Below are positions 1 to 64,000 of a DNA stretch of 64,000 nucleotides, piece after piece (positions within the stretch are counted from its first letter, which is position 1; the number at the start of each line of letters is the position of its first letter). The notes beneath the pieces were generated by a model. That model was not told the origin of the DNA and did no database searches. It worked only from the letters and a program-made list of their open reading frames with translations. The stretch is from a virus: positions 62,001-126,000 of IMG/VR virus record IMGVR_UViG_3300044701_003953; one strand, written 5' to 3'. Made by a program: the position numbers and the translations under genes.

Positions 1-367
1 TGGATTCTAAGACTTGGTGTCGGAATTGTTCTCTTGCTTCGATGTAACTGCATTCGGCCTTGCTGTAACAGTAATAGAGTATCTCCCTGGTAAAGTTTTC
101 GGGACCTAGCGTTTCTACATCTCGGTTTAGTTCGTCGTTTGAGCCATAATAAGTCTGCCAGTCTGAATCGATTTTTGATTTGATGCGTTTTTTCTTTTTA
201 GTGCCATTCTTCAGTTTAACAGTTCGATAAGTGGTTTTTGAGAATTTTGCCAGTTTTTTGCCTATGTATTTCCTACCTGATACTCGATTCGTGATGAGAT
301 AGACGAAGCCTACACAATCGTCGGGCAAAGATTCTACGGGTGAGTTCTCGAAAAGCCACATGGACAT
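1..367 (-). CDS. GIY-YIG endonuclease-like protein (3' end cut by window)
   Basis: The minus-strand frame opens at 367 (ATG TCC ATG TGG) after an in-frame TAA at 376-374 and stays open to the window edge, so the C-terminus is missing. The visible ~121 residues begin MSMWLFENSPVE and contain GFVYLITNRVSGRKYIGKK, a GIY-YIG nuclease fold motif with VYLI standing for GIY and KYIG for YIG. A basic KKKKRIKSK stretch and WQTYYGSNDEL follow. The same arrangement occurs in short GIY-YIG proteins of T4-like cyanophages that are annotated as homing or Seg-like endonucleases. It is the last gene seen in the minus operon and starts 25 bases after its upstream neighbour. The second ATG at 361 could be the real start. 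Family assignment is good; homing activity is inference. Confidence 0.75.
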   Translation of the reverse strand, partial: MSMWLFENSPVESLPDDCVGFVYLITNRVSGRKYIGKKLAKFSKTTYRTVKLKNGTKKKKRIKSKIDSDWQTYYGSNDELNRDVETLGPENFTREILYYCYSKAECSYIEAREQFRHQVLES

Positions 368-391
368 CCATAGTTATCGTTTTATCGTTGA

Positions 392-862
392 TCATAGATT
401 TTTTTCGTAGATCCAGCCAAGATGTTCGGTTTCGTGTATCCAGGTGTAGATGGGAAACGTCACGGGCAACACCCATTCTCCGTTCCAACCTAGGTAATCA
501 CCGCGGATCGCGGGTTCTAACACTATGCCTTGCTGTTCGCAGGTTCTGCGATATGCTTCAGGATAACGCGGATAGTATAAGGCCTGCTGACGGAAACTGT
601 CAAAATTCATGCCTTCGAACCCGATACCTTCTATGATCACGGCCTTGTCGAGATCCTGTTCGACTACTGTATCGCCGTCCCTTTTGTTGTAGAACTCCAC
701 GACCAAGAGATGGTCTCCATGTCCTCCGGAGACATCAAAAGTCTTGACGTGGTGATGATCGAGCTCGCCGCGGAACAATACTTGATCGTCCCAACGGATT
801 TCGATCTCGGGATAGTCGTCCCACCATACGGGTTTTAGAGTGATATCAATGACGGTATCCAT
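392..862 (-). CDS. Conserved hypothetical phage protein
   Basis: A 156-residue protein that I do not recognise by function. It starts MDTVIDITLKPVWWDDYPEI and is rich in Asp/Glu and aromatic residues. The alternating pattern in the first ~90 residues (EIRWDDQVLFRGEL, HLLVVEFYNKRDGD) suggests a small beta-sandwich, with an aromatic, helix-poor C-terminal half (YLGWNGEWVLPVTFPIY). There are no cysteines for metal binding apart from one, no signal peptide and no membrane segment. It overlaps the end of the upstream radical SAM gene by 17 bases, so it is probably translationally coupled to it. A carbohydrate- or protein-binding accessory is possible but unproven. Confidence 0.7.
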   Translation of the reverse strand: MDTVIDITLKPVWWDDYPEIEIRWDDQVLFRGELDHHHVKTFDVSGGHGDHLLVVEFYNKRDGDTVVEQDLDKAVIIEGIGFEGMNFDSFRQQALYYPRYPEAYRRTCEQQGIVLEPAIRGDYLGWNGEWVLPVTFPIYTWIHETEHLGWIYEKNL

Positions 863-2153
863 ATATCCTTAACCAATCTGTTGCTTCAGGTAAAAAATCT
901 TCGACGGTCTTGTCGTGGAGCTCATCCTGCTCGCTGAGCCTAGCAGCCATATCTCGGCGTAGTTCATCGGCTCCTGCCGGTTCAGGTCTCCGCAAGTGTC
1001 GTATCAACGCTTCTGCTTCGTTCTTTAATGTGATCTCGACGTTGTTGGGATTCTTGGTATTGTTGAATCTTTCACCTTGTATCTGTATGCTGTCTGCGAA
1101 ATCCTGTAAGTGCTGTATAGTATATGCTTTGAGATCCTCGGGCAAGAGATCTGACAACATCCATCTTGGACGATTTGGGTAGCTGGCATCGATGGGGATA
1201 CGACGATCCAGGGCGTGTTTCAGTAGCGTGTGGTATCTTAATACTGATAATGCTGTAGGTACTGTACGGAAAGTCCATTGTACTTCTGGCATAGCATCTC
1301 TCATATCATCCACATTACGCAGGATCTGTGTGATGTCTGCGCCTTGCCGCAGATAATCGTTGGCACGGTCTGCTGTTTCGATGCTGACGCCAATCTCTAC
1401 TCGTTTGAAGATACGCAAGAGATCATGATATTTTGAGTAGTTGATACTACCGTTGGTAGTGAACGACAAGTTTAACCAAGTCATCTTTTTGTCGGCAAAC
1501 ATCTTCAGCAGATCTCGGAAACGCTCAATGAGTTCAGGTTCTCCGCCGATGATGTGTACTACACGAACCGACTCGTAATTTACATCGAACCAGTCAACGA
1601 AACGCTGCCAAGCCACCGGATCCTGCGTCCATGGCTCTAACTTGTAGTCGATAGGAATCCATCCCATCTTCCGTTGATCTTGTGCCACACGGCTAGATGC
1701 TTCGGGCGGACAAAACTTACAGCTGAAATTACAAGTGGTACCGATGTTGAGATGTAGGCTGGCTATGCGGGTAACAGTCTCTCCGTCGTTGTTGGCGCTG
1801 TAATCAAAATACCCTTTGTGCGGACTCTGCTCAAAACTACGGTCAAACTGTCGCTGGAAGATCACCGACTTGAGATTTTCTTTCTGTCTCGCAGATGTAT
1901 AACCGGCAGCATCTTTCATCTGGCACATGCGGCACATAGGATCCACGGTATCACCTAATTTGATCCTGCGCTTTTCCCGCATGCGACTGCTGTTCCAATA
2001 GTCATCGATGCCGATGCGTTTGATATTCCACTCCCGTCCTTCGCTGGTCATGATGATTTTGTCATTCTGGCACCCGCAGAGATCGTAACTGCCATCGTGA
2101 TTGATGTTCAGTTCGAACCACGGTATGTTACAGAATATATCTTTATTTGCCAT
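846..2153 (-). CDS. Radical SAM protein with N-terminal twitch/SPASM-like cysteines
   Basis: A 435-residue radical SAM enzyme. The [4Fe-4S]-SAM motif CNFSCKFC (C-x3-C-x2-C) lies at about residue 141-148, followed by the SAM-binding IGGEPEL near 202. The N-terminus carries extra cysteines (FCNIPW, DLCGCQND, CRMCQMK) in the layout seen in twitch/SPASM auxiliary-cluster proteins, but placed before the core. Such enzymes make 5'-deoxyadenosyl radicals, often to modify peptides; the substrate here is unknown. It overlaps its upstream neighbour, another radical SAM gene, by 11 bases and lies downstream of gp46. The C-terminus ends in a DELHDKTVEDFLPEATDW segment that resembles the tails of other family members in this window. 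Family certain; reaction unknown. Confidence 0.88.
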   Translation of the reverse strand: MANKDIFCNIPWFELNINHDGSYDLCGCQNDKIIMTSEGREWNIKRIGIDDYWNSSRMREKRRIKLGDTVDPMCRMCQMKDAAGYTSARQKENLKSVIFQRQFDRSFEQSPHKGYFDYSANNDGETVTRIASLHLNIGTTCNFSCKFCPPEASSRVAQDQRKMGWIPIDYKLEPWTQDPVAWQRFVDWFDVNYESVRVVHIIGGEPELIERFRDLLKMFADKKMTWLNLSFTTNGSINYSKYHDLLRIFKRVEIGVSIETADRANDYLRQGADITQILRNVDDMRDAMPEVQWTFRTVPTALSVLRYHTLLKHALDRRIPIDASYPNRPRWMLSDLLPEDLKAYTIQHLQDFADSIQIQGERFNNTKNPNNVEITLKNEAEALIRHLRRPEPAGADELRRDMAARLSEQDELHDKTVEDFLPEATDWLRIYGYRH

Positions 2154-3114
2154 GTTTGCTACATTTAAATTTACAGATAGGAGGCGGAAACATCTCCCAC
2201 CGCATCTTTAGTTCGTCCCAACAAGGATCGCTTAACACCGCATCAAATCCGCGAGTGCGCACATTGATACGGTCTTGATATTTTTCCAAGAAATCGTTTT
2301 CCATGTAGCCCGATCCAAACCAAGCACAAGGGAAAAACCTTCCGTCGGCACTGACGAATGGCATCTGTATACCATTGAGACATGCCTGTGGAGCATCGGT
2401 ATCTCTCTTCACTGGGGGAAGATGATATTTCCTGCCAAGCACTAGATTAGATCTACTGTACACACGATCTTCTTTGTAATTGTCGGGCTCTAGTGTATCA
2501 ACGCCTTGGTCATTGAGGTATCTAGGATCGTTGCTACCAAATTTCATGCTACGGACCAGATCAAATTGGTCCACGCCTAAATCACTGGCTAGTTTCCTGA
2601 TCTCCTCGGCACGATGGGCGTTGAATCGGAACAGTATCGTGCTCCAACGTATGTTGACGTCAGAGGAACCGCTAAGTGTCTTCAGTCCCGTGATGATAGA
2701 ATCCCAATCGCTGTTGACGCGATATATCTTGTTGCTGGCATCGTCCCAGCCATCTACGCTAAACGTCACGCGATCTTTTTCGTTTAGGAACGAACCCAGC
2801 TCTCGCCACCACTCGGGCTTTTTGTAACTACCGTTCGTGACTATGTTGACTTGTGTCTCGGGAGAAACAGTTTTGACATATCCAACGATCTCCAAGAAAT
2901 CTGTGGCATAGATGGGATCGCCGATGTCTCCGCAGAAGCTGAGGTATTTTATCTTTGACAGCACATCTTGTGTGAAGATCTGTTGGAATTCTGTGAGGCT
3001 ATAATCCCTGTTGATCTGCGGATGATCATCTTTTAATTCCGTGCGAGGACAGCGGGGACATTTGAGCACACATTTGGAACTGACTTCCAAATGCAAATGC
3101 GTGATGTCAAACAC
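2143..3114 (-). CDS. Radical SAM/SPASM-type protein
   Basis: A 323-residue radical SAM protein of a different architecture from the other eight here. The core motif KCVLKCPRC (Cys15, Cys19, Cys22) is almost at the N-terminus. It is followed by FCGDIGDP in place of GGEP and by a canonical C-terminal SPASM-like region (ACLNGIQMPFVSADGRFFPC, then CKFKCSKH at the end). This is the usual order for peptide-modifying SPASM enzymes and anaerobic-sulfatase-maturase-like proteins. It overlaps gp46 by 8 bases upstream and the next radical SAM gene by 11 bases downstream, so the three are one translation-coupled unit. The substrate is unknown. Confidence 0.87.
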   Translation of the reverse strand: MFDITHLHLEVSSKCVLKCPRCPRTELKDDHPQINRDYSLTEFQQIFTQDVLSKIKYLSFCGDIGDPIYATDFLEIVGYVKTVSPETQVNIVTNGSYKKPEWWRELGSFLNEKDRVTFSVDGWDDASNKIYRVNSDWDSIITGLKTLSGSSDVNIRWSTILFRFNAHRAEEIRKLASDLGVDQFDLVRSMKFGSNDPRYLNDQGVDTLEPDNYKEDRVYSRSNLVLGRKYHLPPVKRDTDAPQACLNGIQMPFVSADGRFFPCAWFGSGYMENDFLEKYQDRINVRTRGFDAVLSDPCWDELKMRWEMFPPPICKFKCSKHGK

Positions 3115-4882
3115 CCGCGACCTCTACGTCGGTGTTGTAAGTGGTGAATCCGTTTTCTTTGACCACGTGCATGATGTTGTTCACTCGCCCTGCTAGTTCA
3201 TCTTTGTGCGATACTAGCCATACGCTACGATTCACGTCGCGGCTCATCTTCTTCAAGATAGCGAGTGCGTTCTCTACACCCGACGAGTCCATGCCCGAAT
3301 CTACTAGCTCGTCGATGAACAACAAGTTGATAGGCTGATACAGTCCTTCCCAGACATCTCGGAACGCCCAAGACAGTGAAAGGATCAAGCGATTGCGCTC
3401 ACCGCGTGATAAGTTGTCAAAGTCTAAGTCGCGCCCTAGCTCAGTGATCTCCACTGTGAGATCGTTCTGGAACTTCACTGTATGTGGGAGTCCGATACGA
3501 TCTAGATAGTAACTGAGTCGCTGGTTCAAGTAAGCGAGGTTCTGATCGATGATGCGTTTGCGCACGAACGAGTCCTTGCTGGTCAATAGTTTCAGCAAGA
3601 AGTCTTGGTGATCTCGCACTCGCGCGATCTCGTTGATAGTATCGTAGTTGACTTCTTCTACCGCCGCTTCTTCCATCTCACGGATCTGCTCGCTGTAGGG
3701 ATCATGTTCGGCTTCACGTGTGACCAGATTGGTCTTGAGTGTTTCCAGCGTATTGCGATGATTGAGGGCATCTTCCAGCGTGTCATAGAACACCACAGGA
3801 GGATGTCGCAAGTCGCCTAAATCTAGCAAAGCAGACTTGATAGCTTCCACTTCTTCGCCGATGGCCTTGGCTTGATCTTGTGCTTCAGTCAACGATGATT
3901 GTTTGCTATTCAGTATCTCGTCTTGCTTGGCATCGTGTATGTCTTGTCCACAAGCATAGCACTTGTGTTCTTTGAGAGACACGATTTCTTTTTCTAGTTT
4001 GGATGCTAGTTTAGTCAGACGATCTAGCTCGGCTTCGCTTTGACGCTGTGCTTTGGCCAAGTCAGATCGTGTTTTTTGTTCTTCGTTGAACGATACCAGA
4101 TCTCTGTGTGCTTGGATCTCGGCTTCGATGTCGATCTTTTCTAGTTCGGCGATACCTGCCCGCATCTTGTCGCAGTCTTCGTCTTGCTTGGCCACCCACA
4201 GTCGCTGGCGTTTGCGCAGGCTTTCGATCTGTTCTTCGATGCGCCGATTGGCGTCTTGGACGGCTTTGATGCGAGCTTCTTCTTGCGTGATGGCATCTTT
4301 AGTGGCTTTGATCTGCTCTTTGAGACGATCTGCTTTTTCCGATAGTAGAGTGATGCCCAGCAGTTGTTCGATGATGGTACGTTGATCGTTGGCTCGTAAA
4401 GCTAAGAATGGTTCTGTGTAAGTGTTGAGTGCTACTACATGCTTGAACATCTCGTGTTCCATGCCCAACATGCGTTCGATGTCGGCTTGTGTTTCTCTGC
4501 TGTCGCCTTGTGCGTCGTCGGTGATCTCTTGCTCGTCACCTGCCACCCAGAACTTCATGACATTGGGCTTGCGTCCGCGTTCGATGCGATAGTCTATGCC
4601 ATCTTTCTCAAACTCGATAGTGACCAACATGTTCTTGCCATTGGTCTTGTTGATGAGGTTGTCTTTTTTGATGTTGGTCAGCGCATTGCCATATAACGCA
4701 TAGCTGAGGGCGTTGATGATGGTAGTCTTGCCTGTGCCGTTACGGGCACCAGAATCGTCACCGCCGAGATCCAAGTTCTCACCTAAGACTAGCGTGAGAT
4801 CTTTTCGATCGAAATTCACAGCCTGCGTGGCGTTACCCACGCTCATGAAGTTTTTAACAGTCAGGGTTTTGATCTTGAACAT
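3107..4882 (-). CDS. 46: Recombination endonuclease subunit gp46 (Rad50/SbcC-like ATPase)
   Basis: A 591-residue SMC-like ATPase, matching T4 gp46 (560) in length. Walker A is ARNGTGKTT (residues 46-54). Long charged coiled-coil arms flank a zinc hook with CYACGQ (CxxC) at about residue 307-310. The ABC signature LSRGERNR is near 490, and Walker B LLFIDE with the following ELVDSGMD is near 520. With gp47 it forms the Mre11-Rad50-type complex that resects double-strand ends for recombination-dependent replication and packaging-linked DNA metabolism in the cytoplasm. Unusually, a radical SAM gene separates it from gp47. It starts 13 bases after that gene ends. Confidence 0.96.
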   Translation of the reverse strand: MFKIKTLTVKNFMSVGNATQAVNFDRKDLTLVLGENLDLGGDDSGARNGTGKTTIINALSYALYGNALTNIKKDNLINKTNGKNMLVTIEFEKDGIDYRIERGRKPNVMKFWVAGDEQEITDDAQGDSRETQADIERMLGMEHEMFKHVVALNTYTEPFLALRANDQRTIIEQLLGITLLSEKADRLKEQIKATKDAITQEEARIKAVQDANRRIEEQIESLRKRQRLWVAKQDEDCDKMRAGIAELEKIDIEAEIQAHRDLVSFNEEQKTRSDLAKAQRQSEAELDRLTKLASKLEKEIVSLKEHKCYACGQDIHDAKQDEILNSKQSSLTEAQDQAKAIGEEVEAIKSALLDLGDLRHPPVVFYDTLEDALNHRNTLETLKTNLVTREAEHDPYSEQIREMEEAAVEEVNYDTINEIARVRDHQDFLLKLLTSKDSFVRKRIIDQNLAYLNQRLSYYLDRIGLPHTVKFQNDLTVEITELGRDLDFDNLSRGERNRLILSLSWAFRDVWEGLYQPINLLFIDELVDSGMDSSGVENALAILKKMSRDVNRSVWLVSHKDELAGRVNNIMHVVKENGFTTYNTDVEVAGV

Positions 4883-4895
4883 AATCTTTGATATT

Positions 4896-6497
4896 TTACA
4901 CTAGTCCCAGTGCTTTCGCGACCTCGGGATGTGCTTTGGCAAAACTTTCTCCTCGCACAGAATCGAGTTGATTCATATAGTTGACGAATGGGATGTTTTC
5001 TGTATGCTTGGATTTTTCCAATATACCTAAAACTGTTTCGATGAAAGGTCGTGTGCGTTCGTTGAACGAATGGCTCTTAAGTTTTTCTATGCTGAGTTCG
5101 GCCGCTTTCTTTGGGATCTTTGACAAGCTCAGATGATCGGGGTTGTATAGTATGCTGAAGTATAGATCTTCGAATCCCGCACTCTCGATCCAATCACACA
5201 ATTCCGGGAGATAATGTACATTCATGACGCTTACTACACAATGTATGTTCAATATCACGTTATTGGTTTTATGTTCTTTGATGTATCGCACATTTTGTTC
5301 GACTGTGCTCCAACCAAATTTCTCGCCACCTGGGCGTTGTATATCGAATCGATCACCGATATCGTCGATACTGATAGCTAAGTCGATTTTTTTAAAGTGA
5401 CGCCATAGATCTAGTAGATGGTCATTGATGATCGAGCCATTGGTATTATAATGTATCGAAACATCGCCGGCGATATTCCGTTCTACCATCGATTCTAATG
5501 CTCGTAGATGATTCTTATCTAATAGCGGTTCGCCTCCGGCAAAGTCAAAATATTTTATCTGTGGGTTATCGATCACGCTATCCCATAGAGTCTGACCGTC
5601 ATGTATCCATTTGCCTTTTTCGATCGCTTGCCATGCTCGGTGTGTCTTTTTTTCTTTTGTAGACAAAGGTGCTAAAATCTCTCCAGCGATCTTGCTACTG
5701 CTTTTTTCGGAACAGATACGACATTTGAAATTACATACGTTCCCAAACGCCACAGAGACCATCTTGAGATTTTTTAGATCATCTTCTTCCCAATTGATAG
5801 ATCTGCTGTCGTCACCGAATCTTAAGGCATATAACTGTCTTTTACTGACAGCACCGCTTTCTTCCTCTTTCCAACAACGAGAACATGCTTGTAGTCTGAC
5901 ACCTTCGCGGAATAGTCTACGTAGCTTTTTCATGTAATTGCTATTATAGACTTCCTCCAATGAATCGACGGTTGGGTCAAACAAAGTACCGTTGTCTCTG
6001 GTGGCTCCGCCTTGATAAAAGCAACAAGGAGCGAATGTGCCGATTGGGCTGATATCTAGAGAATTCCAAGGCAAAGGGCACACAGTCGCTGGCATACCAA
6101 ACGCCGCACGACTTTCAGTTATTTCTGTGGGTTGATGGTGATTCCCGTCTGTCTGCTCATCGATGAGCACCGTGGGAGGTGAATCTACCCCGACCGCTTG
6201 GTAACATCGTGTCGCGATGTCGTGTTCCCTATCGCCGGGTAACACCAATACTATGAAAAAATTTGGGACATCGACGACTTTTAGTTGTTGGAAAAAGTCT
6301 TTGAAAAATCTTTCTAATAGATCGTCGCTGACAGTATCGCGGAGGTAAAACACCAGACGTTCATCGTCTCGGTACTCTTCTCTCTTCAGTGATTTGAGAT
6401 GTAGATAGAAATCGCCCCAAGACATAGAAAAGAAATCTCCGATGTCTTGGCATACGATGACAGAGTACTCTTCTTGTAGATTTTCTAATAGGGTCAT
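4896..6497 (-). CDS. Radical SAM protein with extra N-terminal domain, between gp47 and gp46
   Basis: A 533-residue protein in three parts. The first ~130 residues form an extra domain with no cysteine motif (SVIVCQDIGDFFSMSWGDF; VPNFFIVLVLPGD). Next comes an N-terminal twitch-like block, CPLPWNSLDISPIGTFAPCC at about 139, with CSRCWKEEE further on. The radical SAM core has CNFKCRICSEKSSSK at about 254 and GGEPLLD at about 320. The C-terminal tail YMNQLDSVRGESFAKAHPE closely matches that of the protein at 48777-49991. The gene overlaps gp47 by an ATGA (4 bases) and is followed by gp46 after 13 bases, so it is co-expressed with the recombination genes. The substrate and the role of the first domain are unknown. 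Confidence 0.9.
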   Translation of the reverse strand: MTLLENLQEEYSVIVCQDIGDFFSMSWGDFYLHLKSLKREEYRDDERLVFYLRDTVSDDLLERFFKDFFQQLKVVDVPNFFIVLVLPGDREHDIATRCYQAVGVDSPPTVLIDEQTDGNHHQPTEITESRAAFGMPATVCPLPWNSLDISPIGTFAPCCFYQGGATRDNGTLFDPTVDSLEEVYNSNYMKKLRRLFREGVRLQACSRCWKEEESGAVSKRQLYALRFGDDSRSINWEEDDLKNLKMVSVAFGNVCNFKCRICSEKSSSKIAGEILAPLSTKEKKTHRAWQAIEKGKWIHDGQTLWDSVIDNPQIKYFDFAGGEPLLDKNHLRALESMVERNIAGDVSIHYNTNGSIINDHLLDLWRHFKKIDLAISIDDIGDRFDIQRPGGEKFGWSTVEQNVRYIKEHKTNNVILNIHCVVSVMNVHYLPELCDWIESAGFEDLYFSILYNPDHLSLSKIPKKAAELSIEKLKSHSFNERTRPFIETVLGILEKSKHTENIPFVNYMNQLDSVRGESFAKAHPEVAKALGLV

Positions 6498-7510
6498 AGA
6501 TTCTGGTAGATGTTCAGCAACATGCCACGATCATACTGCTCGCTTTCGATGTTGGTGATCTGATCCGCCACGATCTGGTCTACGCTCTCAAACGCGATCT
6601 GCGCAGAGGAACCTCCGTCGGTGACGTCGGAGTTCTTGGCCGGGATCAGCGTGAACTCACGTAAGCCATATTGCCCCATGAATGTTTCTTTGAGGAACGA
6701 AGCTTCTTCGTAGGAGATGTCAACATCGATGTTGACACGGGCATGTAGCCCTTTGAACAACAGTGAATCGGTGTTTTTGAGTATGTTGGAAAGTTGATAC
6801 ACACGATAACGGGGTTGGTCGGGCCAAGCATGGAACACGGGATCTTTGCCCCATTCCAGGACCATCATGCCGCGTTCGTCGTCACCGGCATCAGCATAGT
6901 TATGCGGAAAGCAGTTTCCGATGTAAGTGATATTGTTATTGGATTGGCGTTTATGGAAATGTCCAGTAAACACCTGATCGAATCCGTGGAAGGCGTTGGC
7001 GTTGATCTCCCCGTGGTCGGGCATCTGTACCATGGCGTTCATGAAGTAGCCAGGTAACTCAAAGTGCCCAAACATGTATTTGCCTTTGAGCTTGGGTACC
7101 TTCTTGTGATCTTCTCCTACCAGCCAAGGTGCGATGACCACATCGCCTTCGTTGAACCAATCGTTACAGATGTGTACGTTTGGTAGATGCCGCGCCCACT
7201 CGACGCTTTGTACGTCACGGCGGTCTCTGTAGTAGAGATCGTGGTTGCCAGGGATGAAGAACACATTGTCAAAGTTCTCATTGAGGTGCTCTAGTGCCCG
7301 GAGGCTGTAAGTCAGTGTCACGATATTGATGGACGCACGATTGTTGTGCCAGTCGCCCAAGAACATCGCCGTCTCGCAACCTTCTTCTCGGGCTTTGGCA
7401 GTGGCCCATTTGACGAATGCTAGACAATCGTCGTTGTGTAATTGGCTGTTGGATTTAAGCCCAAAGTGGATGTCGGTGAACACCGCAGCCTTGCGGAACA
7501 GATTCGCCAT
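6494..7510 (-). CDS. 47: Recombination endonuclease subunit gp47 (Mre11/SbcD-like)
   Basis: A 338-residue calcineurin-like metallophosphoesterase, the same size class as T4 gp47 (339). The metal-binding motifs appear in order: FTDIHFG near residue 10-16, LGDWHNN near 51, PGNHD near 86, GHFE near 149 and TGHFHKRQ near 183. It is the nuclease partner of gp46 and processes DNA ends for recombination-dependent replication. It lies directly downstream of the gp55-like gene (6-base gap) and its stop overlaps the start of the following radical SAM gene in ATGA. All metal ligands expected of the family are visible, so it should be active. Confidence 0.96.
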   Translation of the reverse strand: MANLFRKAAVFTDIHFGLKSNSQLHNDDCLAFVKWATAKAREEGCETAMFLGDWHNNRASINIVTLTYSLRALEHLNENFDNVFFIPGNHDLYYRDRRDVQSVEWARHLPNVHICNDWFNEGDVVIAPWLVGEDHKKVPKLKGKYMFGHFELPGYFMNAMVQMPDHGEINANAFHGFDQVFTGHFHKRQSNNNITYIGNCFPHNYADAGDDERGMMVLEWGKDPVFHAWPDQPRYRVYQLSNILKNTDSLLFKGLHARVNIDVDISYEEASFLKETFMGQYGLREFTLIPAKNSDVTDGGSSAQIAFESVDQIVADQITNIESEQYDRGMLLNIYQNL

Positions 7511-7516
7511 GTTTGA

Positions 7517-8413
7517 TTATTCCTCTACCGGTGATCCACTACCACCGCCACCGCCCCAAGTAGTTCCTTGGGCCTGTCGTGTGTAGCTAGGGGTGAGTCC
7601 GTTCATTTCTAAGATGTCGTCGCGTAAGTTCTGATTACGTTTTTCGATGTTTAACACACGAGTGAAACTATTAGTGATAGCGGCAGTATAATACGCAAAA
7701 GGGTTCTGCGATTTTGATTCGTCAAATTGGAGTCCGATCTGGCTGAGCTGTAAGAGTGCTTGGCTTCGCATTTCGTCATTGTAAGTGTATCCTCTCCAGT
7801 TTGAACGCATGGCATAACGCTCACAGAGTTTTAAAAACATGTGTGCGAGTTTATTGGTCATCGCACCGTGGTCCCGGGAAAATTCGCCGGTGTCAAGGTC
7901 GCCCCGCCAGTGGCTTTTGCCCACGCAAAAAGGTTCCCCATCTTCTGTGACACGGAAATGCTGGAACGGCGGGAAATTGACTTTCATGTATTTGGTAGGG
8001 GCACCAGCGGCCGGCTCCTCTAGATCGTCGTACTCACTGAGCACCGGCTCTTCGTCAAATAGCAGGGGTGCTTTTTGGTTCTTGGGTTTCTTCTTGGATG
8101 TGTCAATAGGAATATGGTCCCAGGTCATCACACGGAACACTACGTCTGTGTCGGGTACGTCTTTGAGTTTGATCTCAAATTCATCCAATTTCCTTTTGAC
8201 ACCATCCACTGAAGCGGCTTCGTGGGCCAATTTGGCCAGGCGCTCGGCACGATTCCTCCGTGCTTCGAGTATGTTCTTTTTGTTTATCTTTTTGATATCT
8301 GGCAAGATCATGTCGTAATCCTTGTCGCTGGGATCACGGAAACTACAGTAAGTAGTCTTGCTCTTGTGTATTTCTTTAAGGATATCTTTGTTGTTAAGGT
8401 AATTGTGTTTCAT
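7517..8413 (-). CDS. 55: gp55-like late-transcription sigma factor
   Basis: A 298-residue protein whose C-terminal third (NKLAHMFLKLCERYAMRSNW through NPFAYYTAAITNSFTRVLN and EKRNQNLRDDILE) matches the sigma-region-2-like core of phage T4 gp55. gp55 directs host RNA polymerase to TATAAATA late promoters. The N-terminal MKHNYLNNKDILKEIHKSK is also typical of marine T4-like gp55. I chose the ATG at 8413 over an in-frame start at 8467 because AGGAA sits about 5 bases before it and the extra 18 residues look unrelated. The middle (residues ~55-170) is charged and probably flexible; the C-terminus ends in a Gly5 run. Late promoter motifs matching this factor are present upstream of structural genes in this same window. 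Confidence 0.85.
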   Translation of the reverse strand: MKHNYLNNKDILKEIHKSKTTYCSFRDPSDKDYDMILPDIKKINKKNILEARRNRAERLAKLAHEAASVDGVKRKLDEFEIKLKDVPDTDVVFRVMTWDHIPIDTSKKKPKNQKAPLLFDEEPVLSEYDDLEEPAAGAPTKYMKVNFPPFQHFRVTEDGEPFCVGKSHWRGDLDTGEFSRDHGAMTNKLAHMFLKLCERYAMRSNWRGYTYNDEMRSQALLQLSQIGLQFDESKSQNPFAYYTAAITNSFTRVLNIEKRNQNLRDDILEMNGLTPSYTRQAQGTTWGGGGGSGSPVEE

Positions 8414-8421
8414 GGAGTTCC

Positions 8422-8427
8422 TATAAT
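8422..8427 (+). promoter_or_regulatory. Putative sigma70-type -10 box TATAAT
   Basis: A perfect TATAAT lies in the 70-base divergent region between gp55 (minus) and the gp48-like gene (plus), 26 bases before the late motif at 8448. It could give host-polymerase transcription of the structural block. No convincing TTGACA-like -35 box at 17 bases is visible, so the call is tentative. Confidence 0.35.
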
Positions 8428-8447
8428 ATGACCACTTTATATTAAGC

Positions 8448-8455
8448 GATAAATA
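8448..8455 (+). promoter_or_regulatory. T4-type late promoter motif GATAAATA
   Basis: GATAAATA matches seven of eight bases of the T4 late consensus TATAAATA recognised by gp55-programmed polymerase. It is 28 bases before the ATG of the first structural gene, leaving room for a short leader and the ribosome site AGAGGAAA. It is the most upstream motif of the late block and probably its main late start. Confidence 0.65.
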
Positions 8456-8483
8456 TTCAAAAAGCAAGAGGAAATATCACCAA

Positions 8484-9359
8484 ATGGGTATCTTAGACAC
8501 GGTCAGTGGATTTTTTAATAAATCACCAAACACCACGCCAACCTTTGGCACCGAAGACTTTGTCCCCGGTGTGACCGACGCACAACCGTCGGGATTCAAG
8601 ATGCCCGGCATCGTTGATACCGCCCTAAACATATTTGATCCTAGTAATGCTCGGAGAACTATCTCGGGTTTGCTCAAAGGGGGCGCCTCGTCGAGACCTG
8701 CCATGAGTGTGGTCGGATTTAATAGCGCCGGTAGTGTAGGAGAAAGCGACTGGCGTGTTCGTATCAGCCTAGCTGACCAGTCCGATTACTTTTACAATGA
8801 TTCTATCAAAGGTGTCATGTCTCCGTTGTTTAATGGCACCGGCGAAAGTGGGGTAGTTTTTCCTTACACTCCTAGCATACAGGTACAACATACTGCTCGC
8901 TACGGAAATCAAAAACTCACACACAGTAATTATGACGCTTATTTCTACGAAGGGTCAGAAGTGCAAGCCATAACCATATCTGGAGAATTTACAGCACAAA
9001 ACGAACTAGAGGCAAGATATGTGTTGGCTACCATTTATTTTTTCCGGGCCTGTACTAAGATGTGGTTTGGACAGGGATCAAGAGCAGGTAATCCTCCTCC
9101 TGTGGTCTATCTTGACGGATACGGAGATCATTACTTTCCGCATGTGTCTTGCGTAATAACAAACTTTTCGCACACAATGCCGCAGGACACCGACTATATC
9201 GAAACATATCCTATGCCCGGACAAAAAACACGGATTCCAACCACTAGCACGGTATCGGTGACCTTACAGCCTGTGGTCAGTCGACGTAAAGCAATCGGGT
9301 TTGATCTTGATGAGTTTGCCCGAGGCGATTTATTAAAAGGACGAGGGGGTTTCCTGTAA
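8484..9359 (+). CDS. 48: Baseplate tail-tube cap protein, gp48-like
   Basis: A 291-residue structural protein. The central region (DWRVRISLADQSDYFYND, VVFPYTPSIQVQHTARYGNQ, SGEFTAQNELEARYVLATIY) and the C-terminal FDLDEFARGDLLKG match the protein labelled gp48 in marine T4-like phages. gp48 joins the baseplate hub to the tail tube. The first ~85 residues are Gly/Pro/Ser-rich and probably flexible. It is the first plus-strand gene after the divergent promoter region, with AGAGGAAA before the ATG, and gp53 follows after 3 bases. gp54, which has a related role, is the main alternative name. Confidence 0.7.
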   Translation: MGILDTVSGFFNKSPNTTPTFGTEDFVPGVTDAQPSGFKMPGIVDTALNIFDPSNARRTISGLLKGGASSRPAMSVVGFNSAGSVGESDWRVRISLADQSDYFYNDSIKGVMSPLFNGTGESGVVFPYTPSIQVQHTARYGNQKLTHSNYDAYFYEGSEVQAITISGEFTAQNELEARYVLATIYFFRACTKMWFGQGSRAGNPPPVVYLDGYGDHYFPHVSCVITNFSHTMPQDTDYIETYPMPGQKTRIPTTSTVSVTLQPVVSRRKAIGFDLDEFARGDLLKGRGGFL

Positions 9360-9362
9360 GCC

Positions 9363-9662
9363 ATGGCCACTTATAACAAAAATAGTCCATACTATGATAC
9401 TAAAATCTACAGCGGATTTTTAGATATCATGCAGACTCGCACATTCCGTAAGCTGGCATCCGATGTAGTCTATCGTATAGATCGCATCTATCAATATCGT
9501 CCCGATTTGCTGGCACATGATATCTATGGCGACTCGGGCCTTTGGTGGGTTTTCTCTGCACGAAACCCCAATGTAATCAAAGATCCTGTGTTTGATTTCC
9601 GTCCAGGTGTGTCTATATACATTCCCAAGAAAGAAACACTGATCGCAGACCTGGGGCTCTAG
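9363..9662 (+). CDS. 53: Baseplate wedge protein gp53
   Basis: A 99-residue protein. YSGFLDIMQTRTFRKLASD is followed by the family pattern PDLLAHDIYGDSGLWWVFSA and a LysM-like end, FRPGVSIYIPKKE. T4 gp53 carries the same sequence idea (ANAIYGNPQLYWVLL) and a LysM-like fold, and it clamps the wedges around the hub in the baseplate. It is about half the length of T4 gp53, as is usual for marine relatives. It is squeezed between the gp48-like gene and the large hub protein with gaps of 3 bases. Confidence 0.85.
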   Translation: MATYNKNSPYYDTKIYSGFLDIMQTRTFRKLASDVVYRIDRIYQYRPDLLAHDIYGDSGLWWVFSARNPNVIKDPVFDFRPGVSIYIPKKETLIADLGL

Positions 9663-9665
9663 TAG

Positions 9666-12600
9666 ATGGCCTACGATCCAAAAAAAGCCGCGGCCTTTAA
9701 TGCAGCCATTTCCCAAGGCCTCAGCGAAGACGAAGCACTAAAAACGGCTGGCATCAGCGACAATGAGGTTAGTAATTATTCCATCGACGAAGTTGGAAGC
9801 CAAAATCCCCAAGACCGTGACTACAACCCTAACTATGGTCAATTAACAAACTCCAGCATAGCCAGCCCGGTTAATACCGGAGGGACTCTTGTTACTACTC
9901 GGCCCGAAACGGTTGGCCCCACAGCCAGCGGGACTCCTTTGTCGGGAGTACCCACCGATGGTATACAAAACAGCAGCAATCGAGAACTCACACTGACTAG
10001 TACGCGACGAGCCGATCGAGAAGCCCAAGAAAGGGCCGCGGCCGAAGCAGCACAATCAGCCAATACAGCCACCGCACAAGAAAAACAATCAGCATCATCA
10101 GAAACGGCTGCAGATATAGTCAAGTCTGAAGAAAGAACAGACTTTACCGGCACCGATACACCAGTGGATGAGGAGGCCGGCGAGGAGGATGTACTTAGCG
10201 AAGAAGAACAGCAAAATCTTGATAACCCCACTGATTTTGAGTCCTTTGGCGAACAAACTGATCCCGGGGAAGCTACAGATACTCTGAGCTCGATAACTAG
10301 CAATGATCCCGGAGAATCACCTGATACCACAGAAAGTCTTGCTTCAATAACCGGCGAGGATCCTGGTTATGTGCCCGGCGAGACAGAAACTTTGCCTGAG
10401 GTAGTAGTAACAGCTAGTCGCATACCTTCCTATGTACCAGTGGAAAATCCTTTGCACGACTATGCCACTTATACCTACAACATCAGTTTGTTTGCCCTCA
10501 GCAGCGACGAATACAATCAAGCAGTAACAAACGAAGTTCGCTGGGATCGTGTTGGAAAATGTTTGATAGGTGGCGCCGGCAGATTCAATGATAACTCTAG
10601 TCGCCATCCTGCTTTCCGAGACGATTTTTACTTTGACGGTCTGAGACTTAATACTATAGTGGGCATGAACGCTAGAACTAAGGCTAGTAACGCCATAGAA
10701 ATCACATTTAATATCGTTGAGCCGTACGGCCTCACTTTGCTGGATCGTATCATTGATCTCGCCGCCACAATCAAACCATCTTGCAGGAACTATCTTGAAT
10801 TGCCTTATGCTTTGCGTATAGATTTTTTTGGCGCTACCGATGAAGGGGAAATGCCAAATCCTATACCTAATATGACCAAGTGGTTCCCGGTCAAGCTTCT
10901 AGAACTAAAGATGAAAGTGGGGACCAAAGGCACAGAATATTCTATCCGAGCCGTGCCCTACAATCATCAGGCACTCCAAGAAAGTACTGCTACCACTCCT
11001 ATTAATCTCGAAATAGATGCCAAAACAGTACAAGATTTCTTTGACGAAGGAGAAGCTGTCGTAGCCGAAACCGACGAGTTAGCAGCCTTTCGTGAAGCAG
11101 TTAAGCTAGATACAGTAAGAAACGATTCCGAGGCACTCCAGGCCTATCAAGCCCGCATCAAAGAATTAGAAAAAGGACTCAAGGTCAAATCTTCTAGTTA
11201 TACAGCCGGGGTCAATGCATGGTACCAATATCAAATTGAAACCGGTGCGAGAGAGTATACCGACCGTATAAGATTCGTAGTCGACAAAGAAATAGCCGAC
11301 TCTGCGATCGTGTTGCCAGATCGTACAGACCCCAGCAAGACTCCTGTTCCCGATCCTGGCACAGCCAAATCACGAGTGGCTAATGCACCAAACGCAGTCG
11401 GTCCAGATTTTAAAGCCACGGCTTTCAGTGTTAGTGCCGGCACCTCTGTACCTAGATTAGTTGACATGGTTATGCGGAACAGCAGTTATATACTGGATCA
11501 AGTTTCGGACCCGGCTACTAAGAGCCCCGAAGAAATAGCTAACAAGCGTGGTAAGCCCTTAAACTGGTACAAGATCATCCCTTCCATTAAACTAGATAAG
11601 TTTGATATAAAAACAAATCGTTGGGCCAGGACTATAACCTATCATATCAAACCCTATGTAGTTTACAACAGCAAGCATCCAATGGGTCCACAGAGTCGCC
11701 CTGAGGGGTTTGTGAAGATCTACAATTACATGTATACTGGACTCAACAGTGATATAATCGACTTCTCTATCGATTTTGACACTCTTTTCTACACAGCCAT
11801 CGAAGTCAACAGAGCAAGTTATCAGACCACTTCGGGTGCAGCTCGTACTACTACGCAGAATAAACCCAACGAAGTAGAAAATCCCAGCCAGGCTGGATCA
11901 ATCCAGCAGGTACAATATCTTCCTATCCCCGACAATCCTGGTGCCAGCGCAGCATTAGATGGCAACAGAGATCCTACTACCAAGACTGCCGCCAGTATAC
12001 AGAACAGTATCTATTCGGGTGCCCGAGGCGATATGTTGAACCTCAGATTAAAGATCATCGGAGATCCACATTTTATCAAACAGGACGACGTGTTGATCAA
12101 TCCAGCAGATCCCGAGTACGATGCTAAAATTTTCAATCAATTTAGTGAAAATGGCAGCTTGATCATGGATGCCGGCGAAATCTATGCTAGAGTCAATTTC
12201 CGCACTCCAGTTGACATCGACGACAAAACAGGATTAGTAAGATCTGATGGCAGGTACGTTGAAAGCAAATTTTCGGGACTTTATCGTATATTAAAAGTTG
12301 AAAGCGAATTCCGTTCGGGGCGATTTGAGCAAACCCTCGACATGATCAGGATATTTGATGACATATTAGAAGCAGCCACCACTGAAGATTCTCGCGAGAT
12401 AGAAGAAGATCCTGAAGGCGGAGCCGTTAGCGTCGACGTCGCCGGCGAAAATAGTTCAGGCGTAGTAGTCGAAGACACATCAGATGATGAAAATCAACAA
12501 GATGACGATCCAGCAGACACAAACACCAACGGGTGGGGCGAAGAAAATGAACCGTGGGATCCTGATTCGGAGTCCGCGCCGCCATCGGATTTTGACGAAG

Positions 12601-13031
12601 ACCCCGATCTAGAAGATATATCAGATCAAGACGAGGACATTGACATCGAAGACGATCGCGACGAAATGTCGTTAGAACCAGAGTCTTTCCCGGTGACGTC
12701 TTTTAGTCAACAAGAACAAATACAGGCGCAGGCAGATATCAATCCCGGGGTCAATGATCCGGTGACGGGCCCGGTGACTACCAATTCCGAAATAACTCAA
12801 ACAGTTTCTACTGTAGAAACTACTGGCGGTGGTGTCACTACACGAACAGCAGATACTTCGCCACCTCCGCAGACACAAGAGCAGTTGACTAAAGATCTCG
12901 AGTACGACATCATGTCAACTAAGAGAAGTCTTTCTTTCTATGAGCGTCGTGGAAACACCGCTAAAGTAGCAGAACTCAATTCAAAATTGTCCTCACTAGA
13001 ATCACAACTGGCGTCGGCACAAGGAAATTAA
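9666..13031 (+). CDS. Large baseplate-hub-like structural protein with acidic linkers
   Basis: An 1121-residue virion protein. Residues 1-255 are low-complexity and rich in Thr/Ser/Glu/Ala, ending in a LPEVVVTASRIP segment (244-254). Residues ~259-900 form the folded part (HDYATYTYNISLFALSSDEY; TFNIVEPYGLTLLDRIIDLA; LRLKIIGDPHFIKQDDVL near 793). A pattern typical of hub/tube-associated domains, GLYRILKVESEFRSGRFEQT, lies near 868. Residues ~930-1015 are strongly acidic (runs of Asp/Glu), and the last ~45 residues form a probable coiled coil. Its place between gp53 and gp5 and the GDP-x-x-I motif suggest a hub or hub-cap role (gp27/gp26-like), but the match to a specific T4 protein is uncertain. 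Confidence 0.72.
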   Translation: MAYDPKKAAAFNAAISQGLSEDEALKTAGISDNEVSNYSIDEVGSQNPQDRDYNPNYGQLTNSSIASPVNTGGTLVTTRPETVGPTASGTPLSGVPTDGIQNSSNRELTLTSTRRADREAQERAAAEAAQSANTATAQEKQSASSETAADIVKSEERTDFTGTDTPVDEEAGEEDVLSEEEQQNLDNPTDFESFGEQTDPGEATDTLSSITSNDPGESPDTTESLASITGEDPGYVPGETETLPEVVVTASRIPSYVPVENPLHDYATYTYNISLFALSSDEYNQAVTNEVRWDRVGKCLIGGAGRFNDNSSRHPAFRDDFYFDGLRLNTIVGMNARTKASNAIEITFNIVEPYGLTLLDRIIDLAATIKPSCRNYLELPYALRIDFFGATDEGEMPNPIPNMTKWFPVKLLELKMKVGTKGTEYSIRAVPYNHQALQESTATTPINLEIDAKTVQDFFDEGEAVVAETDELAAFREAVKLDTVRNDSEALQAYQARIKELEKGLKVKSSSYTAGVNAWYQYQIETGAREYTDRIRFVVDKEIADSAIVLPDRTDPSKTPVPDPGTAKSRVANAPNAVGPDFKATAFSVSAGTSVPRLVDMVMRNSSYILDQVSDPATKSPEEIANKRGKPLNWYKIIPSIKLDKFDIKTNRWARTITYHIKPYVVYNSKHPMGPQSRPEGFVKIYNYMYTGLNSDIIDFSIDFDTLFYTAIEVNRASYQTTSGAARTTTQNKPNEVENPSQAGSIQQVQYLPIPDNPGASAALDGNRDPTTKTAASIQNSIYSGARGDMLNLRLKIIGDPHFIKQDDVLINPADPEYDAKIFNQFSENGSLIMDAGEIYARVNFRTPVDIDDKTGLVRSDGRYVESKFSGLYRILKVESEFRSGRFEQTLDMIRIFDDILEAATTEDSREIEEDPEGGAVSVDVAGENSSGVVVEDTSDDENQQDDDPADTNTNGWGEENEPWDPDSESAPPSDFDEDPDLEDISDQDEDIDIEDDRDEMSLEPESFPVTSFSQQEQIQAQADINPGVNDPVTGPVTTNSEITQTVSTVETTGGGVTTRTADTSPPPQTQEQLTKDLEYDIMSTKRSLSFYERRGNTAKVAELNSKLSSLESQLASAQGN
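10398..10421 (+). other. TonB-box-like segment EVVVTASR inside hub protein
   Basis: Codons 245-252 of the large hub-like protein read EVVVTASR, preceded by ETLP. This is the sequence found at the N-terminal TonB box of many outer-membrane TonB-dependent receptors. It sits exactly between a disordered N-terminal region and the folded core. The motif is seen directly; any link to TonB is inference. Confidence 0.4.
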
Positions 13032-13034
13032 ATA
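13027..13034 (+). promoter_or_regulatory. Weak late promoter-like motif before gp5
   Basis: ATTAAATA spans the stop of the hub gene and lies 20 bases before the gp5 ATG. It shares the TAAATA core of the stronger motifs at 8448, 33125 and 37811 but differs from TATAAATA at two positions. Confidence 0.35.
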
Positions 13035-13054
13035 TCTAATGGAAATAATCAACT

Positions 13055-15175
13055 ATGTCTACTGATCGACGATTAGGAAACAAACTACCATATTGGGCCG
13101 ATAAAAATACCTCTACGGGTATCAAACTTGATCCGGGTCCGTTCGTTGGAGTTATAAAAAATAACGTGGATCCCACCAATAGTGGGCGTCTGCAAGTATA
13201 CATACCCGATCTGGGTGGCGACGAAAACAATGTACAAAATTGGCGCACTGTGGTCTACGCCAGTCCTTTCTTTGGCGCGACCAATCAGCCCGAAGCTACA
13301 AAAAATACTGAATTTGAAAAAGTCCTGCATACCTACGGTATGTGGATGGTACCGCCCGATGTGGGTAACGAAGTCTTGTGTACATTCGTCAACGGAGACC
13401 CCGGCCGGGGTTACTGGTTCGCTTGCGTTAATAAAAATCTCAGTCACGTCATGCTACCGGCCATTGGAACTTCTGGCCCATTTGATACAGATCGAGTCAA
13501 GAGTGAAAAAGTAAAAAATTCTCTGGCACAGAAATTCAGTCCGGTGCTCCCCGCGGCAGAATTCAATGAAAACGATCCAGCCAACATCACCGACTCATAT
13601 AGATCCAATAAAAAAGCCATCCATGAGTATCAAGCTGAGGTATTGATCGATCAAGGGCTCGACAAAGACCCCACACGTGGTGCCATAACGTCGTCGAGCC
13701 AGAGAGAAACTCCCAGCCAGGTATTTGGTATATCTACCCCGGGACGCCCTATCAATGACCCCGCCGACGATCCTAACTATGGTTTCTTGTTAGCATCGGG
13801 AGAGATTGAAGAAGAAAAATATGCAGTAAGAAGTCGAAAAGGTGGTCATAGTTTTGTTATGGACGATGGCGCCATTGACAGTGGCCGGGACCAATTGATA
13901 CGATTGCGTACCGCAGGTGGGCACCAGATACTCATGCATGATACAGATCGTATCCTATATGTGGCCAACAGCGACGGATCCGTATGGATGGAATTTACTG
14001 GATCGGGTCATCTTAACGTCTATTCGGCCGGTGGCATCAATATACGGACTGAAGGTGACCTCAACATGCATTCGGCAGGAAATATGAGATTTCATTCTGA
14101 GGGATCCTTTAATGTTCGGGCCAACAAAGGAATAAATCTCGACACAAGCAATTTAGTCCTTAAGGCGAGCGAGGACATTACCAGTTATGCAGTAGGTAAA
14201 ATCAAGATTGGCAGTGCCGGTGATATTGTGTTGGATGCCGGCAGCAAAGGAGAATTTACTAGCCAGGGCGATATGAGGTTTCAGGGATCTAGGATTGATC
14301 TCAATAACGGACCCGGACAAAAAGTCAACGATCCTGGCAATATACCTCTTTTATTACACCCTGACGTTGTGAGGGAAAGTGAATTGCACCCTTGGATATC
14401 TAAAGCCAATCAAGTCACTTCTATTGCCACGATTGCCCCTGGACACGAGCCATGGCCTAGGAACAAAGGTTATCAACAGAAACAACCAACACAAGGTGGT
14501 GAAAACATTGCTGCTCAACCTGCGCCATCAAAGGCGCCCGAGCCTCCTGGGACTTATTCACGTGACCCAGGCCCGGATGGTGCGCTAGGCAAAGCTCCAT
14601 TAAAACCAATTGATCCAAGTTGGCTAGATCGACCCGACGCACCTAATCCACCGGGCGGTGTGGGCAATCTCAGTCAATTTGAGACCAAGGCCCTTATGGC
14701 GCAGATCGCTTACAGTGAAAGTTCGTGGAATTATCGTGCCAAAAACAGCCTTAACTATGTAGGAAGATATCAGACTGGTGCCGCAGTGCTTTCCGATCAG
14801 GGTTATATCAAACAAGAATTTTACAAGCAATATCGTAACGGAGCAGTCAATTACCCTTCTGCATGGACTGGCAAAGATGGTATCAATAGCTTAGATGACT
14901 ATTTCAACAACAAAGGCGTACAAGAGAGAGTAATGTATGAGCTTATGCAAAGCAACTATAAAACCATGGTCAGGATAGGCGCTATAAAAAGTGGCGATGA
15001 CAAACAGACCGTGGCTGGGATGTTGCAGGTGGCGCATTTGTTAGGTGCCGGCGGAGCAAAAACTTGGCGTAATACTGGCGGCGGTGCTGATGCAAATGGT
15101 ACGTCAGGAGAAGCATATTTTAATAAGGGTCGTTATGCAGTAAACACACTAGCCGGCGGTTCTGCCGCGGCGTAA
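13055..15175 (+). CDS. 5: Baseplate hub/needle gp5-like protein with C-terminal lysozyme-like domain
   Basis: A 706-residue protein. An N-terminal OB-fold of the gp5/VgrG type is seen (FVGVIKNNVDPTNSGRLQVY; WMVPPDVGNEVLCTFVNGDP). Residues ~315-430 are a repeat-rich beta-helix (GSGHLNVYSAGGINIRTEGD, GDLNMHSAGNMRFHSEGSF), as in the gp5 C-terminal needle. A Pro-rich linker follows. From ~540 a helical domain (ALMAQIAYSESSWNYRAKNS, VGRYQTGAAVLSDQGYIKQE) resembles lysozyme/transglycosylase folds, with Glu in YSESSW as a candidate catalytic acid. The trimer pierces the outer membrane and cuts peptidoglycan. In T4 the lysozyme domain is in the middle of gp5; here it follows the needle. Confidence 0.85.
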   Translation: MSTDRRLGNKLPYWADKNTSTGIKLDPGPFVGVIKNNVDPTNSGRLQVYIPDLGGDENNVQNWRTVVYASPFFGATNQPEATKNTEFEKVLHTYGMWMVPPDVGNEVLCTFVNGDPGRGYWFACVNKNLSHVMLPAIGTSGPFDTDRVKSEKVKNSLAQKFSPVLPAAEFNENDPANITDSYRSNKKAIHEYQAEVLIDQGLDKDPTRGAITSSSQRETPSQVFGISTPGRPINDPADDPNYGFLLASGEIEEEKYAVRSRKGGHSFVMDDGAIDSGRDQLIRLRTAGGHQILMHDTDRILYVANSDGSVWMEFTGSGHLNVYSAGGINIRTEGDLNMHSAGNMRFHSEGSFNVRANKGINLDTSNLVLKASEDITSYAVGKIKIGSAGDIVLDAGSKGEFTSQGDMRFQGSRIDLNNGPGQKVNDPGNIPLLLHPDVVRESELHPWISKANQVTSIATIAPGHEPWPRNKGYQQKQPTQGGENIAAQPAPSKAPEPPGTYSRDPGPDGALGKAPLKPIDPSWLDRPDAPNPPGGVGNLSQFETKALMAQIAYSESSWNYRAKNSLNYVGRYQTGAAVLSDQGYIKQEFYKQYRNGAVNYPSAWTGKDGINSLDDYFNNKGVQERVMYELMQSNYKTMVRIGAIKSGDDKQTVAGMLQVAHLLGAGGAKTWRNTGGGADANGTSGEAYFNKGRYAVNTLAGGSAAA

Positions 15176-15178
15176 ATA
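15171..15178 (+). promoter_or_regulatory. Weak late promoter-like motif before gp25
   Basis: CGTAAATA includes the gp5 stop codon and ends only 7 bases before the gp25 ATG, which would leave almost no leader. It shares the TAAATA core but may be chance. Confidence 0.25.
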
Positions 15179-15185
15179 CATTATT

Positions 15186-15563
15186 ATGCCAATACTTTAT
15201 CGTGGATTCAGCACACAAACTAACAGCAAAAAGTTTCGCCTCGCGGACTTTGATTTAGTGAGACAAGACCTCATCAATCACTTCGGTATACGAAAAGGGG
15301 AAAAGTTGATGAACCCCGAGTTTGGGACCATAATATGGAATATGCTGTTTGATCCACTGACACCAGAGGTCAGAAAAGTCATTATCGACGACATCAAACA
15401 AATCATTGGATATGATCCACGACTAGCGGTAGACCAAGTGATACTCGATGAGTATGAACATGGATTGCAAATAGAAATCGACCTTAGATACGTGACCACA
15501 GACCAACGAAACATCCTGAAATTAAGGTTTGATCGAGAGCGACAAACCATGATGGCAGCTTAA
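15186..15563 (+). CDS. 25: Baseplate wedge protein gp25
   Basis: A 125-residue protein clearly of the gp25 family, which is also shared with the type VI secretion protein TssE. Diagnostic segments are LVRQDLINHFGIRKGEKLMN, PEFGTIIWNMLFDPLTPEV and a C-terminal beta-rich part (EIDLRYVTTDQRNILKLRFD). gp25 sits at the wedge core and helps start sheath assembly. T4 gp25 has 132 residues, so this is full length. It lies 10 bases after gp5 and 47 bases before gp6, the usual order in T4-like baseplate clusters. Confidence 0.95.
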   Translation: MPILYRGFSTQTNSKKFRLADFDLVRQDLINHFGIRKGEKLMNPEFGTIIWNMLFDPLTPEVRKVIIDDIKQIIGYDPRLAVDQVILDEYEHGLQIEIDLRYVTTDQRNILKLRFDRERQTMMAA

Positions 15564-15584
15564 TATTAGCCGTTTATAAAAAGC

Positions 15585-15592
15585 GGTAAATA
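15585..15592 (+). promoter_or_regulatory. Late promoter-like motif GGTAAATA before gp6
   Basis: GGTAAATA lies in the 47-base gap between gp25 and gp6, 18 bases before the gp6 ATG. It matches six of eight positions of TATAAATA. The position in a true intergenic gap makes it more credible than the in-gene motifs. Confidence 0.45.
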
Positions 15593-15610
15593 ACGAAAAC
15601 GGTAGATATT

Positions 15611-18600
15611 ATGGCGCTGACTACAAGACAAACCAATTTACTCGTCCAGCAAGACTGGACTAAGATCTATCAGACCTTCAAAGAAGCTGACTTCCAGAGT
15701 TACGACTTTGAAACTCTGCGCAAGACGATGATCGATTACTTGCGCACTTATTACCCTGAAGATTTCAACGACTTCATTGAAAGTTCAGAATATATAGCTC
15801 TGATCGACCTGATAGCATTCCTAGGTCAAAGCCTGGCGTTCCGTGCCGACCTGAATGCTCGAGAAAATTTTATCGACACGGCTGAGCGCAGAGATAGCGT
15901 CCTGAAATTGGCACGCATGATCAACTATACGCCCAAACGTAATATTCCTGCGTCGGGCTTGTTGAAAATCGATTCTATATCAACTACTGAAAGCGTCACT
16001 GACAGCAACGGCATTAATCTTGCTAATCTTATCATTTCCTGGAATGATTCTACCAATGACAATTGGCAAGAACAATTTAATGCAATCATGAATTCGGCTC
16101 TGGTCAACAGCCAAATCATTGGCAAGCCCGGTAATACACAACTCATTAACAATATACGAACAGATGAATATTCTGTTAGCATCGAGCCCGGGGTGGTACC
16201 AATCTATAGATTTACCTCAACAGTAGAAGGCGCTTCGATGAATTTTGAAGCGGTATCGGCTACTACCGCAGGTCAGGCCTATATCTATGAGATTGAACCA
16301 AAACCTTCGTCAAAATTTAACGTACTTTACCGCAACGACAATCTAGGAAATTCTTCGAATAGCACTGGCTACTTTGTTTACTTTAAACAAGGGCAGATTT
16401 CTAGCGCCGATTTTTCTGTCAATGAAAGCCTACCTAATCGTGTAGTGGCCATGAACTTTGACAATATCAACAACAATGATGTCTGGTTATATAGCGTAAG
16501 CAGCCAGGGAATCTTGTCAACATCATGGAAACGTATTCCTGCGGTAGCCGGCATCAATGTAGTTTATAATAAAAGCGAAGATCGTAATCTTTATCAAGTC
16601 AACAGCCGTGTCAGTGATCAAGTTGACCTTGTGTTTGGTGACGGTGCATTTGCTAACATACCTCGCGGAAATTTCCGTTTTTATTATCGCCAGAGCAATG
16701 GCCTTACTTACAAAATTACTCCCGACGAAATGCAAAACATCTCGATACCTATCGAGTATGTGAGCCGCAAAGGTCGTACGGAAACACTGACACTTCGGGT
16801 AAGCCTGAACTATACCATAGCTAATGCTACCGCTCGAGAAACCCTCGACGAAATACGAACGAAAGCACCTCAACAGTTCTACACGCAGAACCGTATGATC
16901 ACCGGCGAAGACTACAACATCTTCCCATACACAGCCTTTTCTACTGTACTCAAGGCCAAAGCAGTGAACCGCACCAGTTCCGGAGTGAGTCGATTCCTTG
17001 ATGTACTTGATGTTACCGGCAAATACAGTTCCACAAATATCTATGCCAGCGACGGCATAATATATCGAGATGAATATGTAAAGAGTTTACAGTTTGACTA
17101 TCAAACCGACAATGAAATTTATTCAGTGGTCTACAATCAAATCAATCCTATAATTTCAGGCAAGAGCATGCAGCATTTCCATTATTCTCAAGTGAAGAGA
17201 TTGCCGATATCAGGCGTCACATGGAAATCTCTGCGCATCGCTACCAATGCCAATGTTGGTCAGTTAGTCGACGAGAATGGCGATGCTGTTTCTTCTGGGA
17301 CAACTGCATCTGATAATAAAAGATACATAGTCCCTTATGCGATGTTGAGATTTTCGGCCGGCCCCGGAAAATATTTTACTGGCAGCGGAAAGATAGTCTC
17401 GGGACAGCCTACAAAAGACAGTGATCGTCGCTACATCTATGCCGCTGTCATCACCAGCGACATCGATAGTAAACAGTTGACTCTTAATCAGTTAGTTCCA
17501 ACTGGAGCTATTGTTGACGAAATCATACCGGTATTTAAAAATTCCATCAGCGACGATTTTGTAAAAACCGTTGTTGGATATATCAAGGTCTACAAAGACT
17601 TTGGTCTGAGATACGACATAGAAACCGCGAGTTGGAAAATCATCGAAAAAGAGTATCTAGGCGGCGAGGAGTATTCGGACGAGTATGCCGGGTCAACAAA
17701 TCCAGGGTCCGACAGTAGTTGGCTAGTTAAGTTCCGATACAACGGAAATCAGTATGTGGTTGATTATCGTGGTTTAGATTACTACTTTGAAAGCGTGACC
17801 GAAACTAAATTTTATTTTGACGATCGCTTAAAAATATTTGACAGCAAGACCGGCAGAACTGTCAATGACTATATCAATGTGCTAAGATTTAATACCGAAC
17901 CCGATAGTTCGTTGCCATTGACTAACAATTTAATTTGGTATGTTTATAAAAATGTTGTTGAGCCCGACGGTTATGTCAACAATAATAAAATACTTCTGAC
18001 TTTCCCTGATTCTGACAACGACGGAGTACCCGACAATCCTGATCTCTTTGAACTAATCGTGTCACCCGAGGTTAACCCCACAGAAAAGCTCGTTTATTTC
18101 CAAGTTGATTCGTCTTCAAATTCGTTCGTTGAGTATCATGCCATTGATGGCTCCAATATTGTTTCTCAATATTCTGTGCGCAATGAAATTTTAGATAACT
18201 TAAATTCTTACGCTGTTGGGCAAGTATTTTATGCTTATCAAGAAAAAAGATTTTATTTTTATAGTCCTGTCCTATTCCGATTAGTTGAGACAACAGATTA
18301 TCTTGCCAAGCAAGGAAGATCGGGAATTAATTTTCAGTATAGACACAATAGCCCTAACCAGCGCCGGATCGATCCAAGTCCCAATAATATCATGGACTTG
18401 TTTATCTTGACGAAAACTTATACCACAGATTATCTTGCTTGGATCAAGGATACATCAAATACCGTAGAAGAACCAACGGAGCCTACAAGCGAAGAACTCA
18501 AGTTGGAGTATGGTATCCTTGAAAATTACAAAGCAATGAGCGACACGATCATTTATAACTCGGCAAAATTTAAACCAATCTTTGGAAGCCGTGCTGAGTC

Positions 18601-18961
18601 TAATCTGCGTGCCAAATTTAAAGTGGTTAAAAACCCCAATCTACTCATTAGCGACAGCGATATCAAAACATCATTGATCGCGGCCGTAAATTCTTATTTT
18701 GATGTCAACAACTGGGACTTCGGCGAAACATTTTATTTCTCTGAGCTCAGCGCATATCTACACAATCGTCTTAGCCCCGACATAGCGTCGGTAATCATCG
18801 TGTCTGAGAATAGTAATATTCCATTTGGGAACCTTTATCAAATCAACGCCGAGCCAGACGAAATTATTATTTCTGCCGCCACCGTCAATGATGTTGAAAT
18901 TATTTCGTCGATTACCGCTTCACAAATCAACCAGATTTCTGCAGGCTTAAATATTACATAA
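15611..18961 (+). CDS. 6: Baseplate wedge protein gp6
   Basis: An 1116-residue protein. The N-terminus is diagnostic for gp6: DWTKIYQTFKEADFQSYDFE, LRTYYPEDFNDFIESSEYIA and LIDLIAFLGQSLAFRADLNA, then RENFIDTAERRDSVLKLARM. T4 gp6 has 660 residues, so this one is considerably enlarged in its middle and C-terminal parts. That middle is beta-rich and Asp/Tyr/Asn-rich with a DSDNDGVPDNPD calcium-loop-like segment near residue 800. gp6 dimers form the continuous ring that joins the wedges. The final ~120 residues (SDSDIKTSLIAAVNSYFDVN) are the conserved gp6/gpJ-like end. Confidence 0.95.
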   Translation: MALTTRQTNLLVQQDWTKIYQTFKEADFQSYDFETLRKTMIDYLRTYYPEDFNDFIESSEYIALIDLIAFLGQSLAFRADLNARENFIDTAERRDSVLKLARMINYTPKRNIPASGLLKIDSISTTESVTDSNGINLANLIISWNDSTNDNWQEQFNAIMNSALVNSQIIGKPGNTQLINNIRTDEYSVSIEPGVVPIYRFTSTVEGASMNFEAVSATTAGQAYIYEIEPKPSSKFNVLYRNDNLGNSSNSTGYFVYFKQGQISSADFSVNESLPNRVVAMNFDNINNNDVWLYSVSSQGILSTSWKRIPAVAGINVVYNKSEDRNLYQVNSRVSDQVDLVFGDGAFANIPRGNFRFYYRQSNGLTYKITPDEMQNISIPIEYVSRKGRTETLTLRVSLNYTIANATARETLDEIRTKAPQQFYTQNRMITGEDYNIFPYTAFSTVLKAKAVNRTSSGVSRFLDVLDVTGKYSSTNIYASDGIIYRDEYVKSLQFDYQTDNEIYSVVYNQINPIISGKSMQHFHYSQVKRLPISGVTWKSLRIATNANVGQLVDENGDAVSSGTTASDNKRYIVPYAMLRFSAGPGKYFTGSGKIVSGQPTKDSDRRYIYAAVITSDIDSKQLTLNQLVPTGAIVDEIIPVFKNSISDDFVKTVVGYIKVYKDFGLRYDIETASWKIIEKEYLGGEEYSDEYAGSTNPGSDSSWLVKFRYNGNQYVVDYRGLDYYFESVTETKFYFDDRLKIFDSKTGRTVNDYINVLRFNTEPDSSLPLTNNLIWYVYKNVVEPDGYVNNNKILLTFPDSDNDGVPDNPDLFELIVSPEVNPTEKLVYFQVDSSSNSFVEYHAIDGSNIVSQYSVRNEILDNLNSYAVGQVFYAYQEKRFYFYSPVLFRLVETTDYLAKQGRSGINFQYRHNSPNQRRIDPSPNNIMDLFILTKTYTTDYLAWIKDTSNTVEEPTEPTSEELKLEYGILENYKAMSDTIIYNSAKFKPIFGSRAESNLRAKFKVVKNPNLLISDSDIKTSLIAAVNSYFDVNNWDFGETFYFSELSAYLHNRLSPDIASVIIVSENSNIPFGNLYQINAEPDEIIISAATVNDVEIISSITASQINQISAGLNIT
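18946..18953 (+). promoter_or_regulatory. Weak late promoter-like motif before the giant gene
   Basis: CTTAAATA lies inside the last codons of gp6, 22 bases before the ATG of the giant gene. It has the TAAATA core shared by other motifs in this block. Confidence 0.3.
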
Positions 18962-18975
18962 ACATTGGGTGACAC

Positions 18976-21900
18976 ATGGCATCGTCTAAGACTTTGAATT
19001 TTTTACCAGAGATTTTTCGCACTGATGCGAACAAAAAATTCTTGTCGGCTACCGTCGATCAGCTGATCAGCGAACCTAATTTCAAAAGAATAAATGGTTA
19101 CATCGGAAGACGTGTTGCCCCAACATTTAAACCTTCTGACAATTACATTTTAGAAGATGACAAGGCTCGACAGAATTATCAACTTGAGCCTTGTGTAGTA
19201 TCACAAAATTCCTTTACTGATAAGATTGAATTTTTTTCATCCTACAGAGATCTCCTGCAAAAGATATCTTATTACGGTGGGAATGTATCAGATCATAATC
19301 GCCTTTTTGAAAACGAATACTACACCTTCGATGGATGTTTTGATCTCGACAAATTTATCAACTTCAACAATTACTATTGGGTTCCTGAGGGACCCGAAGC
19401 TGTTGATATTTTTGCTGGCGAAGTAGACAGCGAAGGTGAATACACTGTCACACGCAACATAGCATCGAATGGTCTCACTTTCAGTGGTCGTGGACAAGAA
19501 GTCAACCCAACATTGACTCTTGCTCGTGGCGGAACTTATGTATTCCGTTTAGATCAGCCAGGTCGTAAGTTCTGGATACAAACAGAGCCCGGCGTCAATG
19601 GAGTCAAATCAGCACAAGCAAATATCTCTACTAGAGAAGTGGTGGGGGTTATCAATAACGGAAACGATCAAGGAACAGTGACGTTCCGTGTTCCTTTGTC
19701 AACTGCTCAAGAGAGATTTACATCAATGACGTTGGCCGCGGTTTCGGACTTTGCGGTCGAAACCAAATACGTCGACATACACAATCACGGTCTACGAGAG
19801 TTTATAAAAACAAATCCCAAAGGATTTGATGGATACCGAGACCCCATTGACATTGATGGAAAATATTTAATTTTTATCAACCAAGACGATAGCGATGTAT
19901 CGTGGACCAACGACGAAATATTTGATTATCATCCCTATGATATAGTAGTCACCGAAACAGTCCCACCGGCGATTAGAAGAAATCTCTGGAGGATACAACT
20001 GGTGCCTAGCGATAACGATTATATAATTAATCTGGTCCCAGCTACTGGTATTTTGCCCAACCAAAAAGTTTTTATTAGAAAAGGCATCGATAATGCCACA
20101 CAGGAATTCTTTATTGACTATGATGGGTTCTACAAGAGAGTTCCTATAATAACGGCTAACCTAGACCGGCTCTATTATCAAGACGAATCGGATCCCAGCT
20201 TTGTTGGAGAGATAAGATTAGTCGACGCTGGTAATGTTTTCATTAATGTTGAAACAGATATCGTTGGGAAAATAAACTATACCAGCCCCAATGGCGTAAT
20301 TTTTACCAACGGTCTGAAAGTCAGATTTAATTCACAAGTAAATCCTGAAAAATATCGTCAACGAGAATACTACATCGAAGGAGTTGGCAAAGCCATACAA
20401 CTGATAGACGTATCCTTGTTAGTCAACCCGGGATATTTTGACGAGCAATTAAAAAATCTAGATTACATAACGATCAACCGGGGAAGTACCGATCTCAATG
20501 CATGGACACGCAGTAATCGTTGGTTCCATATCGATGTACTTAAATCGGCCGCGGCCTATAATAAAACTGTCGATCTACCCGACAACCAATATCGAGCCAA
20601 GCGACCCATCATTGAGTTTGAACCAAATCTCCAACTCTACAACTTCGGGCGCGAAGGTTTAGGCAAAGTCGATTATCTAGATTTTTACATCGACGATGCG
20701 TTTTCGCAAGTTGAAGGATTTGGTAAACCCTATGATTCGTTAGAGCATTATGCTAAGGATGATGTGGTACTAGTAGCGAACCAAGTGTACCGTGCCAAGA
20801 TTGACTTACAGCAACCGCCCGATAATACCAGTAACTGGCAGGATTATGGATTCGTATATGATTTTGAATTGACACGAGTTTATACTATCGGTCAGCTAAC
20901 GAAATATCAGAACGCCATCTATCGAGCCATTGGTACTACCGCAGAAAATTTACCTACGAACATCAGTTACTGGACGCCGGTCGCCTACGACAGAAATTCT
21001 GCTGTCGTTTTTAACACTGATACCAGCTATCAAATTGGTGATTTAGTTTCGTTTGAAAACAAATATTATATTTGTACCTCTGCCGCTCAAGGTATATCTC
21101 CCGCTGAGTCGGAACTAACATGGAGTCTCTCAGACACTTACGTAGATTATGATGTTGCTATCGCTAACACCATACTCAAAGGCCAGTATTCTATCTACCA
21201 AGGAAGATTGTATCTTGCACTAATGAATATTGTGCAACCACCAATTGGTAATGCCTACTGGGAAGAAATATTAGAAATACAAGATGGCAAAACAGTAATT
21301 TTCGCCGGTGATCAAGATACGCAGATACGCAATTCTATCTATGTCATGACTATGGAAGAAATTGGCGGAGTCGAAGTGCCACACCTTACACCGATCCTAG
21401 AGTCGGGGATAAAGCAGTATCATACCGTGGCAATCAGTTCTGGCGAGAACCGTGGTAAAAATTTCTGGTATGATGGAACAAGCTGGCATCAAGGCAAGAT
21501 CAAAACATCAGTGAATCAAACACCGTTGTTCGAAGTGATTGATCACGATGGTATCAGTTTTGGCGATACTGAAAGATATTACAATTCTAACTTTGTTGGA
21601 ACACCTATCTTTTCCTATAAGCAAGGAACAGGTAAAAATGACACCATCCTTGGGTATCCACTCAGTTACAGAAATTTTGGCAATGTCGGGGACATTGAGT
21701 TCAGCAATGATTTTAATAATTCGGTAGTGACATACCTTGAAGGCACTAAAGAACTAACTAAGAAAATTGATCTCGGGTATCTTATTTCTTATTCGGATCG
21801 AGAAAATATCTCTCTGAAAAATGTTTGGAAAAAAGCCAGCGAGAAATCTCATCAGTATCAGATAATTTCTCATGTATTTGACGGAACTACTAATTATTTT

Positions 21901-24900
21901 GAAATAGATATAGATCCAGCGGCCGGAGAAAAGCAGATACCTTATATCAAAGTTTTTGTCGATAACCGCTTGCTAAAACGATCACAGTTTAAACTCGAGA
22001 CTATTGGCGCGAAAAAAGTAGTAAGAATCGTATCTAGCGCATTGCCTAAAGACAGCAATATAGATATATTGATTTATTCTGAAACTCCTAGCGAAATAGG
22101 CTATTATGAGATTCCACCCAACTTGGACTTTAATCCATTAAACCAAGACTTTGAGTATCTCACACTGGGACAAATCAAGAATCACTTTTTTAAATTATCC
22201 GAAAACACCAAGGTAGCTAACGAAACCGTTGGCAATTATGCCGGGTATCGAGATGTACAGTATAAGCAAAACGGGGGACTGATACTACAACAGTCATCTC
22301 CGATGATTTACAGTAATCTGTTTTTACAAGATAGTGTAGTAAATTTTGTCGACTCCATTGATTTCGCTTCAAAAGAGTATACTAAATTTAAAAATAAATT
22401 TTTAGAAATCGCAGAAACACTTGCGTTGACCGACATTTCGCGTGTGCCTTCTGCAGTTGATGAAATATTAAAAAACATCAACTTCTCCAAAAACCAATCA
22501 TCGCCGTGGTATTATTCAGACATGGTCCCTTGTGGAGACAATCGTCGAGAGTATGTTGATACGGTCATCAATCCTCTACTCAGACAATTTGATCTACCTA
22601 CCGTTTTTAATGATCGTGTGCTCAGCAATCGCGCGGTCCTGGTCTATGTCAATGATCAACAGTTAGTCAAAGACAGAGATTACTATTTCCCCCAAGATCG
22701 CACAGCGGTAATTATCAATGATTCGTATAATTTAAACGCCGGCGACATAGTCAAGATTGTTGATTATTTCAACACCGATGGATGTTATATTCCTGAAACT
22801 CCAAGTAAATTGGGGCTATATCCAAAGTTTGTTCCTTACAAGCATCGAGACGATTCGTATCGCCAACCTATTGATGTTATACAAGGCCATGATGGTTCGA
22901 TCACTCCGGCATTTGGTGATCTTCGAGACGAGTTATTGATCGAACTTGAAAAACGAATTTATAACAATATCAAGGTTGGTTACAGCGAAAATATAATCAA
23001 TATACATGATTTTATCCCAGGAAAATTCCGAGATGTGAAATATTCCTTGCAAGAATTTGAAAGAGTTCTCGCAAAAAGTTTCTTGAGATGGGCGGGGGGA
23101 AATCGAGTTGATTTTTCTACTAATAGCACGTTCCTTGCCAATGACCCTTGGACCTGGAATTACTGGAAATACCGTGACTCCATCGACGGAGAAGCCCTTC
23201 CTGGTACCTGGAGAGCTATCTACAAGTATTTTTACGATACAGTTAGACCTAACACACACCCATGGGAAATGTTGGGATTCAGTGAGGAACCTGAATGGTG
23301 GCAAGATCGTTATGGTCCTGCGCCATATACTGGCGGAAACTTGTTACTATGGACCGATCTCAGCGAAGGTTACATACATGCTGGCCCCCGTGCAGGCTAT
23401 GATGCCCGATTCGCTCGCCCCGAACTTTTAAAGATCATCCCGGTTGATGATTATGGAACTCTGCGCTCGCCTAACGCCTTTGCAGTCTCAAACTTTAATA
23501 GCAAGGATGCAAGTCGTAGTTTTGTTGTAGGGAACCAAGGGCCTGCTGAATATGCATGGCGCCAGAGCAGCGATTATGCGTTTGCGGTACAAAAAGCGAT
23601 AGCACTAACACGACCTGCTTTCTACTTCGGAAGTCTCATGAACGTCATGAGATACAACCGAAATATCAAACTCGATCAGTTGGTATTAACTGACAGTCTG
23701 AAACGCATCTCACCAACCGACATAATAATAAATGGCAAAATCAATGACGACGGATCAGTGTCGAGAGTGTCGGGCTACCTCAACTGGATACGAGATTACA
23801 TCATTAATCTTGGAAGAGACCCCATCGATTTCATCGAAACTCGACTAAAAAACATATCGGTGCAATTGGCTTATCAGGTCGCCGGTTATACTGACAAAAA
23901 TTACATCAAGGTCCTAGCAGAGCAAAGTTCGCCGACTTCGATCAACGATTCTGTAGTCGTTCCCGAAGAAAATTTTTACATACATCTAAGCAAATCTAGT
24001 CCAATCAAGAAATTAGTCTACAGTGCAGTCATAGTCGAAAAAACACCCAATGGCTACACAGTATCTGGTTACGATTTAGCGAGTCCTTATTTTACTATCA
24101 TCCCAGGTCTGGCCAACAATAATGCCTATGCCATCGAAGTTGGTGAACAAAGAGGAATAATTTATAAAGACTATCAGAGCAAAAAGATAACGGTGCCCTA
24201 TGGATACGAGTTTACGAGCCGTCAACAGGTTGTAGACTTTTTAGTCAGTTATGGTAGATTTTTAACCGGTCAGGGTTTCCGCTTCGTTGACAACGATAAT
24301 GTTCTAAACGCAAGAAAAGACTGGATACTGAGCGCCAGGGAATTCCTGCATTGGAGCCAGCAAGGGTGGTCTACAGGTAATCTGATCATACTGAGTCCCG
24401 TGGGAAGTTCGTTGCGTGTAAACTCTCCAACTGGGGTAGTGGATCATGTAAAAAATACCATCAACGGTAGTAAACTGCTGGACCAGCAATTTTCTACTAT
24501 TAAAAGCAATCAGTTTTCAGTTCTAAGAGGCAACGGCGAATTCAAAGTTTCGACACTCAATGAATCGATGATTTCTTTAGCTGAACTCGAGGTGGTGCAG
24601 TACGAACATGCTATCATTTTTGATAATACTACAGTCTTCAATGATATAATCTACAAACCCGAACTCGGCAATCGACAGTATCGACTCAAGTTGGTTGGAA
24701 GTAAAACTGGCAACTGGGCAGGAGAGTTAAATCCACCAGGATTTATCTACAACAGCGAATACGTCGACGACTGGCAAGCCGGCAGAGACTACAAAAAAGG
24801 ATCTGTGATAAAATTCAAAGAGCAGTATTATACTGCATTAGTTGATATAATCGCCACCGACGAATTCGTGCAATCTCAATGGTCACAAATCGATCGGTCG

Positions 24901-27900
24901 TCGATCAAGACCGGGTTGTTGCCTAACTTTGCCTTTAATGCGCAAAAATTTGAAAATATCTACGACATCGACAATTCGCCCACCGATATGGACTTGTTAG
25001 AATACAGCGCCGGGTTGATTGGATTCAGAGAAAGATCATATCTCACTGACTTCGGCCTAGATCCGTTAAGTCAGGTAAAATTCTATCAGGGATTTATCAA
25101 AGATAAAGGCACTCACAACTCGATCGAAACACTAGCCAGCGCGAAGTTAAACAACATTTCGAGCGAAATTAACTATTTTGAAGAGTGGGCTTTGCGCATC
25201 GGCGAATATGGTTCTATCGAAAGCGATGCGCAAATTGAAATCATACTCGACGAAACAGAAATCACCAATGACCCAGCGGTAATTGAATTCCTTGACATAA
25301 ATGATACCCCTAGCCCTGCTGTAGTTGGCATCCATGTTAACGATGTTTACCGGAAAACATCAAGTTATAAAAAAGACATTTTTATCGATCGCAGCGACGA
25401 CACAGATTTATCCAATGACATATTGACCGCCGGCTATGTTCACGTCAATGATGTTGATGCCACAGTATTTGATATAAGAGATCAAGTTGATTTCGACCAA
25501 TATCTTTCCTACGCCGGAAGAGGAACAAAAATTTGGGTAGCCAAAGATTTTGATAATGATTGGAATGTGTATCGAGTCAATGAAACCGATAACAACATAT
25601 CCGGTGCAAGATATGATCTTGACGAAAATATCATGTTCTTTTTTGAGAAACCACATAATCTCAGTGCCGGGGAAGTTTTTATCGTCAAGGGTCTCGATAA
25701 GGCTGTAGATGGTTTTTACAAAGTCAATGAAATAGTTGATATTTTCAAGATATCTTCGACCATTTATAAAAACTCCGAGGACATTAAGAAAATACGTAAT
25801 TTCAACGGCCATGGCGTGTTTCTTAAAACCAAGTCTATGCGTGTTGATGAACCCACTGATATCGGAAGAATATCTCCTCCGTACGGTTGGGTAGCCGGAG
25901 ATCGAGTATGGGTCGAAAGAAATGACCAACAAGAGAGGTGGGCGGTTTACGAAAAATCCCAGGTATGGGACTATAGCAAAGCTATAGAAGCACAGTCCTC
26001 TGAATTTTTAGGCGAAGATCAATTTGGCTATGCTGTGAAAATGAATAGTCAGCAGGATTTGATAGCGGTGTCGTCACCGTTTACTGAATCAGGAAATGTT
26101 AAGACATTCGTAAAGTTGATTTCGGGTGAGTTTAAACAAAGCTCGACACTGAAGCCCACACAGACATCAGATGTCGCGGGTTTTGGTAAATCATTGGATC
26201 TAGCAGATTATACCGCAGTAGTCGGCGCCCCCGACAGCAAGTCCGGGAAAGGTCTGGTCTACATTTATAATTTCCGTAGAGAAGAAAATCTACGGAGCCC
26301 ACAGGTACTGGTAAATGTCGACAGCAACCCTGGTGATAATTTTGGACATTCGGTGTGCATCAGCGAAAACACCAATTGGATATATGTGAGTTCACCGGGC
26401 GCTGCCAAGGTATTCGCGTACTATAAGGACATCGGAATAATCGCTCGCAACCAATCGGTTGACCTCGTCGAAGGAGTCAGCAGATATGACATACCCTTCG
26501 TCGATGAATTAGCCCTTGGATCAGAAGATTTTGAAATGATGCAACTTTCGATCGGGTCAACGGTGTTGACGCCCGGAATCGATTACACGGTTGATCAAGA
26601 AAACTATCAGGTTGTTGTTAATGTTGAATCATTCCAAGGTGAGGAAATAAACTTTAGTGTCGCCCCAGGATATCGTTACGCATTCACTATCTCCAATGAG
26701 ATGGCCGATAGCAAATTTGGCCACGTAGTTAAAACTAATTACGACGGTTCTCGTATTTTCGTCAGTGCTCCTAATCATGATCTTACAAAATATCAGCGAG
26801 ATGAAAACGGGGATCTCGTACTCGACGATCAAGGAAATCCCATACCCGACGAGTTCCGTCGTGACGATAATAAAAATTTACTACTAGATTCCCAAGGAAA
26901 TCCTATCCCGATATACCGTAGAGAATCTGGGGCAATGTATATCTATCAACGACGAGTCGAATCGAGATTAATAAAATCAAATCAAATCTTGTATGAACCA
27001 AGTTCCCAGGCATCAGATATCGTCGCCTTGAGACTTGGCGAAACATTGATCAATCCGCGGACTGGATACACTATCAACTCTCGATATCAGGTGATCGCAA
27101 TCTCTGATGAATCGGTAGTTGGCAGTTTCCAGTACACATATGGTGATGACCTCGAAGAGAAATTTGCGGAGTTCTTAACAGACAATGATATATCTTTGTT
27201 AGATATCGCCGATTATTCTTATACTCCGATATCGAATAGTATAGAATTGTCCAGAGGCAACGAGTCCGGACAGATTTTAAGAATAGACACCAAAGCATTC
27301 GATCTGGCACAATTTATAACATCGCCGGATCAGATCGATTACAATCACTTTGGTCATAGTTTCGATATAGACATAAGATCAAAGTATCTTTATGTTGGTG
27401 CCCCCGACTATAGAGATTCCAGTTACTCAAGAGGTAAAGTTTATAAATTTATTGACCAGGGCCAGGCGCTTGGTCAATTGAAGATTTCTCCGGCTATAGA
27501 TCTATCTGAAGTGGAATCTATTTTTGTCAATCAAACGTCGGTGTCCTTGACTACACAGGATGCTAGCCTAGAAACACTGGCCAACGACATTAATTTAGCA
27601 AACATACCTGGAGTGATGGCTGAGATCGTTGGTAGTGATTTGATAATAAAAGATATATCGTCGAAGAAATCGGGTATAGAAGTCTACGAAAATTCAGGCA
27701 ACGAAATTCCATCGCTGTCGGTTGAAACTTTCTTTTTAGATCAGGAAATCCTTGAACCCGACGAAAATGTTGGGTCGTTTGGAACAAACATAAGACTTGA
27801 TCGATCAGGAGAAAATCTATTGATCAGCAGTACCGACGCTGATCTACAACAAAATGTTGACTTTGATCTCTCCCGCAAAGACTTCCAAACACGGTTTGAT

Positions 27901-30900
27901 AACGGTACCACTCGATTCATTAATGTTGTTAAAGGAAGCGGCGCCGCTTATCTCTACCAATTGATGTCTAATCCTTCTACTGGTGTTAGCAACGCAGGAT
28001 ACATGATATTCGCCGAAAAACTCAGTTTGAAAGATGCTTATACTGGCGACGGATTCGGCCATGGCACCGACATCAATAGAGATTTCATGCTGGTGTCGTC
28101 ACCAAAGTTTGATCCAGTTCCTGCTCGATCAGAATACGACATCAAAGTCGATAATCTCCGAGAGTTGTCTTTTATTGACACTAGTATCCTACCCAATGGA
28201 ACGAGAATATTAGTACTGTCGGATTTGAACGAACAAGGAAGATGGTCGATGTGGCGTGTTTCTACTGGTTCATTGACTAAGATATTTTCTTCTCTGTTAT
28301 CAAATATCGGAAGCCTGCATCTTTATGTAAACCCCACTAGAAGAAAGCCCTGGGACATATCAAGAATACAACAACCTCGTGTTGACTTGTCATCGATAAA
28401 TCGTTTGATGATTTATAACAGAAATACCAACACGATAATCGCCAACCTCGATTTCATTGACCCAGTTAAAGGAAAAATACTAGGGGCTGCTGAGCAAGAT
28501 ATTGATTTTAAAACAGAGATCGACCCAGCAATTTATACAGATGCCATTGACGGATTATCAGTTGATTCCAACCTACGTTGGGGCGAACAACAAGTCGGGT
28601 TAATTTGGTGGAATCTTTCTAAAGTCAGATTCCTTGATTATGAACAAAGTGATCTGCAATATAGATCTGCGAATTGGGGCTCAATGTTCCCGGGTTCAGA
28701 GATTGAAGTTTGCGAGTGGGTATCTAGTTCTGTGCCACCTTCCCAGTATGTATCCCGTGGCGGCACCGGAGTTCCGATGTACGACGGCCAGGCCTATGTA
28801 GTCGACACGGTAGTTGATTCGCAATCGGGGATAGTAAATCCGCGCTATTATTTCTGGGTATCGGGCAAAGAGGAAACATTTACTGGTAAAAAGAAAAGCA
28901 GTGCCGCATCAATAGCAAACATAATTTCGCAACCGACCATCCAGGGTATAGCCTATGCTGGCATACTCAAATCAAATGCTATCGCGCTGTTCGGTGTTAA
29001 TCCTTATCTGTCGGGACAGAACATTGTTTTAAAAATAGATTATGCCAATCTGCCTAACGAAAATACTGTACATAGTGAATTTGAACTCGTGCAGGAAAAT
29101 CGTGGCGATAGTCAGATTCCTGGAAAAATATTAGACAAATTAGTCGATAGTCTGGCCGGTGTAGATCGAGTAGGAAATATAGTACCAGATCCTCGCCTAT
29201 CGGATAGCGAGCGTGTGGGAATATCGTATCGACCGAGACAAAACATGTTTGTTGATCGAGCTCGGGCGCTGAAGAGCGTGTTAGAATATGTCAACAGGAC
29301 ATTTAAAACGCTACCAATGGCCCGGCAATTTAATATCGATATTTTCCGATCACAGGATCCTGTACCAACACCTAGTGGGTATGATCGTAAAGTCAATTCT
29401 GTTGAGGATTTAGATTACATAGACCGGAAAGAAATCTCAGTCGGATATCGAGTACTAATCGAGGAAGACGCCAGCAATGACGGGCTGTGGACCGTGTGGA
29501 CTTACAACGGTACGAAATTTAATCTTTCAAGGATACAGGTTTATAAATCAGATCTTTACTGGGAATTCGTCGATTGGCAAGATGAAGGATTCGACCTCAG
29601 GTCAGAAGTAGATTTTACTGTTGACTATGCCAAAGATATTGCAACGCTAATTACATCGCCGGGCGACTTGATCCGTGTTCGTTATGATCAAGAAGATAAA
29701 TTTGGAATTTATCAGGTCGGTGATGATGGTCGATTGATATTAAAGGGACTCGAAAAAGGTACTATTAGACTGCTCCCGGATCTCTATGATCTAGATATTG
29801 GGGGTATGGGGTTTGATGCAGCTAACTTTGATAATGTTAGATATGATAAAACACCTGGTATAGAAATAAGAGAAATAGTAGGAGCCATACGAAACACAAT
29901 ATTTGTAGGAGAATTCAAAGAGTATTTCAATAAAATGTTCTTTGTCGCAGTCAATTATCTCCTTAGCGAACAAAAACATAATGATTGGATATTTAAAACC
30001 AGCTTTATCAACATCGTACATCGACTAAGAAAACTCGATCAGTACCCTAGCTTTGTTCGCGACAATCAAGATTATTACATTGACTATATCAATGAAGTTA
30101 AACCTTATCGCACACAAATAAGAGAGTATCTGTTAAACTACAACGGCGATGAGATTTTCTATGGTAATCTCACCGACTTTGATCTTTCTCCATACTATGA
30201 TAGATCGACGAATCAGTATCGTAGTCCCAATGGCGAGCGGCCTAATGATGCCGTTGTACAAGATAGACACGAGTACAGAGACTGGAAAGAAAATCATACA
30301 TTTATCATTGACCGTATAGAAATACAAAACCCCGGTTCGGGCTATACAGTAGTACCAGTCATCACCGTTGAAGGCGGCGGCGGGTCTGGGGCGGTGTTAA
30401 GAGCCAGAACTAACTATGACGAAATAGTGTCGATCGAAGTAATCAATCCGGGTAAAGGGTATACATCGACTCCTCGTATATTGATCAATGGCAACGGTAC
30501 TGGCGCCAAGGCCTATGCAGTTCTGCGCAACTTTAGTGGAAACCAGAGCACAGGTTATAATCTAGTTAGATCTTTAGACACACATATCAAATTTGATAGA
30601 ACAACGTATGAAATTTCCATCCCCGAATGGAAGCCTAATGTTACTCCGGGAATTTATTCTGACATCATAAGTTACAATAGCCAAGTCTATCGGTATAACA
30701 TTAAAAATATATTTGCTGTTCCCATAATGATGTCGGCGATTGAAACAGCAACAGTTGAATTAATCAATTCTTTTGAAGTCACTGAAACAACATTGACCGA
30801 AGACACAGCGGTGTTCATTGTTGGGACCGATGGTGGCCGTACCCGTATTTCTTTAAATGTAGATTATTCGATCGATGTCGACACCAACGTATTGACCGTA

Positions 30901-33126
30901 TTCAGGCCCGAACTCGAAAGAGTGATATCTGTACGATATATTGGTGACCAGGGCAACGACGAGTATCAAAATTTCGAAATAATCAAAAAAACGTCATACC
31001 AGTTTGAAAAATATCCTACGGATTTTTCAAACAACGGATCTGGTCAGTATAAAGTACTCGTTGGAGATGTGATAAAAACTCCCGACACAGATTACACTAT
31101 TGACGGAAAAATATTAACCGTTAATGCGGATATCATCGAAGAAGGCCAACAGATCAAAATCTATGTGGAGTCCGACACGATTTCAACAGTCGATCCTGAA
31201 CTGATCGAAAATTCATATTATGACGAGGAAGCAAACAAGTGGGCAGTTGATGTCAATGGACAACGCATACATCTTGATGGACTATCGTCGATAAACGTCG
31301 GGCAGCGTGTACGCGGCTCGGGAGTCAACAACTTCAATAATGTTGTCACAGTTGCAGAAATACGCGAAGACAGCAACGAAATAGTTTTAACGAGCCAAGA
31401 TAAAAACAAAATGGAATTCAAAGAAGTGATAAGAGAGAACGATAGTCTATCGTTCTCCCGAGGCCTTTTATCGGATCCCAAAACACAAATTTATTTTGAC
31501 AAAGATAAAAATGTAGCTGACCCACGCAGATACAGAATCGACGAAGAATCTAATTCATTGACTTTAGTTAACCCGTCGTTGCTCGATGACGATTTAAAAG
31601 AATTGTCATTGCCAAGTTGGATCAAAGTGGTGTTTACTTATAACGACCCGGCAATTTTAGTATCGGGTAAAAGTGCGATTGAGATCCTGTATTTTATTTC
31701 TCCCATCGAAACAGAGGAAAATTTTGACTATCGTTTATTTTCGGTCGTTCCTGGAGATCAAATCGACAATGCCATTGACAGGATCGGTTCCTATTACGTG
31801 GCGTCCGAGGGAAGCGCAGGACAAGACCCTAGTCAAATCGTTAAAGGACTCAGATATCCTGGCGTAAACGTACAAGGCCTGCCTTACGCCGAGGACGAGG
31901 AAACACAGGCCGCAGCCGATTTGATCGACACACATATTTCTAGTCGATATCAAGATACCGAACTTGGAACTCGTCCCGAAGATATCACCATTGACGGTGG
32001 AAAATATGTTGACAAGTTCAGCAGCCACGCCCCCGAAGAATTAGTGCCAGGGATAATCTTTGACAGTGTCAACATGCAAGTTTTCACTCGTCCCATCCGA
32101 CCATGGGCAGAGCCACCAATCGACGAAACGCCCTTTACTATAGTTGATCGTCAACAAACTGACTATCGACTGACAAAATACACAGTCAACGAAACCATTG
32201 GTACATTAGTCTACGACGGAAAAGTATTGGTCAATGGAAGAGATTACGAAATAATTTCCGACGGCGAAGCTATAAGATTTTTAATAAGAGAAGGAGACAA
32301 AAACGTAGATTCCTTCTTTGATCAGCCACCAGAACCGGGATCGACCTTTAGAGTGTACGGCTACGAAGTCATTGGCGATCATTACGGACACCGCTTATTC
32401 CACGGAATGGCCGAAGATCGTAATTACTATAGGATATCCGCCGAGGCATCTACAAGACTAGCACAAGACTTGGATCTATTCGACACAGAAATACATGTCG
32501 GAGACGCATCTCGCCTGTCATCGGCAACATTGAGTGATCCTGGAAAAATAGTTATCAATGGCGAAATGATCACTTATCTGCGAAATTATGCCCGCGAGTC
32601 TAAGATAGACTGGAGCAGTGAAGATAAACCGTTGGTTGTGTTAAAAGATGCGATAGTGTTATATCAAGACAAATATTATTTGGTACAAGAAGATATCAAC
32701 TCTTCAGGGGATATAATAGAATATATCAGTGCGGGGATAGTCAAAGAAATCGATATCAACACACTGGCCAGGATACGTCGCGGAACCAATGGTACCGGTG
32801 CACCGTTGAAGCATAGAATTTCAACACGGGTAGTTGATGTCAGTGACGCACAACTGTTGCCTGGCAACGCCGACGGCAATGACTGGATGAACTCCGCCGC
32901 CGAGTTTGGCTACAAGGAAGTCGGTGACTTTGACATGTTTGGGTATGATGCTTCAGATGCCGAAGGAACAGTTCCGCCAGAAACAACAGCAGAAGAGGTG
33001 TTGGCTCGCCCACTTGCTTCCCGCACCGGGGCCAAATTTGACAGTTTACAGCCTGTAAACAGCGCCGAAGTAATACCGTCGGAACAAGCTCGATTCCTGA
33101 GCAAGAGCCCCAGTTTTAGCCCTTGA
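18976..33126 (+). CDS. Giant virion structural protein (baseplate/wedge region), 4,716 residues
   Basis: A single uninterrupted 14.15-kb frame. The N-terminus (LNFLPEIFRTDANKKFLSAT; FINFNNYYWVPEGPE) matches the large structural protein found after gp6 in marine T4-like phages, the position of T4 gp7. Within it I see: four adjacent ~40-residue aromatic repeats at ~583-765 and one at ~1930-1972 that resemble carbohydrate-binding module 5/12 (Y..GD.V.y.g..Y.a....P.....W); at least seven FG-GAP-like repeats between ~2345 and ~3050 (FGHSVCISEN, FGHSFDIDIR, followed by VSSP or VGAP); and two GxGYT-x-x-P repeats at ~3783-3850. It probably builds the wedge periphery and contacts the cell surface. The C-terminus carries INGEMITYLRNY and ARIRRGTNGTGAP, common in phage structural proteins. 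Exact equivalence to gp7 is inferred. Confidence 0.88.
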   Translation: MASSKTLNFLPEIFRTDANKKFLSATVDQLISEPNFKRINGYIGRRVAPTFKPSDNYILEDDKARQNYQLEPCVVSQNSFTDKIEFFSSYRDLLQKISYYGGNVSDHNRLFENEYYTFDGCFDLDKFINFNNYYWVPEGPEAVDIFAGEVDSEGEYTVTRNIASNGLTFSGRGQEVNPTLTLARGGTYVFRLDQPGRKFWIQTEPGVNGVKSAQANISTREVVGVINNGNDQGTVTFRVPLSTAQERFTSMTLAAVSDFAVETKYVDIHNHGLREFIKTNPKGFDGYRDPIDIDGKYLIFINQDDSDVSWTNDEIFDYHPYDIVVTETVPPAIRRNLWRIQLVPSDNDYIINLVPATGILPNQKVFIRKGIDNATQEFFIDYDGFYKRVPIITANLDRLYYQDESDPSFVGEIRLVDAGNVFINVETDIVGKINYTSPNGVIFTNGLKVRFNSQVNPEKYRQREYYIEGVGKAIQLIDVSLLVNPGYFDEQLKNLDYITINRGSTDLNAWTRSNRWFHIDVLKSAAAYNKTVDLPDNQYRAKRPIIEFEPNLQLYNFGREGLGKVDYLDFYIDDAFSQVEGFGKPYDSLEHYAKDDVVLVANQVYRAKIDLQQPPDNTSNWQDYGFVYDFELTRVYTIGQLTKYQNAIYRAIGTTAENLPTNISYWTPVAYDRNSAVVFNTDTSYQIGDLVSFENKYYICTSAAQGISPAESELTWSLSDTYVDYDVAIANTILKGQYSIYQGRLYLALMNIVQPPIGNAYWEEILEIQDGKTVIFAGDQDTQIRNSIYVMTMEEIGGVEVPHLTPILESGIKQYHTVAISSGENRGKNFWYDGTSWHQGKIKTSVNQTPLFEVIDHDGISFGDTERYYNSNFVGTPIFSYKQGTGKNDTILGYPLSYRNFGNVGDIEFSNDFNNSVVTYLEGTKELTKKIDLGYLISYSDRENISLKNVWKKASEKSHQYQIISHVFDGTTNYFEIDIDPAAGEKQIPYIKVFVDNRLLKRSQFKLETIGAKKVVRIVSSALPKDSNIDILIYSETPSEIGYYEIPPNLDFNPLNQDFEYLTLGQIKNHFFKLSENTKVANETVGNYAGYRDVQYKQNGGLILQQSSPMIYSNLFLQDSVVNFVDSIDFASKEYTKFKNKFLEIAETLALTDISRVPSAVDEILKNINFSKNQSSPWYYSDMVPCGDNRREYVDTVINPLLRQFDLPTVFNDRVLSNRAVLVYVNDQQLVKDRDYYFPQDRTAVIINDSYNLNAGDIVKIVDYFNTDGCYIPETPSKLGLYPKFVPYKHRDDSYRQPIDVIQGHDGSITPAFGDLRDELLIELEKRIYNNIKVGYSENIINIHDFIPGKFRDVKYSLQEFERVLAKSFLRWAGGNRVDFSTNSTFLANDPWTWNYWKYRDSIDGEALPGTWRAIYKYFYDTVRPNTHPWEMLGFSEEPEWWQDRYGPAPYTGGNLLLWTDLSEGYIHAGPRAGYDARFARPELLKIIPVDDYGTLRSPNAFAVSNFNSKDASRSFVVGNQGPAEYAWRQSSDYAFAVQKAIALTRPAFYFGSLMNVMRYNRNIKLDQLVLTDSLKRISPTDIIINGKINDDGSVSRVSGYLNWIRDYIINLGRDPIDFIETRLKNISVQLAYQVAGYTDKNYIKVLAEQSSPTSINDSVVVPEENFYIHLSKSSPIKKLVYSAVIVEKTPNGYTVSGYDLASPYFTIIPGLANNNAYAIEVGEQRGIIYKDYQSKKITVPYGYEFTSRQQVVDFLVSYGRFLTGQGFRFVDNDNVLNARKDWILSAREFLHWSQQGWSTGNLIILSPVGSSLRVNSPTGVVDHVKNTINGSKLLDQQFSTIKSNQFSVLRGNGEFKVSTLNESMISLAELEVVQYEHAIIFDNTTVFNDIIYKPELGNRQYRLKLVGSKTGNWAGELNPPGFIYNSEYVDDWQAGRDYKKGSVIKFKEQYYTALVDIIATDEFVQSQWSQIDRSSIKTGLLPNFAFNAQKFENIYDIDNSPTDMDLLEYSAGLIGFRERSYLTDFGLDPLSQVKFYQGFIKDKGTHNSIETLASAKLNNISSEINYFEEWALRIGEYGSIESDAQIEIILDETEITNDPAVIEFLDINDTPSPAVVGIHVNDVYRKTSSYKKDIFIDRSDDTDLSNDILTAGYVHVNDVDATVFDIRDQVDFDQYLSYAGRGTKIWVAKDFDNDWNVYRVNETDNNISGARYDLDENIMFFFEKPHNLSAGEVFIVKGLDKAVDGFYKVNEIVDIFKISSTIYKNSEDIKKIRNFNGHGVFLKTKSMRVDEPTDIGRISPPYGWVAGDRVWVERNDQQERWAVYEKSQVWDYSKAIEAQSSEFLGEDQFGYAVKMNSQQDLIAVSSPFTESGNVKTFVKLISGEFKQSSTLKPTQTSDVAGFGKSLDLADYTAVVGAPDSKSGKGLVYIYNFRREENLRSPQVLVNVDSNPGDNFGHSVCISENTNWIYVSSPGAAKVFAYYKDIGIIARNQSVDLVEGVSRYDIPFVDELALGSEDFEMMQLSIGSTVLTPGIDYTVDQENYQVVVNVESFQGEEINFSVAPGYRYAFTISNEMADSKFGHVVKTNYDGSRIFVSAPNHDLTKYQRDENGDLVLDDQGNPIPDEFRRDDNKNLLLDSQGNPIPIYRRESGAMYIYQRRVESRLIKSNQILYEPSSQASDIVALRLGETLINPRTGYTINSRYQVIAISDESVVGSFQYTYGDDLEEKFAEFLTDNDISLLDIADYSYTPISNSIELSRGNESGQILRIDTKAFDLAQFITSPDQIDYNHFGHSFDIDIRSKYLYVGAPDYRDSSYSRGKVYKFIDQGQALGQLKISPAIDLSEVESIFVNQTSVSLTTQDASLETLANDINLANIPGVMAEIVGSDLIIKDISSKKSGIEVYENSGNEIPSLSVETFFLDQEILEPDENVGSFGTNIRLDRSGENLLISSTDADLQQNVDFDLSRKDFQTRFDNGTTRFINVVKGSGAAYLYQLMSNPSTGVSNAGYMIFAEKLSLKDAYTGDGFGHGTDINRDFMLVSSPKFDPVPARSEYDIKVDNLRELSFIDTSILPNGTRILVLSDLNEQGRWSMWRVSTGSLTKIFSSLLSNIGSLHLYVNPTRRKPWDISRIQQPRVDLSSINRLMIYNRNTNTIIANLDFIDPVKGKILGAAEQDIDFKTEIDPAIYTDAIDGLSVDSNLRWGEQQVGLIWWNLSKVRFLDYEQSDLQYRSANWGSMFPGSEIEVCEWVSSSVPPSQYVSRGGTGVPMYDGQAYVVDTVVDSQSGIVNPRYYFWVSGKEETFTGKKKSSAASIANIISQPTIQGIAYAGILKSNAIALFGVNPYLSGQNIVLKIDYANLPNENTVHSEFELVQENRGDSQIPGKILDKLVDSLAGVDRVGNIVPDPRLSDSERVGISYRPRQNMFVDRARALKSVLEYVNRTFKTLPMARQFNIDIFRSQDPVPTPSGYDRKVNSVEDLDYIDRKEISVGYRVLIEEDASNDGLWTVWTYNGTKFNLSRIQVYKSDLYWEFVDWQDEGFDLRSEVDFTVDYAKDIATLITSPGDLIRVRYDQEDKFGIYQVGDDGRLILKGLEKGTIRLLPDLYDLDIGGMGFDAANFDNVRYDKTPGIEIREIVGAIRNTIFVGEFKEYFNKMFFVAVNYLLSEQKHNDWIFKTSFINIVHRLRKLDQYPSFVRDNQDYYIDYINEVKPYRTQIREYLLNYNGDEIFYGNLTDFDLSPYYDRSTNQYRSPNGERPNDAVVQDRHEYRDWKENHTFIIDRIEIQNPGSGYTVVPVITVEGGGGSGAVLRARTNYDEIVSIEVINPGKGYTSTPRILINGNGTGAKAYAVLRNFSGNQSTGYNLVRSLDTHIKFDRTTYEISIPEWKPNVTPGIYSDIISYNSQVYRYNIKNIFAVPIMMSAIETATVELINSFEVTETTLTEDTAVFIVGTDGGRTRISLNVDYSIDVDTNVLTVFRPELERVISVRYIGDQGNDEYQNFEIIKKTSYQFEKYPTDFSNNGSGQYKVLVGDVIKTPDTDYTIDGKILTVNADIIEEGQQIKIYVESDTISTVDPELIENSYYDEEANKWAVDVNGQRIHLDGLSSINVGQRVRGSGVNNFNNVVTVAEIREDSNEIVLTSQDKNKMEFKEVIRENDSLSFSRGLLSDPKTQIYFDKDKNVADPRRYRIDEESNSLTLVNPSLLDDDLKELSLPSWIKVVFTYNDPAILVSGKSAIEILYFISPIETEENFDYRLFSVVPGDQIDNAIDRIGSYYVASEGSAGQDPSQIVKGLRYPGVNVQGLPYAEDEETQAAADLIDTHISSRYQDTELGTRPEDITIDGGKYVDKFSSHAPEELVPGIIFDSVNMQVFTRPIRPWAEPPIDETPFTIVDRQQTDYRLTKYTVNETIGTLVYDGKVLVNGRDYEIISDGEAIRFLIREGDKNVDSFFDQPPEPGSTFRVYGYEVIGDHYGHRLFHGMAEDRNYYRISAEASTRLAQDLDLFDTEIHVGDASRLSSATLSDPGKIVINGEMITYLRNYARESKIDWSSEDKPLVVLKDAIVLYQDKYYLVQEDINSSGDIIEYISAGIVKEIDINTLARIRRGTNGTGAPLKHRISTRVVDVSDAQLLPGNADGNDWMNSAAEFGYKEVGDFDMFGYDASDAEGTVPPETTAEEVLARPLASRTGAKFDSLQPVNSAEVIPSEQARFLSKSPSFSP

Positions 33127-33132
33127 TAAATA
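33125..33132 (+). promoter_or_regulatory. T4-type late promoter motif GATAAATA
   Basis: Identical to the motifs at 8448 and 37811. It covers the last two bases of the giant gene's stop codon and ends 5 bases before the next ATG at 33138, so a transcript started here would be nearly leaderless for that gene but could serve the fibre genes downstream. Confidence 0.55.
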
Positions 33133-33137
33133 ACACT

Positions 33138-33839
33138 ATGGAACATAATCAGCCAGAAGATGAGAAAAAAATGGATCAGATAATCGAGGAAAACAAACGC
33201 AAGCCCGACGACGTTGGTGGAGTCCACGTGCAGGGCCACATCAAAATACACGATCCCGAAACGGGAGAGATTTTCATCGATAAGCGCAATGCCATACACT
33301 ATGAAAATATCTCAGAAGCTATTGCCTATAATTTAGCCAACAAAGGTCGCGGCTTTATATATCGCATGCATTTTGGTAACGGTGGTACAACAGTCAACGA
33401 GACCGGGGTGATCACTTATAACCCTGCTAATACCAATGCACAAAACAGTAGCTTGTATAATGCGACTTACAGTAAAGTCGTCGACGACACATCGGTGGCT
33501 AACCCCGATCCATTAAGAAACAAAATGGAAGTCCGTCACACGCCCGGTACACCTTATACTGACATATTGGTCACTTGTTTATTGGATTATGGCGAACCCA
33601 ATGACCAGGCAGCATTCGACTCGACACAAGACCTTTCGGGTGCCTATGTATTTGACGAATTGGGACTAGTGGCAAAGAGTATCAATGAAACCGACGATGT
33701 TGATGGTGGTCTGGGATCCGCAGGAAAATTGTTGACGCATGTGGTTTTCCACCCGGTACAAAAATCATTGAATCGTTTGATACAAATAGATTACACCATA
33801 CGTATACAGACACTTACAAATTTAAGTTCGATAGGGTAA
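33138..33839 (+). CDS. Conserved virion structural protein (unnamed)
   Basis: A 233-residue protein from the ATG at 33138. An upstream TTG at 33123 overlaps the previous stop (TTGA) and would add five residues; neither start has a clear Shine-Dalgarno site. After a charged N-terminal 35 residues comes VQGHIKIHDPETGEIFIDKR, then beta-rich sequence, and the C-terminus contains HVVFHPVQKSLNRLIQIDYT. No cysteine motif, signal or membrane segment. It lies between the giant wedge-region protein and three fibre proteins, so it is probably a baseplate or fibre-attachment component (the T4 gp8-gp10 region), but I cannot name it. Confidence 0.72.
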   Translation: MEHNQPEDEKKMDQIIEENKRKPDDVGGVHVQGHIKIHDPETGEIFIDKRNAIHYENISEAIAYNLANKGRGFIYRMHFGNGGTTVNETGVITYNPANTNAQNSSLYNATYSKVVDDTSVANPDPLRNKMEVRHTPGTPYTDILVTCLLDYGEPNDQAAFDSTQDLSGAYVFDELGLVAKSINETDDVDGGLGSAGKLLTHVVFHPVQKSLNRLIQIDYTIRIQTLTNLSSIG

Positions 33840-33845
33840 TAGATA

Positions 33846-36170
33846 ATGTCGTACATCCTACATAAAACCAATGGAGAAATACTAGTTGCTCTGCCCGATG
33901 GAACACTAGATACCAGCCTGGGAATAAATCTCATGGGCCGGAATTATGTGGGTTACGGTGAATTACAACAAGAAAACTTCGTCAAGATTTTAGAAAATTT
34001 CGCCGACGATACTCGCCCAGATAATCCATTGGTGGGACAGATATGGTACGATACCGGCACGCAGACGCTGAAATATTACAATGGTTCGGTTTTTAAACCT
34101 GTGCCTAGTGTCGCCACATCGTCGTCGACACCTATTGATGTCGGCGAAGGCGACGGTTGGTGGGACACAGATAATAAACAATTAAAAGTTTGGAATGGGT
34201 CAAATTGGTCAACCATTGGTCCCGTAGATTTATCCTCTTTATCGGCCATACGTATTTTAGGAAATTTTGAATTTCCGAGCCAACTTCCAGAGCAAAACAA
34301 TACCTCCGGCGATGGATACATCATTGATGGCGACTTATGGATATGGTCTCTGGGCCAGTGGACCAACGTAGGTAACATCAAAGGGCCAAGAGGAGATATC
34401 GGACCGATGGGTCCCCGAGGAGATCGAGGATTGACGGGCCCGGCTGGTATACAGGGGCCGCAAGGCCCGGTTGGCCCGCAAGGAACGCAAGGCGAAAGAG
34501 GATCTCAGGGCCCAGTGGGACCTGCAGGTCCACAAGGTCCGGAGGGCCCACAAGGCCCACAGGGTGAGCGAGGCACCAGCATTCAATTAAAAGGTGCTGT
34601 TGACACTGTCAACGATCTACCACAGCAAAACGCAGAAACTCCACCAGAGCCCGGCGATGTCTATCTTGTGATAGCAAATGGTAATGGATATGTTTGGGAC
34701 GGATCTAATTGGGTCGACGCCGGGCAACTACGTGGACCCGAAGGTCCGCAAGGCCCACAAGGTATCCAAGGTCCGGTTGGCCCGCAAGGAGCCACAGGCG
34801 CCACAGGTGCCACTGGCCCAAGAGGACTTGCTGGTGCTACTGGTGCTACTGGTGCTACTGGTGCTACGGGACCCACTGGTCCACAAGGTCCAGTTGGCCC
34901 CACGGGAGCTACCGGTACACAAGGCCCACAAGGAGTAGTGGGCCCACAAGGTCCAATCGGCGTCGGAATATCGATAGTTAACGTCAATAATGACGGTGAT
35001 CTCATTGTCACTCGCACCGATTCCACAGTAATAAATGCAGGCAACGTCATTGGTCCCGAAGGACCTCCGGGAACAACTTCCTGGGAAGATCTCATTGATA
35101 AACCCACATTTGCTGCGGTGGCTACTAGTGGAAGTTACAATGATTTGTCTGGTAAGCCCACGTCGGTCAGCAGTTTTTCTAACGATGCTAATTATATCAC
35201 TCAATCTGGTGCAAGATCCTCGATATCAGTAACAGGCGCTGCTACTTATAATAGTGCCACCGGCGTAATCGATGTAGTTGGTGGAGTCAGTAGCGTCAAT
35301 GGAAAGACCGGAAACGTAGTTGTTAACACTGATGAAGTCAACGAAGGATCGACCAATCTTTATTTTAATAATGCCCGGGCACGATCAGCATTGAGCTTTG
35401 TTGCAGGCTCTGGTGCTTATAACTCAAGCACTGGCGTGATCACTATTCCTACTAACAACAATCAACTTACCAACGGTGCAGGGTTCGTGACTTCTTCGGG
35501 CGCGAGAACATCAATCAGTGCCGGTACAGGAATTTCATACGACAATACCACCGGCGTTATTACATTGAACATATCAGCAGGAACAGGAGTCACTGTATCC
35601 TCAAACACGATATCGATAGGTCAAGCAGTGGGTACTACCAGCACACCAACATTTGCGGGTATCACCGTTCCATCTTTGTCTAAGAGCGGTACTACTGGCG
35701 TGGGAAATATTGGATCAACCACAAACAGATTTGATACCGTTTACGCGAATGTGTTTTCGGGTACTTCTACTACTGCCCAATACGCCGACGTAGCCGAACG
35801 TTTTGCTGCAGATCAAGAGTATGCACCTGGGACCGTAGTCGAATTAGGCGGCCCAGCAGAAATCACAGTTGCTACCAACGAAGGTAGCGAAGAAGTATTC
35901 GGGGTCATTTCTACACGCCCTGCGCATCTAATGAACGCCGGTGCCGGTACAGATCGCACACACCCTGCTGTAGCCATCAGTGGACGAGTTCCTGTGCGAG
36001 TAATCGGTAAAGTGAAAAAAGGACAGAGATTGATCAGCGCCGGCAACGGCCTAGCAAAGGGTGCCCAAAAAGAAGAAATCACTAGCCTCAATGTAATTGG
36101 CCGTAGCCTTGAAAACAAAGATACTGATTCAGAAGGAATCATCGAGGCGATAGTTAGACTTAATTCTTAA
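33846..36170 (+). CDS. Collagen-like tail fibre protein with C-terminal chaperone-like domain
   Basis: A 774-residue fibre. The N-terminal ~125 residues ([59 protein letters not shown]) are shared with the next two genes and probably attach to the baseplate. Gly-x-y collagen-like repeats occupy ~178-240 and ~297-375. A beta-structured Asn/Thr/Gly-rich shaft follows. The last ~140 residues ([40 protein letters not shown]) are again shared with the two neighbours and look like an intramolecular chaperone or trimerisation domain. It likely recognises the host surface. The gap to the preceding gene is 6 bases. Confidence 0.85.
34833..34868 (+). repeat. Four tandem copies of 9-bp GGTGCTACT
   Basis: Three perfect copies of GGTGCTACT and a fourth ending in G lie in the collagen-like part of the fibre gene and encode Gly-Ala-Thr four times. 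Because the unit is a multiple of three, gain or loss by slippage changes fibre length without breaking the frame. Confidence 0.85.
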
Positions 36171-36203
36171 AGGCAATCGGGAAAAAAAGAAGAGAATTAA
36201 ACC

Positions 36204-37784
36204 ATGGATATATTCAAGACTAACGGAATCAAACTGACAAGTATCGCCGACGGAACGATTGATAGTCAAGCGTCTCCTTTGAGCTTGCCAGCAAGAAATG
36301 TATCCGGGTATGGTAAAATACTAAACGAAAACCTAGTCAGGTTACTAGAAAATTTTGCAGACATTACGCCTCCTACCAATGGGTTGCTAGGACAATTATG
36401 GTTCGACGTCGACGATAATCAACTATATGTCAATACTGACCGCGGCTATCAACCACTGACTGTATCTTATAAAACATCGTCGGAGCCAGAAAATCCTGCT
36501 ATCGGAGACATCTGGTGGGATTCGGGAAAAAAACAATTAAAAGTGTTTGATGGTAACAAATGGATGGTGATTGGCCCCGATTACGAAAGTAGTTGGGGAG
36601 AGACTGGTTTATTCTCAAACATCGTTCGCGACGAGTCGGGCATAGATCATTTGATCACACGATTCAAACTTGGCGGCCAAGACCGGTTGATCATTAACAC
36701 TGATCCTGAGTTCGTTCCTTTAGAGCCCATCTCCGGATTCCCAACGATCAAGCCTGGTATCACTGTATCAAATCGCGTACCAAATTTTCTTTATAACTCC
36801 ACAGTCGAAAATAGTAATAGACTTGGGAATATTCCGGCATCGACTTATCTACGAAAAGATCAAGATTCCTTCATCGATGGAAAGTTGACATCTACGACCG
36901 TAGCCATTGGCGTCGACGGCCCTGCTGTTTTTTCTATAGTCGGCGATGACAAGGACCTAGTCATAGCAAATGAATCACTGGGTTCTTCTATCAATTTTGA
37001 TCTCTTTGTCGACGGAGATAAAACCACAGTTCTGTCATTGGATTCCTCGGGACAAGTGATATTGTCAGCTGACCCATCGAATCCTCAGTCTGCAACAAGA
37101 AAAAGTTATGTTGACGGAAAGTTCGACGAAAATAAGAATTACATCGACAGTAAGTTTAATGCCAGTGGATTACTGCCCATCGAAACCGGTGGTACAGCAG
37201 CGAACACCATCGAGGGAGCCCGAGCGAATCTTCGTGTTCCTTCAGTCAACGGAATAGGAGCTACTGGCCGATGGGACATAGATATCACCGGATCAGCTGA
37301 TGATGCGAAGAATCTCAATGGATTTGTTGAATCAACAAATCCTGTGCCCGACACTATAGCACGTAGGGACAGCTCAGGGGATCTAAAAGCCACTGAATTT
37401 ATCGGGGTAGCGACTAGTGCTCGTTATGCCGACTTAGCTGAAAAATATCTGACAGACAAAGTATACGAGTATGGAACAGTTGTCATGGTCGGAGGGGAAA
37501 AAGAAGTGACATCGTGTATTCCGGGTTCGAGAGCCATTGGTGCGATATCGGAATTTCCGGCCTACAAGATGAATAGTGAACTGACACACGGACAGTATGT
37601 GGCCCTCAAAGGGCGGTTAAAAATTAAAGTCGTAGGACCAGCGAAAAAAGGCGATATGCTAGTAGCCGATGATCACGGTGCTGCAAAATCTGTGCAAAAT
37701 AATGATGTTTTTGGGATTTTTGCTGTAGTCCTAGAAAACAACGAGGACCCTGGTACTAAATTAGTGGAGTGCTTGATACTCTAG
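36204..37784 (+). CDS. Tail fibre paralogue 2
   Basis: A 526-residue protein. Its N-terminus (SLPARNVSGYGKILNENLVR; LLGQLWFDVDDNQLYVNTD; IWWDSGKKQLKVFDGNKWMV) and C-terminus (ATSARYADLAEKYLTDKVYE; LTHGQYVALKGRLKIKVVGP) parallel those of the preceding and following genes. There is no collagen-like repeat in between. The C-terminal domain differs most among the three copies (EYGTVVMVGGEKEVTSCIPG). It starts 33 bases after the first fibre gene with a purine-rich GAAGAG before the ATG. It is probably an alternative or auxiliary short fibre; receptor unknown. Confidence 0.8.
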   Translation: MDIFKTNGIKLTSIADGTIDSQASPLSLPARNVSGYGKILNENLVRLLENFADITPPTNGLLGQLWFDVDDNQLYVNTDRGYQPLTVSYKTSSEPENPAIGDIWWDSGKKQLKVFDGNKWMVIGPDYESSWGETGLFSNIVRDESGIDHLITRFKLGGQDRLIINTDPEFVPLEPISGFPTIKPGITVSNRVPNFLYNSTVENSNRLGNIPASTYLRKDQDSFIDGKLTSTTVAIGVDGPAVFSIVGDDKDLVIANESLGSSINFDLFVDGDKTTVLSLDSSGQVILSADPSNPQSATRKSYVDGKFDENKNYIDSKFNASGLLPIETGGTAANTIEGARANLRVPSVNGIGATGRWDIDITGSADDAKNLNGFVESTNPVPDTIARRDSSGDLKATEFIGVATSARYADLAEKYLTDKVYEYGTVVMVGGEKEVTSCIPGSRAIGAISEFPAYKMNSELTHGQYVALKGRLKIKVVGPAKKGDMLVADDHGAAKSVQNNDVFGIFAVVLENNEDPGTKLVECLIL

Positions 37785-37800
37785 TCAATTTAAAAGCCAA

Positions 37801-37806
37801 TATAAT
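37801..37806 (+). promoter_or_regulatory. Putative -10 box TATAAT
   Basis: A perfect TATAAT lies 10 bases before the late motif at 37811, in the 60-base gap between fibre genes. The same pair (TATAAT followed by GATAAATA) occurs in front of the gp48-like gene. No clear -35 box is visible. Confidence 0.3.
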
Positions 37807-37810
37807 ACGA

Positions 37811-37818
37811 GATAAATA
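37811..37818 (+). promoter_or_regulatory. T4-type late promoter motif GATAAATA
   Basis: Lies in the intergenic gap 26 bases before the third fibre gene's ATG. Identical to 8448-8455. Its intergenic position makes it one of the best late promoter candidates in the window. Confidence 0.65.
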
Positions 37819-37844
37819 AACACAATATCGGAGATTTGTAGAAA

Positions 37845-39386
37845 ATGCCCTACTCGGTTACCAAAACAAACGGAACTGCCATTACAGTTGAGGATGGTAG
37901 TACTAATACATCCAGCACCAGTCTCACGCTGATAGGTAAAAACTATCCGGGATATGGTGTATTTTTAAACCAAAACTTCGTGCGTCTGCTGGAAAATTTC
38001 AGCAACAGCGCCAGCCCCGACACAGTCACAGGTAGTCCTGCAGTACAGGGACAACTGTGGTGGGATAGCAATAACAAATTGCTCAAAGTTTACGAAGGCA
38101 CAGCATGGAAAGTGATTTCCAGCTCGATGAGTTCAGAATTTGAACCCGATGGTGCGGTTGTTGGAGATCTATGGTGGGATACCCGCAACAGTCAACTTAA
38201 AGTCTACCCAGGTGGCCCCACTGGAACACCTTGGGTAACCATCGGTCCCGCATTTACTACAGCCACAGGTCAGACTGGTGCGCTGGCGGACATTATCGCT
38301 GACAATAGTCAGTCGCAAACAGTCCACTCGGTTATCAAATTTTACGTAGACAACGATCTAGTATCAATATTGAGCCAGGATCCTGAGTTTACTCCTGCTA
38401 CCACAGATCTTCCCGGCTTCCCTGCTATCAAACCTGGCTTCAACCTCGCAACAAACATCGCCAACCTGAAATACAATGGAACTGCCACTTCTGCAGATAC
38501 ACTAGCTGGTGGAAGCATACAAGCTGGCGACTTGGCGAGATTGAGTGTCACAAACACTTTTACAAGACAACAAGAAATCAGAAACGATGCTGGTTTGGTG
38601 ATCGGTAATAACAAATTGCAGTTATTGGTCTCTGGCACCAATGGCGTCATCACAACTAACGATGCCAGCTTTGGACTAGCGATTGGCACCACTGGTAACG
38701 TGGGGCAGATCACACTGAGAAATAACGGTAATATCACTTTAGGACTGACTGGCGCCATCGTTGAAGTAGCACAAGATCCCAGCACCAGCCGCGGCATCGC
38801 AACCAAAGGTTATGTTGATGGTTTAATCGCCGGAACACAAGCCGGACAAGTTGCACTACTAAAAAGAGACGGTAGTGTGACTCTAACAGGTGCATTAAGA
38901 CCTGATACTAATGCCGGAACAGATTTAGGAACATCTAGTCTTAGATTTAACAACGTATACGCCAATACTTTTACAGGAACGTCATCTCGTGCCTTATATG
39001 CTGACTTAGCTGAAAGATTCGAAGCAGATTCATCATATCAGCCAGGCACTGTGGTTGAGCTTGGCGGTACTGCCGAAATCACTAAAGTTGGGCAGGAACT
39101 AAGCGAATCTGTGTTTGGCGTGATAAGTACAAGAGCAGCTTATCTCATGAATGCGGGCGCGGGCGAAGATGCTACACATCCTCCGGTTGCTATCAGTGGT
39201 CGAGTACCCGTGCGTGTAATCGGAAAAGTCCGCAAAGGTGATCGTTTAGTTTCGGCAGGAAATGGCTTAGCGAGATCAGCATCGAGAGATGAAATGACTC
39301 CTTGGAATGTTATCGGCCGTGCTCTACAAAATAAAGAAACAACCGGCGAAGGCACAGTTGAAGCCATCGTCAAATTGAATTCGTAA
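37845..39386 (+). CDS. Tail fibre paralogue 3
   Basis: A 513-residue protein. N-terminal segments LIGKNYPGYGVFLNQNFVRL and VQGQLWWDSNNKLLKVYEG match the other two fibres. The C-terminal ~130 residues ([40 protein letters not shown]) are nearly the same as those of the first fibre, much closer than to the second. The middle is a Thr/Gly/Asn-rich shaft (TGAIVEVAQDPSTSRGIATK). It has its own late promoter motif in the gap before it, so it may be expressed at a different level from the first two. Confidence 0.82.
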   Translation: MPYSVTKTNGTAITVEDGSTNTSSTSLTLIGKNYPGYGVFLNQNFVRLLENFSNSASPDTVTGSPAVQGQLWWDSNNKLLKVYEGTAWKVISSSMSSEFEPDGAVVGDLWWDTRNSQLKVYPGGPTGTPWVTIGPAFTTATGQTGALADIIADNSQSQTVHSVIKFYVDNDLVSILSQDPEFTPATTDLPGFPAIKPGFNLATNIANLKYNGTATSADTLAGGSIQAGDLARLSVTNTFTRQQEIRNDAGLVIGNNKLQLLVSGTNGVITTNDASFGLAIGTTGNVGQITLRNNGNITLGLTGAIVEVAQDPSTSRGIATKGYVDGLIAGTQAGQVALLKRDGSVTLTGALRPDTNAGTDLGTSSLRFNNVYANTFTGTSSRALYADLAERFEADSSYQPGTVVELGGTAEITKVGQELSESVFGVISTRAAYLMNAGAGEDATHPPVAISGRVPVRVIGKVRKGDRLVSAGNGLARSASRDEMTPWNVIGRALQNKETTGEGTVEAIVKLNS

Positions 39387-39400
39387 GGGAACATACAAAA

Positions 39401-40396
39401 ATGACATACTCGTCCGGCGGACTTATACAAGCATTAGATTACAATACCTTTGTACAGGGTGGCGCTTCAGTAGATCACTCAACAGCAAATATCAACACCT
39501 TGTGGGGAGTTGGTTCAGGAGATAAAGGGTATGGTCAGAGCACAACTTTGTCTACAGTCACAGGTGGCAATGATCAAGTCACTGCTACACAATGGGCCAC
39601 ATTAATCTCTAGATTAAATTCTATGCTCACACACCAGAGTGGCGGCGGATCCGGCATCACCGCTCCTACAGCTGGTACTACAATCGCATATCTTTCAGCT
39701 CTCGCTGGAAAAATCACCGATGCTAGTAACAATCGTTTATTAGCTAGTGCCAATGGCACAGACGTTACAAGTCAAGGTTCTTCGACTAGCACTTGGAACA
39801 CTTCCACTCCTACTACACATAGTTTCAGCCGTACTATCACTTTCAACTCGGCCGATAAAGCTAGATACTTCTTCAACGCTGGCGGCAAGATCATCATCAA
39901 CTTTGCCGTGACCAACACACTGGGTAACAGCAAAGGCACCGACTGGAAAACATTCTTTGAAAGCAAAGTGGCCAGCATCGTTGTAGGTTCGACCACAAAC
40001 GGTCGCACAGGTACAGGCGGTGGTTCCACAACATTAGCTACTGCTTACGGTTATTGGAACGTGGGAACAAGTAATCGTACCATCCTGGCACTGACTTCAA
40101 ACTCGGGCACAGCAGACTACGGTGGCAACACCTTGTCAGTGGGACTCAAGACCAATGGTGTACAGGGCTCAAATGGCGACGTTGGAACAGCACTGACTTT
40201 CCAAATCGATCTAAACGACGTGGCCGCTGATACCAATACTGCGCCTACCAATCCAAACCAGCCAGGTGGATCGGCACCAGTACAAGGTAACTTCGAAGAC
40301 CAGATCAACATTGGTATCACTACCACTTTCACGATCCGTCCTCCATCAACTGCCAACCTCGCAGATACATGGGGTTCGTCTTATACTTACAGTTAA
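39401..40396 (+). CDS. Virion structural/fibre-associated protein
   Basis: A 331-residue protein rich in Thr, Ser, Gly and Asn, starting with MTYSSGGLIQALDYNTFVQG, a start that recurs in marine phage structural proteins. HSFSRTITFNSADKARYFFN and GGKIIINFAVTNTLGNSKGT suggest a repeated beta-sandwich. No cysteines, signal peptide or membrane segment. It begins 14 bases after the third fibre gene (AAGGGA before the ATG) and is the last gene before the terminator. It is probably a fibre tip, adhesin or surface protein; no specific match is recognised. Confidence 0.72.
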   Translation: MTYSSGGLIQALDYNTFVQGGASVDHSTANINTLWGVGSGDKGYGQSTTLSTVTGGNDQVTATQWATLISRLNSMLTHQSGGGSGITAPTAGTTIAYLSALAGKITDASNNRLLASANGTDVTSQGSSTSTWNTSTPTTHSFSRTITFNSADKARYFFNAGGKIIINFAVTNTLGNSKGTDWKTFFESKVASIVVGSTTNGRTGTGGGSTTLATAYGYWNVGTSNRTILALTSNSGTADYGGNTLSVGLKTNGVQGSNGDVGTALTFQIDLNDVAADTNTAPTNPNQPGGSAPVQGNFEDQINIGITTTFTIRPPSTANLADTWGSSYTYS

Positions 40397-40415
40397 TCGA
40401 TTTAACCAAAAAACC

Positions 40416-40442
40416 AAAAAAAGCGGCCAGGCCGCTTTTTTT
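40416..40442 (+). terminator. Rho-independent terminator closing the structural block
   Basis: An A-rich arm, the GC stem AAGCGGC, loop CAG, stem GCCGCTT and a run of seven T form a textbook intrinsic terminator 20 bases after the stop of the last structural gene. The A-run pairs with the T-run, so the stem can extend to about 12 pairs. It separates late structural genes from the following operon. Confidence 0.9.
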
Positions 40443-40455
40443 GTGATCTCTTTCC

Positions 40456-40464
40456 TGCTATAAT
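40456..40464 (+). promoter_or_regulatory. Extended -10 promoter TGCTATAAT
   Basis: TG-C-TATAAT is a perfect extended -10 element placed just after the terminator and before the twenty-gene operon. The expected start, seven bases downstream, falls on the A of the first ATG at 40471, so the first mRNA would be leaderless. No good -35 box is visible, as is common with extended -10 promoters. Confidence 0.6.
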
Positions 40465-40470
40465 AGAAAA

Positions 40471-40785
40471 ATGAACGACGTCGACAAACTGATTGGAACC
40501 ATCCGCCAGGCCACTGATTACCAAACGAATCGTAAGATACTCAGGGAGAAGATACAGACTGAATTACATATCACCTACAATGGTGGTATGTTTTTAGTGA
40601 CCAGAGATCTCTTGAGCTTCCTAGCGACTTGGCCAGAACCTACACTTTATCTCGAAGACATATATGAGAACCCCATTGAGATCAACAGAGACGAATTACT
40701 GTATCAATGCCGCCAGAGGTATCAAGCAGTGATGAATTCCTGGCATCAACAACATGCTGAACTACGGAAAATCAGAAAAATCTAG
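40471..40785 (+). CDS. Conserved small hypothetical protein
   Basis: A 104-residue soluble protein, mostly helical by its charge pattern, with KILREKIQTELHITYNGGMF and WPEPTLYLEDIYENPIEINR. Proteins of this shape (an ..HxTYNGGMF.. centre and a ..YNxVMNxWHQxH.. end) occur in marine T4-like phages without known function. It is the first gene of the long gapless operon and lies directly behind the extended -10 promoter. The next gene starts 32 bases before its stop. Confidence 0.7.
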   Translation: MNDVDKLIGTIRQATDYQTNRKILREKIQTELHITYNGGMFLVTRDLLSFLATWPEPTLYLEDIYENPIEINRDELLYQCRQRYQAVMNSWHQQHAELRKIRKI

Positions 40786-41536
40786 AGGCGCGGTAATATT
40801 CGCCAACAATACCGAAACAGTAGATTATCTTTCTATAGCACAAGCCAATGCTCGATTGATAGATCGATACTTAGGTCTACCTACGACCATACTGACAACA
40901 ACCGATGATACAAAAACGAATCGTCGTTACGATGTTACTAACCAGCAAGTCGTTGAATGGAAAAACTTTGGCAGATCGAAAGCGTTCGATCTCAGCCCAT
41001 ACGATGAGACGTTACTGGTCGACTCGGATTATCTGATCATGGATGATGCGTTTAGTAAAGTCTTTGATGTAATAAACGATTACATGTTGCCGGATAAAAA
41101 TCTCTACGCCACCAACATCGACGTACAAGAGACCATGGGGGAATACAGTCTGCCTTTTGTCTGGGCCACGGCGATATTTTTTAAAAAGACAGATCGTAGT
41201 CGGCAATTATTCGATTTCGTTAAAATGATAGAAAAAAATTATTCTTACTATCGTGCTCTGTACAACATCAAAGATGGTAATTATCGAAACGACTATGCTT
41301 TCGCTATCGCACATTATGTGATCAACGGATACACTATATCTCAACGAGAATTCCTTCCGTGGCCTATCGTGACTGTTCCGGGGGTGTTAGATTCTCTCGT
41401 GTTGGATGATAATAAGTTGACGATCAGGACTCCTGACCGCGCCTATGTTTCTCCTAAACAGAGCATCCACATACTAAGCAAGCACTACCTACAGACACAA
41501 GATTTCCGAGACTTAGTAGAGGCCGCTCTTGCGTAA
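40754..41536 (+). CDS. Glycosyltransferase-like protein (GT-A type)
   Basis: A 260-residue protein. RGAVIFANNTETVDYLSIAQ at the N-terminus and the ETLLVDSDYLIM motif near residue 90-100 (a DxD-like Asp-Ser-Asp) suggest a GT-A nucleotide-sugar transferase fold. The FVWATAIFFKKT stretch would be the acceptor side. It has the same opening as the next gene (FANNTETVDYL / FAQNTADVDYL), so the two are paralogues from a duplication. It overlaps the previous gene by 32 bases and the next by 8. The donor and acceptor are unknown. Confidence 0.65.
   Translation: MLNYGKSEKSRGAVIFANNTETVDYLSIAQANARLIDRYLGLPTTILTTTDDTKTNRRYDVTNQQVVEWKNFGRSKAFDLSPYDETLLVDSDYLIMDDAFSKVFDVINDYMLPDKNLYATNIDVQETMGEYSLPFVWATAIFFKKTDRSRQLFDFVKMIEKNYSYYRALYNIKDGNYRNDYAFAIAHYVINGYTISQREFLPWPIVTVPGVLDSLVLDDNKLTIRTPDRAYVSPKQSIHILSKHYLQTQDFRDLVEAALA
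41518..41522 (+). promoter_or_regulatory. Ribosome site AGAGG supporting a TTG start
   Basis: AGAGG lies 6 bases before the TTG at 41529 inside the end of the previous gene. No ATG is available in this frame near here, so the site decides the start. Confidence 0.55.
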
Positions 41537-42404
41537 ACAGCCACATCAAGCACAGGCAGGATTCCTGACATTCGCGCAGAATACCGCGGACGTCGACTAC
41601 TTGCGACTGGCCTATTTGCAGGCGCTAAATATAAAATCAACACAGCGAAACAACCAGTTCGCGATCATAGTCGATTCACAAACAGAAAAAGAAATCACAG
41701 AAAAACAGCGTCGGATATTTGACTTTGTCGTAGTATTAGACGAAGACCACGCACAAGAAGATACTTGGAAGCTCTCTAACGAATGGCAGGCATTTTGGCT
41801 AACCCCATTCAAGGAGACAGTGAAATTAGAATCCGATCTATTGTTCACTCGTAGCATTGATCATTGGTGGCATGCTTTAAGAACACGAGAATTAGTCTTG
41901 AGCCATGGATGTAAAAATTATCTACAGAAAACTTCATTGAATCGTAGATATCGCCGGACGTTCGACGAAACAGGATTACCCGATGTCTATAATGGACTCA
42001 TGTATTTCCGTTTTTCTCGCACAGCATCCACATTCTTCGCCTATGCTCGCGACATATTCCGGAACTGGGATTCAGTGAGAGATCAATGTTTGAAGAATTG
42101 CCGCGACGAAAAGCCTACAACAGACATCGTCTATGCGTTAGCGGCAGAGATCGTGGGTCGAGAAAATTGTACGATACCTAGTCTGGATTTCGTGAATTTC
42201 GTACACATGAAACCATCCATACAAAATTGGCATGGTGATAATGATTGGCAAGACTGTGTAGTATCAGAATTTGATTCTGGAATGATACGAATCAATAATA
42301 TAAATCAGTATCATCCGTTACATTATCAAGATAAGACTTTCCCCACTGATGGAATGATTGATTATTATGAACGACGAATTACCGGCACTGCTGGAAGTAT
42401 TTAA
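41529..42404 (+). CDS. Glycosyltransferase-like protein, paralogue of the preceding gene
   Basis: A 291-residue protein read from TTG at 41529, supported by AGAGG 6 bases upstream. GFLTFAQNTADVDYLRLAYL parallels its neighbour, and ETVKLESDLLFTRSIDHWW is at the place of the neighbour's DSD motif, with Glu-Ser-Asp in place of Asp-Ser-Asp. LPDVYNGLMYFRFSRTA and FVHMKPSIQNWH follow. The change in the metal motif could mean altered or lost catalysis. It overlaps both neighbours. Function beyond the fold is inference. Confidence 0.6.
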   Translation: MRKQPHQAQAGFLTFAQNTADVDYLRLAYLQALNIKSTQRNNQFAIIVDSQTEKEITEKQRRIFDFVVVLDEDHAQEDTWKLSNEWQAFWLTPFKETVKLESDLLFTRSIDHWWHALRTRELVLSHGCKNYLQKTSLNRRYRRTFDETGLPDVYNGLMYFRFSRTASTFFAYARDIFRNWDSVRDQCLKNCRDEKPTTDIVYALAAEIVGRENCTIPSLDFVNFVHMKPSIQNWHGDNDWQDCVVSEFDSGMIRINNINQYHPLHYQDKTFPTDGMIDYYERRITGTAGSI

Positions 42405-42726
42405 AAACCTTCCCGAACTTGTCGAGTCGGAAGTGGAATATCGTCTTTATTACAACGAGGACGGTACTGTTTTATCAATGAGCTCGGGTGATTTTCCTGT
42501 TGAAGGAAAATATATAAAGATCGATAAAGAGATTTACGATCGGCCCAATTATTCGACAATGCGGGTGATCAATGGGAAACTAACCATACTTGAAAATGTT
42601 TCACATCATCGCAATGATCTATATCGCGGAGGCGATAGATTCCTCGTAGTCAAAGGACATGCCAACATATTAGTAGATGACACATACCAAGGAGAAACAG
42701 AAACATATGGCTTCAAGAATCATTGA
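42367..42726 (+). CDS. Small hypothetical protein
   Basis: A 119-residue acidic protein from the ATG at 42367; an in-frame TTG at 42358, 4 bases after GGAA, is a possible earlier start. Segments are EYRLYYNEDGTVLSMSSGDF, DRPNYSTMRVINGKLTILEN and a beta-rich FLVVKGHANILVDDTYQGE. I do not recognise the family. It overlaps the preceding glycosyltransferase-like gene by 38 bases and the next by 20, which supports it being translated. Confidence 0.6.
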   Translation: MNDELPALLEVFKNLPELVESEVEYRLYYNEDGTVLSMSSGDFPVEGKYIKIDKEIYDRPNYSTMRVINGKLTILENVSHHRNDLYRGGDRFLVVKGHANILVDDTYQGETETYGFKNH

Positions 42727-43639
42727 TGTCGCAGACATAGATTGCATCTATCTCAGTTACGACGAGCCACAGAAGGAAGCGTTCTGGATCAAGATACAGA
42801 ACATGGTACCCTGGGCCAAGCGAGTGGATGGCGTCAAAGGATCCGACGCCGCACACAAGGCCGCCGCTGCCAAGTCTGACACAGAATTTTTCGTGCTCAT
42901 TGACGGAGACAACTTGCCCGACGGTGACTTCTTTAATCTACAACTGGCAGTAGGCGAAGACGAAGCTGATGCTGCCTGGCGCTGGAAAGCCCGCAATCAC
43001 ATCAACGGACTCATGTATGGCAACGGTGGCATGAGTGTGTGGAGCAAGCGGTTTGTGGAAGACATGAAAACCCACGAAGCATCGGATGGCAGCGATCGCA
43101 CAGCAGTGGAGTTCTGTTTCGAACCCAAATACTTTGCCATGCACAACTGCTACTCGACCACTTACCCCAATGGTAGCCCTTACCAAGCATGGCGTGCTGG
43201 ATTCCGTGAAGGCGTCAAGATGTGTCTGGACAAAGGCCGCAAGCCCACGCTACAAGAGTTTGATGACTCAGTGCAACGGCGCAACTTTGACAACCTCTGC
43301 ATCTGGCAGACCGTGGGTCGTGATGTAGAAAACGGTATATGGGCCATCGCAGGAGCACGCCTAGGTACCACTATGACAATGATACATGATTGGGATCACA
43401 GGAACGTACAAGACTTTGATGAGCTTAAAAAGATCTGGGAAGATTGCGTCAAAGATCTAGATCCCGAAGAATTAGCTGCCAAAGAAGGGCAACTGTTACG
43501 CAGTCGACTAGGTATGCCCATCGCAGAGTTTGACGCAGAGCAAAGCAAATTTTTTAAACATCATTACTCTACGGGGCACAAGAACCTAGACATGATGACC
43601 AAAGAGATCGATGTGATCCGTCGTATCGAAGGATGGTGA
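42707..43639 (+). CDS. Glycosyltransferase-like protein of marine phages
   Basis: A 310-residue protein from ATG 42707 (MASRIIDVADIDCIYLSYDE), preferred over 42677 because AAGGAG precedes it and the family starts near this point. IYLSYDEPQKEAFWIKIQN, WAKRVDGVKGSDAAHKAAAA and FVLIDGDNLPDGDF (a DxD motif, ~residue 65) are the hallmarks of a cyanophage glycosyltransferase-like family. GLMYGNGGMSVWSKRFVEDM follows. The stop shares one base with the next start (TGATG). The 809-residue repeat protein at 57354-59783 carries related elements. Confidence 0.75.
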   Translation: MASRIIDVADIDCIYLSYDEPQKEAFWIKIQNMVPWAKRVDGVKGSDAAHKAAAAKSDTEFFVLIDGDNLPDGDFFNLQLAVGEDEADAAWRWKARNHINGLMYGNGGMSVWSKRFVEDMKTHEASDGSDRTAVEFCFEPKYFAMHNCYSTTYPNGSPYQAWRAGFREGVKMCLDKGRKPTLQEFDDSVQRRNFDNLCIWQTVGRDVENGIWAIAGARLGTTMTMIHDWDHRNVQDFDELKKIWEDCVKDLDPEELAAKEGQLLRSRLGMPIAEFDAEQSKFFKHHYSTGHKNLDMMTKEIDVIRRIEGW

Positions 43640-45045
43640 TGAATAAAGGCGACGAAGCAGTAGGCAACAAAAGCAAGTTCATGGCTTCAGCCGAGTGGAT
43701 GAAAGAACACCTCGGCGAAGGGTTCTGCTTGGCCAAATGGAAGCAGGTCAGCCTACACTTGCCCACAGGACTCAACAACTCCTGCTACCATCCTCCCTTG
43801 CACCACATCGATCCTGCGCCACTCAAAGATAATCCCGGCGCATTGCACAACACCGAGCACAAGAAACAACAGCGTGTTATCATGCTGAAAAACGAGCGTC
43901 CTGGTGAATGCCAATACTGCTGGAACATCGAAGACACCGGCAATCTCAGCGACAGACATTATCGCAGTGGCGAACCCTGGGCAGCCGAGGACTATGAAGC
44001 CATCCGTGCCTCCGCAGGCACCGAAGACTGGATTCCCAGTTATGTAGAAGTCAACTTCAATCATGCTTGTAATCTGGCCTGCTCGTATTGTAGCCCACAG
44101 TTTTCGTCGACCTGGCAATCGGAAGTAGACAAGTGGGGAGCCTGGCCTACGTCAACTCCACACAACGCACCCGAGCACTTCCAAGGTCGCAATCGTCCCA
44201 TCCCGCACAGCCAAGAGAATCCCTATGTGGATGCTTTCTGGGAATGGTGGCCACAACTGTATCCCAAGTTGAAACATTTCCGCATGACTGGCGGTGAACC
44301 ACTCATGGATCGAAATACCTACAAGGTGTTTGACTATGTGTTAGCCCTGCCCAACCCTGAGCTACATCTCAATGTCACTTCTAACTTCTCTGTGGAACCT
44401 AAACTGTTTGAGAAATATCTCGACTATGTGAAACGCTTGTGTAACACACAGATCGAACACTTCATGCAATATGTGAGCCTAGACACCGGCGAACCTCAGC
44501 ATGCCGAATACATCAGGCATGGGCTCAACTTCCGTCGCATGTGGGATTATGTACATCGCTATCTCGACGAGATCCCGTATCGCAACAGCCTCACATTCAT
44601 TATCACCATGAACAATCTGTCGGTCCTGGGCATACAACGACAACTGGAGTGGATCCTGGATCTGCGGCGCATGTATTCCAAGACCTATCAGCGTGTGTGG
44701 TTTGATACTCCATTGTTGCGCCAGCCTAAATGGCAGAGCCTACAGATACTTCCGCCAGTGTATGCTGACCGACTCGAGCGTGTGGCAGACTGGATGGAAC
44801 TAAACTTAGAAACGCCCGAGGATCCCTTCCACGGTTTCAAAGACTATGAAGTGCAACGCATCCGGCGCGACATCGCGTGGATGCGTGAAGGACAGAAACT
44901 GGATCACGACTACATAGTTGGACAACGTGCCGACTTCTATCGTTTCTTCAATGAACACGACAAGCGTCGTGGCACTGATTTTGAAAGGACTTTCCCTGAG
45001 ATGCGGGAATTTTGGCAGGAGTGCAGATACCATGCCCAACGATAA
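43639..45045 (+). CDS. Radical SAM protein, SCxHPP class (member 1)
   Basis: A 468-residue radical SAM enzyme; an ATG two codons earlier (43633) is also possible. The N-terminal block FCLAKWKQVSLHLPTG, NNSCYHPPLHH, NPGALHNTEHKK and ECQYCWNIEDTG carries paired Cys/His sites that could hold an auxiliary iron-sulfur cluster. The core CNLACSYC is at about 144-151 and TGGEPLMD at about 217. The C-terminal FYRFFNEHDKRRGTDFERTF ends in PEM. The protein at 46110-47462 is a close paralogue. Substrate unknown. Confidence 0.9.
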   Translation: MNKGDEAVGNKSKFMASAEWMKEHLGEGFCLAKWKQVSLHLPTGLNNSCYHPPLHHIDPAPLKDNPGALHNTEHKKQQRVIMLKNERPGECQYCWNIEDTGNLSDRHYRSGEPWAAEDYEAIRASAGTEDWIPSYVEVNFNHACNLACSYCSPQFSSTWQSEVDKWGAWPTSTPHNAPEHFQGRNRPIPHSQENPYVDAFWEWWPQLYPKLKHFRMTGGEPLMDRNTYKVFDYVLALPNPELHLNVTSNFSVEPKLFEKYLDYVKRLCNTQIEHFMQYVSLDTGEPQHAEYIRHGLNFRRMWDYVHRYLDEIPYRNSLTFIITMNNLSVLGIQRQLEWILDLRRMYSKTYQRVWFDTPLLRQPKWQSLQILPPVYADRLERVADWMELNLETPEDPFHGFKDYEVQRIRRDIAWMREGQKLDHDYIVGQRADFYRFFNEHDKRRGTDFERTFPEMREFWQECRYHAQR

Positions 45046-46117
45046 GTTTTGTGTTCGTCCTTTCATGCACAGTCTTGTTGACACCGAAGGGCGATTCAAA
45101 CCTTGTTGCCGTAGTCAAGTTGACACTGGATTTAATATCAAGTCACATACTGTTGAAGAATGGTGGAACAGCGAATATCTCAATGATTTCCGTGACAGGA
45201 TCAAAAGAAACGAATACAGCAAAGAATGTGACAGGTGCTATCGACAGGAACAGCAAGGATCAAAGAGCTTCCGCGAATACAGCAACGAACGGTGGCCAGA
45301 TGTCAAAACTACTAGAGAAAGACCAATCGATTGGGAGATACAGTTATCAAATCTTTGCAATTTGAAATGTTTGATGTGTAACCCACAATCCAGTAGCCAG
45401 TTCTTAGTAGAAGAAAATAAGCTATTTGGAAAAAAGTGGGATCAAACCAAATACGATTGGGATGCCAAAGACAACAGCAAGATACTCGAGATAATGCAAC
45501 AAAGCGAGAGTTTCATCCTACGAGGCGGAGAACCGTTTATGTTGCCGTGGGTAAAGGACATCATCTCATCGTTAGCAGATCGAAAAGAAATAATGATAGC
45601 TACCAACGGCACTCGGTTCGATCAAAGTTGGCTTGACGTCCTTTCGGGGCACGACATCAAGATTTGTCTGAGCCTTGACGGGCACGGAAAACTCAATCAT
45701 TACATACGCTATCCTAGTAAATGGAATGACATACTGGATAACATCAAATTGATGCGGAAGATCCCAGGTGTGAATCTTTTCGTGAACACCGTAGTCCAAA
45801 ATCTCAACGTGTTACACATCGACCGATTGTTAGACTGGACCAAGGGCGAAGAGTTATTTGTGCAATTCGATATACTAACTAAACCTAAATATCTAGAACC
45901 GTCGTGCTTACCTGCCGAGTTGGCTAAACTCGCACAAGACCGTCTGGGCAGAGTTGATCACCAATCTCAGAATGGGCTCGAAGGGATAATCAATACTTTA
46001 GATAATGCCACAGATGAGTATTGGGAAGAATTCGTGGAAACTATAACTATCAGAGATAGACATCGTGGCGTAGATATAGTAAACTATATACCCGAGATGG
46101 AGCCATACTTTGCCTAG
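45032..46117 (+). CDS. Radical SAM protein, PCC-type twitch class
   Basis: A 361-residue enzyme starting at ATG 45032 (MPNDKFCVRPFMHSLVDTEG); a longer frame from 44918 only runs through the previous gene, and AGGAG precedes 45032. The N-terminal block FCVRPF, RFKPCC and CDRCYRQEQQGSKSFR is followed by the core CNLKCLMC (~109-116) and RGGEPFML (~164). CLSLDGHGKLNHYIRYP and the tail RHRGVDIVNYIPEMEPYFA match its siblings. It overlaps its upstream neighbour by 14 bases. Confidence 0.9.
   Translation: MPNDKFCVRPFMHSLVDTEGRFKPCCRSQVDTGFNIKSHTVEEWWNSEYLNDFRDRIKRNEYSKECDRCYRQEQQGSKSFREYSNERWPDVKTTRERPIDWEIQLSNLCNLKCLMCNPQSSSQFLVEENKLFGKKWDQTKYDWDAKDNSKILEIMQQSESFILRGGEPFMLPWVKDIISSLADRKEIMIATNGTRFDQSWLDVLSGHDIKICLSLDGHGKLNHYIRYPSKWNDILDNIKLMRKIPGVNLFVNTVVQNLNVLHIDRLLDWTKGEELFVQFDILTKPKYLEPSCLPAELAKLAQDRLGRVDHQSQNGLEGIINTLDNATDEYWEEFVETITIRDRHRGVDIVNYIPEMEPYFA
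46099..46102 (+). promoter_or_regulatory. Ribosome site GGAG deciding a TTG start
   Basis: GGAG lies 7 bases before TTG 46110. The next in-frame ATG is far inside the conserved N-terminal block, so TTG is the most likely start. Confidence 0.6.
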
Positions 46118-47462
46118 ACTACATAATGAAACTGACCTAGAATTCCGGAAACGTGTGCTCGATTCTAAGAGTGCTAGTTTCTGTGGAGCCAAATGGTACA
46201 ACGCTACCATATGGTTAGGCTCCGGCATGACCACATCCTGTCATCACCCTCCTGCGCATTTCGTGCCAGTGGAGGCCATCCAACGTAACCCCAAGGCGCT
46301 ACATAACAGCGACGAAAAGAAAAACGACCGCGCCATGATGCAACGTGGCGAACGTCCACCCGGTTGTGAGTATTGCTGGAAGATCGAAGACATGGGTCGT
46401 GATGCTGTTTCAGACCGTGTCTATAAAAGCGTGATCTACACCGACGAGGAACTCAATGAAGCTTATCTATTACCCACCGCTGAGGACGCAAATCTACGCA
46501 CTCTCGAAATCAGTTTCGATCGTACTTGCCAATTGGCTTGTAGCTACTGTAATCCTGCTTTCTCTTCTACATGGGTTAAGGACATTAAAACCCGAGGGCC
46601 TTATATCGAGTTGGTTAGTGATGGTAGGAATCACTTCACTCATGATCACGCTAGTGCTCAACTTTATCGATACGGTGAAGTCAATCCGTATGTTGAGGCA
46701 TTTTTCCGCTGGTGGGAAACCGACCTACATAAGACGCTTAGAGAGTTACGGATCACCGGAGGAGAACCACTCATGTCCGGCTACACCTGGCAACTCATCG
46801 ACTGGTTCAAACAAAACCGCGGCAAGTCAAACACACGCCTAGCCATCAACTCCAACTTGGCTATGCCGTCGGATCGTATACAAGAACTCCTAGATGCTTG
46901 CGAGGGTATCGAACTGGATATCTATACTTCCAACGAAGCACTACATTCGCAGGCCGAATACATCAGAGACGGGCTCCAATGGCAACAATGGCAAACCAAC
47001 ATGCGTTTGTTGGCCTCCAGTGGTAGGCTACGGGGCTTACACAACATGTGTACTATCAACGCATTGTGTCTCGAATCATTGCCTGAGTTCTTGGATTTCT
47101 TGGTAGAGATGAAACGAGAGTTTGGCAGAGATTTCCCCAACTTCACGCTAAACATCCTGCGTTTTCCGTCGTTCCAAAGCCCTTTGGTGTTGCCTGATGA
47201 CATACGTGAACACCACAAGCAGAGACTAGTTGAGTGGATGGTCAAGCACAAAGGCCACAGCTATCTACATCAGCATGAGATAAACCATGTGCTAAGATTG
47301 ATAGATTATCTAGATGTAGTCAAGACTCCGCACCGCGAGACTTTTGAGCGTCCAGCCCTACACAACGACTTCCGTAAATTCTACGAACAATACGATCAGC
47401 GTAGGGGTAAAAATTTCCCCGAAACATTTCCTGGCCTAGCCGACTGGTATTCCACACTATGA
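46110..47462 (+). CDS. Radical SAM protein, SCxHPP class (member 2)
   Basis: A 450-residue enzyme read from TTG 46110. FCGAKWYNATIWLGSG, TSCHHPPAHF, NPKALHNSDEKK and CEYCWKIEDMG parallel the protein at 43639-45045 block by block. Core CQLACSYC is at ~140-147 and TGGEPLMS at ~217. IYTSNEALHSQAEYIRDG and the tail FYEQYDQRRGKNFPETFPGL also match. It overlaps the neighbour before by 8 bases and the next by an ATGA. Two SCxHPP enzymes interleaved with PCC-type ones suggests ordered steps or partner pairs. Confidence 0.9.
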   Translation: MPRLHNETDLEFRKRVLDSKSASFCGAKWYNATIWLGSGMTTSCHHPPAHFVPVEAIQRNPKALHNSDEKKNDRAMMQRGERPPGCEYCWKIEDMGRDAVSDRVYKSVIYTDEELNEAYLLPTAEDANLRTLEISFDRTCQLACSYCNPAFSSTWVKDIKTRGPYIELVSDGRNHFTHDHASAQLYRYGEVNPYVEAFFRWWETDLHKTLRELRITGGEPLMSGYTWQLIDWFKQNRGKSNTRLAINSNLAMPSDRIQELLDACEGIELDIYTSNEALHSQAEYIRDGLQWQQWQTNMRLLASSGRLRGLHNMCTINALCLESLPEFLDFLVEMKREFGRDFPNFTLNILRFPSFQSPLVLPDDIREHHKQRLVEWMVKHKGHSYLHQHEINHVLRLIDYLDVVKTPHRETFERPALHNDFRKFYEQYDQRRGKNFPETFPGLADWYSTL

Positions 47463-48790
47463 GTGATACAAAAGATTTCTACAACAAGGGCTACGACTAC
47501 AATAGTCGGGCACCTTATTTCGTCGAGCGCAAAGACTTGACACCCGAGCAGTGGCGCAAGCTCACGGAGAGCGATACCTTCTGTATGTTACCTTGGATGC
47601 ACATGCACGCCTTCCCAGATGGTCGTGCTTATCCCTGCTGTCTCAGCGAATACTTCCACCCCGTAGGCGATCTGCGCAAACACACCATGGAAGAAGTATG
47701 GAACCAAGAAAAGTATCGCACCATGCGTCAGAACATGCTCACGGATAAGCCATGTAAAGAATGTACTAAGTGCTATGAGCAAGAGAAGGCTGGATTCTTT
47801 TCTATGCGCAATGATGCCAACAGGAACTACGGGCATCATATCTCAGACATACATAAGACACAACCAGATGGAACACACCCCGACTTCAAGATCCGTTATT
47901 GGGACGTACGATTCAGCAATCTCTGTAACATGAGATGTCGTAGCTGTGGCCCTATCTTTTCGTCGAACTGGTTCAATGACCATGTCAAGATGTATGGCGT
48001 AGTGCCCGATGTACTCAAACGACCCATGGCCAGGGTAGAATATACTACCGGCGACGAGGATGGCATGTTGGCACAGATGGAGCCACATATCCCTTATCTC
48101 GAACAAGTCTACTTCGCAGGTGGCGAACCGCTGATCATGAAAGAGCACTACTACATGCTGGAGAAGTTGATCGAAGCCGGCAAGACTGATGTGCGACTGA
48201 TCTACAACACCAATTTCTCAGAACTGCGCTACAAAGACAAACATGTGTTTGAGTTCTGGAAACACTTCAAAACAGTGAATGTGGGCGCCAGCCTAGATGC
48301 TTCGGGCGCCCGGGCCGAGCTCATGCGCAAAGGCACTGAGTGGACGCAGACCGTGGACAACCGCCGCAGGATGATGGAGGAAGTGCCGCATGTGGACTTC
48401 TATGTCAGCGCCACGGTATCCTCGATGAATGTGCTACATGTGTTAGACTTCCATCGCGAATGGAGCGAACTGGGCCTGATCCGCCCCAAGGACTTCAATG
48501 TCAATATCTGCCAAAGTCCTGAATGGTACAGGATCGACATCTTCCCCGAAGCGTTCAAGCGAGAAGTCATCGAACCTGCTTACCGTAGACACATCGAGTG
48601 GCTTGATCCGCAGGACACGCTACGCCGTGCTACCACTGGATTCGAAAGCGCCATCAACTTCATGATGAGCACAGACAACAGCCATCTCTTGCCACGCTGG
48701 AGAGAAGAGACCGCCAAGTTGGATCGCGTGAGGGACGAAGACTTTTGGAAGACCTTCACAGAATTGGAGACACTACGTGACTCTGCCTAA
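47459..48790 (+). CDS. Radical SAM protein, PCC-type twitch class
   Basis: A 443-residue enzyme. An N-terminal extension of about 40 residues precedes FCMLPWMHMHAFPDGRAYPC and CKECTKCYEQEKAGFFSMR. The core CNMRCRSC is at ~156-163, AGGEPLIM at ~220, and IYNTNFSELRY follows. Its start overlaps the previous stop (ATGA). Codons here end mostly in C or G, more so than in the structural block. The C-terminal tail (LDRVRDEDFWKTFTELETL) keeps the D..R..F arrangement but lacks the PE of its siblings. Confidence 0.9.
   Translation: MSDTKDFYNKGYDYNSRAPYFVERKDLTPEQWRKLTESDTFCMLPWMHMHAFPDGRAYPCCLSEYFHPVGDLRKHTMEEVWNQEKYRTMRQNMLTDKPCKECTKCYEQEKAGFFSMRNDANRNYGHHISDIHKTQPDGTHPDFKIRYWDVRFSNLCNMRCRSCGPIFSSNWFNDHVKMYGVVPDVLKRPMARVEYTTGDEDGMLAQMEPHIPYLEQVYFAGGEPLIMKEHYYMLEKLIEAGKTDVRLIYNTNFSELRYKDKHVFEFWKHFKTVNVGASLDASGARAELMRKGTEWTQTVDNRRRMMEEVPHVDFYVSATVSSMNVLHVLDFHREWSELGLIRPKDFNVNICQSPEWYRIDIFPEAFKREVIEPAYRRHIEWLDPQDTLRRATTGFESAINFMMSTDNSHLLPRWREETAKLDRVRDEDFWKTFTELETLRDSA
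48766..48769 (+). promoter_or_regulatory. Ribosome site GGAG supporting a GTG start
   Basis: GGAG lies 7 bases before GTG 48777 inside the end of the preceding gene. It selects GTG, which gives MTLPKTICMLPW, the same opening as its siblings. Confidence 0.6.
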
Positions 48791-49991
48791 GACCATCTGT
48801 ATGCTACCATGGATGAGCATCGAGACTTCGCCAATGGGTACAGCTCGGCCTTGCTGTCTTGCTGACGAAGAGATCACTGATGCCAATGGTGTCAAATATG
48901 ATCTCAATGTCAGCACACTGCGCGAAGTCTATGACAGCGAATACATGCAGGAACTGAGACGTCAATTCCGTCGAGGTGAAAAACCCAAGACATGTAATCG
49001 TTGCTGGGAAGAGGAAGCCGCTGGAAGGACCAGCAAGCGTATACACAGCCGTGTACGACTCAAAGAACTCTATGCCCAAGTGGACTGGGAAAATGATCGA
49101 CCTGACCAACTCTGGTTCGTAGATCTCAAACTAGGTAACATTTGTAATCTCAAATGCCGTATCTGCGGATCCTGGAGTTCCAGCAAGTGGGCTGAAGAAG
49201 AGATGAACTACTTGCCCAAGACCGTGGACAAGAAAACACACATCGCTTACACCTGGCTCAAGCAAGGACAATGGCCCCGCAAGACCGAGACCTTCTGGGA
49301 TGACCTGCGCGGACTCTTGCCCAACATTCGCTACTTTGAATTCACTGGTGGCGAACCCTGGTTGATCCAAGAGCACATCGACCTGCTCAAGTTCGCTGTG
49401 GAGACCGGCGACAGTCATCACATCGACATACACTACAACACCAATGCCACACAATGGCCCGACGATCTGGTAGAGATCTGGAAAGACTTCGGACGGGTGG
49501 ACATCGCCTTTAGCATCGACAATGTGGGAGAGCGTTTCGAGTTTGAGCGTTTCCCTGCCGACTGGAACAAAGCCAATGAGATCGTGGATGCCGTTCATGC
49601 GTTACAAAAGACGCACACCAACATCACTACCCAACTGTGCTTCACGCTCAACATACAGAATGTTTACTACCTCGATGAGTTGCTGGCCTGGGCAGACACC
49701 AAAGGCTTTGACAACATCTACTTCAACATGCTACATAGTCCCAGCCGCATGAGCATACAGTCCATGACGCCAGTGGCGCAAGAGTTGGTAGTTGGTAAAC
49801 TACGCAACACCGATTGGCGCACTGAATACCAACGCGAAGTTGATAATGTCATCAACTTCATTGAGAACGGTGCAGGTAGCGACGGGCGTGAGTTTTGCCG
49901 TCTCATGAAGCAGACTGACGCTTACCGTAAGCAAGACTTCGCCACCACACACCCTGAGATAGCAAAGGCCATGGGATATGAACAAACCTGA
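48777..49991 (+). CDS. Radical SAM protein, PCC-type twitch class (closest sibling of 4896-6497)
   Basis: A 404-residue enzyme from GTG 48777. CMLPWMSIETSPMGTARPCC and CNRCWEEEAAGRTSKR form the N-terminal block, CNLKCRIC at ~123-130 the core, and TGGEPWLI at ~190 the SAM site. IDIHYNTNATQWPDDLVEIW and SIDNVGERFEFERFP are very similar to the enzyme lying between gp47 and gp46, which indicates duplication between distant operons. The tail QTDAYRKQDFATTHPEIAKA matches too. It overlaps both neighbours by 14 bases. Confidence 0.92.
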   Translation: MTLPKTICMLPWMSIETSPMGTARPCCLADEEITDANGVKYDLNVSTLREVYDSEYMQELRRQFRRGEKPKTCNRCWEEEAAGRTSKRIHSRVRLKELYAQVDWENDRPDQLWFVDLKLGNICNLKCRICGSWSSSKWAEEEMNYLPKTVDKKTHIAYTWLKQGQWPRKTETFWDDLRGLLPNIRYFEFTGGEPWLIQEHIDLLKFAVETGDSHHIDIHYNTNATQWPDDLVEIWKDFGRVDIAFSIDNVGERFEFERFPADWNKANEIVDAVHALQKTHTNITTQLCFTLNIQNVYYLDELLAWADTKGFDNIYFNMLHSPSRMSIQSMTPVAQELVVGKLRNTDWRTEYQREVDNVINFIENGAGSDGREFCRLMKQTDAYRKQDFATTHPEIAKAMGYEQT

Positions 49992-51282
49992 ACATCGTCC
50001 CGCGACACTTTGTATGGCACCGTGGACTCACACATATCTGAGTCCACAGACTGAGCGCCGGATGTGCTGTGCTAGTCGTGAACCTGCACAGAACTTCCAG
50101 CAGTATATTGATACAGCTGCTGGTACAGGAAAATATATTCCCATTACCTTGGACGAGCATTGGAACGGCGAGCACATGAAGAGTGTGAGACGCCGAATGA
50201 TGACCGGCGAGACTTTGCCCGAATGCGATGTGTGTAACAGCAAGCTCTTGAACACAGACGTTTACCGTAGTTATTTTAACCATCTTTTCGGACATAAGTA
50301 TAATAGCATATGGGACTCTACTGACGAGACCGGAAATACTACTATGCAGCCAGTGAGTTGGGATTACAGGTTTTCCAACTTGTGTAACTTCAAATGCAGA
50401 ACCTGTGGAGACATGTTAAGCAGTGCTTGGGAGTCTGAGCAACGCCAACACAACATGATCGACTGGACCAATCCCAAGAATCAGTGGATGGTCCCTGAAA
50501 TCAAAAAGCAAATTGAAGGTTTTCAAAATGAACAGGTAGAGGCCGAGTTTTCACAGGCCGTTGAGGAGCACCGAGTCGAAGAAGTCTACTGGGTTGGCGG
50601 CGAGCCACTCATGTACGAACAGCATTGGCGATACATGAAACGTATCGTTGACTTGGGAGATGGACAAAATGTTTACGCTAGATACAACACAAATCTTAGT
50701 AGGATTGATTATAGAGGTATTAATCTTTATCGGGATATTCTTAGTAGGTTACGGGATTGGCAAATCTGTGCAAGCATCGACGGATCGGGCCGAATTGGTG
50801 AATATATTCGAACAGGTCTCGATTTTAGTCGGTGGCTTGAGAACTTCAAACAAGGAGTTGAAATCAGTACTCATAAACGCCAGATGCGTATTGACTTCAC
50901 TCTTACACTCCCGGGTCTCTTCGAAGTTCGACAGATGACCCAGCTCGGGCAGGAACTGGGTGTTGACACATTAGCCAAAGTCATATTCAGTTTCTCGCCC
51001 GACATCATACTCAGTCCATTGGCCTTGCCAAGGGAGTTACTAGAACCCTGGTTAGACGAACTCATACCCGATACACATGGCGCCATGCAGGATATTTTGG
51101 TACAACTCAAAGCACGACCTACGTTCCAAGAACAGTGGCCCGATCAGTGGCAAGCGGGTCTTGCGAAAGGCAAGGCTCGTGTGTTAAAATTAGAACAGAT
51201 CAGAAATGACGATTACACCATGGACGACATATTAAGCCAGCGTCCAGAGGTACATAAATGGTGGAGAAACATCGATGCTTGA
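49978..51282 (+). CDS. Radical SAM protein, PCC-type twitch class
   Basis: A 434-residue enzyme. CMAPWTHTYLSPQTERRMCC and CDVCNSKLLNTDVYRSY form the N-terminal block. CNFKCRTC is at ~136-143, VGGEPLMY at ~206, and ARYNTNLSRIDYRG follows. The tail is LKLEQIRNDDYTMDDILSQR with PEVHKWW. Around codons 230-262 the third codon positions become T-rich, unlike the rest of the gene, and a second frame with a membrane segment is open there (50669-50938). It overlaps the next gene by 8 bases. Confidence 0.92.
   Translation: MNKPEHRPATLCMAPWTHTYLSPQTERRMCCASREPAQNFQQYIDTAAGTGKYIPITLDEHWNGEHMKSVRRRMMTGETLPECDVCNSKLLNTDVYRSYFNHLFGHKYNSIWDSTDETGNTTMQPVSWDYRFSNLCNFKCRTCGDMLSSAWESEQRQHNMIDWTNPKNQWMVPEIKKQIEGFQNEQVEAEFSQAVEEHRVEEVYWVGGEPLMYEQHWRYMKRIVDLGDGQNVYARYNTNLSRIDYRGINLYRDILSRLRDWQICASIDGSGRIGEYIRTGLDFSRWLENFKQGVEISTHKRQMRIDFTLTLPGLFEVRQMTQLGQELGVDTLAKVIFSFSPDIILSPLALPRELLEPWLDELIPDTHGAMQDILVQLKARPTFQEQWPDQWQAGLAKGKARVLKLEQIRNDDYTMDDILSQRPEVHKWWRNIDA
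50669..50938 (+). CDS. Possible overprinted small membrane protein inside a radical SAM gene
   Basis: An 89-residue frame (+1 relative to the host gene) from ATG 50669, with GGGAG 9 bases upstream. It encodes MFTLDTTQILVGLIIEVLIF followed by IGIFLVGYGIGKSV, one clear transmembrane helix, then an amphipathic stretch (DRAELVNIFEQVSILVGGL) and a basic C-terminus. The host gene's wobble positions are unusually T-rich exactly over the membrane segment, which would be expected if the second frame were under selection. It could still be chance; conservation of this frame has not been tested. Confidence 0.3.
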   Translation: MFTLDTTQILVGLIIEVLIFIGIFLVGYGIGKSVQASTDRAELVNIFEQVSILVGGLRTSNKELKSVLINARCVLTSLLHSRVSSKFDR

Positions 51283-51463
51283 AAGTCTAAAACAATTATG
51301 GGACCGCGTAGTCCACAATGCTTCTAATTCCAGCACCGGTGACTGGTTACTGATATTAGGCATGTTTGTGGTTTGGGGGATATTCGCTTATTTCCATTTC
51401 CGAGACTATAGCAGGAACCCCGAGAAGTATAAAGACGCTGATAAATTCATACCTCCTTATTAA
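51275..51463 (+). CDS. Small single-pass membrane protein
   Basis: A 62-residue protein. After ~22 polar residues comes one hydrophobic segment, DWLLILGMFVVWGIFAYFHF (residues ~23-42), then a charged tail ending KDADKFIPPY. The start overlaps the radical SAM stop by 8 bases, and the next gene begins at the base after its stop. It looks like a membrane anchor or regulator expressed with the radical SAM enzymes; no family is recognised. Confidence 0.65.
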   Translation: MLESLKQLWDRVVHNASNSSTGDWLLILGMFVVWGIFAYFHFRDYSRNPEKYKDADKFIPPY

Positions 51464-52531
51464 ATGAAAAAAGTCAAGATAGTACTGAGAGATCCTCTCA
51501 ACAAGCAGGATCAGATCGATTACGACATCGAAGTCGAAGATCATGAAATGGCCGTGCGCTGGCACGATGCTTTATGTGATCTGCTTCGTAACGACAATTA
51601 CTTAGAAAAGAATTTTTGTTTTTTGGGCTTTCCTAACACAGCTAGGAATCTCGATTTCCTTTGCCGCGAGCTAGACTGGGCCAAGACGAAGATAAATTCT
51701 TTCTTCGACGATTATCGTATAGAAGAAGAATACCGTCCTGATACGCTGAGACATGGCCTCGATCCCAATCAGGATCTGATGAACTTGTTACACAATCATT
51801 TTGAAGTGTTACAAGGAACAGTATGGGGACTCAGCGAATACTACAAGAGAGCCGACTACGAAACCAAGTTTGCTATCCGCCAACTCAACAACATCTGCCA
51901 CGAAGCAGAAAGCCTAATGTTGAGCCAACGCAAACAAGTAGAAGCACCCGAGTGGGTGCGTCCTAGCCAGATAACTACGTTCTTAAACGCACCTCGTTTC
52001 GAGTATCCTCGAGAGTATAAACGTACATTCAACGAAACACGTTACGACCGTACCTTTGGTACAGTATATCAGCATTGGACACAGATCGGCAAGACCTTGT
52101 ACGAAGTCTATATCGACGAGAACGGTGCCGATATCGATCAAGCCACCTGCGAGGCCATCACGCACCTGCGATACTATTCGGGAGAATTTGATATCGAATG
52201 GGCACGTGATGTCACACACGGTGGCGAGTATCCGTGGCATACCAAACGTATGACTGGATTCCGCGAGTGGCTAGTCCGCAACGGGTTTGATCTCGACGAT
52301 GTGGAATACAACTACGGGTATCACTCAGTGGGGCAAGTCGATCTGCGTGGTGGCTTTGGCACGGATGACTATCAGACGATATGGAATACATTAGGACAGC
52401 ATCTCGACATAGTAAAGATCGAAACCGCTGGATTTTCGTCTACTTACGATTACTGCTGGACCGACGAAGATTATTATCAACAACAGATCGATAGATTGAA
52501 ACCTGGTTATGATTATAGTAGCAGGCGGTGA
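51464..52531 (+). CDS. Conserved hypothetical phage protein
   Basis: A 355-residue soluble protein with no recognised domain. It begins MKKVKIVLRDPLNKQDQIDY, then a helical middle (HNHFEVLQGTVWGLSEYYKR; KFAIRQLNNICHEAESLML), and a conserved-looking end (FREWLVRNGFDLDDVEYNYG; GQVDLRGGFGTDDYQTIWNT). Aromatic and acidic residues dominate. There is no cysteine cluster or P-loop. It follows a small membrane protein without a gap and overlaps the first SGNH-like gene by 23 bases. Its place suggests a role in the same modification pathway, which is inference. Confidence 0.65.
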   Translation: MKKVKIVLRDPLNKQDQIDYDIEVEDHEMAVRWHDALCDLLRNDNYLEKNFCFLGFPNTARNLDFLCRELDWAKTKINSFFDDYRIEEEYRPDTLRHGLDPNQDLMNLLHNHFEVLQGTVWGLSEYYKRADYETKFAIRQLNNICHEAESLMLSQRKQVEAPEWVRPSQITTFLNAPRFEYPREYKRTFNETRYDRTFGTVYQHWTQIGKTLYEVYIDENGADIDQATCEAITHLRYYSGEFDIEWARDVTHGGEYPWHTKRMTGFREWLVRNGFDLDDVEYNYGYHSVGQVDLRGGFGTDDYQTIWNTLGQHLDIVKIETAGFSSTYDYCWTDEDYYQQQIDRLKPGYDYSSRR

Positions 52532-53078
52532 CAGTTTCGTCTGGGGCAGCGAACTCCCAGATAGCCCGCACGGTGGGCCTAATGGATACAGTAGATCTAC
52601 TTTTCCTGCGCTACTGGCCCGCGGTTACAGTTATACCTGCTTGGCCTATCCCGGTATTGGTAACAAAGAAATCTCACAGAGAGTGCGGGATTTTTTATCA
52701 TCTTCAGAAGTCAACGATTTGATAATGATAGTCTGTTGGACATGGCCCACACGAGATGGAGTATTGGATAGCGACGAGGATATATTGGCATTACAACAGG
52801 CACTCGAAGATCGTGGAATACCTTATATTTTTACTTGCGCGGATAACTGTATAAAGACCGAGAACAAAGCGATAAAATGGGATGAATGGTTTTGGTTCCC
52901 GCCTGCGCATATCACTGAGCTATATGGGACTCACAGCCCAAGAGGTTTTTACCAGTGGGCGAGAGAAAATAAATATTCAGTAGGACCCGAGTGCCATCCA
53001 TTAGTTGACGCACATCAAGATGCCGCAAAGTTAATCCAAGGAAAATTCGATGAACTGGTTAAAAAGATTGATCAATAA
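52509..53078 (+). CDS. SGNH-hydrolase-like protein 1
   Basis: A 189-residue protein. IVAGGDSFVWGSELPDS holds the GDSxxxG nucleophile block (Ser at ~9), YPGIGNKEISQRV resembles the block II/III region, and CHPLVDAHQDAAKLI near 163-170 supplies the C-terminal His block. This is the pattern of SGNH/GDSL esterases, which add or remove acetyl or similar groups on glycans. The block III Asn (GxND) is not evident, so activity may be altered. It is followed by a second SGNH-like gene with one micro-gene between. Confidence 0.7.
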   Translation: MIIVAGGDSFVWGSELPDSPHGGPNGYSRSTFPALLARGYSYTCLAYPGIGNKEISQRVRDFLSSSEVNDLIMIVCWTWPTRDGVLDSDEDILALQQALEDRGIPYIFTCADNCIKTENKAIKWDEWFWFPPAHITELYGTHSPRGFYQWARENKYSVGPECHPLVDAHQDAAKLIQGKFDELVKKIDQ

Positions 53079-53151
53079 GATCCGATCAGAAATACAATAC
53101 CGTAAAAAACTCAAAGAAATGCGAAAGCGCGATCCTTTCATTTATAAATGA
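53050..53151 (+). CDS. 33-residue basic micro-protein
   Basis: ATG 53050 to TGA 53151 encodes MNWLKRLINKIRSEIQYRKK followed by LKEMRKRDPFIYK, an amphipathic, strongly basic helix. It overlaps the previous gene by 29 bases, and its stop overlaps the next start in ATGA. Without it there would be a 69-base hole in an otherwise gapless operon. Short proteins ending in RKRDPFIYK-like sequence also occur in marine T4-like phages. Function unknown; membrane-surface or nucleic-acid binding is possible. Confidence 0.65.
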   Translation: MNWLKRLINKIRSEIQYRKKLKEMRKRDPFIYK

Positions 53152-53702
53152 TATTAGTAAATGGCGATAGTTTCACTGCCGGAGAAGAAAGCACTGTAGC
53201 ATGGCCGGACCTTGTGCCCGATACCGTGAACATAGCGGTGTCTGGAGCTGGCAACGATCATATCGTCACTAGCACGATCGTCCACGTCGAAACGCACGAT
53301 GACGTCGATCATGCTATAATAGCATGGACCACACCACATAGGATAACGATCAGTGGAAAACATCTTACTCCCACTAGCCAGAGGAAATACGGAAAGTTAG
53401 TAGACGAGGTATTCCGTGACTGGGACGAAGATTGGGCCTGGAGGAAATTCCGAGCCGAAGTGGCCGCATTACATGGTTATCTCGAACACAAAGGTATCCC
53501 ACATGTGTTTGTGAGCACATTTGGGATACCCTCTAATACTATACCTGACTGCTTGTACTGGCTGGGGTGGGGAACAGAAGGCATGGTGGAATGGATGGGC
53601 GATTGCCCCAAAGGCCCAGGTGGGCATCCTTTAGAACTTGGACATCAAAGAATAGCAGGAAAAATCAATGAACATATTAGGAATATCGGCTGGATTTCAT
53701 GA
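53148..53702 (+). CDS. SGNH-hydrolase-like protein 2
   Basis: A 184-residue protein. MILVNGDSFTAGEESTVAWP carries the GDS nucleophile block, VSGAGNDHIVTSTIV gives a G-x-N-D block, and GGHPLELGHQRIAGKI at ~161-175 supplies the His. This set is more complete than in its neighbour, including the G-N-D that is less clear there. It is probably an esterase/acyl-transfer enzyme acting on a glycan. The next gene begins 35 bases before its stop. Confidence 0.75.
   Translation: MILVNGDSFTAGEESTVAWPDLVPDTVNIAVSGAGNDHIVTSTIVHVETHDDVDHAIIAWTTPHRITISGKHLTPTSQRKYGKLVDEVFRDWDEDWAWRKFRAEVAALHGYLEHKGIPHVFVSTFGIPSNTIPDCLYWLGWGTEGMVEWMGDCPKGPGGHPLELGHQRIAGKINEHIRNIGWIS
53310..53326. repeat. Perfect 17-bp palindrome CATGCTATAATAGCATG
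   Basis: Two 8-base arms around a central A, inside the second SGNH-like gene. It contains TGCTATAATAG, the same 11 bases found in the promoter of this operon at 40456. It may be an internal promoter for the carbamoyltransferase cassette or an operator, or chance within codons for HAIIAW. Confidence 0.4.
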
Positions 53703-55197
53703 CGCTGCCGCGAGTCTAGTAGACAAAGACGGCAATATCATGTTCGCTGGCCACAGTGAACGTTACAGCAAGAGCAAGAACGATGCCAACATCTGTCCTG
53801 GGCTGCTGACTGATATTCCTGTCAAAGTGGATCATATCGCTTATTACGAAAAGCCATGGCTGAAACAAACACGTCAATTATATTCAGGACAAGGTATCGA
53901 GTGGGGTAAACTGACCACCGATGGTATATTGGTAGATCAACTCGGGGACTGGATCTATCAACAAAACCCCGGGTTTAATCCTCATCGAGAAGTGTATTGG
54001 GATTGTGGTTTGCCTGAGATCAGTAGCTACCGCCATCACCTTAGTCATGCTGCCGCAGGATTCCAGACCAGCCCCTATCAAGAAGCCACGGTGGTAGTGT
54101 GTGACGCTATCGGCGAATGGGACACAGCTTCGATCTATCATGCTTGGTATGACGATAAAGGTCGTGCCCGATACAAGAAACTATGGGGCCAACGCTATCC
54201 GCATAGCCTAGGCATGTTCTACTCGGCGTTCACTAAGCGCCTAGGATTGAAGCCAATGGACGAAGAATACATACTCATGGGCATGGCTGGTTGGGGCAAA
54301 AGTACCTGGTTCAATCGTATCTTTGATGAACAAGTGGACGACATCGCGGAATTAACATTCAAAAACAATCTACATCTAGGCCTAGACGACAATTACCTGG
54401 ATGCGGCCCGCGACGAAGACCTAGCAGCCAGCGTACAAGAGATCACTGAGTGGGCGGTGTGCAGACTCATGGAACGTGCTCGTATGTTAGGTAGTAGCGA
54501 CAATCTCGTTTACATGGGCGGTGTGGCGCTCAACTGCTTGGCTAATCGTTTGCTAGGCAAATACTATTCTAACATCTGGATCATGCCAAACCCAGGTGAT
54601 GCTGGCAGCAGCCTTGGTGCCGCTGCTCTTGCCTATGGCAAAAAATTAAACTGGCAAGACGCTTATCTAGGACATGTGATACCAGGACCTTATCCAGTAA
54701 AAGACTTGCTAGATGAGTTACTAACTAATAAAATAGCGGGTGTGGCATCAGGTGCCGCAGAATTTGGTCCACGTGCTTTAGGTAATCGTAGCCTACTAGC
54801 AGACCCGCGTGGAGAAGATATAAAGGATCGTGTCAATGAAATTAAGCGACGTCAAAAATTTAGACCCTTTGCCCCAGTCATACTGGCCGAGATGGTCGGT
54901 GACTACTTTGATATGCCACCTGGCTGGACTGACAGCGATTATATGCAAGTCGTCGCTAAGTGTCGCCGTCCTGATCTTTTTCCTGCTATATGTCATATTG
55001 ATGGCACCAGCAGAGTACAGACAGTTCCGAAAGATTCGAGATCGGGAATCCGTCAACTCTTAGAGCAATGGTATGTGATGACAGGATGTCCTATGTTGTT
55101 GAATACCAGCCTCAACATCCGTGGAGAGCCAATGGTCAACGATCGCGACGACGCCGATCGTTTTGAAAATTTATATAAAGTGAGAGTTTGTTCATGA
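53668..55197 (+). CDS. Carbamoyltransferase, NodU/CmcH/TobZ family
   Basis: A 509-residue enzyme. The N-terminal kinase-like fold opens with ILGISAGFHDAAASLVDKDG, and the metal/substrate motif SSYRHHLSHAAAGF is near 112-125. The nucleotide-binding part has YMGGVALNCLANRLLGKYY. The YrdC-like C-terminal lobe has FGPRALGNRSLLADPRGED, RRQKFRPFAPVILAE and MLLNTSLNIRGEPMVNDR. The enzyme makes carbamoyl-adenylate from carbamoyl phosphate and ATP and transfers the carbamoyl group to a hydroxyl, commonly of a sugar. AGGA precedes the ATG. Homologues occur in cyanophages. The acceptor is unknown. Confidence 0.92.
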   Translation: MNILGISAGFHDAAASLVDKDGNIMFAGHSERYSKSKNDANICPGLLTDIPVKVDHIAYYEKPWLKQTRQLYSGQGIEWGKLTTDGILVDQLGDWIYQQNPGFNPHREVYWDCGLPEISSYRHHLSHAAAGFQTSPYQEATVVVCDAIGEWDTASIYHAWYDDKGRARYKKLWGQRYPHSLGMFYSAFTKRLGLKPMDEEYILMGMAGWGKSTWFNRIFDEQVDDIAELTFKNNLHLGLDDNYLDAARDEDLAASVQEITEWAVCRLMERARMLGSSDNLVYMGGVALNCLANRLLGKYYSNIWIMPNPGDAGSSLGAAALAYGKKLNWQDAYLGHVIPGPYPVKDLLDELLTNKIAGVASGAAEFGPRALGNRSLLADPRGEDIKDRVNEIKRRQKFRPFAPVILAEMVGDYFDMPPGWTDSDYMQVVAKCRRPDLFPAICHIDGTSRVQTVPKDSRSGIRQLLEQWYVMTGCPMLLNTSLNIRGEPMVNDRDDADRFENLYKVRVCS

Positions 55198-55622
55198 TCA
55201 AAAAAATATTGATAATGGGATTACCCGGATCAGGTAAAAGCACATTAGCTGAACCCTTCGCCAAGCTCATCGGTGGGGTATGGCTCAATGCCGACGCAGT
55301 CCGCACCGAATACGACGATTGGGATTTCTCTCCCGAAGGCCGCATGAGGCAAGCCATGAGGATGCGATATCTCGCCGACGGTGTCGCCAAGGCAGGTAAG
55401 ATAGCAGTGGCCGACTTTGTATGTCCTACAGAAAAAGCTCGTGCTGAGTTTGGAGCAGATTATGTGATCTGGATGGACACTATCAAAGAAGGACGCTTCG
55501 AAGACACCAACAAGATGTTTGAACCGCCATCAAGATTCGATTATCATGTTGAAAGTTGGTTCACAGACACGCACGAACAACTAGCTAAGGTAGTAACCAA
55601 ATATATCGGAGATATCAAATGA
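55194..55622 (+). CDS. P-loop kinase, adenylylsulfate-kinase-like
   Basis: A 142-residue protein from ATG 55194, whose start overlaps the carbamoyltransferase stop in ATGA. ILIMGLPGSGKSTLAEPFAK is the Walker A loop; GGVWLNADAVRTEYDDWDF is the substrate-binding block typical of APS kinases and related small-molecule kinases (NADxxR), and RMRYLADGVAKAGKIAVADF resembles the adjacent helix. It could make PAPS or phosphorylate another small molecule or sugar. No sulfurylase is evident in the window, so a true APS kinase role is uncertain. Confidence 0.8.
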   Translation: MIKKILIMGLPGSGKSTLAEPFAKLIGGVWLNADAVRTEYDDWDFSPEGRMRQAMRMRYLADGVAKAGKIAVADFVCPTEKARAEFGADYVIWMDTIKEGRFEDTNKMFEPPSRFDYHVESWFTDTHEQLAKVVTKYIGDIK

Positions 55623-56032
55623 GTTTCAATCCACAAAAACCCACTACGCAGATGCTCGGAAGGTGGCAACCGTGGCATCCTGGCCATACTGCCTTGTTCA
55701 AGAAAGCCTTGCTAGAGACTGGGCAGGTATGTATACAGATCCGTGATGTAGGAGGCATCGTTGGAGCAGATGCCGGCGGTGGCCGCACAGTAGCACAAAC
55801 AGACAATCCTTTTGATTACGACACAGTGGTCGCTAACATCAAGACAGCGTTAGCCGCTGAGGGATTTGACTACGGCGAAGAGTATATCATCATGCAAGTT
55901 CCAAACATCGTGGACATCAGTTATGGACGTGGTGTGGGCTACACGTTCACACAGCATGACCTCGGCGAAGAGATCCACGCGATCAGTGCCACACAGATAC
56001 GAGCACAGTTGAGGGCCGAAGGTAAGTTGTAA
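55619..56032 (+). CDS. Nucleotidyltransferase (cytidylyltransferase-like)
   Basis: A 137-residue enzyme. GRWQPWHPGHTALFKKAL contains the H-x-G-H motif of the cytidylyl/adenylyltransferase superfamily, and the C-terminal ISATQIRAQL is the matching ISxTxxR. It would activate a small phosphate or sugar derivative as its CDP or ADP form. Overlap ATGA with the kinase gene before it and TAATG with the next gene. The kinase plus this enzyme may form a two-step activation route, which is inference. Confidence 0.85.
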   Translation: MSFNPQKPTTQMLGRWQPWHPGHTALFKKALLETGQVCIQIRDVGGIVGADAGGGRTVAQTDNPFDYDTVVANIKTALAAEGFDYGEEYIIMQVPNIVDISYGRGVGYTFTQHDLGEEIHAISATQIRAQLRAEGKL

Positions 56033-56244
56033 TGGATTCAGCAAAACGTAGTCTAGCTAAAACGATCAGTTGGCGCGTCACTGGAAGTGGCGCTACGTTC
56101 TTGATCACTTTTTTAGTTTCCGGCGATTTGAAAATCGCCGGGTCAGTGGCATTGATACAGATAACCGCTAACACCCTGCTTTATTTTTTACACGAACGTG
56201 TCTGGAATAGCATCACTTGGGGACGGAAGTTACCGCCATCGTGA
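56032..56244 (+). CDS. DUF2061 membrane protein
   Basis: A 70-residue protein with the DUF2061 pattern: RSLAKTISWRVTGSGATFLI at the N-terminus, TFLVSGDLKIAGSVALIQIT as the middle, and YFLHERVWNSITWG at the end. Two hydrophobic segments imply two membrane helices. Its role is unknown; it often accompanies sulfate/sugar-activation genes. It is the last gene of the gapless operon and its end overlaps the opposite-strand gene by 32 bases. Confidence 0.85.
   Translation: MDSAKRSLAKTISWRVTGSGATFLITFLVSGDLKIAGSVALIQITANTLLYFLHERVWNSITWGRKLPPS
56120..56141 (+). repeat. Strong GC-rich hairpin inside the DUF2061 gene
   Basis: CCGGCGATTT and AAATCGCCGG, separated by GA, form a 9-10-pair stem-loop. No T-run follows, so it is not a typical terminator, but it is near the end of the twenty-gene operon and may protect the mRNA end or pause transcription. 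Confidence 0.5.
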
Positions 56245-57355
56245 GATTTTCTTTCAGTTCTTTCCAACCATGATGTAGCAATCTTCCGCTACTGATTAGA
56301 TCGTTGTTGTGTGCTAATGTATCCCGCATCTCCAACAACATATCTTTTAGTTCTTCTAAAGACTTAGATGAAATATATTTCACGATTTCTGATACCTCTT
56401 GTAGACGTTTGATCGGATCCTCGATGGAATCGTAACTTTCGTCCCACCACTTGTCGAAGGTTTCAAATCCATAGCTTTTTAGATACTTTAGATTGTTTAC
56501 GCATCCTACTAGAACAAATGGTTGTTGTAGCATCACAGGCTTGAAGATTTTTTCTGTTAAATGAGATTTTTTATCCCAGAAACAAGTTTCGGTCACGACA
56601 TGCAAGAAACTTTCCATGTTTTCTTTCATTGACCCTAGAGTCATGCTTCCATTTGGTATATATTTGTCGTCTGTGGAATCGATGCGTAACGGGAATTTTA
56701 TTTTATCCAGGGTTCGTATAGTCTCTTCAGCATAGTCTGGAAGGATATCGTATCTTGATATTGACTCTAATATATTTTCTCTGTAATGACCATATATCGG
56801 ACAGTCGTGGCTGTAACTGATGTGCCCTTGCTCGATAAGATCTCTTTTCGCTAATTCCGATACTAGGAATGAGCGGTATACTCGAGCTCCTCCGGTCAAT
56901 CTGTTAAACGTGATAAACTTTTTAGTGATAGTACGATCTTCAATTGGCATCAGGCTTTCATCAAATTCGTAACCACGATACCAGTCCGAAACCGCGAAGA
57001 TATGGAAAAAAGAATATGCTTCCCTGAATTTGAATTTTTCTAATAGGATATTTTTTTCTTGACTTTCGAGTTCTGTATTAAGTAAAATAATCCTATCGGG
57101 ATCTGTTATGTTTGTAAACTCCATGACATGGGAAAACAATCTTTCGTTGAATCCAGATATCAATGGTTCTTGATCGTAGCAAAGCAATAAAGGTCCTCGG
57201 TCATCGGGACCAAGATCCGGCCGATCATCTGCTAGTATTTCAAGGTTTTCTGGTTCGGTTGTTCCAAATGGATGTAAGTATGCGACGCGAGGGTCGTCGC
57301 ATATAGTCTTAGCGAAGTTCCAGACATTCTGGTAGTGCTTATGGATATTATACAT
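56213..57355 (-). CDS. Glycosyltransferase-like hypothetical protein
   Basis: A 380-residue protein read on the minus strand. LLLCYDQEPLISGFNERLFS, ITKKFITFNRLTGGARVYRS and, near the C-terminus, SHLTEKIFKPVMLQQPFVLV with FETFDKWWDESYD follow the plan of a marine-phage family that resembles GT-B glycosyltransferases of the exostosin/fucosyltransferase type (E-K-x-F-K-P as the nucleotide-sugar site). Its ATG shares CATG with the divergent 809-residue gene. A CATAAATA motif about 109 bases upstream (57471-57464) could be a late promoter. No Shine-Dalgarno site is evident. Confidence 0.65.
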   Translation of the reverse strand: MYNIHKHYQNVWNFAKTICDDPRVAYLHPFGTTEPENLEILADDRPDLGPDDRGPLLLCYDQEPLISGFNERLFSHVMEFTNITDPDRIILLNTELESQEKNILLEKFKFREAYSFFHIFAVSDWYRGYEFDESLMPIEDRTITKKFITFNRLTGGARVYRSFLVSELAKRDLIEQGHISYSHDCPIYGHYRENILESISRYDILPDYAEETIRTLDKIKFPLRIDSTDDKYIPNGSMTLGSMKENMESFLHVVTETCFWDKKSHLTEKIFKPVMLQQPFVLVGCVNNLKYLKSYGFETFDKWWDESYDSIEDPIKRLQEVSEIVKYISSKSLEELKDMLLEMRDTLAHNNDLISSGRLLHHGWKELKENLTMAVTSVPK

Positions 57356-59783
57356 GTTTGATGTGTTTTATTTTGGCGAAAAGCCAAATCTATTTGAGTT
57401 TGAAAAACCTGCTGAGTCTATAGCAGATGCCGCTGGCATGAGTCGAACTCGTCTGTGCTGGTATATTTATGGGTCTAATGATTACACCAAATTTGATTTC
57501 TCATGGCAACCGGCACCGTGGGACGAAGGATACATCAATGTGTTTGGAAGCCAATGGCAGAAAAACAGCGGTGTCTATTTGTTGAACCCCGCCACCGTAC
57601 AAAATAATCAATTGAAATTCGTCGATGAACAGACGGCACCGCGTTTGATACACGACACAGATTTATGGTTCATCCCCGATCACATCGAAACGTCAACGGT
57701 AGATCAGACATGGCATCCCGACCCACTGGATCCTCCTTACATCTATCACTTCCCCAGCCAACATCAAAGTTCGTCGGGAGTGACTTATACTGTGCCCGGT
57801 GCGACACATATCAAATTAGTTAGTGACTTTGTAGTTACCTCTATCGCACAATCTGAACGCTGGACGGTGCCCGAAGAGATTGATGCCACCAAAGTGGACT
57901 TTACCTGGCATCCTAGCGCACTAGACCCTCCTTACGTCTATCACTTCCCCAGCGAATGGCAGGAGAGTTCGGGCCTGGAATATCACACACCCGGCGCCAC
58001 TGAGATCAAGATAGCCACAGACTCGCCTTACTTCGAAGAAGCCGTGAGCCGTGTGTTGGATATCTTCTTCGTAGATCACTACAATAATCAAAGTGCCCAA
58101 CGCTGGGAGAAGTTAGTAGCACGTTATCCACACGCACAAAAGATACGATTCGCTAACACTGAAATAGATACTATACGACGTTGCTGTAACAGATCCACTA
58201 CTAATCGTTTCTGGGTGGTATCTAGCGAATGCGTATACGACGACTTTGATTTCGCTTGGCATCCTGAGTCATGGCAGCGTTTCATGACACATGTGTTTGG
58301 TAGCCAATGGCAGAAATGGTCTGCTACATACCTGATCAACAAGTCAGAGTTTGATCGTAACGCCAAGTGGGCGAAATCCCTGGAAGAGTTTCCCAACCTC
58401 AACTTCGTGCGCAACCAACCTGTCGTCATCCCCGACGACTTATATGACATCTATTACGTCGACCACGGCAATCAAGAAAGTCGGGATCAGTTCAATCGAC
58501 TACGAGAAGATCATCCCGATATGCGTACTACACGATTCGTGGACAACTATCTCGATACATTGAAACGTATCATGAGCACAGCCGAGACGGAATATGTGTG
58601 GGTGATAAGTTCCATCTGCGATTACTCAGTGTTTGATTTCTCTTGGCAACCCGAACCCTGGCAAGCCGAAATGATCCATGTGTTTCCCAGCAATTCAGAA
58701 AAGCGCGGCGACACGTTCTACATACATGTGGAGTCTTTTAAGCGACAGATGGCCGATCTTGAAATCCTGGATTGGTTCAATGTCATCAACTACACCAACG
58801 AACAATGGGTACAGCGTTTCCCCGTGCCCACCGTGACCTATGACGGTGACAGCCTAGTGGATGTAGTGCGTGATCATGACTTTGGTTCCGATATCTATGT
58901 CAAGTTCCGTTACTCGAAAAATGGTGACATAGACTATACACCCTGTATCTGGCGTGCCAAAGATCGAGCTGTACATAGCCTCAGCGTCAACAATGCTACG
59001 GCACTCGTGCCCAGGGATGTCAAGCAGTATCCCTTGGTCCAGATGTATGACTATCCAGAAATCGACAAGACCAAACGCACCATGTTGTTGGGCAGGCCGT
59101 TAGACGTGATATTCATCAGCAACGGTGAAACAGAAGCCGAGCGGTGGTATAAACACCTAGAAGACACACTTTTTGACAAGTATCTAGGCGAAATAACAGC
59201 CAAGCGAGTCATGAATGTTGACGGGCGTACTCGCGCCTATCAAGCAGCCGCAGAAGCTTCAGAAACAGACTGGTTTTTCGCTGTGTTCGCTAAACTAGAA
59301 GTTGTGCCCACTTTCGATTGGTTTTGGCAACCCGATTATTTCCAGGAAGCCAAACACTACATCTTCAATGCCCGCAATCCCGTCAATGGCCTGGAATATG
59401 GACACATGGGCGTGATCGCTTACAACAAGAGATTGGTGCTAGAAACCAATGACCCGGGACTTGACTTTACATTGAGCCGTGCGCATGAAGTAGTGCCAGT
59501 ATTGTCAGCGATCTCACACTTCAACTCTGATCCTTGGATGACTTGGAGGACCGCGTTCCGTGAGGTGCTTAAACTACGTCACTATCTCGACATCAATCCT
59601 ACATTAGAGACCGAGCATAGGCTAGAGATTTGGTGTACTCGCGCCGAGGGAGAAAATGCCGAATGGAGCTTGCGTGGAGCTAACGACGCTATCAGCTACT
59701 ATGAGGAAGTGAGAGGACATCTACCAGATCTTATGAAGAGCTTCGATTGGGCCTGGCTTCGCGACATGTATCAACGAAGATAG
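57354..59783 (+). CDS. 809-residue repeat protein with GT-A-like modules
   Basis: It starts MFDVFYFGEKPNLFEFEKPA and contains about six repeats. The full module has a D-I-Y-Y-V-D-H opening (LDIFFVDHYNNQSAQRWEKL; YDIYYVDHGNQESRDQFNRL; LDVIFISNGETEAERWYKHL) and a core like W-V-I-S-S-x-C-x-Y-x-x-F-D-F-x-W-x-P-E-x-W followed by HVFGSQWQKWSATY. Repeats 2 and 3 (~105-220) are shortened to WFIPDHIETS and TWHPDPLDPPYIYHFPS. It is related to phage glycosyltransferase-like proteins such as that at 42707-43639. It may be a multimodular transferase or a sugar-binding scaffold. Confidence 0.7.
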   Translation: MFDVFYFGEKPNLFEFEKPAESIADAAGMSRTRLCWYIYGSNDYTKFDFSWQPAPWDEGYINVFGSQWQKNSGVYLLNPATVQNNQLKFVDEQTAPRLIHDTDLWFIPDHIETSTVDQTWHPDPLDPPYIYHFPSQHQSSSGVTYTVPGATHIKLVSDFVVTSIAQSERWTVPEEIDATKVDFTWHPSALDPPYVYHFPSEWQESSGLEYHTPGATEIKIATDSPYFEEAVSRVLDIFFVDHYNNQSAQRWEKLVARYPHAQKIRFANTEIDTIRRCCNRSTTNRFWVVSSECVYDDFDFAWHPESWQRFMTHVFGSQWQKWSATYLINKSEFDRNAKWAKSLEEFPNLNFVRNQPVVIPDDLYDIYYVDHGNQESRDQFNRLREDHPDMRTTRFVDNYLDTLKRIMSTAETEYVWVISSICDYSVFDFSWQPEPWQAEMIHVFPSNSEKRGDTFYIHVESFKRQMADLEILDWFNVINYTNEQWVQRFPVPTVTYDGDSLVDVVRDHDFGSDIYVKFRYSKNGDIDYTPCIWRAKDRAVHSLSVNNATALVPRDVKQYPLVQMYDYPEIDKTKRTMLLGRPLDVIFISNGETEAERWYKHLEDTLFDKYLGEITAKRVMNVDGRTRAYQAAAEASETDWFFAVFAKLEVVPTFDWFWQPDYFQEAKHYIFNARNPVNGLEYGHMGVIAYNKRLVLETNDPGLDFTLSRAHEVVPVLSAISHFNSDPWMTWRTAFREVLKLRHYLDINPTLETEHRLEIWCTRAEGENAEWSLRGANDAISYYEEVRGHLPDLMKSFDWAWLRDMYQRR
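57464..57471 (-). promoter_or_regulatory. Possible late promoter motif CATAAATA on the minus strand
   Basis: On the minus strand the bases read CATAAATA, seven of eight to the late consensus, inside the opposite gene and 109 bases before the start of the gene at 57355. No other promoter is possible in between since the two genes share CATG. Confidence 0.3.
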
Positions 59784-60877
59784 TCTTGGATACTATAAGC
59801 GACGTGCTCAACTTCTGCGTCAGTCATCTCGGGATAGATGGGAAGGCTTAGTGCTTCCGCGGAGTGGGCATGACCCACGCGGAATATCTCGGTGGCATAG
59901 TTGACGAAATCTTGCGCCACTGGGTAATCATATAAGGGTGTTTCGTAGTGTATCCTGGTCTCGATCCCTTGTGTTTCTAGATATTCTTTCAACTTATTTC
60001 GTTCTATAGTCCGGATCACATACTTGTGCCACGACGACTCTGTGTGGCGATCTGGTAATATGGGGTCCACCCAATCCATGAGTTCCTGTGTGTAGAACTC
60101 GGCGATCTCTTTCCTGCGACGTTGCCACCGATCGAAATGCTTGAGCTTGACTAGCAGTTGGGCGCATTCAGCTTCACTCATCTTGGAGTTAGTGCCTGTG
60201 CTGTAGAATCCGTCGGGCTTGCCGTTGTCTCTTAAGCCCATTAGTCGCACATAAACGCCAGCATCGTCGGTGAGTATCATGCCACCAGATCCATATGCTG
60301 GCAAGTTCTTGGTGGGATCAAAACTCAACACACTGATGTCGCCCATCTTACCTGATGGCACACCATCGCGACTGGCACCGAAACTCTGTGCGGCGTCTTC
60401 GATGATGGGGATGTCTTCGTTGAAGAAGTTGGTCTCTACTCGGAGTTTGTCGTAGTCTAGACAGTTGCCGAATATGTTCACATACATGACACCGCCTACA
60501 CCCGTGCCTTTGAGGGCATAGTCCAGGCTTTCGAAATCCAGCAAGGCACGATCATCTACATCACAGAAGCGTGGTTCGTTGTTGGCCATGAACACGGAAT
60601 TCAGTGTGGCCACGAAACTCACTGTAGGGATAAGGATGCGTGTCTGTTGTAAGCCCAAGGCCATCTGTGCGAATATGAGTCCTTGGCTACACGAGTTCAC
60701 TGCTACGGCGAACTTGCGTTCGCATCTCATAGCGATAGCACGCTCGAATTTTTCCGTGTAAGGTCCATCTAGCACACGACCCGAACTCCATACCGAGTCA
60801 GCGGCGTCTAGTAGTTCTTCGCGTAGATCAGAGTATTGTCGTTGGAGACCAAAAAACGGAATCTTTGAGCCAGTCAT
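59771..60877 (-). CDS. DegT/DnrJ/EryC1-family PLP aminotransferase
   Basis: A 368-residue enzyme from ATG 60877 (MTGSKIPFFGLQRQYSDLRE); the frame reaches 60943, but the extra 22 residues only overlap the upstream gene. VNSCSQGLIFAQMALGL, PIIEDAAQSFGASRDG and SFDPTKNLPAYGSGGMIL are fold-type-I motifs, the Lys of PTKN forming the internal aldimine. It converts a keto-sugar nucleotide to an amino-sugar. It overlaps the epimerase gene by 50 bases, and its end overlaps the plus-strand repeat gene by 13 bases. Confidence 0.93.
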   Translation of the reverse strand: MTGSKIPFFGLQRQYSDLREELLDAADSVWSSGRVLDGPYTEKFERAIAMRCERKFAVAVNSCSQGLIFAQMALGLQQTRILIPTVSFVATLNSVFMANNEPRFCDVDDRALLDFESLDYALKGTGVGGVMYVNIFGNCLDYDKLRVETNFFNEDIPIIEDAAQSFGASRDGVPSGKMGDISVLSFDPTKNLPAYGSGGMILTDDAGVYVRLMGLRDNGKPDGFYSTGTNSKMSEAECAQLLVKLKHFDRWQRRRKEIAEFYTQELMDWVDPILPDRHTESSWHKYVIRTIERNKLKEYLETQGIETRIHYETPLYDYPVAQDFVNYATEIFRVGHAHSAEALSLPIYPEMTDAEVEHVAYSIQDYLR

Positions 60878-61799
60878 AATAGATCTGGAACCCTTCGTCG
60901 ATGTCGACCTTGGGGTCGAACCCAAAGTCATTGCGGGCCGCATCGATGTTCAATGCTCCGCGGCTGGGGAAATCCGCGTCACGATCGCGCACATCGATCG
61001 TGCCCGAACCTGCGATAGTGACTGCGAGTTCTGCGGCTTCTAATAGAGTCTTTGAATGACTCTTGGTGATGTTATAAGTCTTGTTGACAGCGGCTTCGCT
61101 TTGTGCGGCATCGGTGATACCACGTGCGGCGTCAACCACATAAGTGAAATCTAGTGTTTCGCCAGCGCCGTTGACTGTGATAGTCTCGCCACGCATGGCC
61201 TTGATAAGGAACTTGGCGATCACACGGTCGCCGACATCTAGTGGTCCATACACAGCACTGGGACGGATGATGGTGTAGGTCATGCCACTCTTGCGGCAGT
61301 AGTCTTTGACCAACATTTCTCCCATGAGCTTCCAGATACCATATTGACCTTGTGGGCGGCACACAGCATCTTCACGCACATCGTCCTTGAAGTCACCGTA
61401 GACCATGGAAGAACTGACATAGACGAAACGCTGGACACCAGCGGCCACGGCACTTTCCAACATGTTGGTGAGTCCTTCGCACATCACACGGCAAGCGTGA
61501 TAAGGATTGGCGTTGACGGCTTTCTGTCTAGGGTAGCTGGCTAAGTGGATCACCGCCTCTGGATGGAATCCACGGATGGCGTCATCTAGTGGCCCGGTCT
61601 GTAAGATGTCGATCCTTGATACGGAAGTCTTGAACTTCGAGATGCGCTCGTTGGCCAAGTAGATCATCTCCGAGTGTGGCACCGATCCCGAGTAATCGGT
61701 AAACGAATCGATAGCCTTTAACTCATGTCCTTGTGATTCGAGCATGCCCATCACATTGTGGCCGATGAGTCCGGCCGCGCCAGTTACTAATATTTTCAT
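60828..61799 (-). CDS. NAD-dependent sugar epimerase/dehydratase (SDR)
   Basis: A 323-residue extended SDR. The Rossmann motif VTGAAGLIGHNV (GxxGxxG) is at ~5-16, VIHLASYPRQ near 84, YVSSSMVYGD near 126, and the catalytic YGIWK near 153. IIRPSAVYGPLDVGDRVIAK binds the nucleotide-sugar. It overlaps thyA by an ATGA. With the downstream aminotransferase it likely provides a modified amino-sugar nucleotide for the phage's glycosyltransferases. Confidence 0.92.
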   Translation of the reverse strand: MKILVTGAAGLIGHNVMGMLESQGHELKAIDSFTDYSGSVPHSEMIYLANERISKFKTSVSRIDILQTGPLDDAIRGFHPEAVIHLASYPRQKAVNANPYHACRVMCEGLTNMLESAVAAGVQRFVYVSSSMVYGDFKDDVREDAVCRPQGQYGIWKLMGEMLVKDYCRKSGMTYTIIRPSAVYGPLDVGDRVIAKFLIKAMRGETITVNGAGETLDFTYVVDAARGITDAAQSEAAVNKTYNITKSHSKTLLEAAELAVTIAGSGTIDVRDRDADFPSRGALNIDAARNDFGFDPKVDIDEGFQIYYDWLKDSVFWSPTTIL

Positions 61800-62707
61800 A
61801 CTGCCATTTCCGCTTTTATAGGTCGGTGACTTTCATAACCCACTAATTTTACATCCTCCATGGTGAACTTGTCAATGGATTTGATGTCTGGATTGAGCCA
61901 GAGCTGTGGGAGAGGGAGTGGTTCACGGGAGAGTTGTTCTCGCACCTGATCCACATGGTTTAGATAGATGTGAGCATCGCCCAGGGTGTGTACGAACTCG
62001 CCGACACCAAATCCGCACACTTGAGCAATCATGTGCGTGAACAGGCTGTAACTGGCTATGTTAAAAGGTACGCCCAGGAACATGTCACAACTGCGTTGAT
62101 ACATCTGGCAACTGAGTTCATGGTTCTTGTTTACATAGAACTGCGCAAAGGCATGGCAAGGAGGTAGCGCCATGCTATCTAGTTCGCCAGGATTCCATGT
62201 TGTGAGTATGTGACGCCGGCCGAATGGATCCTGCTTCAATCCTTCGATCAAAACTTTTAGTTGATCTGTTTCTTTGATGTGTAATGTGCCCTGGCGATTG
62301 TATATGCTTCCAAAATCGTCTTTGAATGTTTCCGCTTTGTGTATGACAGGAGTGCGCCACTTGCGCCATTGTACTCCATATACCCTGCCCAAGTCGCCTT
62401 CGTATTGTGCCTTTGGTTTCCAGTAAGGCGCTAATGCGTTTGGAGTCCAGATAGTAACTGGGCCTTCCCGTGTGCCGTGTGTAATTTCTGCTAGGCGACG
62501 TTCGTCTCCCGACCCTTCAATGAACCAAAGCAGTTCGCCAACACATGCTTTCCATGCTAGTCGCTTGGTAGTGACTGCCGGGAAGCCTTGTCGTAGATCG
62601 TATCTTTGTTGGAGCCCGAAAAGGGAGATCGTTCCTACTCCAGTGCGGTCATCTCTGACCTCACCATCATTCAATACTTGGGAGAGGGCGTTTAAATATG
62701 CTTTCAT
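61796..62707 (-). CDS. thyA: Thymidylate synthase (ThyA/Td)
   Basis: A 303-residue full-length thymidylate synthase. It begins MKAYLNALSQVLNDGEVRDD, then RTGVGTISLFGLQQRYDLRQ (phosphate-binding Arg), the WFIEG region, ALPPCHAFAQFYV with the catalytic Cys, and QRSCDMFLGVPFNIASYSLF as the dUMP/folate site. It methylates dUMP to dTMP using methylene-THF. The start overlaps the dihydrofolate reductase gene by 41 bases, so the folate cycle genes are coupled. All family residues I can check are present. Confidence 0.97.
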   Translation of the reverse strand: MKAYLNALSQVLNDGEVRDDRTGVGTISLFGLQQRYDLRQGFPAVTTKRLAWKACVGELLWFIEGSGDERRLAEITHGTREGPVTIWTPNALAPYWKPKAQYEGDLGRVYGVQWRKWRTPVIHKAETFKDDFGSIYNRQGTLHIKETDQLKVLIEGLKQDPFGRRHILTTWNPGELDSMALPPCHAFAQFYVNKNHELSCQMYQRSCDMFLGVPFNIASYSLFTHMIAQVCGFGVGEFVHTLGDAHIYLNHVDQVREQLSREPLPLPQLWLNPDIKSIDKFTMEDVKLVGYESHRPIKAEMAV

Positions 62708-63185
62708 ATTTCAAGAAGCTACATTGGAAATCGGGACTGGTGTCACAGCGTTTGACTTGGAATCCAGACAAGAACTCTTTGAGCTGTATACGGACATCGG
62801 CTCTATGAGATCCCCTGAACACCGTCATATAGATATAGTCTAGGTAGCCTTGCATCTCCATCAGCAGGGCTGGCCCGCCGATGATGAATATCTTTTGATT
62901 CTTATGTGCCTTCGCTACATTGGCCACCGCGGTTGGAAGGTCGCCCGAGATGGGTCTCCCATATAGCGGCAATGTCTGTGGTCTGTGCGTGTACACATAG
63001 CAGATCCGTCCTGGCAACGGTTTTGGAAATGTAGGATCGTCCCATGTTTTTCTTCCCATGACGAGCACATGCCCCATCGTCATCGATTGGAACCATTCCA
63101 TGTCGTACTTATTTTTTGGCCATGGTAACGTGCCAGCGTTGCCCATGGCACCGTTCATGTCGGTTGCGATTATAGCGTTTATCAT
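62667..63185 (-). CDS. Dihydrofolate reductase
   Basis: A 172-residue enzyme from ATG 63185 (MINAIIATDMNGAMGNAGTL); an upstream in-frame start at 63236 adds 17 residues that do not fit the family. AIIATDMNGAMG, TLPWPKNKYDMEWF, VLVMGRKTWDD and IFIIGGPALLMEM are the expected substrate and NADPH motifs. The acidic residue at KYDMEWF matches the catalytic Asp. It regenerates tetrahydrofolate consumed by the adjacent thymidylate synthase. The stop lies 41 bases inside thyA. Confidence 0.93.
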   Translation of the reverse strand: MINAIIATDMNGAMGNAGTLPWPKNKYDMEWFQSMTMGHVLVMGRKTWDDPTFPKPLPGRICYVYTHRPQTLPLYGRPISGDLPTAVANVAKAHKNQKIFIIGGPALLMEMQGYLDYIYMTVFRGSHRADVRIQLKEFLSGFQVKRCDTSPDFQCSFLKYESIFKRPLPSIE

Positions 63186-63186
63186 A

Positions 63187-63531
63187 TCAGAGATTTTTGA
63201 GTAATCTGTCAGTATAAGGTTGTACAGTCTTAGCAACCTTTTCTACACTGATCATAAAATCAACATCGTCGATAATTTCGTCCATTGCCTCGAGCCGATC
63301 ATTGATAGCCATCTCGAGATATTCCGGTTCATTGCCTTCGGAAAGTAACTGTTCTATATCAAGTACGACCTCTGTCCCGTCAGTGAGATTGATCCTGATT
63401 TTATCGATACAATGTAAGGGAACTTCACTTTTTTCTACGTCTTTAAGTATGCGTTCCCAGATCTGTTTGCGGGTATGGTTAAGCCGCTGCCTTTTGTTTT
63501 TTGGTGGTTGTTTTTTTGGTGGTGCGGGCAT
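63187..63531 (-). CDS. Small conserved hypothetical protein
   Basis: A 114-residue protein with a basic, Pro/Lys-rich N-terminus (MPAPPKKQPPKNKRQRLNHT) followed by acidic, mostly helical sequence (IDKIRINLTDGTEVVLDIEQ; DRLEAMDEIIDDVDFMISVE). Its overall shape recalls small proteins near DHFR/thyA in marine T4-like phages. It overlaps the upstream gene by 53 bases and ends one base before the DHFR start. No function is recognised. Confidence 0.6.
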   Translation of the reverse strand: MPAPPKKQPPKNKRQRLNHTRKQIWERILKDVEKSEVPLHCIDKIRINLTDGTEVVLDIEQLLSEGNEPEYLEMAINDRLEAMDEIIDDVDFMISVEKVAKTVQPYTDRLLKNL

Positions 63532-64000
63532 TTTTTGGTGACAGCGACATCGCTTCTTTCTCTAGTCGATTGGCTTCTTCTAAAAGTCTTTTTGCTTCGG
63601 CCTTCATCTGCGCGGCCTGTTTTTTCTGCGACTCGGCAAGGTCTCGATCGCTGAGCACACTGACATTTTCTACGATGCTAGGTTCTCCTAGGTCTTTCCC
63701 CATTGGTTCTCCGCTAGAGATTTTGTTCACCAAATCATTGAGTTTGTCTAGCTGGATATCGTTAGCACGATCAGTAGTTGGGGTCACCATCACGGAATTA
63801 GTTGGTACCTTGATCATATACCCGCCTGCGTGTAGACTGGTCAAGATGCTGTTTCCATCAGCCATGATGGTACGGAAAAATACTTCGTTGATGCTGTTGC
63901 TCTGTTGTCCACTAGGACTCTCTAAACAAGCCATCATTTCGTCGTGCAGTAGGCTAGGTAGTTTTTCGGGATAAACTATCAAGGCCTGATCGGATTCCCC
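63479..64000 (-). CDS. Hypothetical protein, 5' end outside the window
   Basis: The frame is open to the right edge (reading ESDQALIVYPEKLP at the border), so the true start lies beyond 64000; the first start-like codon inside is TTG at 63982. About 173 residues are visible: a folded-looking part (SLLHDEMMACLESPSGQQSN; SILTSLHAGGYMIKVPTN), a coiled-coil-like AQMKAEAKRLLEEANRLEKE, and a basic end KKTTTKKQKAAA. Similar Lys/Ala-rich proteins occur in marine T4-like phages. Function unknown. Confidence 0.6.
   Translation of the reverse strand, partial: GESDQALIVYPEKLPSLLHDEMMACLESPSGQQSNSINEVFFRTIMADGNSILTSLHAGGYMIKVPTNSVMVTPTTDRANDIQLDKLNDLVNKISSGEPMGKDLGEPSIVENVSVLSDRDLAESQKKQAAQMKAEAKRLLEEANRLEKEAMSLSPKNARTTKKTTTKKQKAAA

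What the first reader, a model, noticed from the sequence alone, without database searches (positions are those of the whole stretch)
846..51282. Nine radical SAM proteins in one 64-kb phage segment
Seen directly: nine C-x3-C-x2-C proteins, all nine with auxiliary cysteine blocks. Three lie in the recombination operon and six follow one another in the accessory operon. Phages often carry one or a few radical SAM genes; nine imply a dedicated multistep radical chemistry. The neighbourhood (glycosyltransferases, SGNH-like esterases, carbamoyltransferase, sugar aminotransferase) suggests a glycopeptide or glycan modification.
Basis: partly seen in the sequence, partly recalled or inferred. Interest (0 to 1): 0.8.

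Follow-up and report, generated by a model that had tools for sequence, protein, structure and literature searches.

The report
Conserved radical-enzyme glycan cassette in giant phages
A large uncultured virus of bacteria carries nine iron-sulphur 'radical' enzymes in this stretch, and five of them recur in a fixed order beside sugar-attaching enzymes in at least 72 related viral contigs, so they look like one old, functional assembly line that probably tailors a sugar coat, although what it modifies is not known.

Summary
In detail: nine intact radical SAM (rSAM) genes. Eight belong to one family, NF033640 (N-terminal twitch). The ninth (2143-3114, -) is a different rSAM with C-terminal cysteines. 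The 207.5-kb record holds eleven PF04055 matches. The count itself is not new: Campylobacter phages CP220 and CPt10 have 11 and 12, and a TARA T4-like genome has 12.

What appears undescribed is the organisation. Downstream of the tail fibres runs a co-oriented block: V331, S104, two glycogenin-like glycosyltransferases (GTa, GTb), S122, a GT2-like glycosyltransferase (GTc), R4, R6, R7, R8, R9, U355, SGNH, O-carbamoyltransferase. In 72 of 72 non-redundant phage contigs the five core rSAMs keep this order. Complete arrays hold 4-7 rSAMs, because accessory rSAMs, glycosyltransferases and sugar enzymes are inserted between core genes. The core is under strong purifying selection (dN/dS 0.02-0.07). 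R1-R3 sit separately, interleaved with gp46/gp47.

The block lacks the virion genes' late-promoter motif; sigma-70-type promoters precede it. Neighbours resemble amino-sugar/aminocyclitol enzymes. The phage thymidylate synthase is single and dUMP-type, which argues against cytosine hypermodification.

Best reading: a multi-enzyme glycan-tailoring module, probably acting on a surface glycan. Substrate and chemistry are inferred, not shown.

The parts
846..2153 (-). R1: N_Twi radical SAM protein in the gp46/gp47 operon
   Evidence: NF033640 228 bits, cut-off 170; same position in loci L148 and L149
2143..3114 (-). R2: radical SAM protein of another type, auxiliary cysteines C-terminal
   Evidence: PF04055 33 bits, NF033640 only 41 bits, best NCBIfam TIGR04317 57 bits below cut-off
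3107..4882 (-). gp46-like SbcC/Rad50 recombination protein (operon of R1-R3)
   Evidence: PF13476 1e-12
4896..6497 (-). R3: N_Twi radical SAM protein with a 135-aa N-terminal extension, between gp46 and gp47
   Evidence: NF033640 321 bits; an rSAM beside gp47 in some relatives, absent in others
6494..7510 (-). gp47-like SbcD nuclease
   Evidence: PF00149
39401..40396 (+). V331: presumed virion protein, last gene before the module
   Evidence: immediately upstream of the module in nearly all relatives; no match in 50,697 phage records
40415..40467 (+). intrinsic terminator (GCGGCC...GGCCGC, T-run) followed by an extended -10 box TGCTATAAT: start of the module's transcription unit
   Evidence: sequence; sigma-70-like promoters before S104 in 43 of 97 relatives against 5.2 in shuffles
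40471..40785 (+). S104: first gene of the module, unknown function
   Evidence: conserved position; no PHROG match
40754..41536 (+). GTa: GT8-like glycosyltransferase
   Evidence: profile of GTa+GTb hits glycogenin-1 at 3e-4
41529..42404 (+). GTb: GT8-like glycosyltransferase
   Evidence: same profile; conserved order
42358..42726 (+). S122: small conserved protein of unknown function
   Evidence: conserved position
42677..43639 (+). GTc: GT2-like glycosyltransferase, invariant DGD
   Evidence: PF13641 in 9 of 20 relatives, best 0.001; AF2 model pLDDT 82, top Foldseek hits are glycosyltransferases
43633..45045 (+). R4: N_Twi radical SAM protein, core array member 1
   Evidence: NF033640 306 bits; 40 of 40 complete arrays
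44918..46117 (+). R5: N_Twi radical SAM protein, accessory slot (likely start near 45032)
   Evidence: NF033640 281 bits; absent or replaced in most relatives
46110..47462 (+). R6: N_Twi radical SAM protein, core array member 2
   Evidence: NF033640 300 bits; 40 of 40 arrays
47459..48790 (+). R7: N_Twi radical SAM protein, core array member 3
   Evidence: NF033640 396 bits; 39 of 40 arrays; AF2 model pLDDT 78.5
48777..49991 (+). R8: N_Twi radical SAM protein, core array member 4
   Evidence: NF033640 338 bits; 39 of 40 arrays
49978..51282 (+). R9: N_Twi radical SAM protein, core array member 5
   Evidence: NF033640 287 bits; 40 of 40 arrays
51464..52531 (+). U355: conserved protein of unknown function directly after R9
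   Evidence: alignment A4, 38-82% identity; no PDB relative
52509..53078 (+). SGNH-like hydrolase/acyltransferase
   Evidence: GDSF motif read in sequence; no Pfam hit; inference
53148..53702 (+). second SGNH-like hydrolase/acyltransferase
   Evidence: GDSF motif read in sequence; no Pfam hit; inference
53668..55197 (+). O-carbamoyltransferase
   Evidence: PF16861 3e-48, PF02543 2e-37; nearest PDB entries NovN, GdmN, TobZ
55188..55622 (+). APS-kinase-like P-loop kinase, accessory
   Evidence: PF01583 4e-8
55619..56032 (+). cytidylyltransferase-like protein, accessory
   Evidence: HPGH-type motif read in sequence; no Pfam hit; inference
56213..57355 (-). GTx-like protein, possibly a glycosyltransferase; family recurs between R4 and R6 in relatives
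   Evidence: no PDB or confident Pfam hit
59771..60943 (-). DegT/StrS aminotransferase
   Evidence: PF01041 3e-76; nearest PDB scyllo-inositol transaminase 7b0d
60828..61799 (-). NDP-sugar epimerase/dehydratase
   Evidence: PF01370 6e-44

Best explanation
The window holds a phage-encoded, multi-step carbohydrate-tailoring module. After the tail-fibre genes a terminator ends the late virion operon and a host-type sigma-70 promoter starts a new one. Its glycosyltransferases (GTa, GTb, GTc) are proposed to build or extend a glycan. An ordered set of N_Twi radical SAM enzymes (core R4, R6, R7, R8, R9, plus optional extra rSAMs, sugar enzymes and SGNH proteins) is proposed to make successive radical changes (dehydrogenation, epimerisation, deoxygenation or C-C bond formation) on sugar or aminocyclitol residues. 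A carbamoyltransferase and SGNH acyl/esterase proteins would cap them. The product is most likely a surface glycan of the infected cell (receptor masking, superinfection control), less likely a glycan on the virion fibre. R1-R3, beside gp46/gp47, are further rSAM enzymes in a second, variable slot. SHOWN: the genes, families, order, conservation, selection and promoter type by motif. INFERRED: sugar substrate, reaction types, surface-glycan target.
For: Fixed order GTc-R4-R6-R7-R8-R9-U355-carbamoyltransferase in 72/72 non-redundant contigs, 52 with all five core rSAMs, one strand. dN/dS 0.02-0.07. Each core rSAM is its own clade, so the set is old rather than recently duplicated. Glycosyltransferase assignments. 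Carbamoyltransferase, one copy, in 18/18 array phages and in all 7 bacterial MAGs with the rSAM family tested, against 1/14 controls; nearest structures NovN, GdmN, TobZ. The DegT aminotransferase is nearest scyllo-inositol transaminase. Accessory genes with Pfam hits include epimerases, UDP-sugar dehydrogenase, aminotransferase, sulphotransferase, hexapeptide transferase, AMP-binding enzymes and rSAM/B12-binding proteins. In Bdellovibrionota chromosomes N_Twi genes lie beside a GTc homologue (L147) and a StrB1-like inosamine-phosphate amidinotransferase. The twitch aligns with BtrN, an aminocyclitol dehydrogenase. Module genes lack the late motif (GTa-R9 0-9 each, at or below shuffles) that precedes virion genes (fibre 56/65, wedge 44/50); sigma-70 sites precede S104 in 43/97 against 5.2 shuffled.
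Against: No substrate, product or reaction is shown. GT assignments rest on weak profile or fold matches, and most accessory genes have no Pfam hit at all. Always lying next to the fibre and V331 genes fits virion modification too. The R7 model matches rSAM enzymes of every kind (peptide, nucleotide, lipid, sugar), so the fold does not pick a substrate. Promoter timing is inferred from motifs, not measured. The carbamoyltransferase and DegT matches are to families that act on many small molecules.
Confidence: 0.5

Rival explanations
1. Virion decoration: the module modifies the phage's own fibre or V331 adhesin. Glycogenin-like transferases start a protein-linked glycan and the rSAM enzymes change side chains or the attached sugars, altering receptor binding or shielding.
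For: V331 and fibre genes lie immediately upstream in nearly all relatives; GTa/GTb resemble glycogenin, a protein-glycosylating enzyme; virion glycosylation by phage-encoded transferases is described for mycobacteriophages (cited in PMC12619734).
Against: A separate terminator and sigma-70-type promoter, without the late motif of the virion genes; a GTc homologue and N_Twi genes also lie together in a bacterial chromosome, away from phage tails (L147).
Confidence: 0.25
2. Peptide natural product: the rSAM enzymes mature a ribosomal peptide (ranthipeptide, sactipeptide or cyclophane-like), with glycosylation as tailoring.
For: Many SPASM/twitch rSAM enzymes act on peptides; the best fold hit of R7 is the sactipeptide enzyme CteB; weak below-cut-off scores to peptide maturases.
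Against: The auxiliary domain is N-terminal, not C-terminal; all scores lie far below maturase cut-offs (e.g. PapB 35 against 340); no obvious precursor among the small ORFs S104 and S122.
Confidence: 0.1
3. DNA hypermodification: the carbamoyltransferase and glycosyltransferases decorate hydroxymethylpyrimidines in phage DNA.
For: A phage carbamoyltransferase makes 5-carbamoyloxymethylcytosine and co-occurs with thymidylate-synthase homologues (PMC8670742); both families occur in this phage.
Against: The only thymidylate-synthase homologue (61796-62707, -) keeps the dUMP-type Asn (LGVPFNIASY), and each of six phages tested has only one, so no dCMP or dUMP hydroxymethylase was found.
Confidence: 0.05
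4. No joint function: a hypervariable island where unrelated rSAM genes accumulate independently.
For: Accessory rSAMs and R5 vary between relatives; R1-R3 lie elsewhere and are variable; related islands are hypervariable in pelagimyophages (PMC7029224) and Campylobacter phages (PMC2853527).
Against: Five core rSAMs in constant order in 72/72 non-redundant contigs, dN/dS 0.02-0.07, no internal decay.
Confidence: 0.1

Closest known systems
NF033640 twitch domain-containing radical SAM family (NCBIfam)
   Same: Eight of nine proteins exceed its cut-off over the full length.
   Different: Its title names only a domain architecture, no reaction; here it appears as an ordered multi-gene array within a glycosyltransferase operon.
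Interchangeable radical SAM module of Campylobacter phages CP220/CPt10 (PMC2853527)
   Same: T4-related phages with 11-12 rSAM genes, about five in one cluster, beside an amidinotransferase and nucleotide-sugar transferases.
   Different: None of the CP220 rSAM genes reaches the N_Twi cut-off (best 31 bits of 170), and the cluster is swapped en masse rather than built on a fixed ordered core.
T4-like TARA_ERS488813_N000010 with 12 radical SAM genes (PMC5332604)
   Same: A marine T4-like genome (183 kb) with many rSAM genes.
   Different: That report counts Fe-S genes and describes no ordered glycosyltransferase-rSAM module in the passages read; its sequence was not compared here.
Host recognition cluster of pelagimyophages (PMC7029224)
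   Same: Hypervariable region by the tail fibres with glycosyltransferases (GT8 noted) and rSAM cassettes.
   Different: The authors describe variable cassettes; here a fixed five-rSAM core with a fixed order is present.
Vibrio phages K566/K567
   Same: Sequenced phages with a short N_Twi cluster: five matches in K566, two over the cut-off.
   Different: Long-branch, divergent copies; no detectable GTc, GTb, V331 or U355 homologue in any phage record.
Bdellovibrionota N_Twi clusters
   Same: Nearest bacterial relatives of R4, R6 and R7, in multi-copy clusters, up to about 30 matches per genome.
   Different: Chromosomal, with other neighbours and no conserved phage order.
BtrN (butirosin aminocyclitol dehydrogenase)
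   Same: N-terminal domain of the array proteins aligns with BtrN's twitch (2e-4).
   Different: In BtrN the twitch is C-terminal; the rSAM cores are not close.

Membership tests
NF033640 N_Twi_rSAM | full-length score above the curated cut-off (170 bits) | tested here: met
   R1, R3-R9 score 228-396; R2 (41) does not
NF033640 N_Twi_rSAM | C-x3-C-x2-C plus N-terminal auxiliary cysteines | tested here: met
   invariant C8, C28, C74, C77 and C141, C145, C148 in all eight
Campylobacter phage CP220 rSAM module | same rSAM subfamily | tested here: not met
   best CP220 score 31 bits against cut-off 170
Campylobacter phage CP220 rSAM module | several rSAM genes beside nucleotide-sugar transferases | tested here: met
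   annotation of CP220 and here
Peptide-maturing rSAM/SPASM enzymes | C-terminal SPASM/twitch and maturase model above cut-off | tested here: not met
   auxiliary domain N-terminal in eight; all maturase scores below cut-off
Peptide-maturing rSAM/SPASM enzymes | adjacent precursor peptide | tested here: inconclusive
   only S104, S122 and a 62-aa ORF nearby, none precursor-like by eye
Viperin | NF038283 above cut-off | tested here: not met
   best 45 bits against 180
Carbamoyl-hydroxymethylcytosine DNA modification | dCMP hydroxymethylase (Asp at TS position 177) | tested here: not met
   single TS homologue with Asn-type motif
Carbamoyl-hydroxymethylcytosine DNA modification | modified bases in virion DNA | not testable with these tools
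   needs LC-MS of virion DNA
GT8 glycosyltransferases (GTa, GTb) | profile similarity to a GT8 enzyme | tested here: met
   glycogenin-1, E 3e-4; no Pfam GT model reached, so membership is provisional
GT2 glycosyltransferases (GTc) | GT-A fold and DxD motif | tested here: met
   invariant DGD; Foldseek top hits GT2 enzymes, E 2e-4, low TM-scores; PF13641 in 9 of 20 relatives; provisional
O-carbamoyltransferases | Carbam_trans N and C domains | tested here: met
   PF02543 and PF16861 above cut-offs

The most novel reading that the evidence does not exclude
A widespread, uncultured group of giant T4-like phages encodes a modular radical assembly line: an invariant five-enzyme N_Twi rSAM backbone, diversified by inserted rSAM, B12-rSAM, halogenase, glycosyltransferase and sugar genes, that makes an unknown class of densely tailored, aminocyclitol-like glycans on the infected cell or virion, with a bacterial counterpart in predatory Bdellovibrionota.
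Probability: 0.25. Interest if true: 0.85.

Novelty: new variant of a known kind. Interest (0 to 1): 0.62.

Why it matters
Clusters of rSAM genes in phages have been noted since 2010 without explanation. A fixed, selected five-enzyme core in 72 distinct contigs, with accessory enzymes inserted around it, turns that into a tractable question: one operon, a defined gene order and a comparison set. If the substrate is a glycan, it would be a phage route to radical-based sugar chemistry, relevant to receptor evasion in aquatic bacteria and a source of unstudied enzymes; the N_Twi family has no named reaction.

Tried and rejected
Alignment A1 was too diverse for a contig scan, so single proteins and subfamily alignments were used. 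T4-style late promoter TATAAATA: no match; the motif in use is [TCA]TAAATA. PDB searches with R7, GTc, U355 and GTx profiles gave nothing. The R7 fold search gave only generic rSAM matches. Isolate-phage searches for GTc, GTb, V331 and U355 gave none. A C-terminal motif suspected as a docking tag was not found by regular expression in window or record proteins. The hypothesis that this is the moraphage lineage was dropped: no rSAM is mentioned there and the hosts are Bacteroidota. The first order test and accessory-gene list missed L090-L099 through a naming slip; the order test was repeated. The dN/dS estimates use a simple Nei-Gojobori count and dS is saturated for some genes.
Full report
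OBSERVATION. Nine ORFs in the window carry an intact C-x3-C-x2-C motif. A PF04055 search of the whole 207,520-base virus record (window = 62,001-126,000) finds these nine plus two others, eleven in all. Eight of the nine pass the NF033640 (N_Twi_rSAM) cut-off; R2 is a different rSAM type. The eight share only 17-22% identity with R1, yet keep seven cysteines, GGEP and other residues, so they are old paralogues or independent recruits, not recent duplications. The auxiliary domain is N-terminal; its profile aligns with the C-terminal twitch of BtrN, as if permuted.

THE PHAGE. Baseplate wedge, hub-lysozyme, tail-fibre and gp46/gp47 genes mark a T4-like giant myovirus. R1, R2 and R3 lie around gp46 and gp47 on the minus strand. 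The same arrangement occurs in L148 and L149, while other relatives have gp46 directly beside gp47, so this slot is variable.

PRIOR REPORTS. High rSAM counts in phages are known: 11 in Campylobacter phage CP220 and 12 in CPt10, with an interchangeable five-rSAM cluster and an amidinotransferase (PMC2853527); 12 in a 183-kb T4-like marine genome (PMC5332604); rSAM cassettes in the host recognition cluster of pelagimyophages (PMC7029224). CP220's genes are not N_Twi, although they too lie beside nucleotide-sugar transferases.

THE MODULE. Relatives were collected with the wedge protein, R7 and GTc (at least 595 contigs encode a GTc relative, a lower bound). Labelled gene order shows a constant backbone: fibre, V331, S104, GTa, GTb, S122, GTc, R4, R6, R7, R8, R9, U355, carbamoyltransferase. 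R5 occupies a variable slot; extra rSAMs, GTx, epimerases and SGNH genes are inserted between core genes. After removing near-duplicates, 72 contigs carry at least three core rSAMs; all 72 keep the order and 52 carry all five. In 40 contigs spanning GTc to U355/carbamoyltransferase there are 4-7 rSAM genes, and each core gene is present in 39 or 40. Motif losses occur only in ORFs cut by contig ends. Against the two closest relatives, core rSAM dN/dS is 0.02-0.07 where dS is not saturated. A tree of 97 proteins puts each core rSAM and its orthologues in one clade; bacterial relatives of R4, R6 and R7 are mostly Bdellovibrionota (quick method, several long branches and weak deep forks). In 59 genomes of that phylum, 16 exceed the cut-off and some carry more than 20 matches. 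Two contigs binned as Rhodobacteraceae and Rickettsiales MAGs carry the phage gene order and are probably misbinned phages.

PARTNERS. The GTa/GTb profile reaches glycogenin-1. GTc has weak Glyco_tranf_2_3 matches in 9 of 20 relatives, an invariant DGD and a model whose best matches are GT2 enzymes, with low TM-scores. The carbamoyltransferase is single-copy in all 18 array phages tested and present in all seven bacterial MAGs tested, but in one of 14 control genomes; one of those seven MAG matches lies on the probable phage contig. Its nearest structures are NovN, GdmN and TobZ. A DegT aminotransferase at 59771-60943 is nearest scyllo-inositol transaminase. Accessory insertions that have Pfam hits are mostly sugar or tailoring enzymes and rSAMs, but most have no hit; the rest of the record gave very different families. 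A B12-binding rSAM and a tryptophan halogenase occur in or beside two arrays. In Bdellovibrionota, N_Twi genes lie beside a GTc homologue (L147) and a StrB1-like amidinotransferase.

EXPRESSION. Between V331 and S104 lie a terminator and an extended -10 box. Across relatives S104 is preceded by sigma-70-like promoters in 43 of 97 cases (5.2 in shuffles), while the late motif [TCA]TAAATA precedes fibre (56 of 65), wedge (44 of 50) and other virion genes but not the module genes. The module is therefore probably one transcription unit, expressed independently of the late virion programme. Shuffles were mononucleotide, so the numbers are indicative.

INTERPRETATION. The partners, their bacterial counterparts and the permuted BtrN-like twitch make a sugar or aminocyclitol substrate the most economical guess; the early-type promoter favours the infected cell's surface over the virion. 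DNA hypermodification is disfavoured by the dUMP-type, single thymidylate synthase. Peptide maturation is disfavoured by architecture and scores. None of this identifies a reaction: the R7 model resembles rSAM enzymes of all kinds.

LIMITS. Most relatives are contig fragments; the 72 share ancestry and are not independent trials; the GT2/GT8 labels are provisional; no isolate carries the full module, so experiments must start with expressed enzymes or with distant clusters such as that of Vibrio phage K566. The literature search covered open-access papers only, so 'undescribed' means not found there.

Noticed in passing
record G000:56700-57863 (-), outside the window: An ammonium transporter (PF00909, 1e-101) encoded by the phage record.
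   Followed up: partly
record G000:16408-17250 (-), 130984-131844 (+), 181778-182470 (+): Three TRAP-type DctP solute-binding proteins, the last matching in two pieces within one open frame.
   Followed up: partly
record G000:160835-162070 (-): Isocitrate lyase (PF00463) in two abutting matches covering profile positions 6-253 and 352-526, i.e. a version lacking about 100 central positions.
   Followed up: partly
window 18976-33126 (+): A 4,716-aa ORF of lower G+C (about 0.41) between baseplate and fibre genes, with only seven cysteines; preceded by a late-promoter motif.
   Followed up: no
L143-L145 (one 46.9-kb contig binned as Rickettsiales bacterium MED657): Likely phage contig with about 17 rSAM-like genes within some 27 kb, N_Twi and R2-type interleaved, plus a carbamoyltransferase.
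   Followed up: partly
L136:6906-9113: A 735-aa protein fusing two rSAM domains, N_Twi followed by a second rSAM.
   Followed up: partly
L118:11690-13456: A B12-binding radical SAM protein (likely cobalamin-dependent) inserted between R7 and R8.
   Followed up: partly
L092:17673-19244: A tryptophan-halogenase-family protein shortly after U355 in a related array.
   Followed up: partly
L140-L141 (Bdellovibrionia MAG): A chromosomal run of about 14 N_Twi genes in 40 kb with an inosamine-phosphate-amidinotransferase-like gene.
   Followed up: partly
window 57354-59783 (+): An 809-aa protein with repeated, similar segments, possibly several glycosyltransferase-like domains, next to the module.
   Followed up: no

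Follow-up and report, generated by a model that had tools for sequence, protein, structure and literature searches.

A large metagenome-derived tailed phage (record of 207,520 bases) encodes an array of six tandem plus-strand genes which, judging from profile matches and motifs, are paralogues of one N-terminal-twitch radical SAM subfamily, NF033640. We analyzed a 64,000-nucleotide stretch of this record (the window), in which the array occupies positions 43,633-51,282 and its genes overlap or abut. Two of the six proteins belong to a class with the SCxHPP motif. On the alignments and the tree, this class appears as a sub-branch within NF033640, recognizable by a non-cysteine residue after ligand 2 and by a histidine and a tyrosine that go together. 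Its extra iron-sulfur site is predicted to have the ordinary four-cysteine layout and not a new histidine-bound site. The explanation that we prefer, and to which we give about an even chance, is that the array enzymes tailor sugars as part of a glycan-decoration module of the phage, with a four-cysteine twitch and, in the SCxHPP class, a second-shell His/Tyr pair.

Along the array the motifs follow the order SCYHPP, PCC, SCHHPP, PCC, PCC, MCC. Gene A (43633..45045, likely start 43639; NF033640 305.7 bits) is of the SCxHPP class and carries SCYHPP, ALHN, and CQYCWNIED. It is followed by gene B of the PCC type (45032..46117; 281.9 bits) and by gene C, the second SCxHPP-class gene (46110..47462; 299.5 bits), with SCHHPP, ALHN, and CEYCWKIED. 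Genes D (47459..48790; 395.9 bits) and E (48777..49991; 338.1 bits) are again of the PCC type, and gene F (49978..51282; 287.3 bits) is of the CC type. A preliminary description of this DNA gave the order as SCxHPP, PCC, SCxHPP, PCC, PCC, PCC, which holds for genes A-E but not for gene F, where the motif is MCC. It also placed the whole array at 43639-47462; this span covers only genes A, B, and C, and the array ends at 51282.

All six proteins match the NCBIfam model NF033640 (N_Twi_rSAM) over their full length with 282-396 bits, the curated cut-off being 170 bits. Ten members above this cut-off are encoded in the whole record, four besides the six of the array; outside the array, two members lie on the minus strand of the window (846-2153 and 4896-6497). 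The radical SAM motif CX3CX2C is invariant and present in each of the six proteins (in gene A at 44068..44091, C144, C148, and C151). PF04055 also matches in all six, gene A included, with three matches just below the gathering score of the Pfam scan.

NF033640 and the array proteins have the same architecture, an N-terminal twitch followed by the radical SAM barrel, and all 69 sampled SCxHPP proteins match the model too. Within NF033640 the SCxHPP members differ by having no second cysteine after ligand 2 and by having the His/Tyr pair and the ALHN block. They form nearly one clade on a tree of 198 proteins, with three label changes, at least one of which is a fragment without the N-terminus. 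This agrees with the earlier proposal of a distinct sequence class. The motifs are real as well: all 69 SCxHPP proteins in the alignment have the same residue at 11 positions of the block (C30, G44, C49, H51, P52, H70, N71, C91, Y93, C94, and W95). The suggestion that the N-terminal block has no match in a characterized family is contradicted in form, as the whole protein, including the block, falls into a named twitch subfamily, but not fully in substance, because we found in the literature searched neither a function for NF033640 nor a characterized member of it.

The documented twitch ligand pattern is CX9-15GX4C...CX2C (PMC6231123). Genes A-E and nearly all of their homologues fit it. In gene F the cysteines are kept and the block is strongly conserved, but the motif glycine is absent (CMAPWTHTYLSPQTERRMCC), as it is in all but one of 103 sequences. 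Five of the six array proteins (all but F) therefore have the standard four-cysteine twitch motif N-terminal to the barrel, and its four cysteines are predicted to coordinate one [4Fe-4S] cluster. The twitch block of gene A (43723..43956, plus strand), recognized by the alignment, the published motif, and covariation, includes C30 (43726), G44 (43768), C49 (43783), H51 (43789), C91 (43909), Y93 (43915), and C94 (43918); in gene C the block residues are C25, G39, C44, H46, C86, Y88, and C89. Both the four-cysteine motif and the radical SAM motif are intact in 128 of 128 full-length A proteins and 120 of 120 full-length C proteins, and likewise in bacterial relatives with the histidine (56/56) or with leucine in its place (15/15). 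The seven-cysteine SPASM motif (CX9-15GX4C-gap-CX2CX5CX3C-gap-C) is absent: A and C hold only its first four ligand positions.

The SCxHPP block had been taken for a variant auxiliary cluster site with a histidine ligand. Although H51, like H70, is invariant across the 69 phage proteins, and the Cys-to-His variant C268H of PqqE can still form the [4Fe-4S] AuxI cluster (PMC9012708), we consider this very improbable. All four cysteines of the published motif are present, so there is no ligand vacancy. Moreover, 15 distinct bacterial relatives, which occupy two separate places on the tree and retain all four cysteines, have leucine in place of H51, the residue two positions beyond ligand 2; two viral homologues have arginine there. 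A second-shell His/Tyr pair near the auxiliary cluster is more likely, because loss of the histidine is accompanied by loss of the tyrosine in CxYC. H51 and Y93 behave as a covarying pair, with no exception among 128 + 120 + 54 + 15 proteins, although these proteins are not independent of each other; in two bacterial His-type proteins histidine replaces the tyrosine. A test of the association on the tree finds only three independent pairs, a number with which significance is unreachable. The pair would adjoin the cluster and not ligate it, and it may tune the redox or proton chemistry of the cluster or contact the substrate.

In the AlphaFold2 model of the gene A product (pLDDT 93.9), C30 and C49 flank a beta-hairpin, and helices precede and surround C91/C94. 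This topology matches the one described for the twitch of BtrN and SkfB (PMC6231123). The RiPP maturases SkfB and SuiB (twitch/SPASM) have a barrel and an auxiliary-cluster module in common with the array proteins, but their auxiliary domain is C-terminal and they possess an N-terminal RRE (PMC6231123), for which the array proteins give no match. The best PDB fold match of gene A is the cytosylglucuronate decarboxylase BlsE, a radical SAM enzyme that modifies the sugar moiety of a nucleoside, although the whole-protein TM is only 0.34 and the identity 14%. BtrN, the twitch radical SAM dehydrogenase of butirosin, shares the four-cysteine pattern with the array proteins, but its twitch is C-terminal and theirs is N-terminal; it is absent among the best 50 fold matches listed for gene A. 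Its sugar-like substrate may serve as an analogy for the array enzymes, BtrN being a precedent for a twitch enzyme with such a substrate (PMC9012708).

Among phage proteins, the “MoaA/nifB/pqqE family protein” of KVP40 and phi-pp2 (Q6WHP4 and I6XCF1) has the same fold (TM to target 0.74 and 0.66), but both are shorter than the array proteins and 15-17% identical. The T4-like TARA_ERS488813_N000010 is a precedent for a phage with many radical SAM genes: a passage in PMC5332604 reports 12 of them and links them to Fe-S metabolism, and that passage contains neither the SCxHPP class nor the array order. A tblastn search with A and D in 50,697 cultured-phage records retrieved distant relatives from Vibrio phages, one fragment of a single-cell marine virus, and nothing else; no relatives of the gene upstream of A were found in cultured-phage records. 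An apparent insertion of about 400 bases in some A homologues (e.g., locus L005) was an artifact, as the tblastn match merely ran into the next gene.

Retrieval of loci by similarity to A or C (conservation is hence measured among relatives) gave 107 distinct phage loci with the core order A-C-D-E-F. In 86 of them no other radical SAM gene of the array stands between the SCxHPP genes A and C; in the remaining loci an extra paralogue separates the two. An orthologue of gene B stands between A and C in only four of the 107, so gene B is an optional insertion. The SCxHPP/PCC alternation that had been proposed is confined to this genome and a few related ones. The fixed order and the conserved flanks over these loci suggest a coupled pathway.

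The array lies between tail-fiber-like genes with a GT-A-type glycosyltransferase on one side and a carbamoyltransferase on the other. Upstream of the module are the tail-fiber-like genes (33846..40396, plus strand; collagen repeats, weak Peptidase_G2), followed by two mutually homologous plus-strand genes (40754-41536 and 41529-42404) whose profiles cross-match. These two are kept in 149-150 of 160 loci; family searches gave no function for them, and their products are possibly transferases. The plus-strand gene directly upstream of A (42677..43639, likely start 42710) has a near-invariant DGD. Its AlphaFold2 model (pLDDT 94.3) finds GT-A enzymes as the best Foldseek matches, with a low TM of about 0.3, and 5 of 58 members give weak GT2 Pfam matches. 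Gene F is followed on the plus strand by a conserved uncharacterized gene (51464..52531; 126/160 loci) and a NodU/CmcH-type O-carbamoyltransferase (53668..55197; PF16861, PF02543, phrog_1601; 103/160 loci). A DegT/DnrJ/EryC1/StrS sugar aminotransferase (59771-60943; PF01041, 2.7e-76) and an NAD-dependent epimerase/dehydratase (60828-61799; PF01370, 5.9e-44) are encoded on the minus strand. This pair may lie outside the module, because it is on the opposite strand about 8 kb beyond F and its conservation with the array is low or absent in the retrieved flanks of the 160 loci.

SCxHPP relatives are also found in Bdellovibrionota contigs, often alone. The SCxHPP and CC-type genes co-occur in phage loci as had been supposed, but in 15 of 27 bacterial loci with flanks a single SCxHPP gene is the only member of the family. 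One bacterial protein (L190) is an SCxHPP enzyme fused to a CC-type enzyme. In the Bacteriovoracaceae locus L182 a GT-A-like gene again stands directly upstream of the SC-class gene, and in the Bdellovibrionaceae locus L186 the SC-class gene adjoins a relative of the 51464..52531 gene (E = 3.7e-12). A tally of 98 neighbors of bacterial SC-class genes includes 7 glycosyltransferase-2 matches, flagellins, and unrelated genes. Seven loci with bacterial MAG titles (L172-L174, L178, L198, L219, and L220) were excluded from the 27 bacterial loci counted above; six of them show the tail-fiber/GT/array arrangement and so probably represent phage contigs that were binned into MAGs.

If the array tailors sugars, its enzymes would take a sugar or sugar nucleotide through successive radical steps (oxidation, epimerization, dehydration, or decarboxylation). 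The GT-A-like, carbamoyltransferase, aminotransferase, and epimerase proteins would build this sugar and attach it, thereby decorating either the phage's own tail-fiber proteins or, in the course of infection, the surface glycan of the host. Several neighbors argue for sugar tailoring: the GT-A-type fold of the upstream gene, the carbamoyltransferase, and the aminotransferase and epimerase if they are counted with the module. The Bacteriovoracaceae locus, the BlsE match, the BtrN precedent, and the host-recognition regions of Pelagimyophages, where tail fibers, glycosyltransferases, and radical SAM cassettes occur together (PMC7029224), point the same way. The low TM to BlsE, the mixed bacterial neighbors, and the strand, distance, and poor conservation of the aminotransferase/epimerase pair count against it. 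Many characterized SPASM/twitch enzymes act on peptides, which also counts against sugar tailoring. The array might instead encode maturases that introduce cross-links or epimerized or oxidized residues into phage tail-fiber proteins. The top fold matches include the peptide maturases SuiB, SkfB, and CteB, and the array, here just downstream of tail-fiber-like genes, is always close to such genes. Flagellin, another exported filament protein, adjoins the SC-class gene in two Bdellovibrionota contigs, but these are only two loci spotted after the fact, and we found no literature on radical SAM together with flagellin in Bdellovibrio. Against maturases, the gene next upstream of the array encodes a GT-A-type protein, the Pfam scan of the array proteins gave no RRE match, and a limited search among the window genes noticed no conserved small precursor gene (a 62-aa ORF at 51275 is present in 3 of 160 loci). 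We regard such maturases as rather unlikely.

Quite improbable, in our estimate, are metabolic or host-takeover enzymes acting outside glycans (in cofactor, nucleotide, or tRNA metabolism) and parked in a variable region. Phage radical SAM genes have been described as auxiliary metabolic genes, as in the passage on the Tara genome with 12 (PMC5332604), and bacterial SC-class genes often stand alone beside unrelated genes. The fixed place between tail-fiber-like genes and the GT-A-like/carbamoyltransferase neighborhood in more than 100 loci counts against such enzymes; besides, no cofactor or tRNA equivalog of NCBIfam was matched above its cut-off by the array proteins.

One phage genome with ten genes from a single, poorly understood radical SAM subfamily, of which five keep a fixed order in more than 80 related phages, points to an unusual virus-encoded radical pathway. 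It is conceivable, though unlikely, that five or six fixed-order paralogues form a multi-step radical pathway by which this phage lineage makes an undescribed modified sugar or modified virion protein, and that the SCxHPP proteins are a mechanistic subclass in which the His/Tyr pair beside the auxiliary cluster links proton transfer to electron transfer; Bdellovibrionota would share this function. The GT-A-like partner gene common to phage and bacteria is a handle for finding the substrate, and the natural variants (His/Tyr versus Leu/non-Tyr) are a handle for testing second-shell residues at a twitch cluster.

Six tandem radical SAM genes occupy the + strand of the window (bases 62001-126000 of a 207,520-base virus record), and their neighbouring ORFs abut or overlap: A (43633/43639-45045; N-terminal motif SCYHPP), B (45032-46117; PCC), C (46110-47462; SCHHPP), D (47459-48790; PCC), E (48777-49991; PCC) and F (49978-51282; MCC). 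The preliminary description gave the motif order correctly for A-E but took F for PCC, and its span covers A-C only. All six proteins match NF033640, the NCBIfam subfamily “twitch domain-containing radical SAM protein”, over nearly their full length (282-396 bits; cut-off 170 bits), and so do 69/69 sampled SCxHPP proteins. The array is real, conserved and little studied, and it sits inside this named subfamily, within which the SCxHPP proteins (SC-class: A, C and relatives) are a real sub-branch. Ten genes of the whole record exceed the cut-off; the - strand of the window carries two of these (846-2153 and 4896-6497), and the latter encodes an additional N-terminal region of ~130 aa preceding the twitch block. 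Another radical SAM gene, 2143-3114 (-; PF04055), is under the cut-off and adjoins an AAA/SMC-like ATPase gene (3107-4882). In a T4-like Tara phage, 12 radical SAM genes have been described (PMC5332604).

The SPASM motif reads CX9-15GX4C-gap-CX2CX5CX3C-gap-C. Twitch domains retain its first part, and in BtrN the twitch domain relies on four cysteines (PMC6231123). The motif positions are C30, G44, C49, C91 and C94 in A and C25, G39, C44, C86 and C89 in C. Both this motif and the CX3CX2C radical SAM motif are complete in all distinct A (128/128) and C (120/120) proteins, in 116/116 D and in 101/102 E proteins; F proteins keep the cysteines, and the glycine is absent in all but 1/103. An AlphaFold2 model of A (pLDDT 93.9, pTM 0.91) predicts a hairpin between C30 and C49 and helices towards C91/C94, as expected of a twitch domain. 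The second cysteine of “PCC” is not a ligand position of the published motif, and therefore its replacement in SCxHPP leaves no vacancy for a histidine. The histidine-ligated cluster proposed earlier is not supported: all four motif cysteines are present, and natural variants lack the histidine.

These variants come from a bacterial and archaeal scan (one genome per species) that yielded 54 loci, mostly on contigs titled Bdellovibrionales, Bacteriovoracaceae and kin. In 16 SC-class proteins from these loci, 15 of them distinct, Leu takes the place of the histidine two residues after the second twitch cysteine (H51 in A), and all 16 keep the four cysteines. A tree of 87 SC-class proteins, which left out two further long “CCLQ” proteins, gives Leu two separate origins. 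In these two proteins (L214 9902-14386 and L218 9794-14626; 1,495-1,611 aa) the SC-class domain is N-terminal, followed by a long C-terminal region of uncharacterised kind. Arg replaces His in two viral members. In His-type proteins Tyr (Y93 in A) precedes the second Cys of CX2C in 54/56 bacterial, 128/128 A and 120/120 C proteins; in Leu-type proteins the position holds Ile, Ala, Ser, Val or Leu. Since Tyr accompanies His and other residues accompany Leu, the sequences suggest that His and Tyr may function or pack jointly beside the cluster; an independent-pairs test had three pairs only, too few for significance.

Viral contigs were collected by their similarity to A or C, and both A and F occur in 107 distinct loci of this set; because of that selection, the counts are valid for relatives, not for phages at large. 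The array genes lie on one strand in all 107. Of these loci, 84 show the core order A C D E F and the remainder have duplications or losses; A and C are adjacent among radical SAM genes in 86, and B-like genes stand between them in a minority. Given enough flank, C is present in 68/68 A-fetched loci and A in 72/73 C-fetched loci, so A and C do go together, but strict alternation with CC-type (PCC or MCC) genes is not the rule. The SC label changes three times on a 198-protein FastTree, at least one of these changes being a fragment without its N-terminus. On a tree of SC-class proteins, A and C are each nested among bacterial sequences, in separate sub-branches. A single SC-class gene without other family members is found in 15/27 bacterial loci with flanks. 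In one bacterial protein an SC-class enzyme and a CC-type radical SAM module are fused; at another locus a comparable module is encoded by a separate gene nearby. Six loci (L172, L173, L174, L178, L198, L220) have bacterial MAG titles, yet they share the tail-fibre/glycosyltransferase/radical-SAM arrangement of the window and probably represent phage contigs that were binned into MAGs.

The array is preceded by tail-fibre-like genes, which contain collagen repeats and match Peptidase_G2 weakly, then by two homologous uncharacterised genes and finally by 42677-43639; this set is conserved in most loci. The modelled 42677-43639 protein (pLDDT 94.3) has GT-A enzymes (RmlT, HddC and WrtF among them) as its top fold matches, at low TM, and 5/58 members of its family have weak GT2 Pfam matches. 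In L182, a Bacteriovoracaceae contig, a relative immediately precedes an SC-class gene. Residues ~588-783 of the 809-aa protein 57354-59783 (+) match the same family and thus represent a second copy of the domain in the module. Between the virion structural genes and the tail-fibre-like genes lies one 4,716-aa ORF (18976-33126, +) that matches an FG-GAP repeat and, weakly, a carbohydrate-binding module. Downstream of the array are a conserved uncharacterised gene (51464-52531), two small genes and an O-carbamoyltransferase gene. In L186, a Bdellovibrionaceae contig, a relative of 51464-52531 (E = 3.7e-12; L186 8835-9746, -) directly adjoins an SC-class gene. At 55188-56032 (+), a kinase and a second ORF match different parts of PHROG 10255, a pattern resembling a fused kinase gene that has been divided. 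A sugar aminotransferase of the DegT type and an epimerase lie ~8 kb further downstream; they accompany the array in no more than a handful of other loci.

The pelagimyophage host-recognition region is reported to hold radical SAM cassettes together with tail fibres and glycosyltransferases (PMC7029224). The array enzymes might instead modify the tail-fibre protein itself: SuiB and SkfB are among the fold matches, and SC-class genes adjoin flagellin genes in two Bdellovibrionota contigs (L177 11595-12416; L190 8668-9546 and 12663-13484). Auxiliary metabolism unrelated to glycans is a further alternative. The sugar reading can cite as precedents BlsE, the best fold match to A, and BtrN, a twitch enzyme acting on a sugar-like substrate (PMC9012708). 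Action on sugars is the best-supported explanation: judging by motifs, A-F would perform standard radical SAM chemistry with a predicted four-cysteine auxiliary cluster, to which the model also points, and their genomic context suggests a glycan-decoration module in which the substrates may be sugars or sugar nucleotides.
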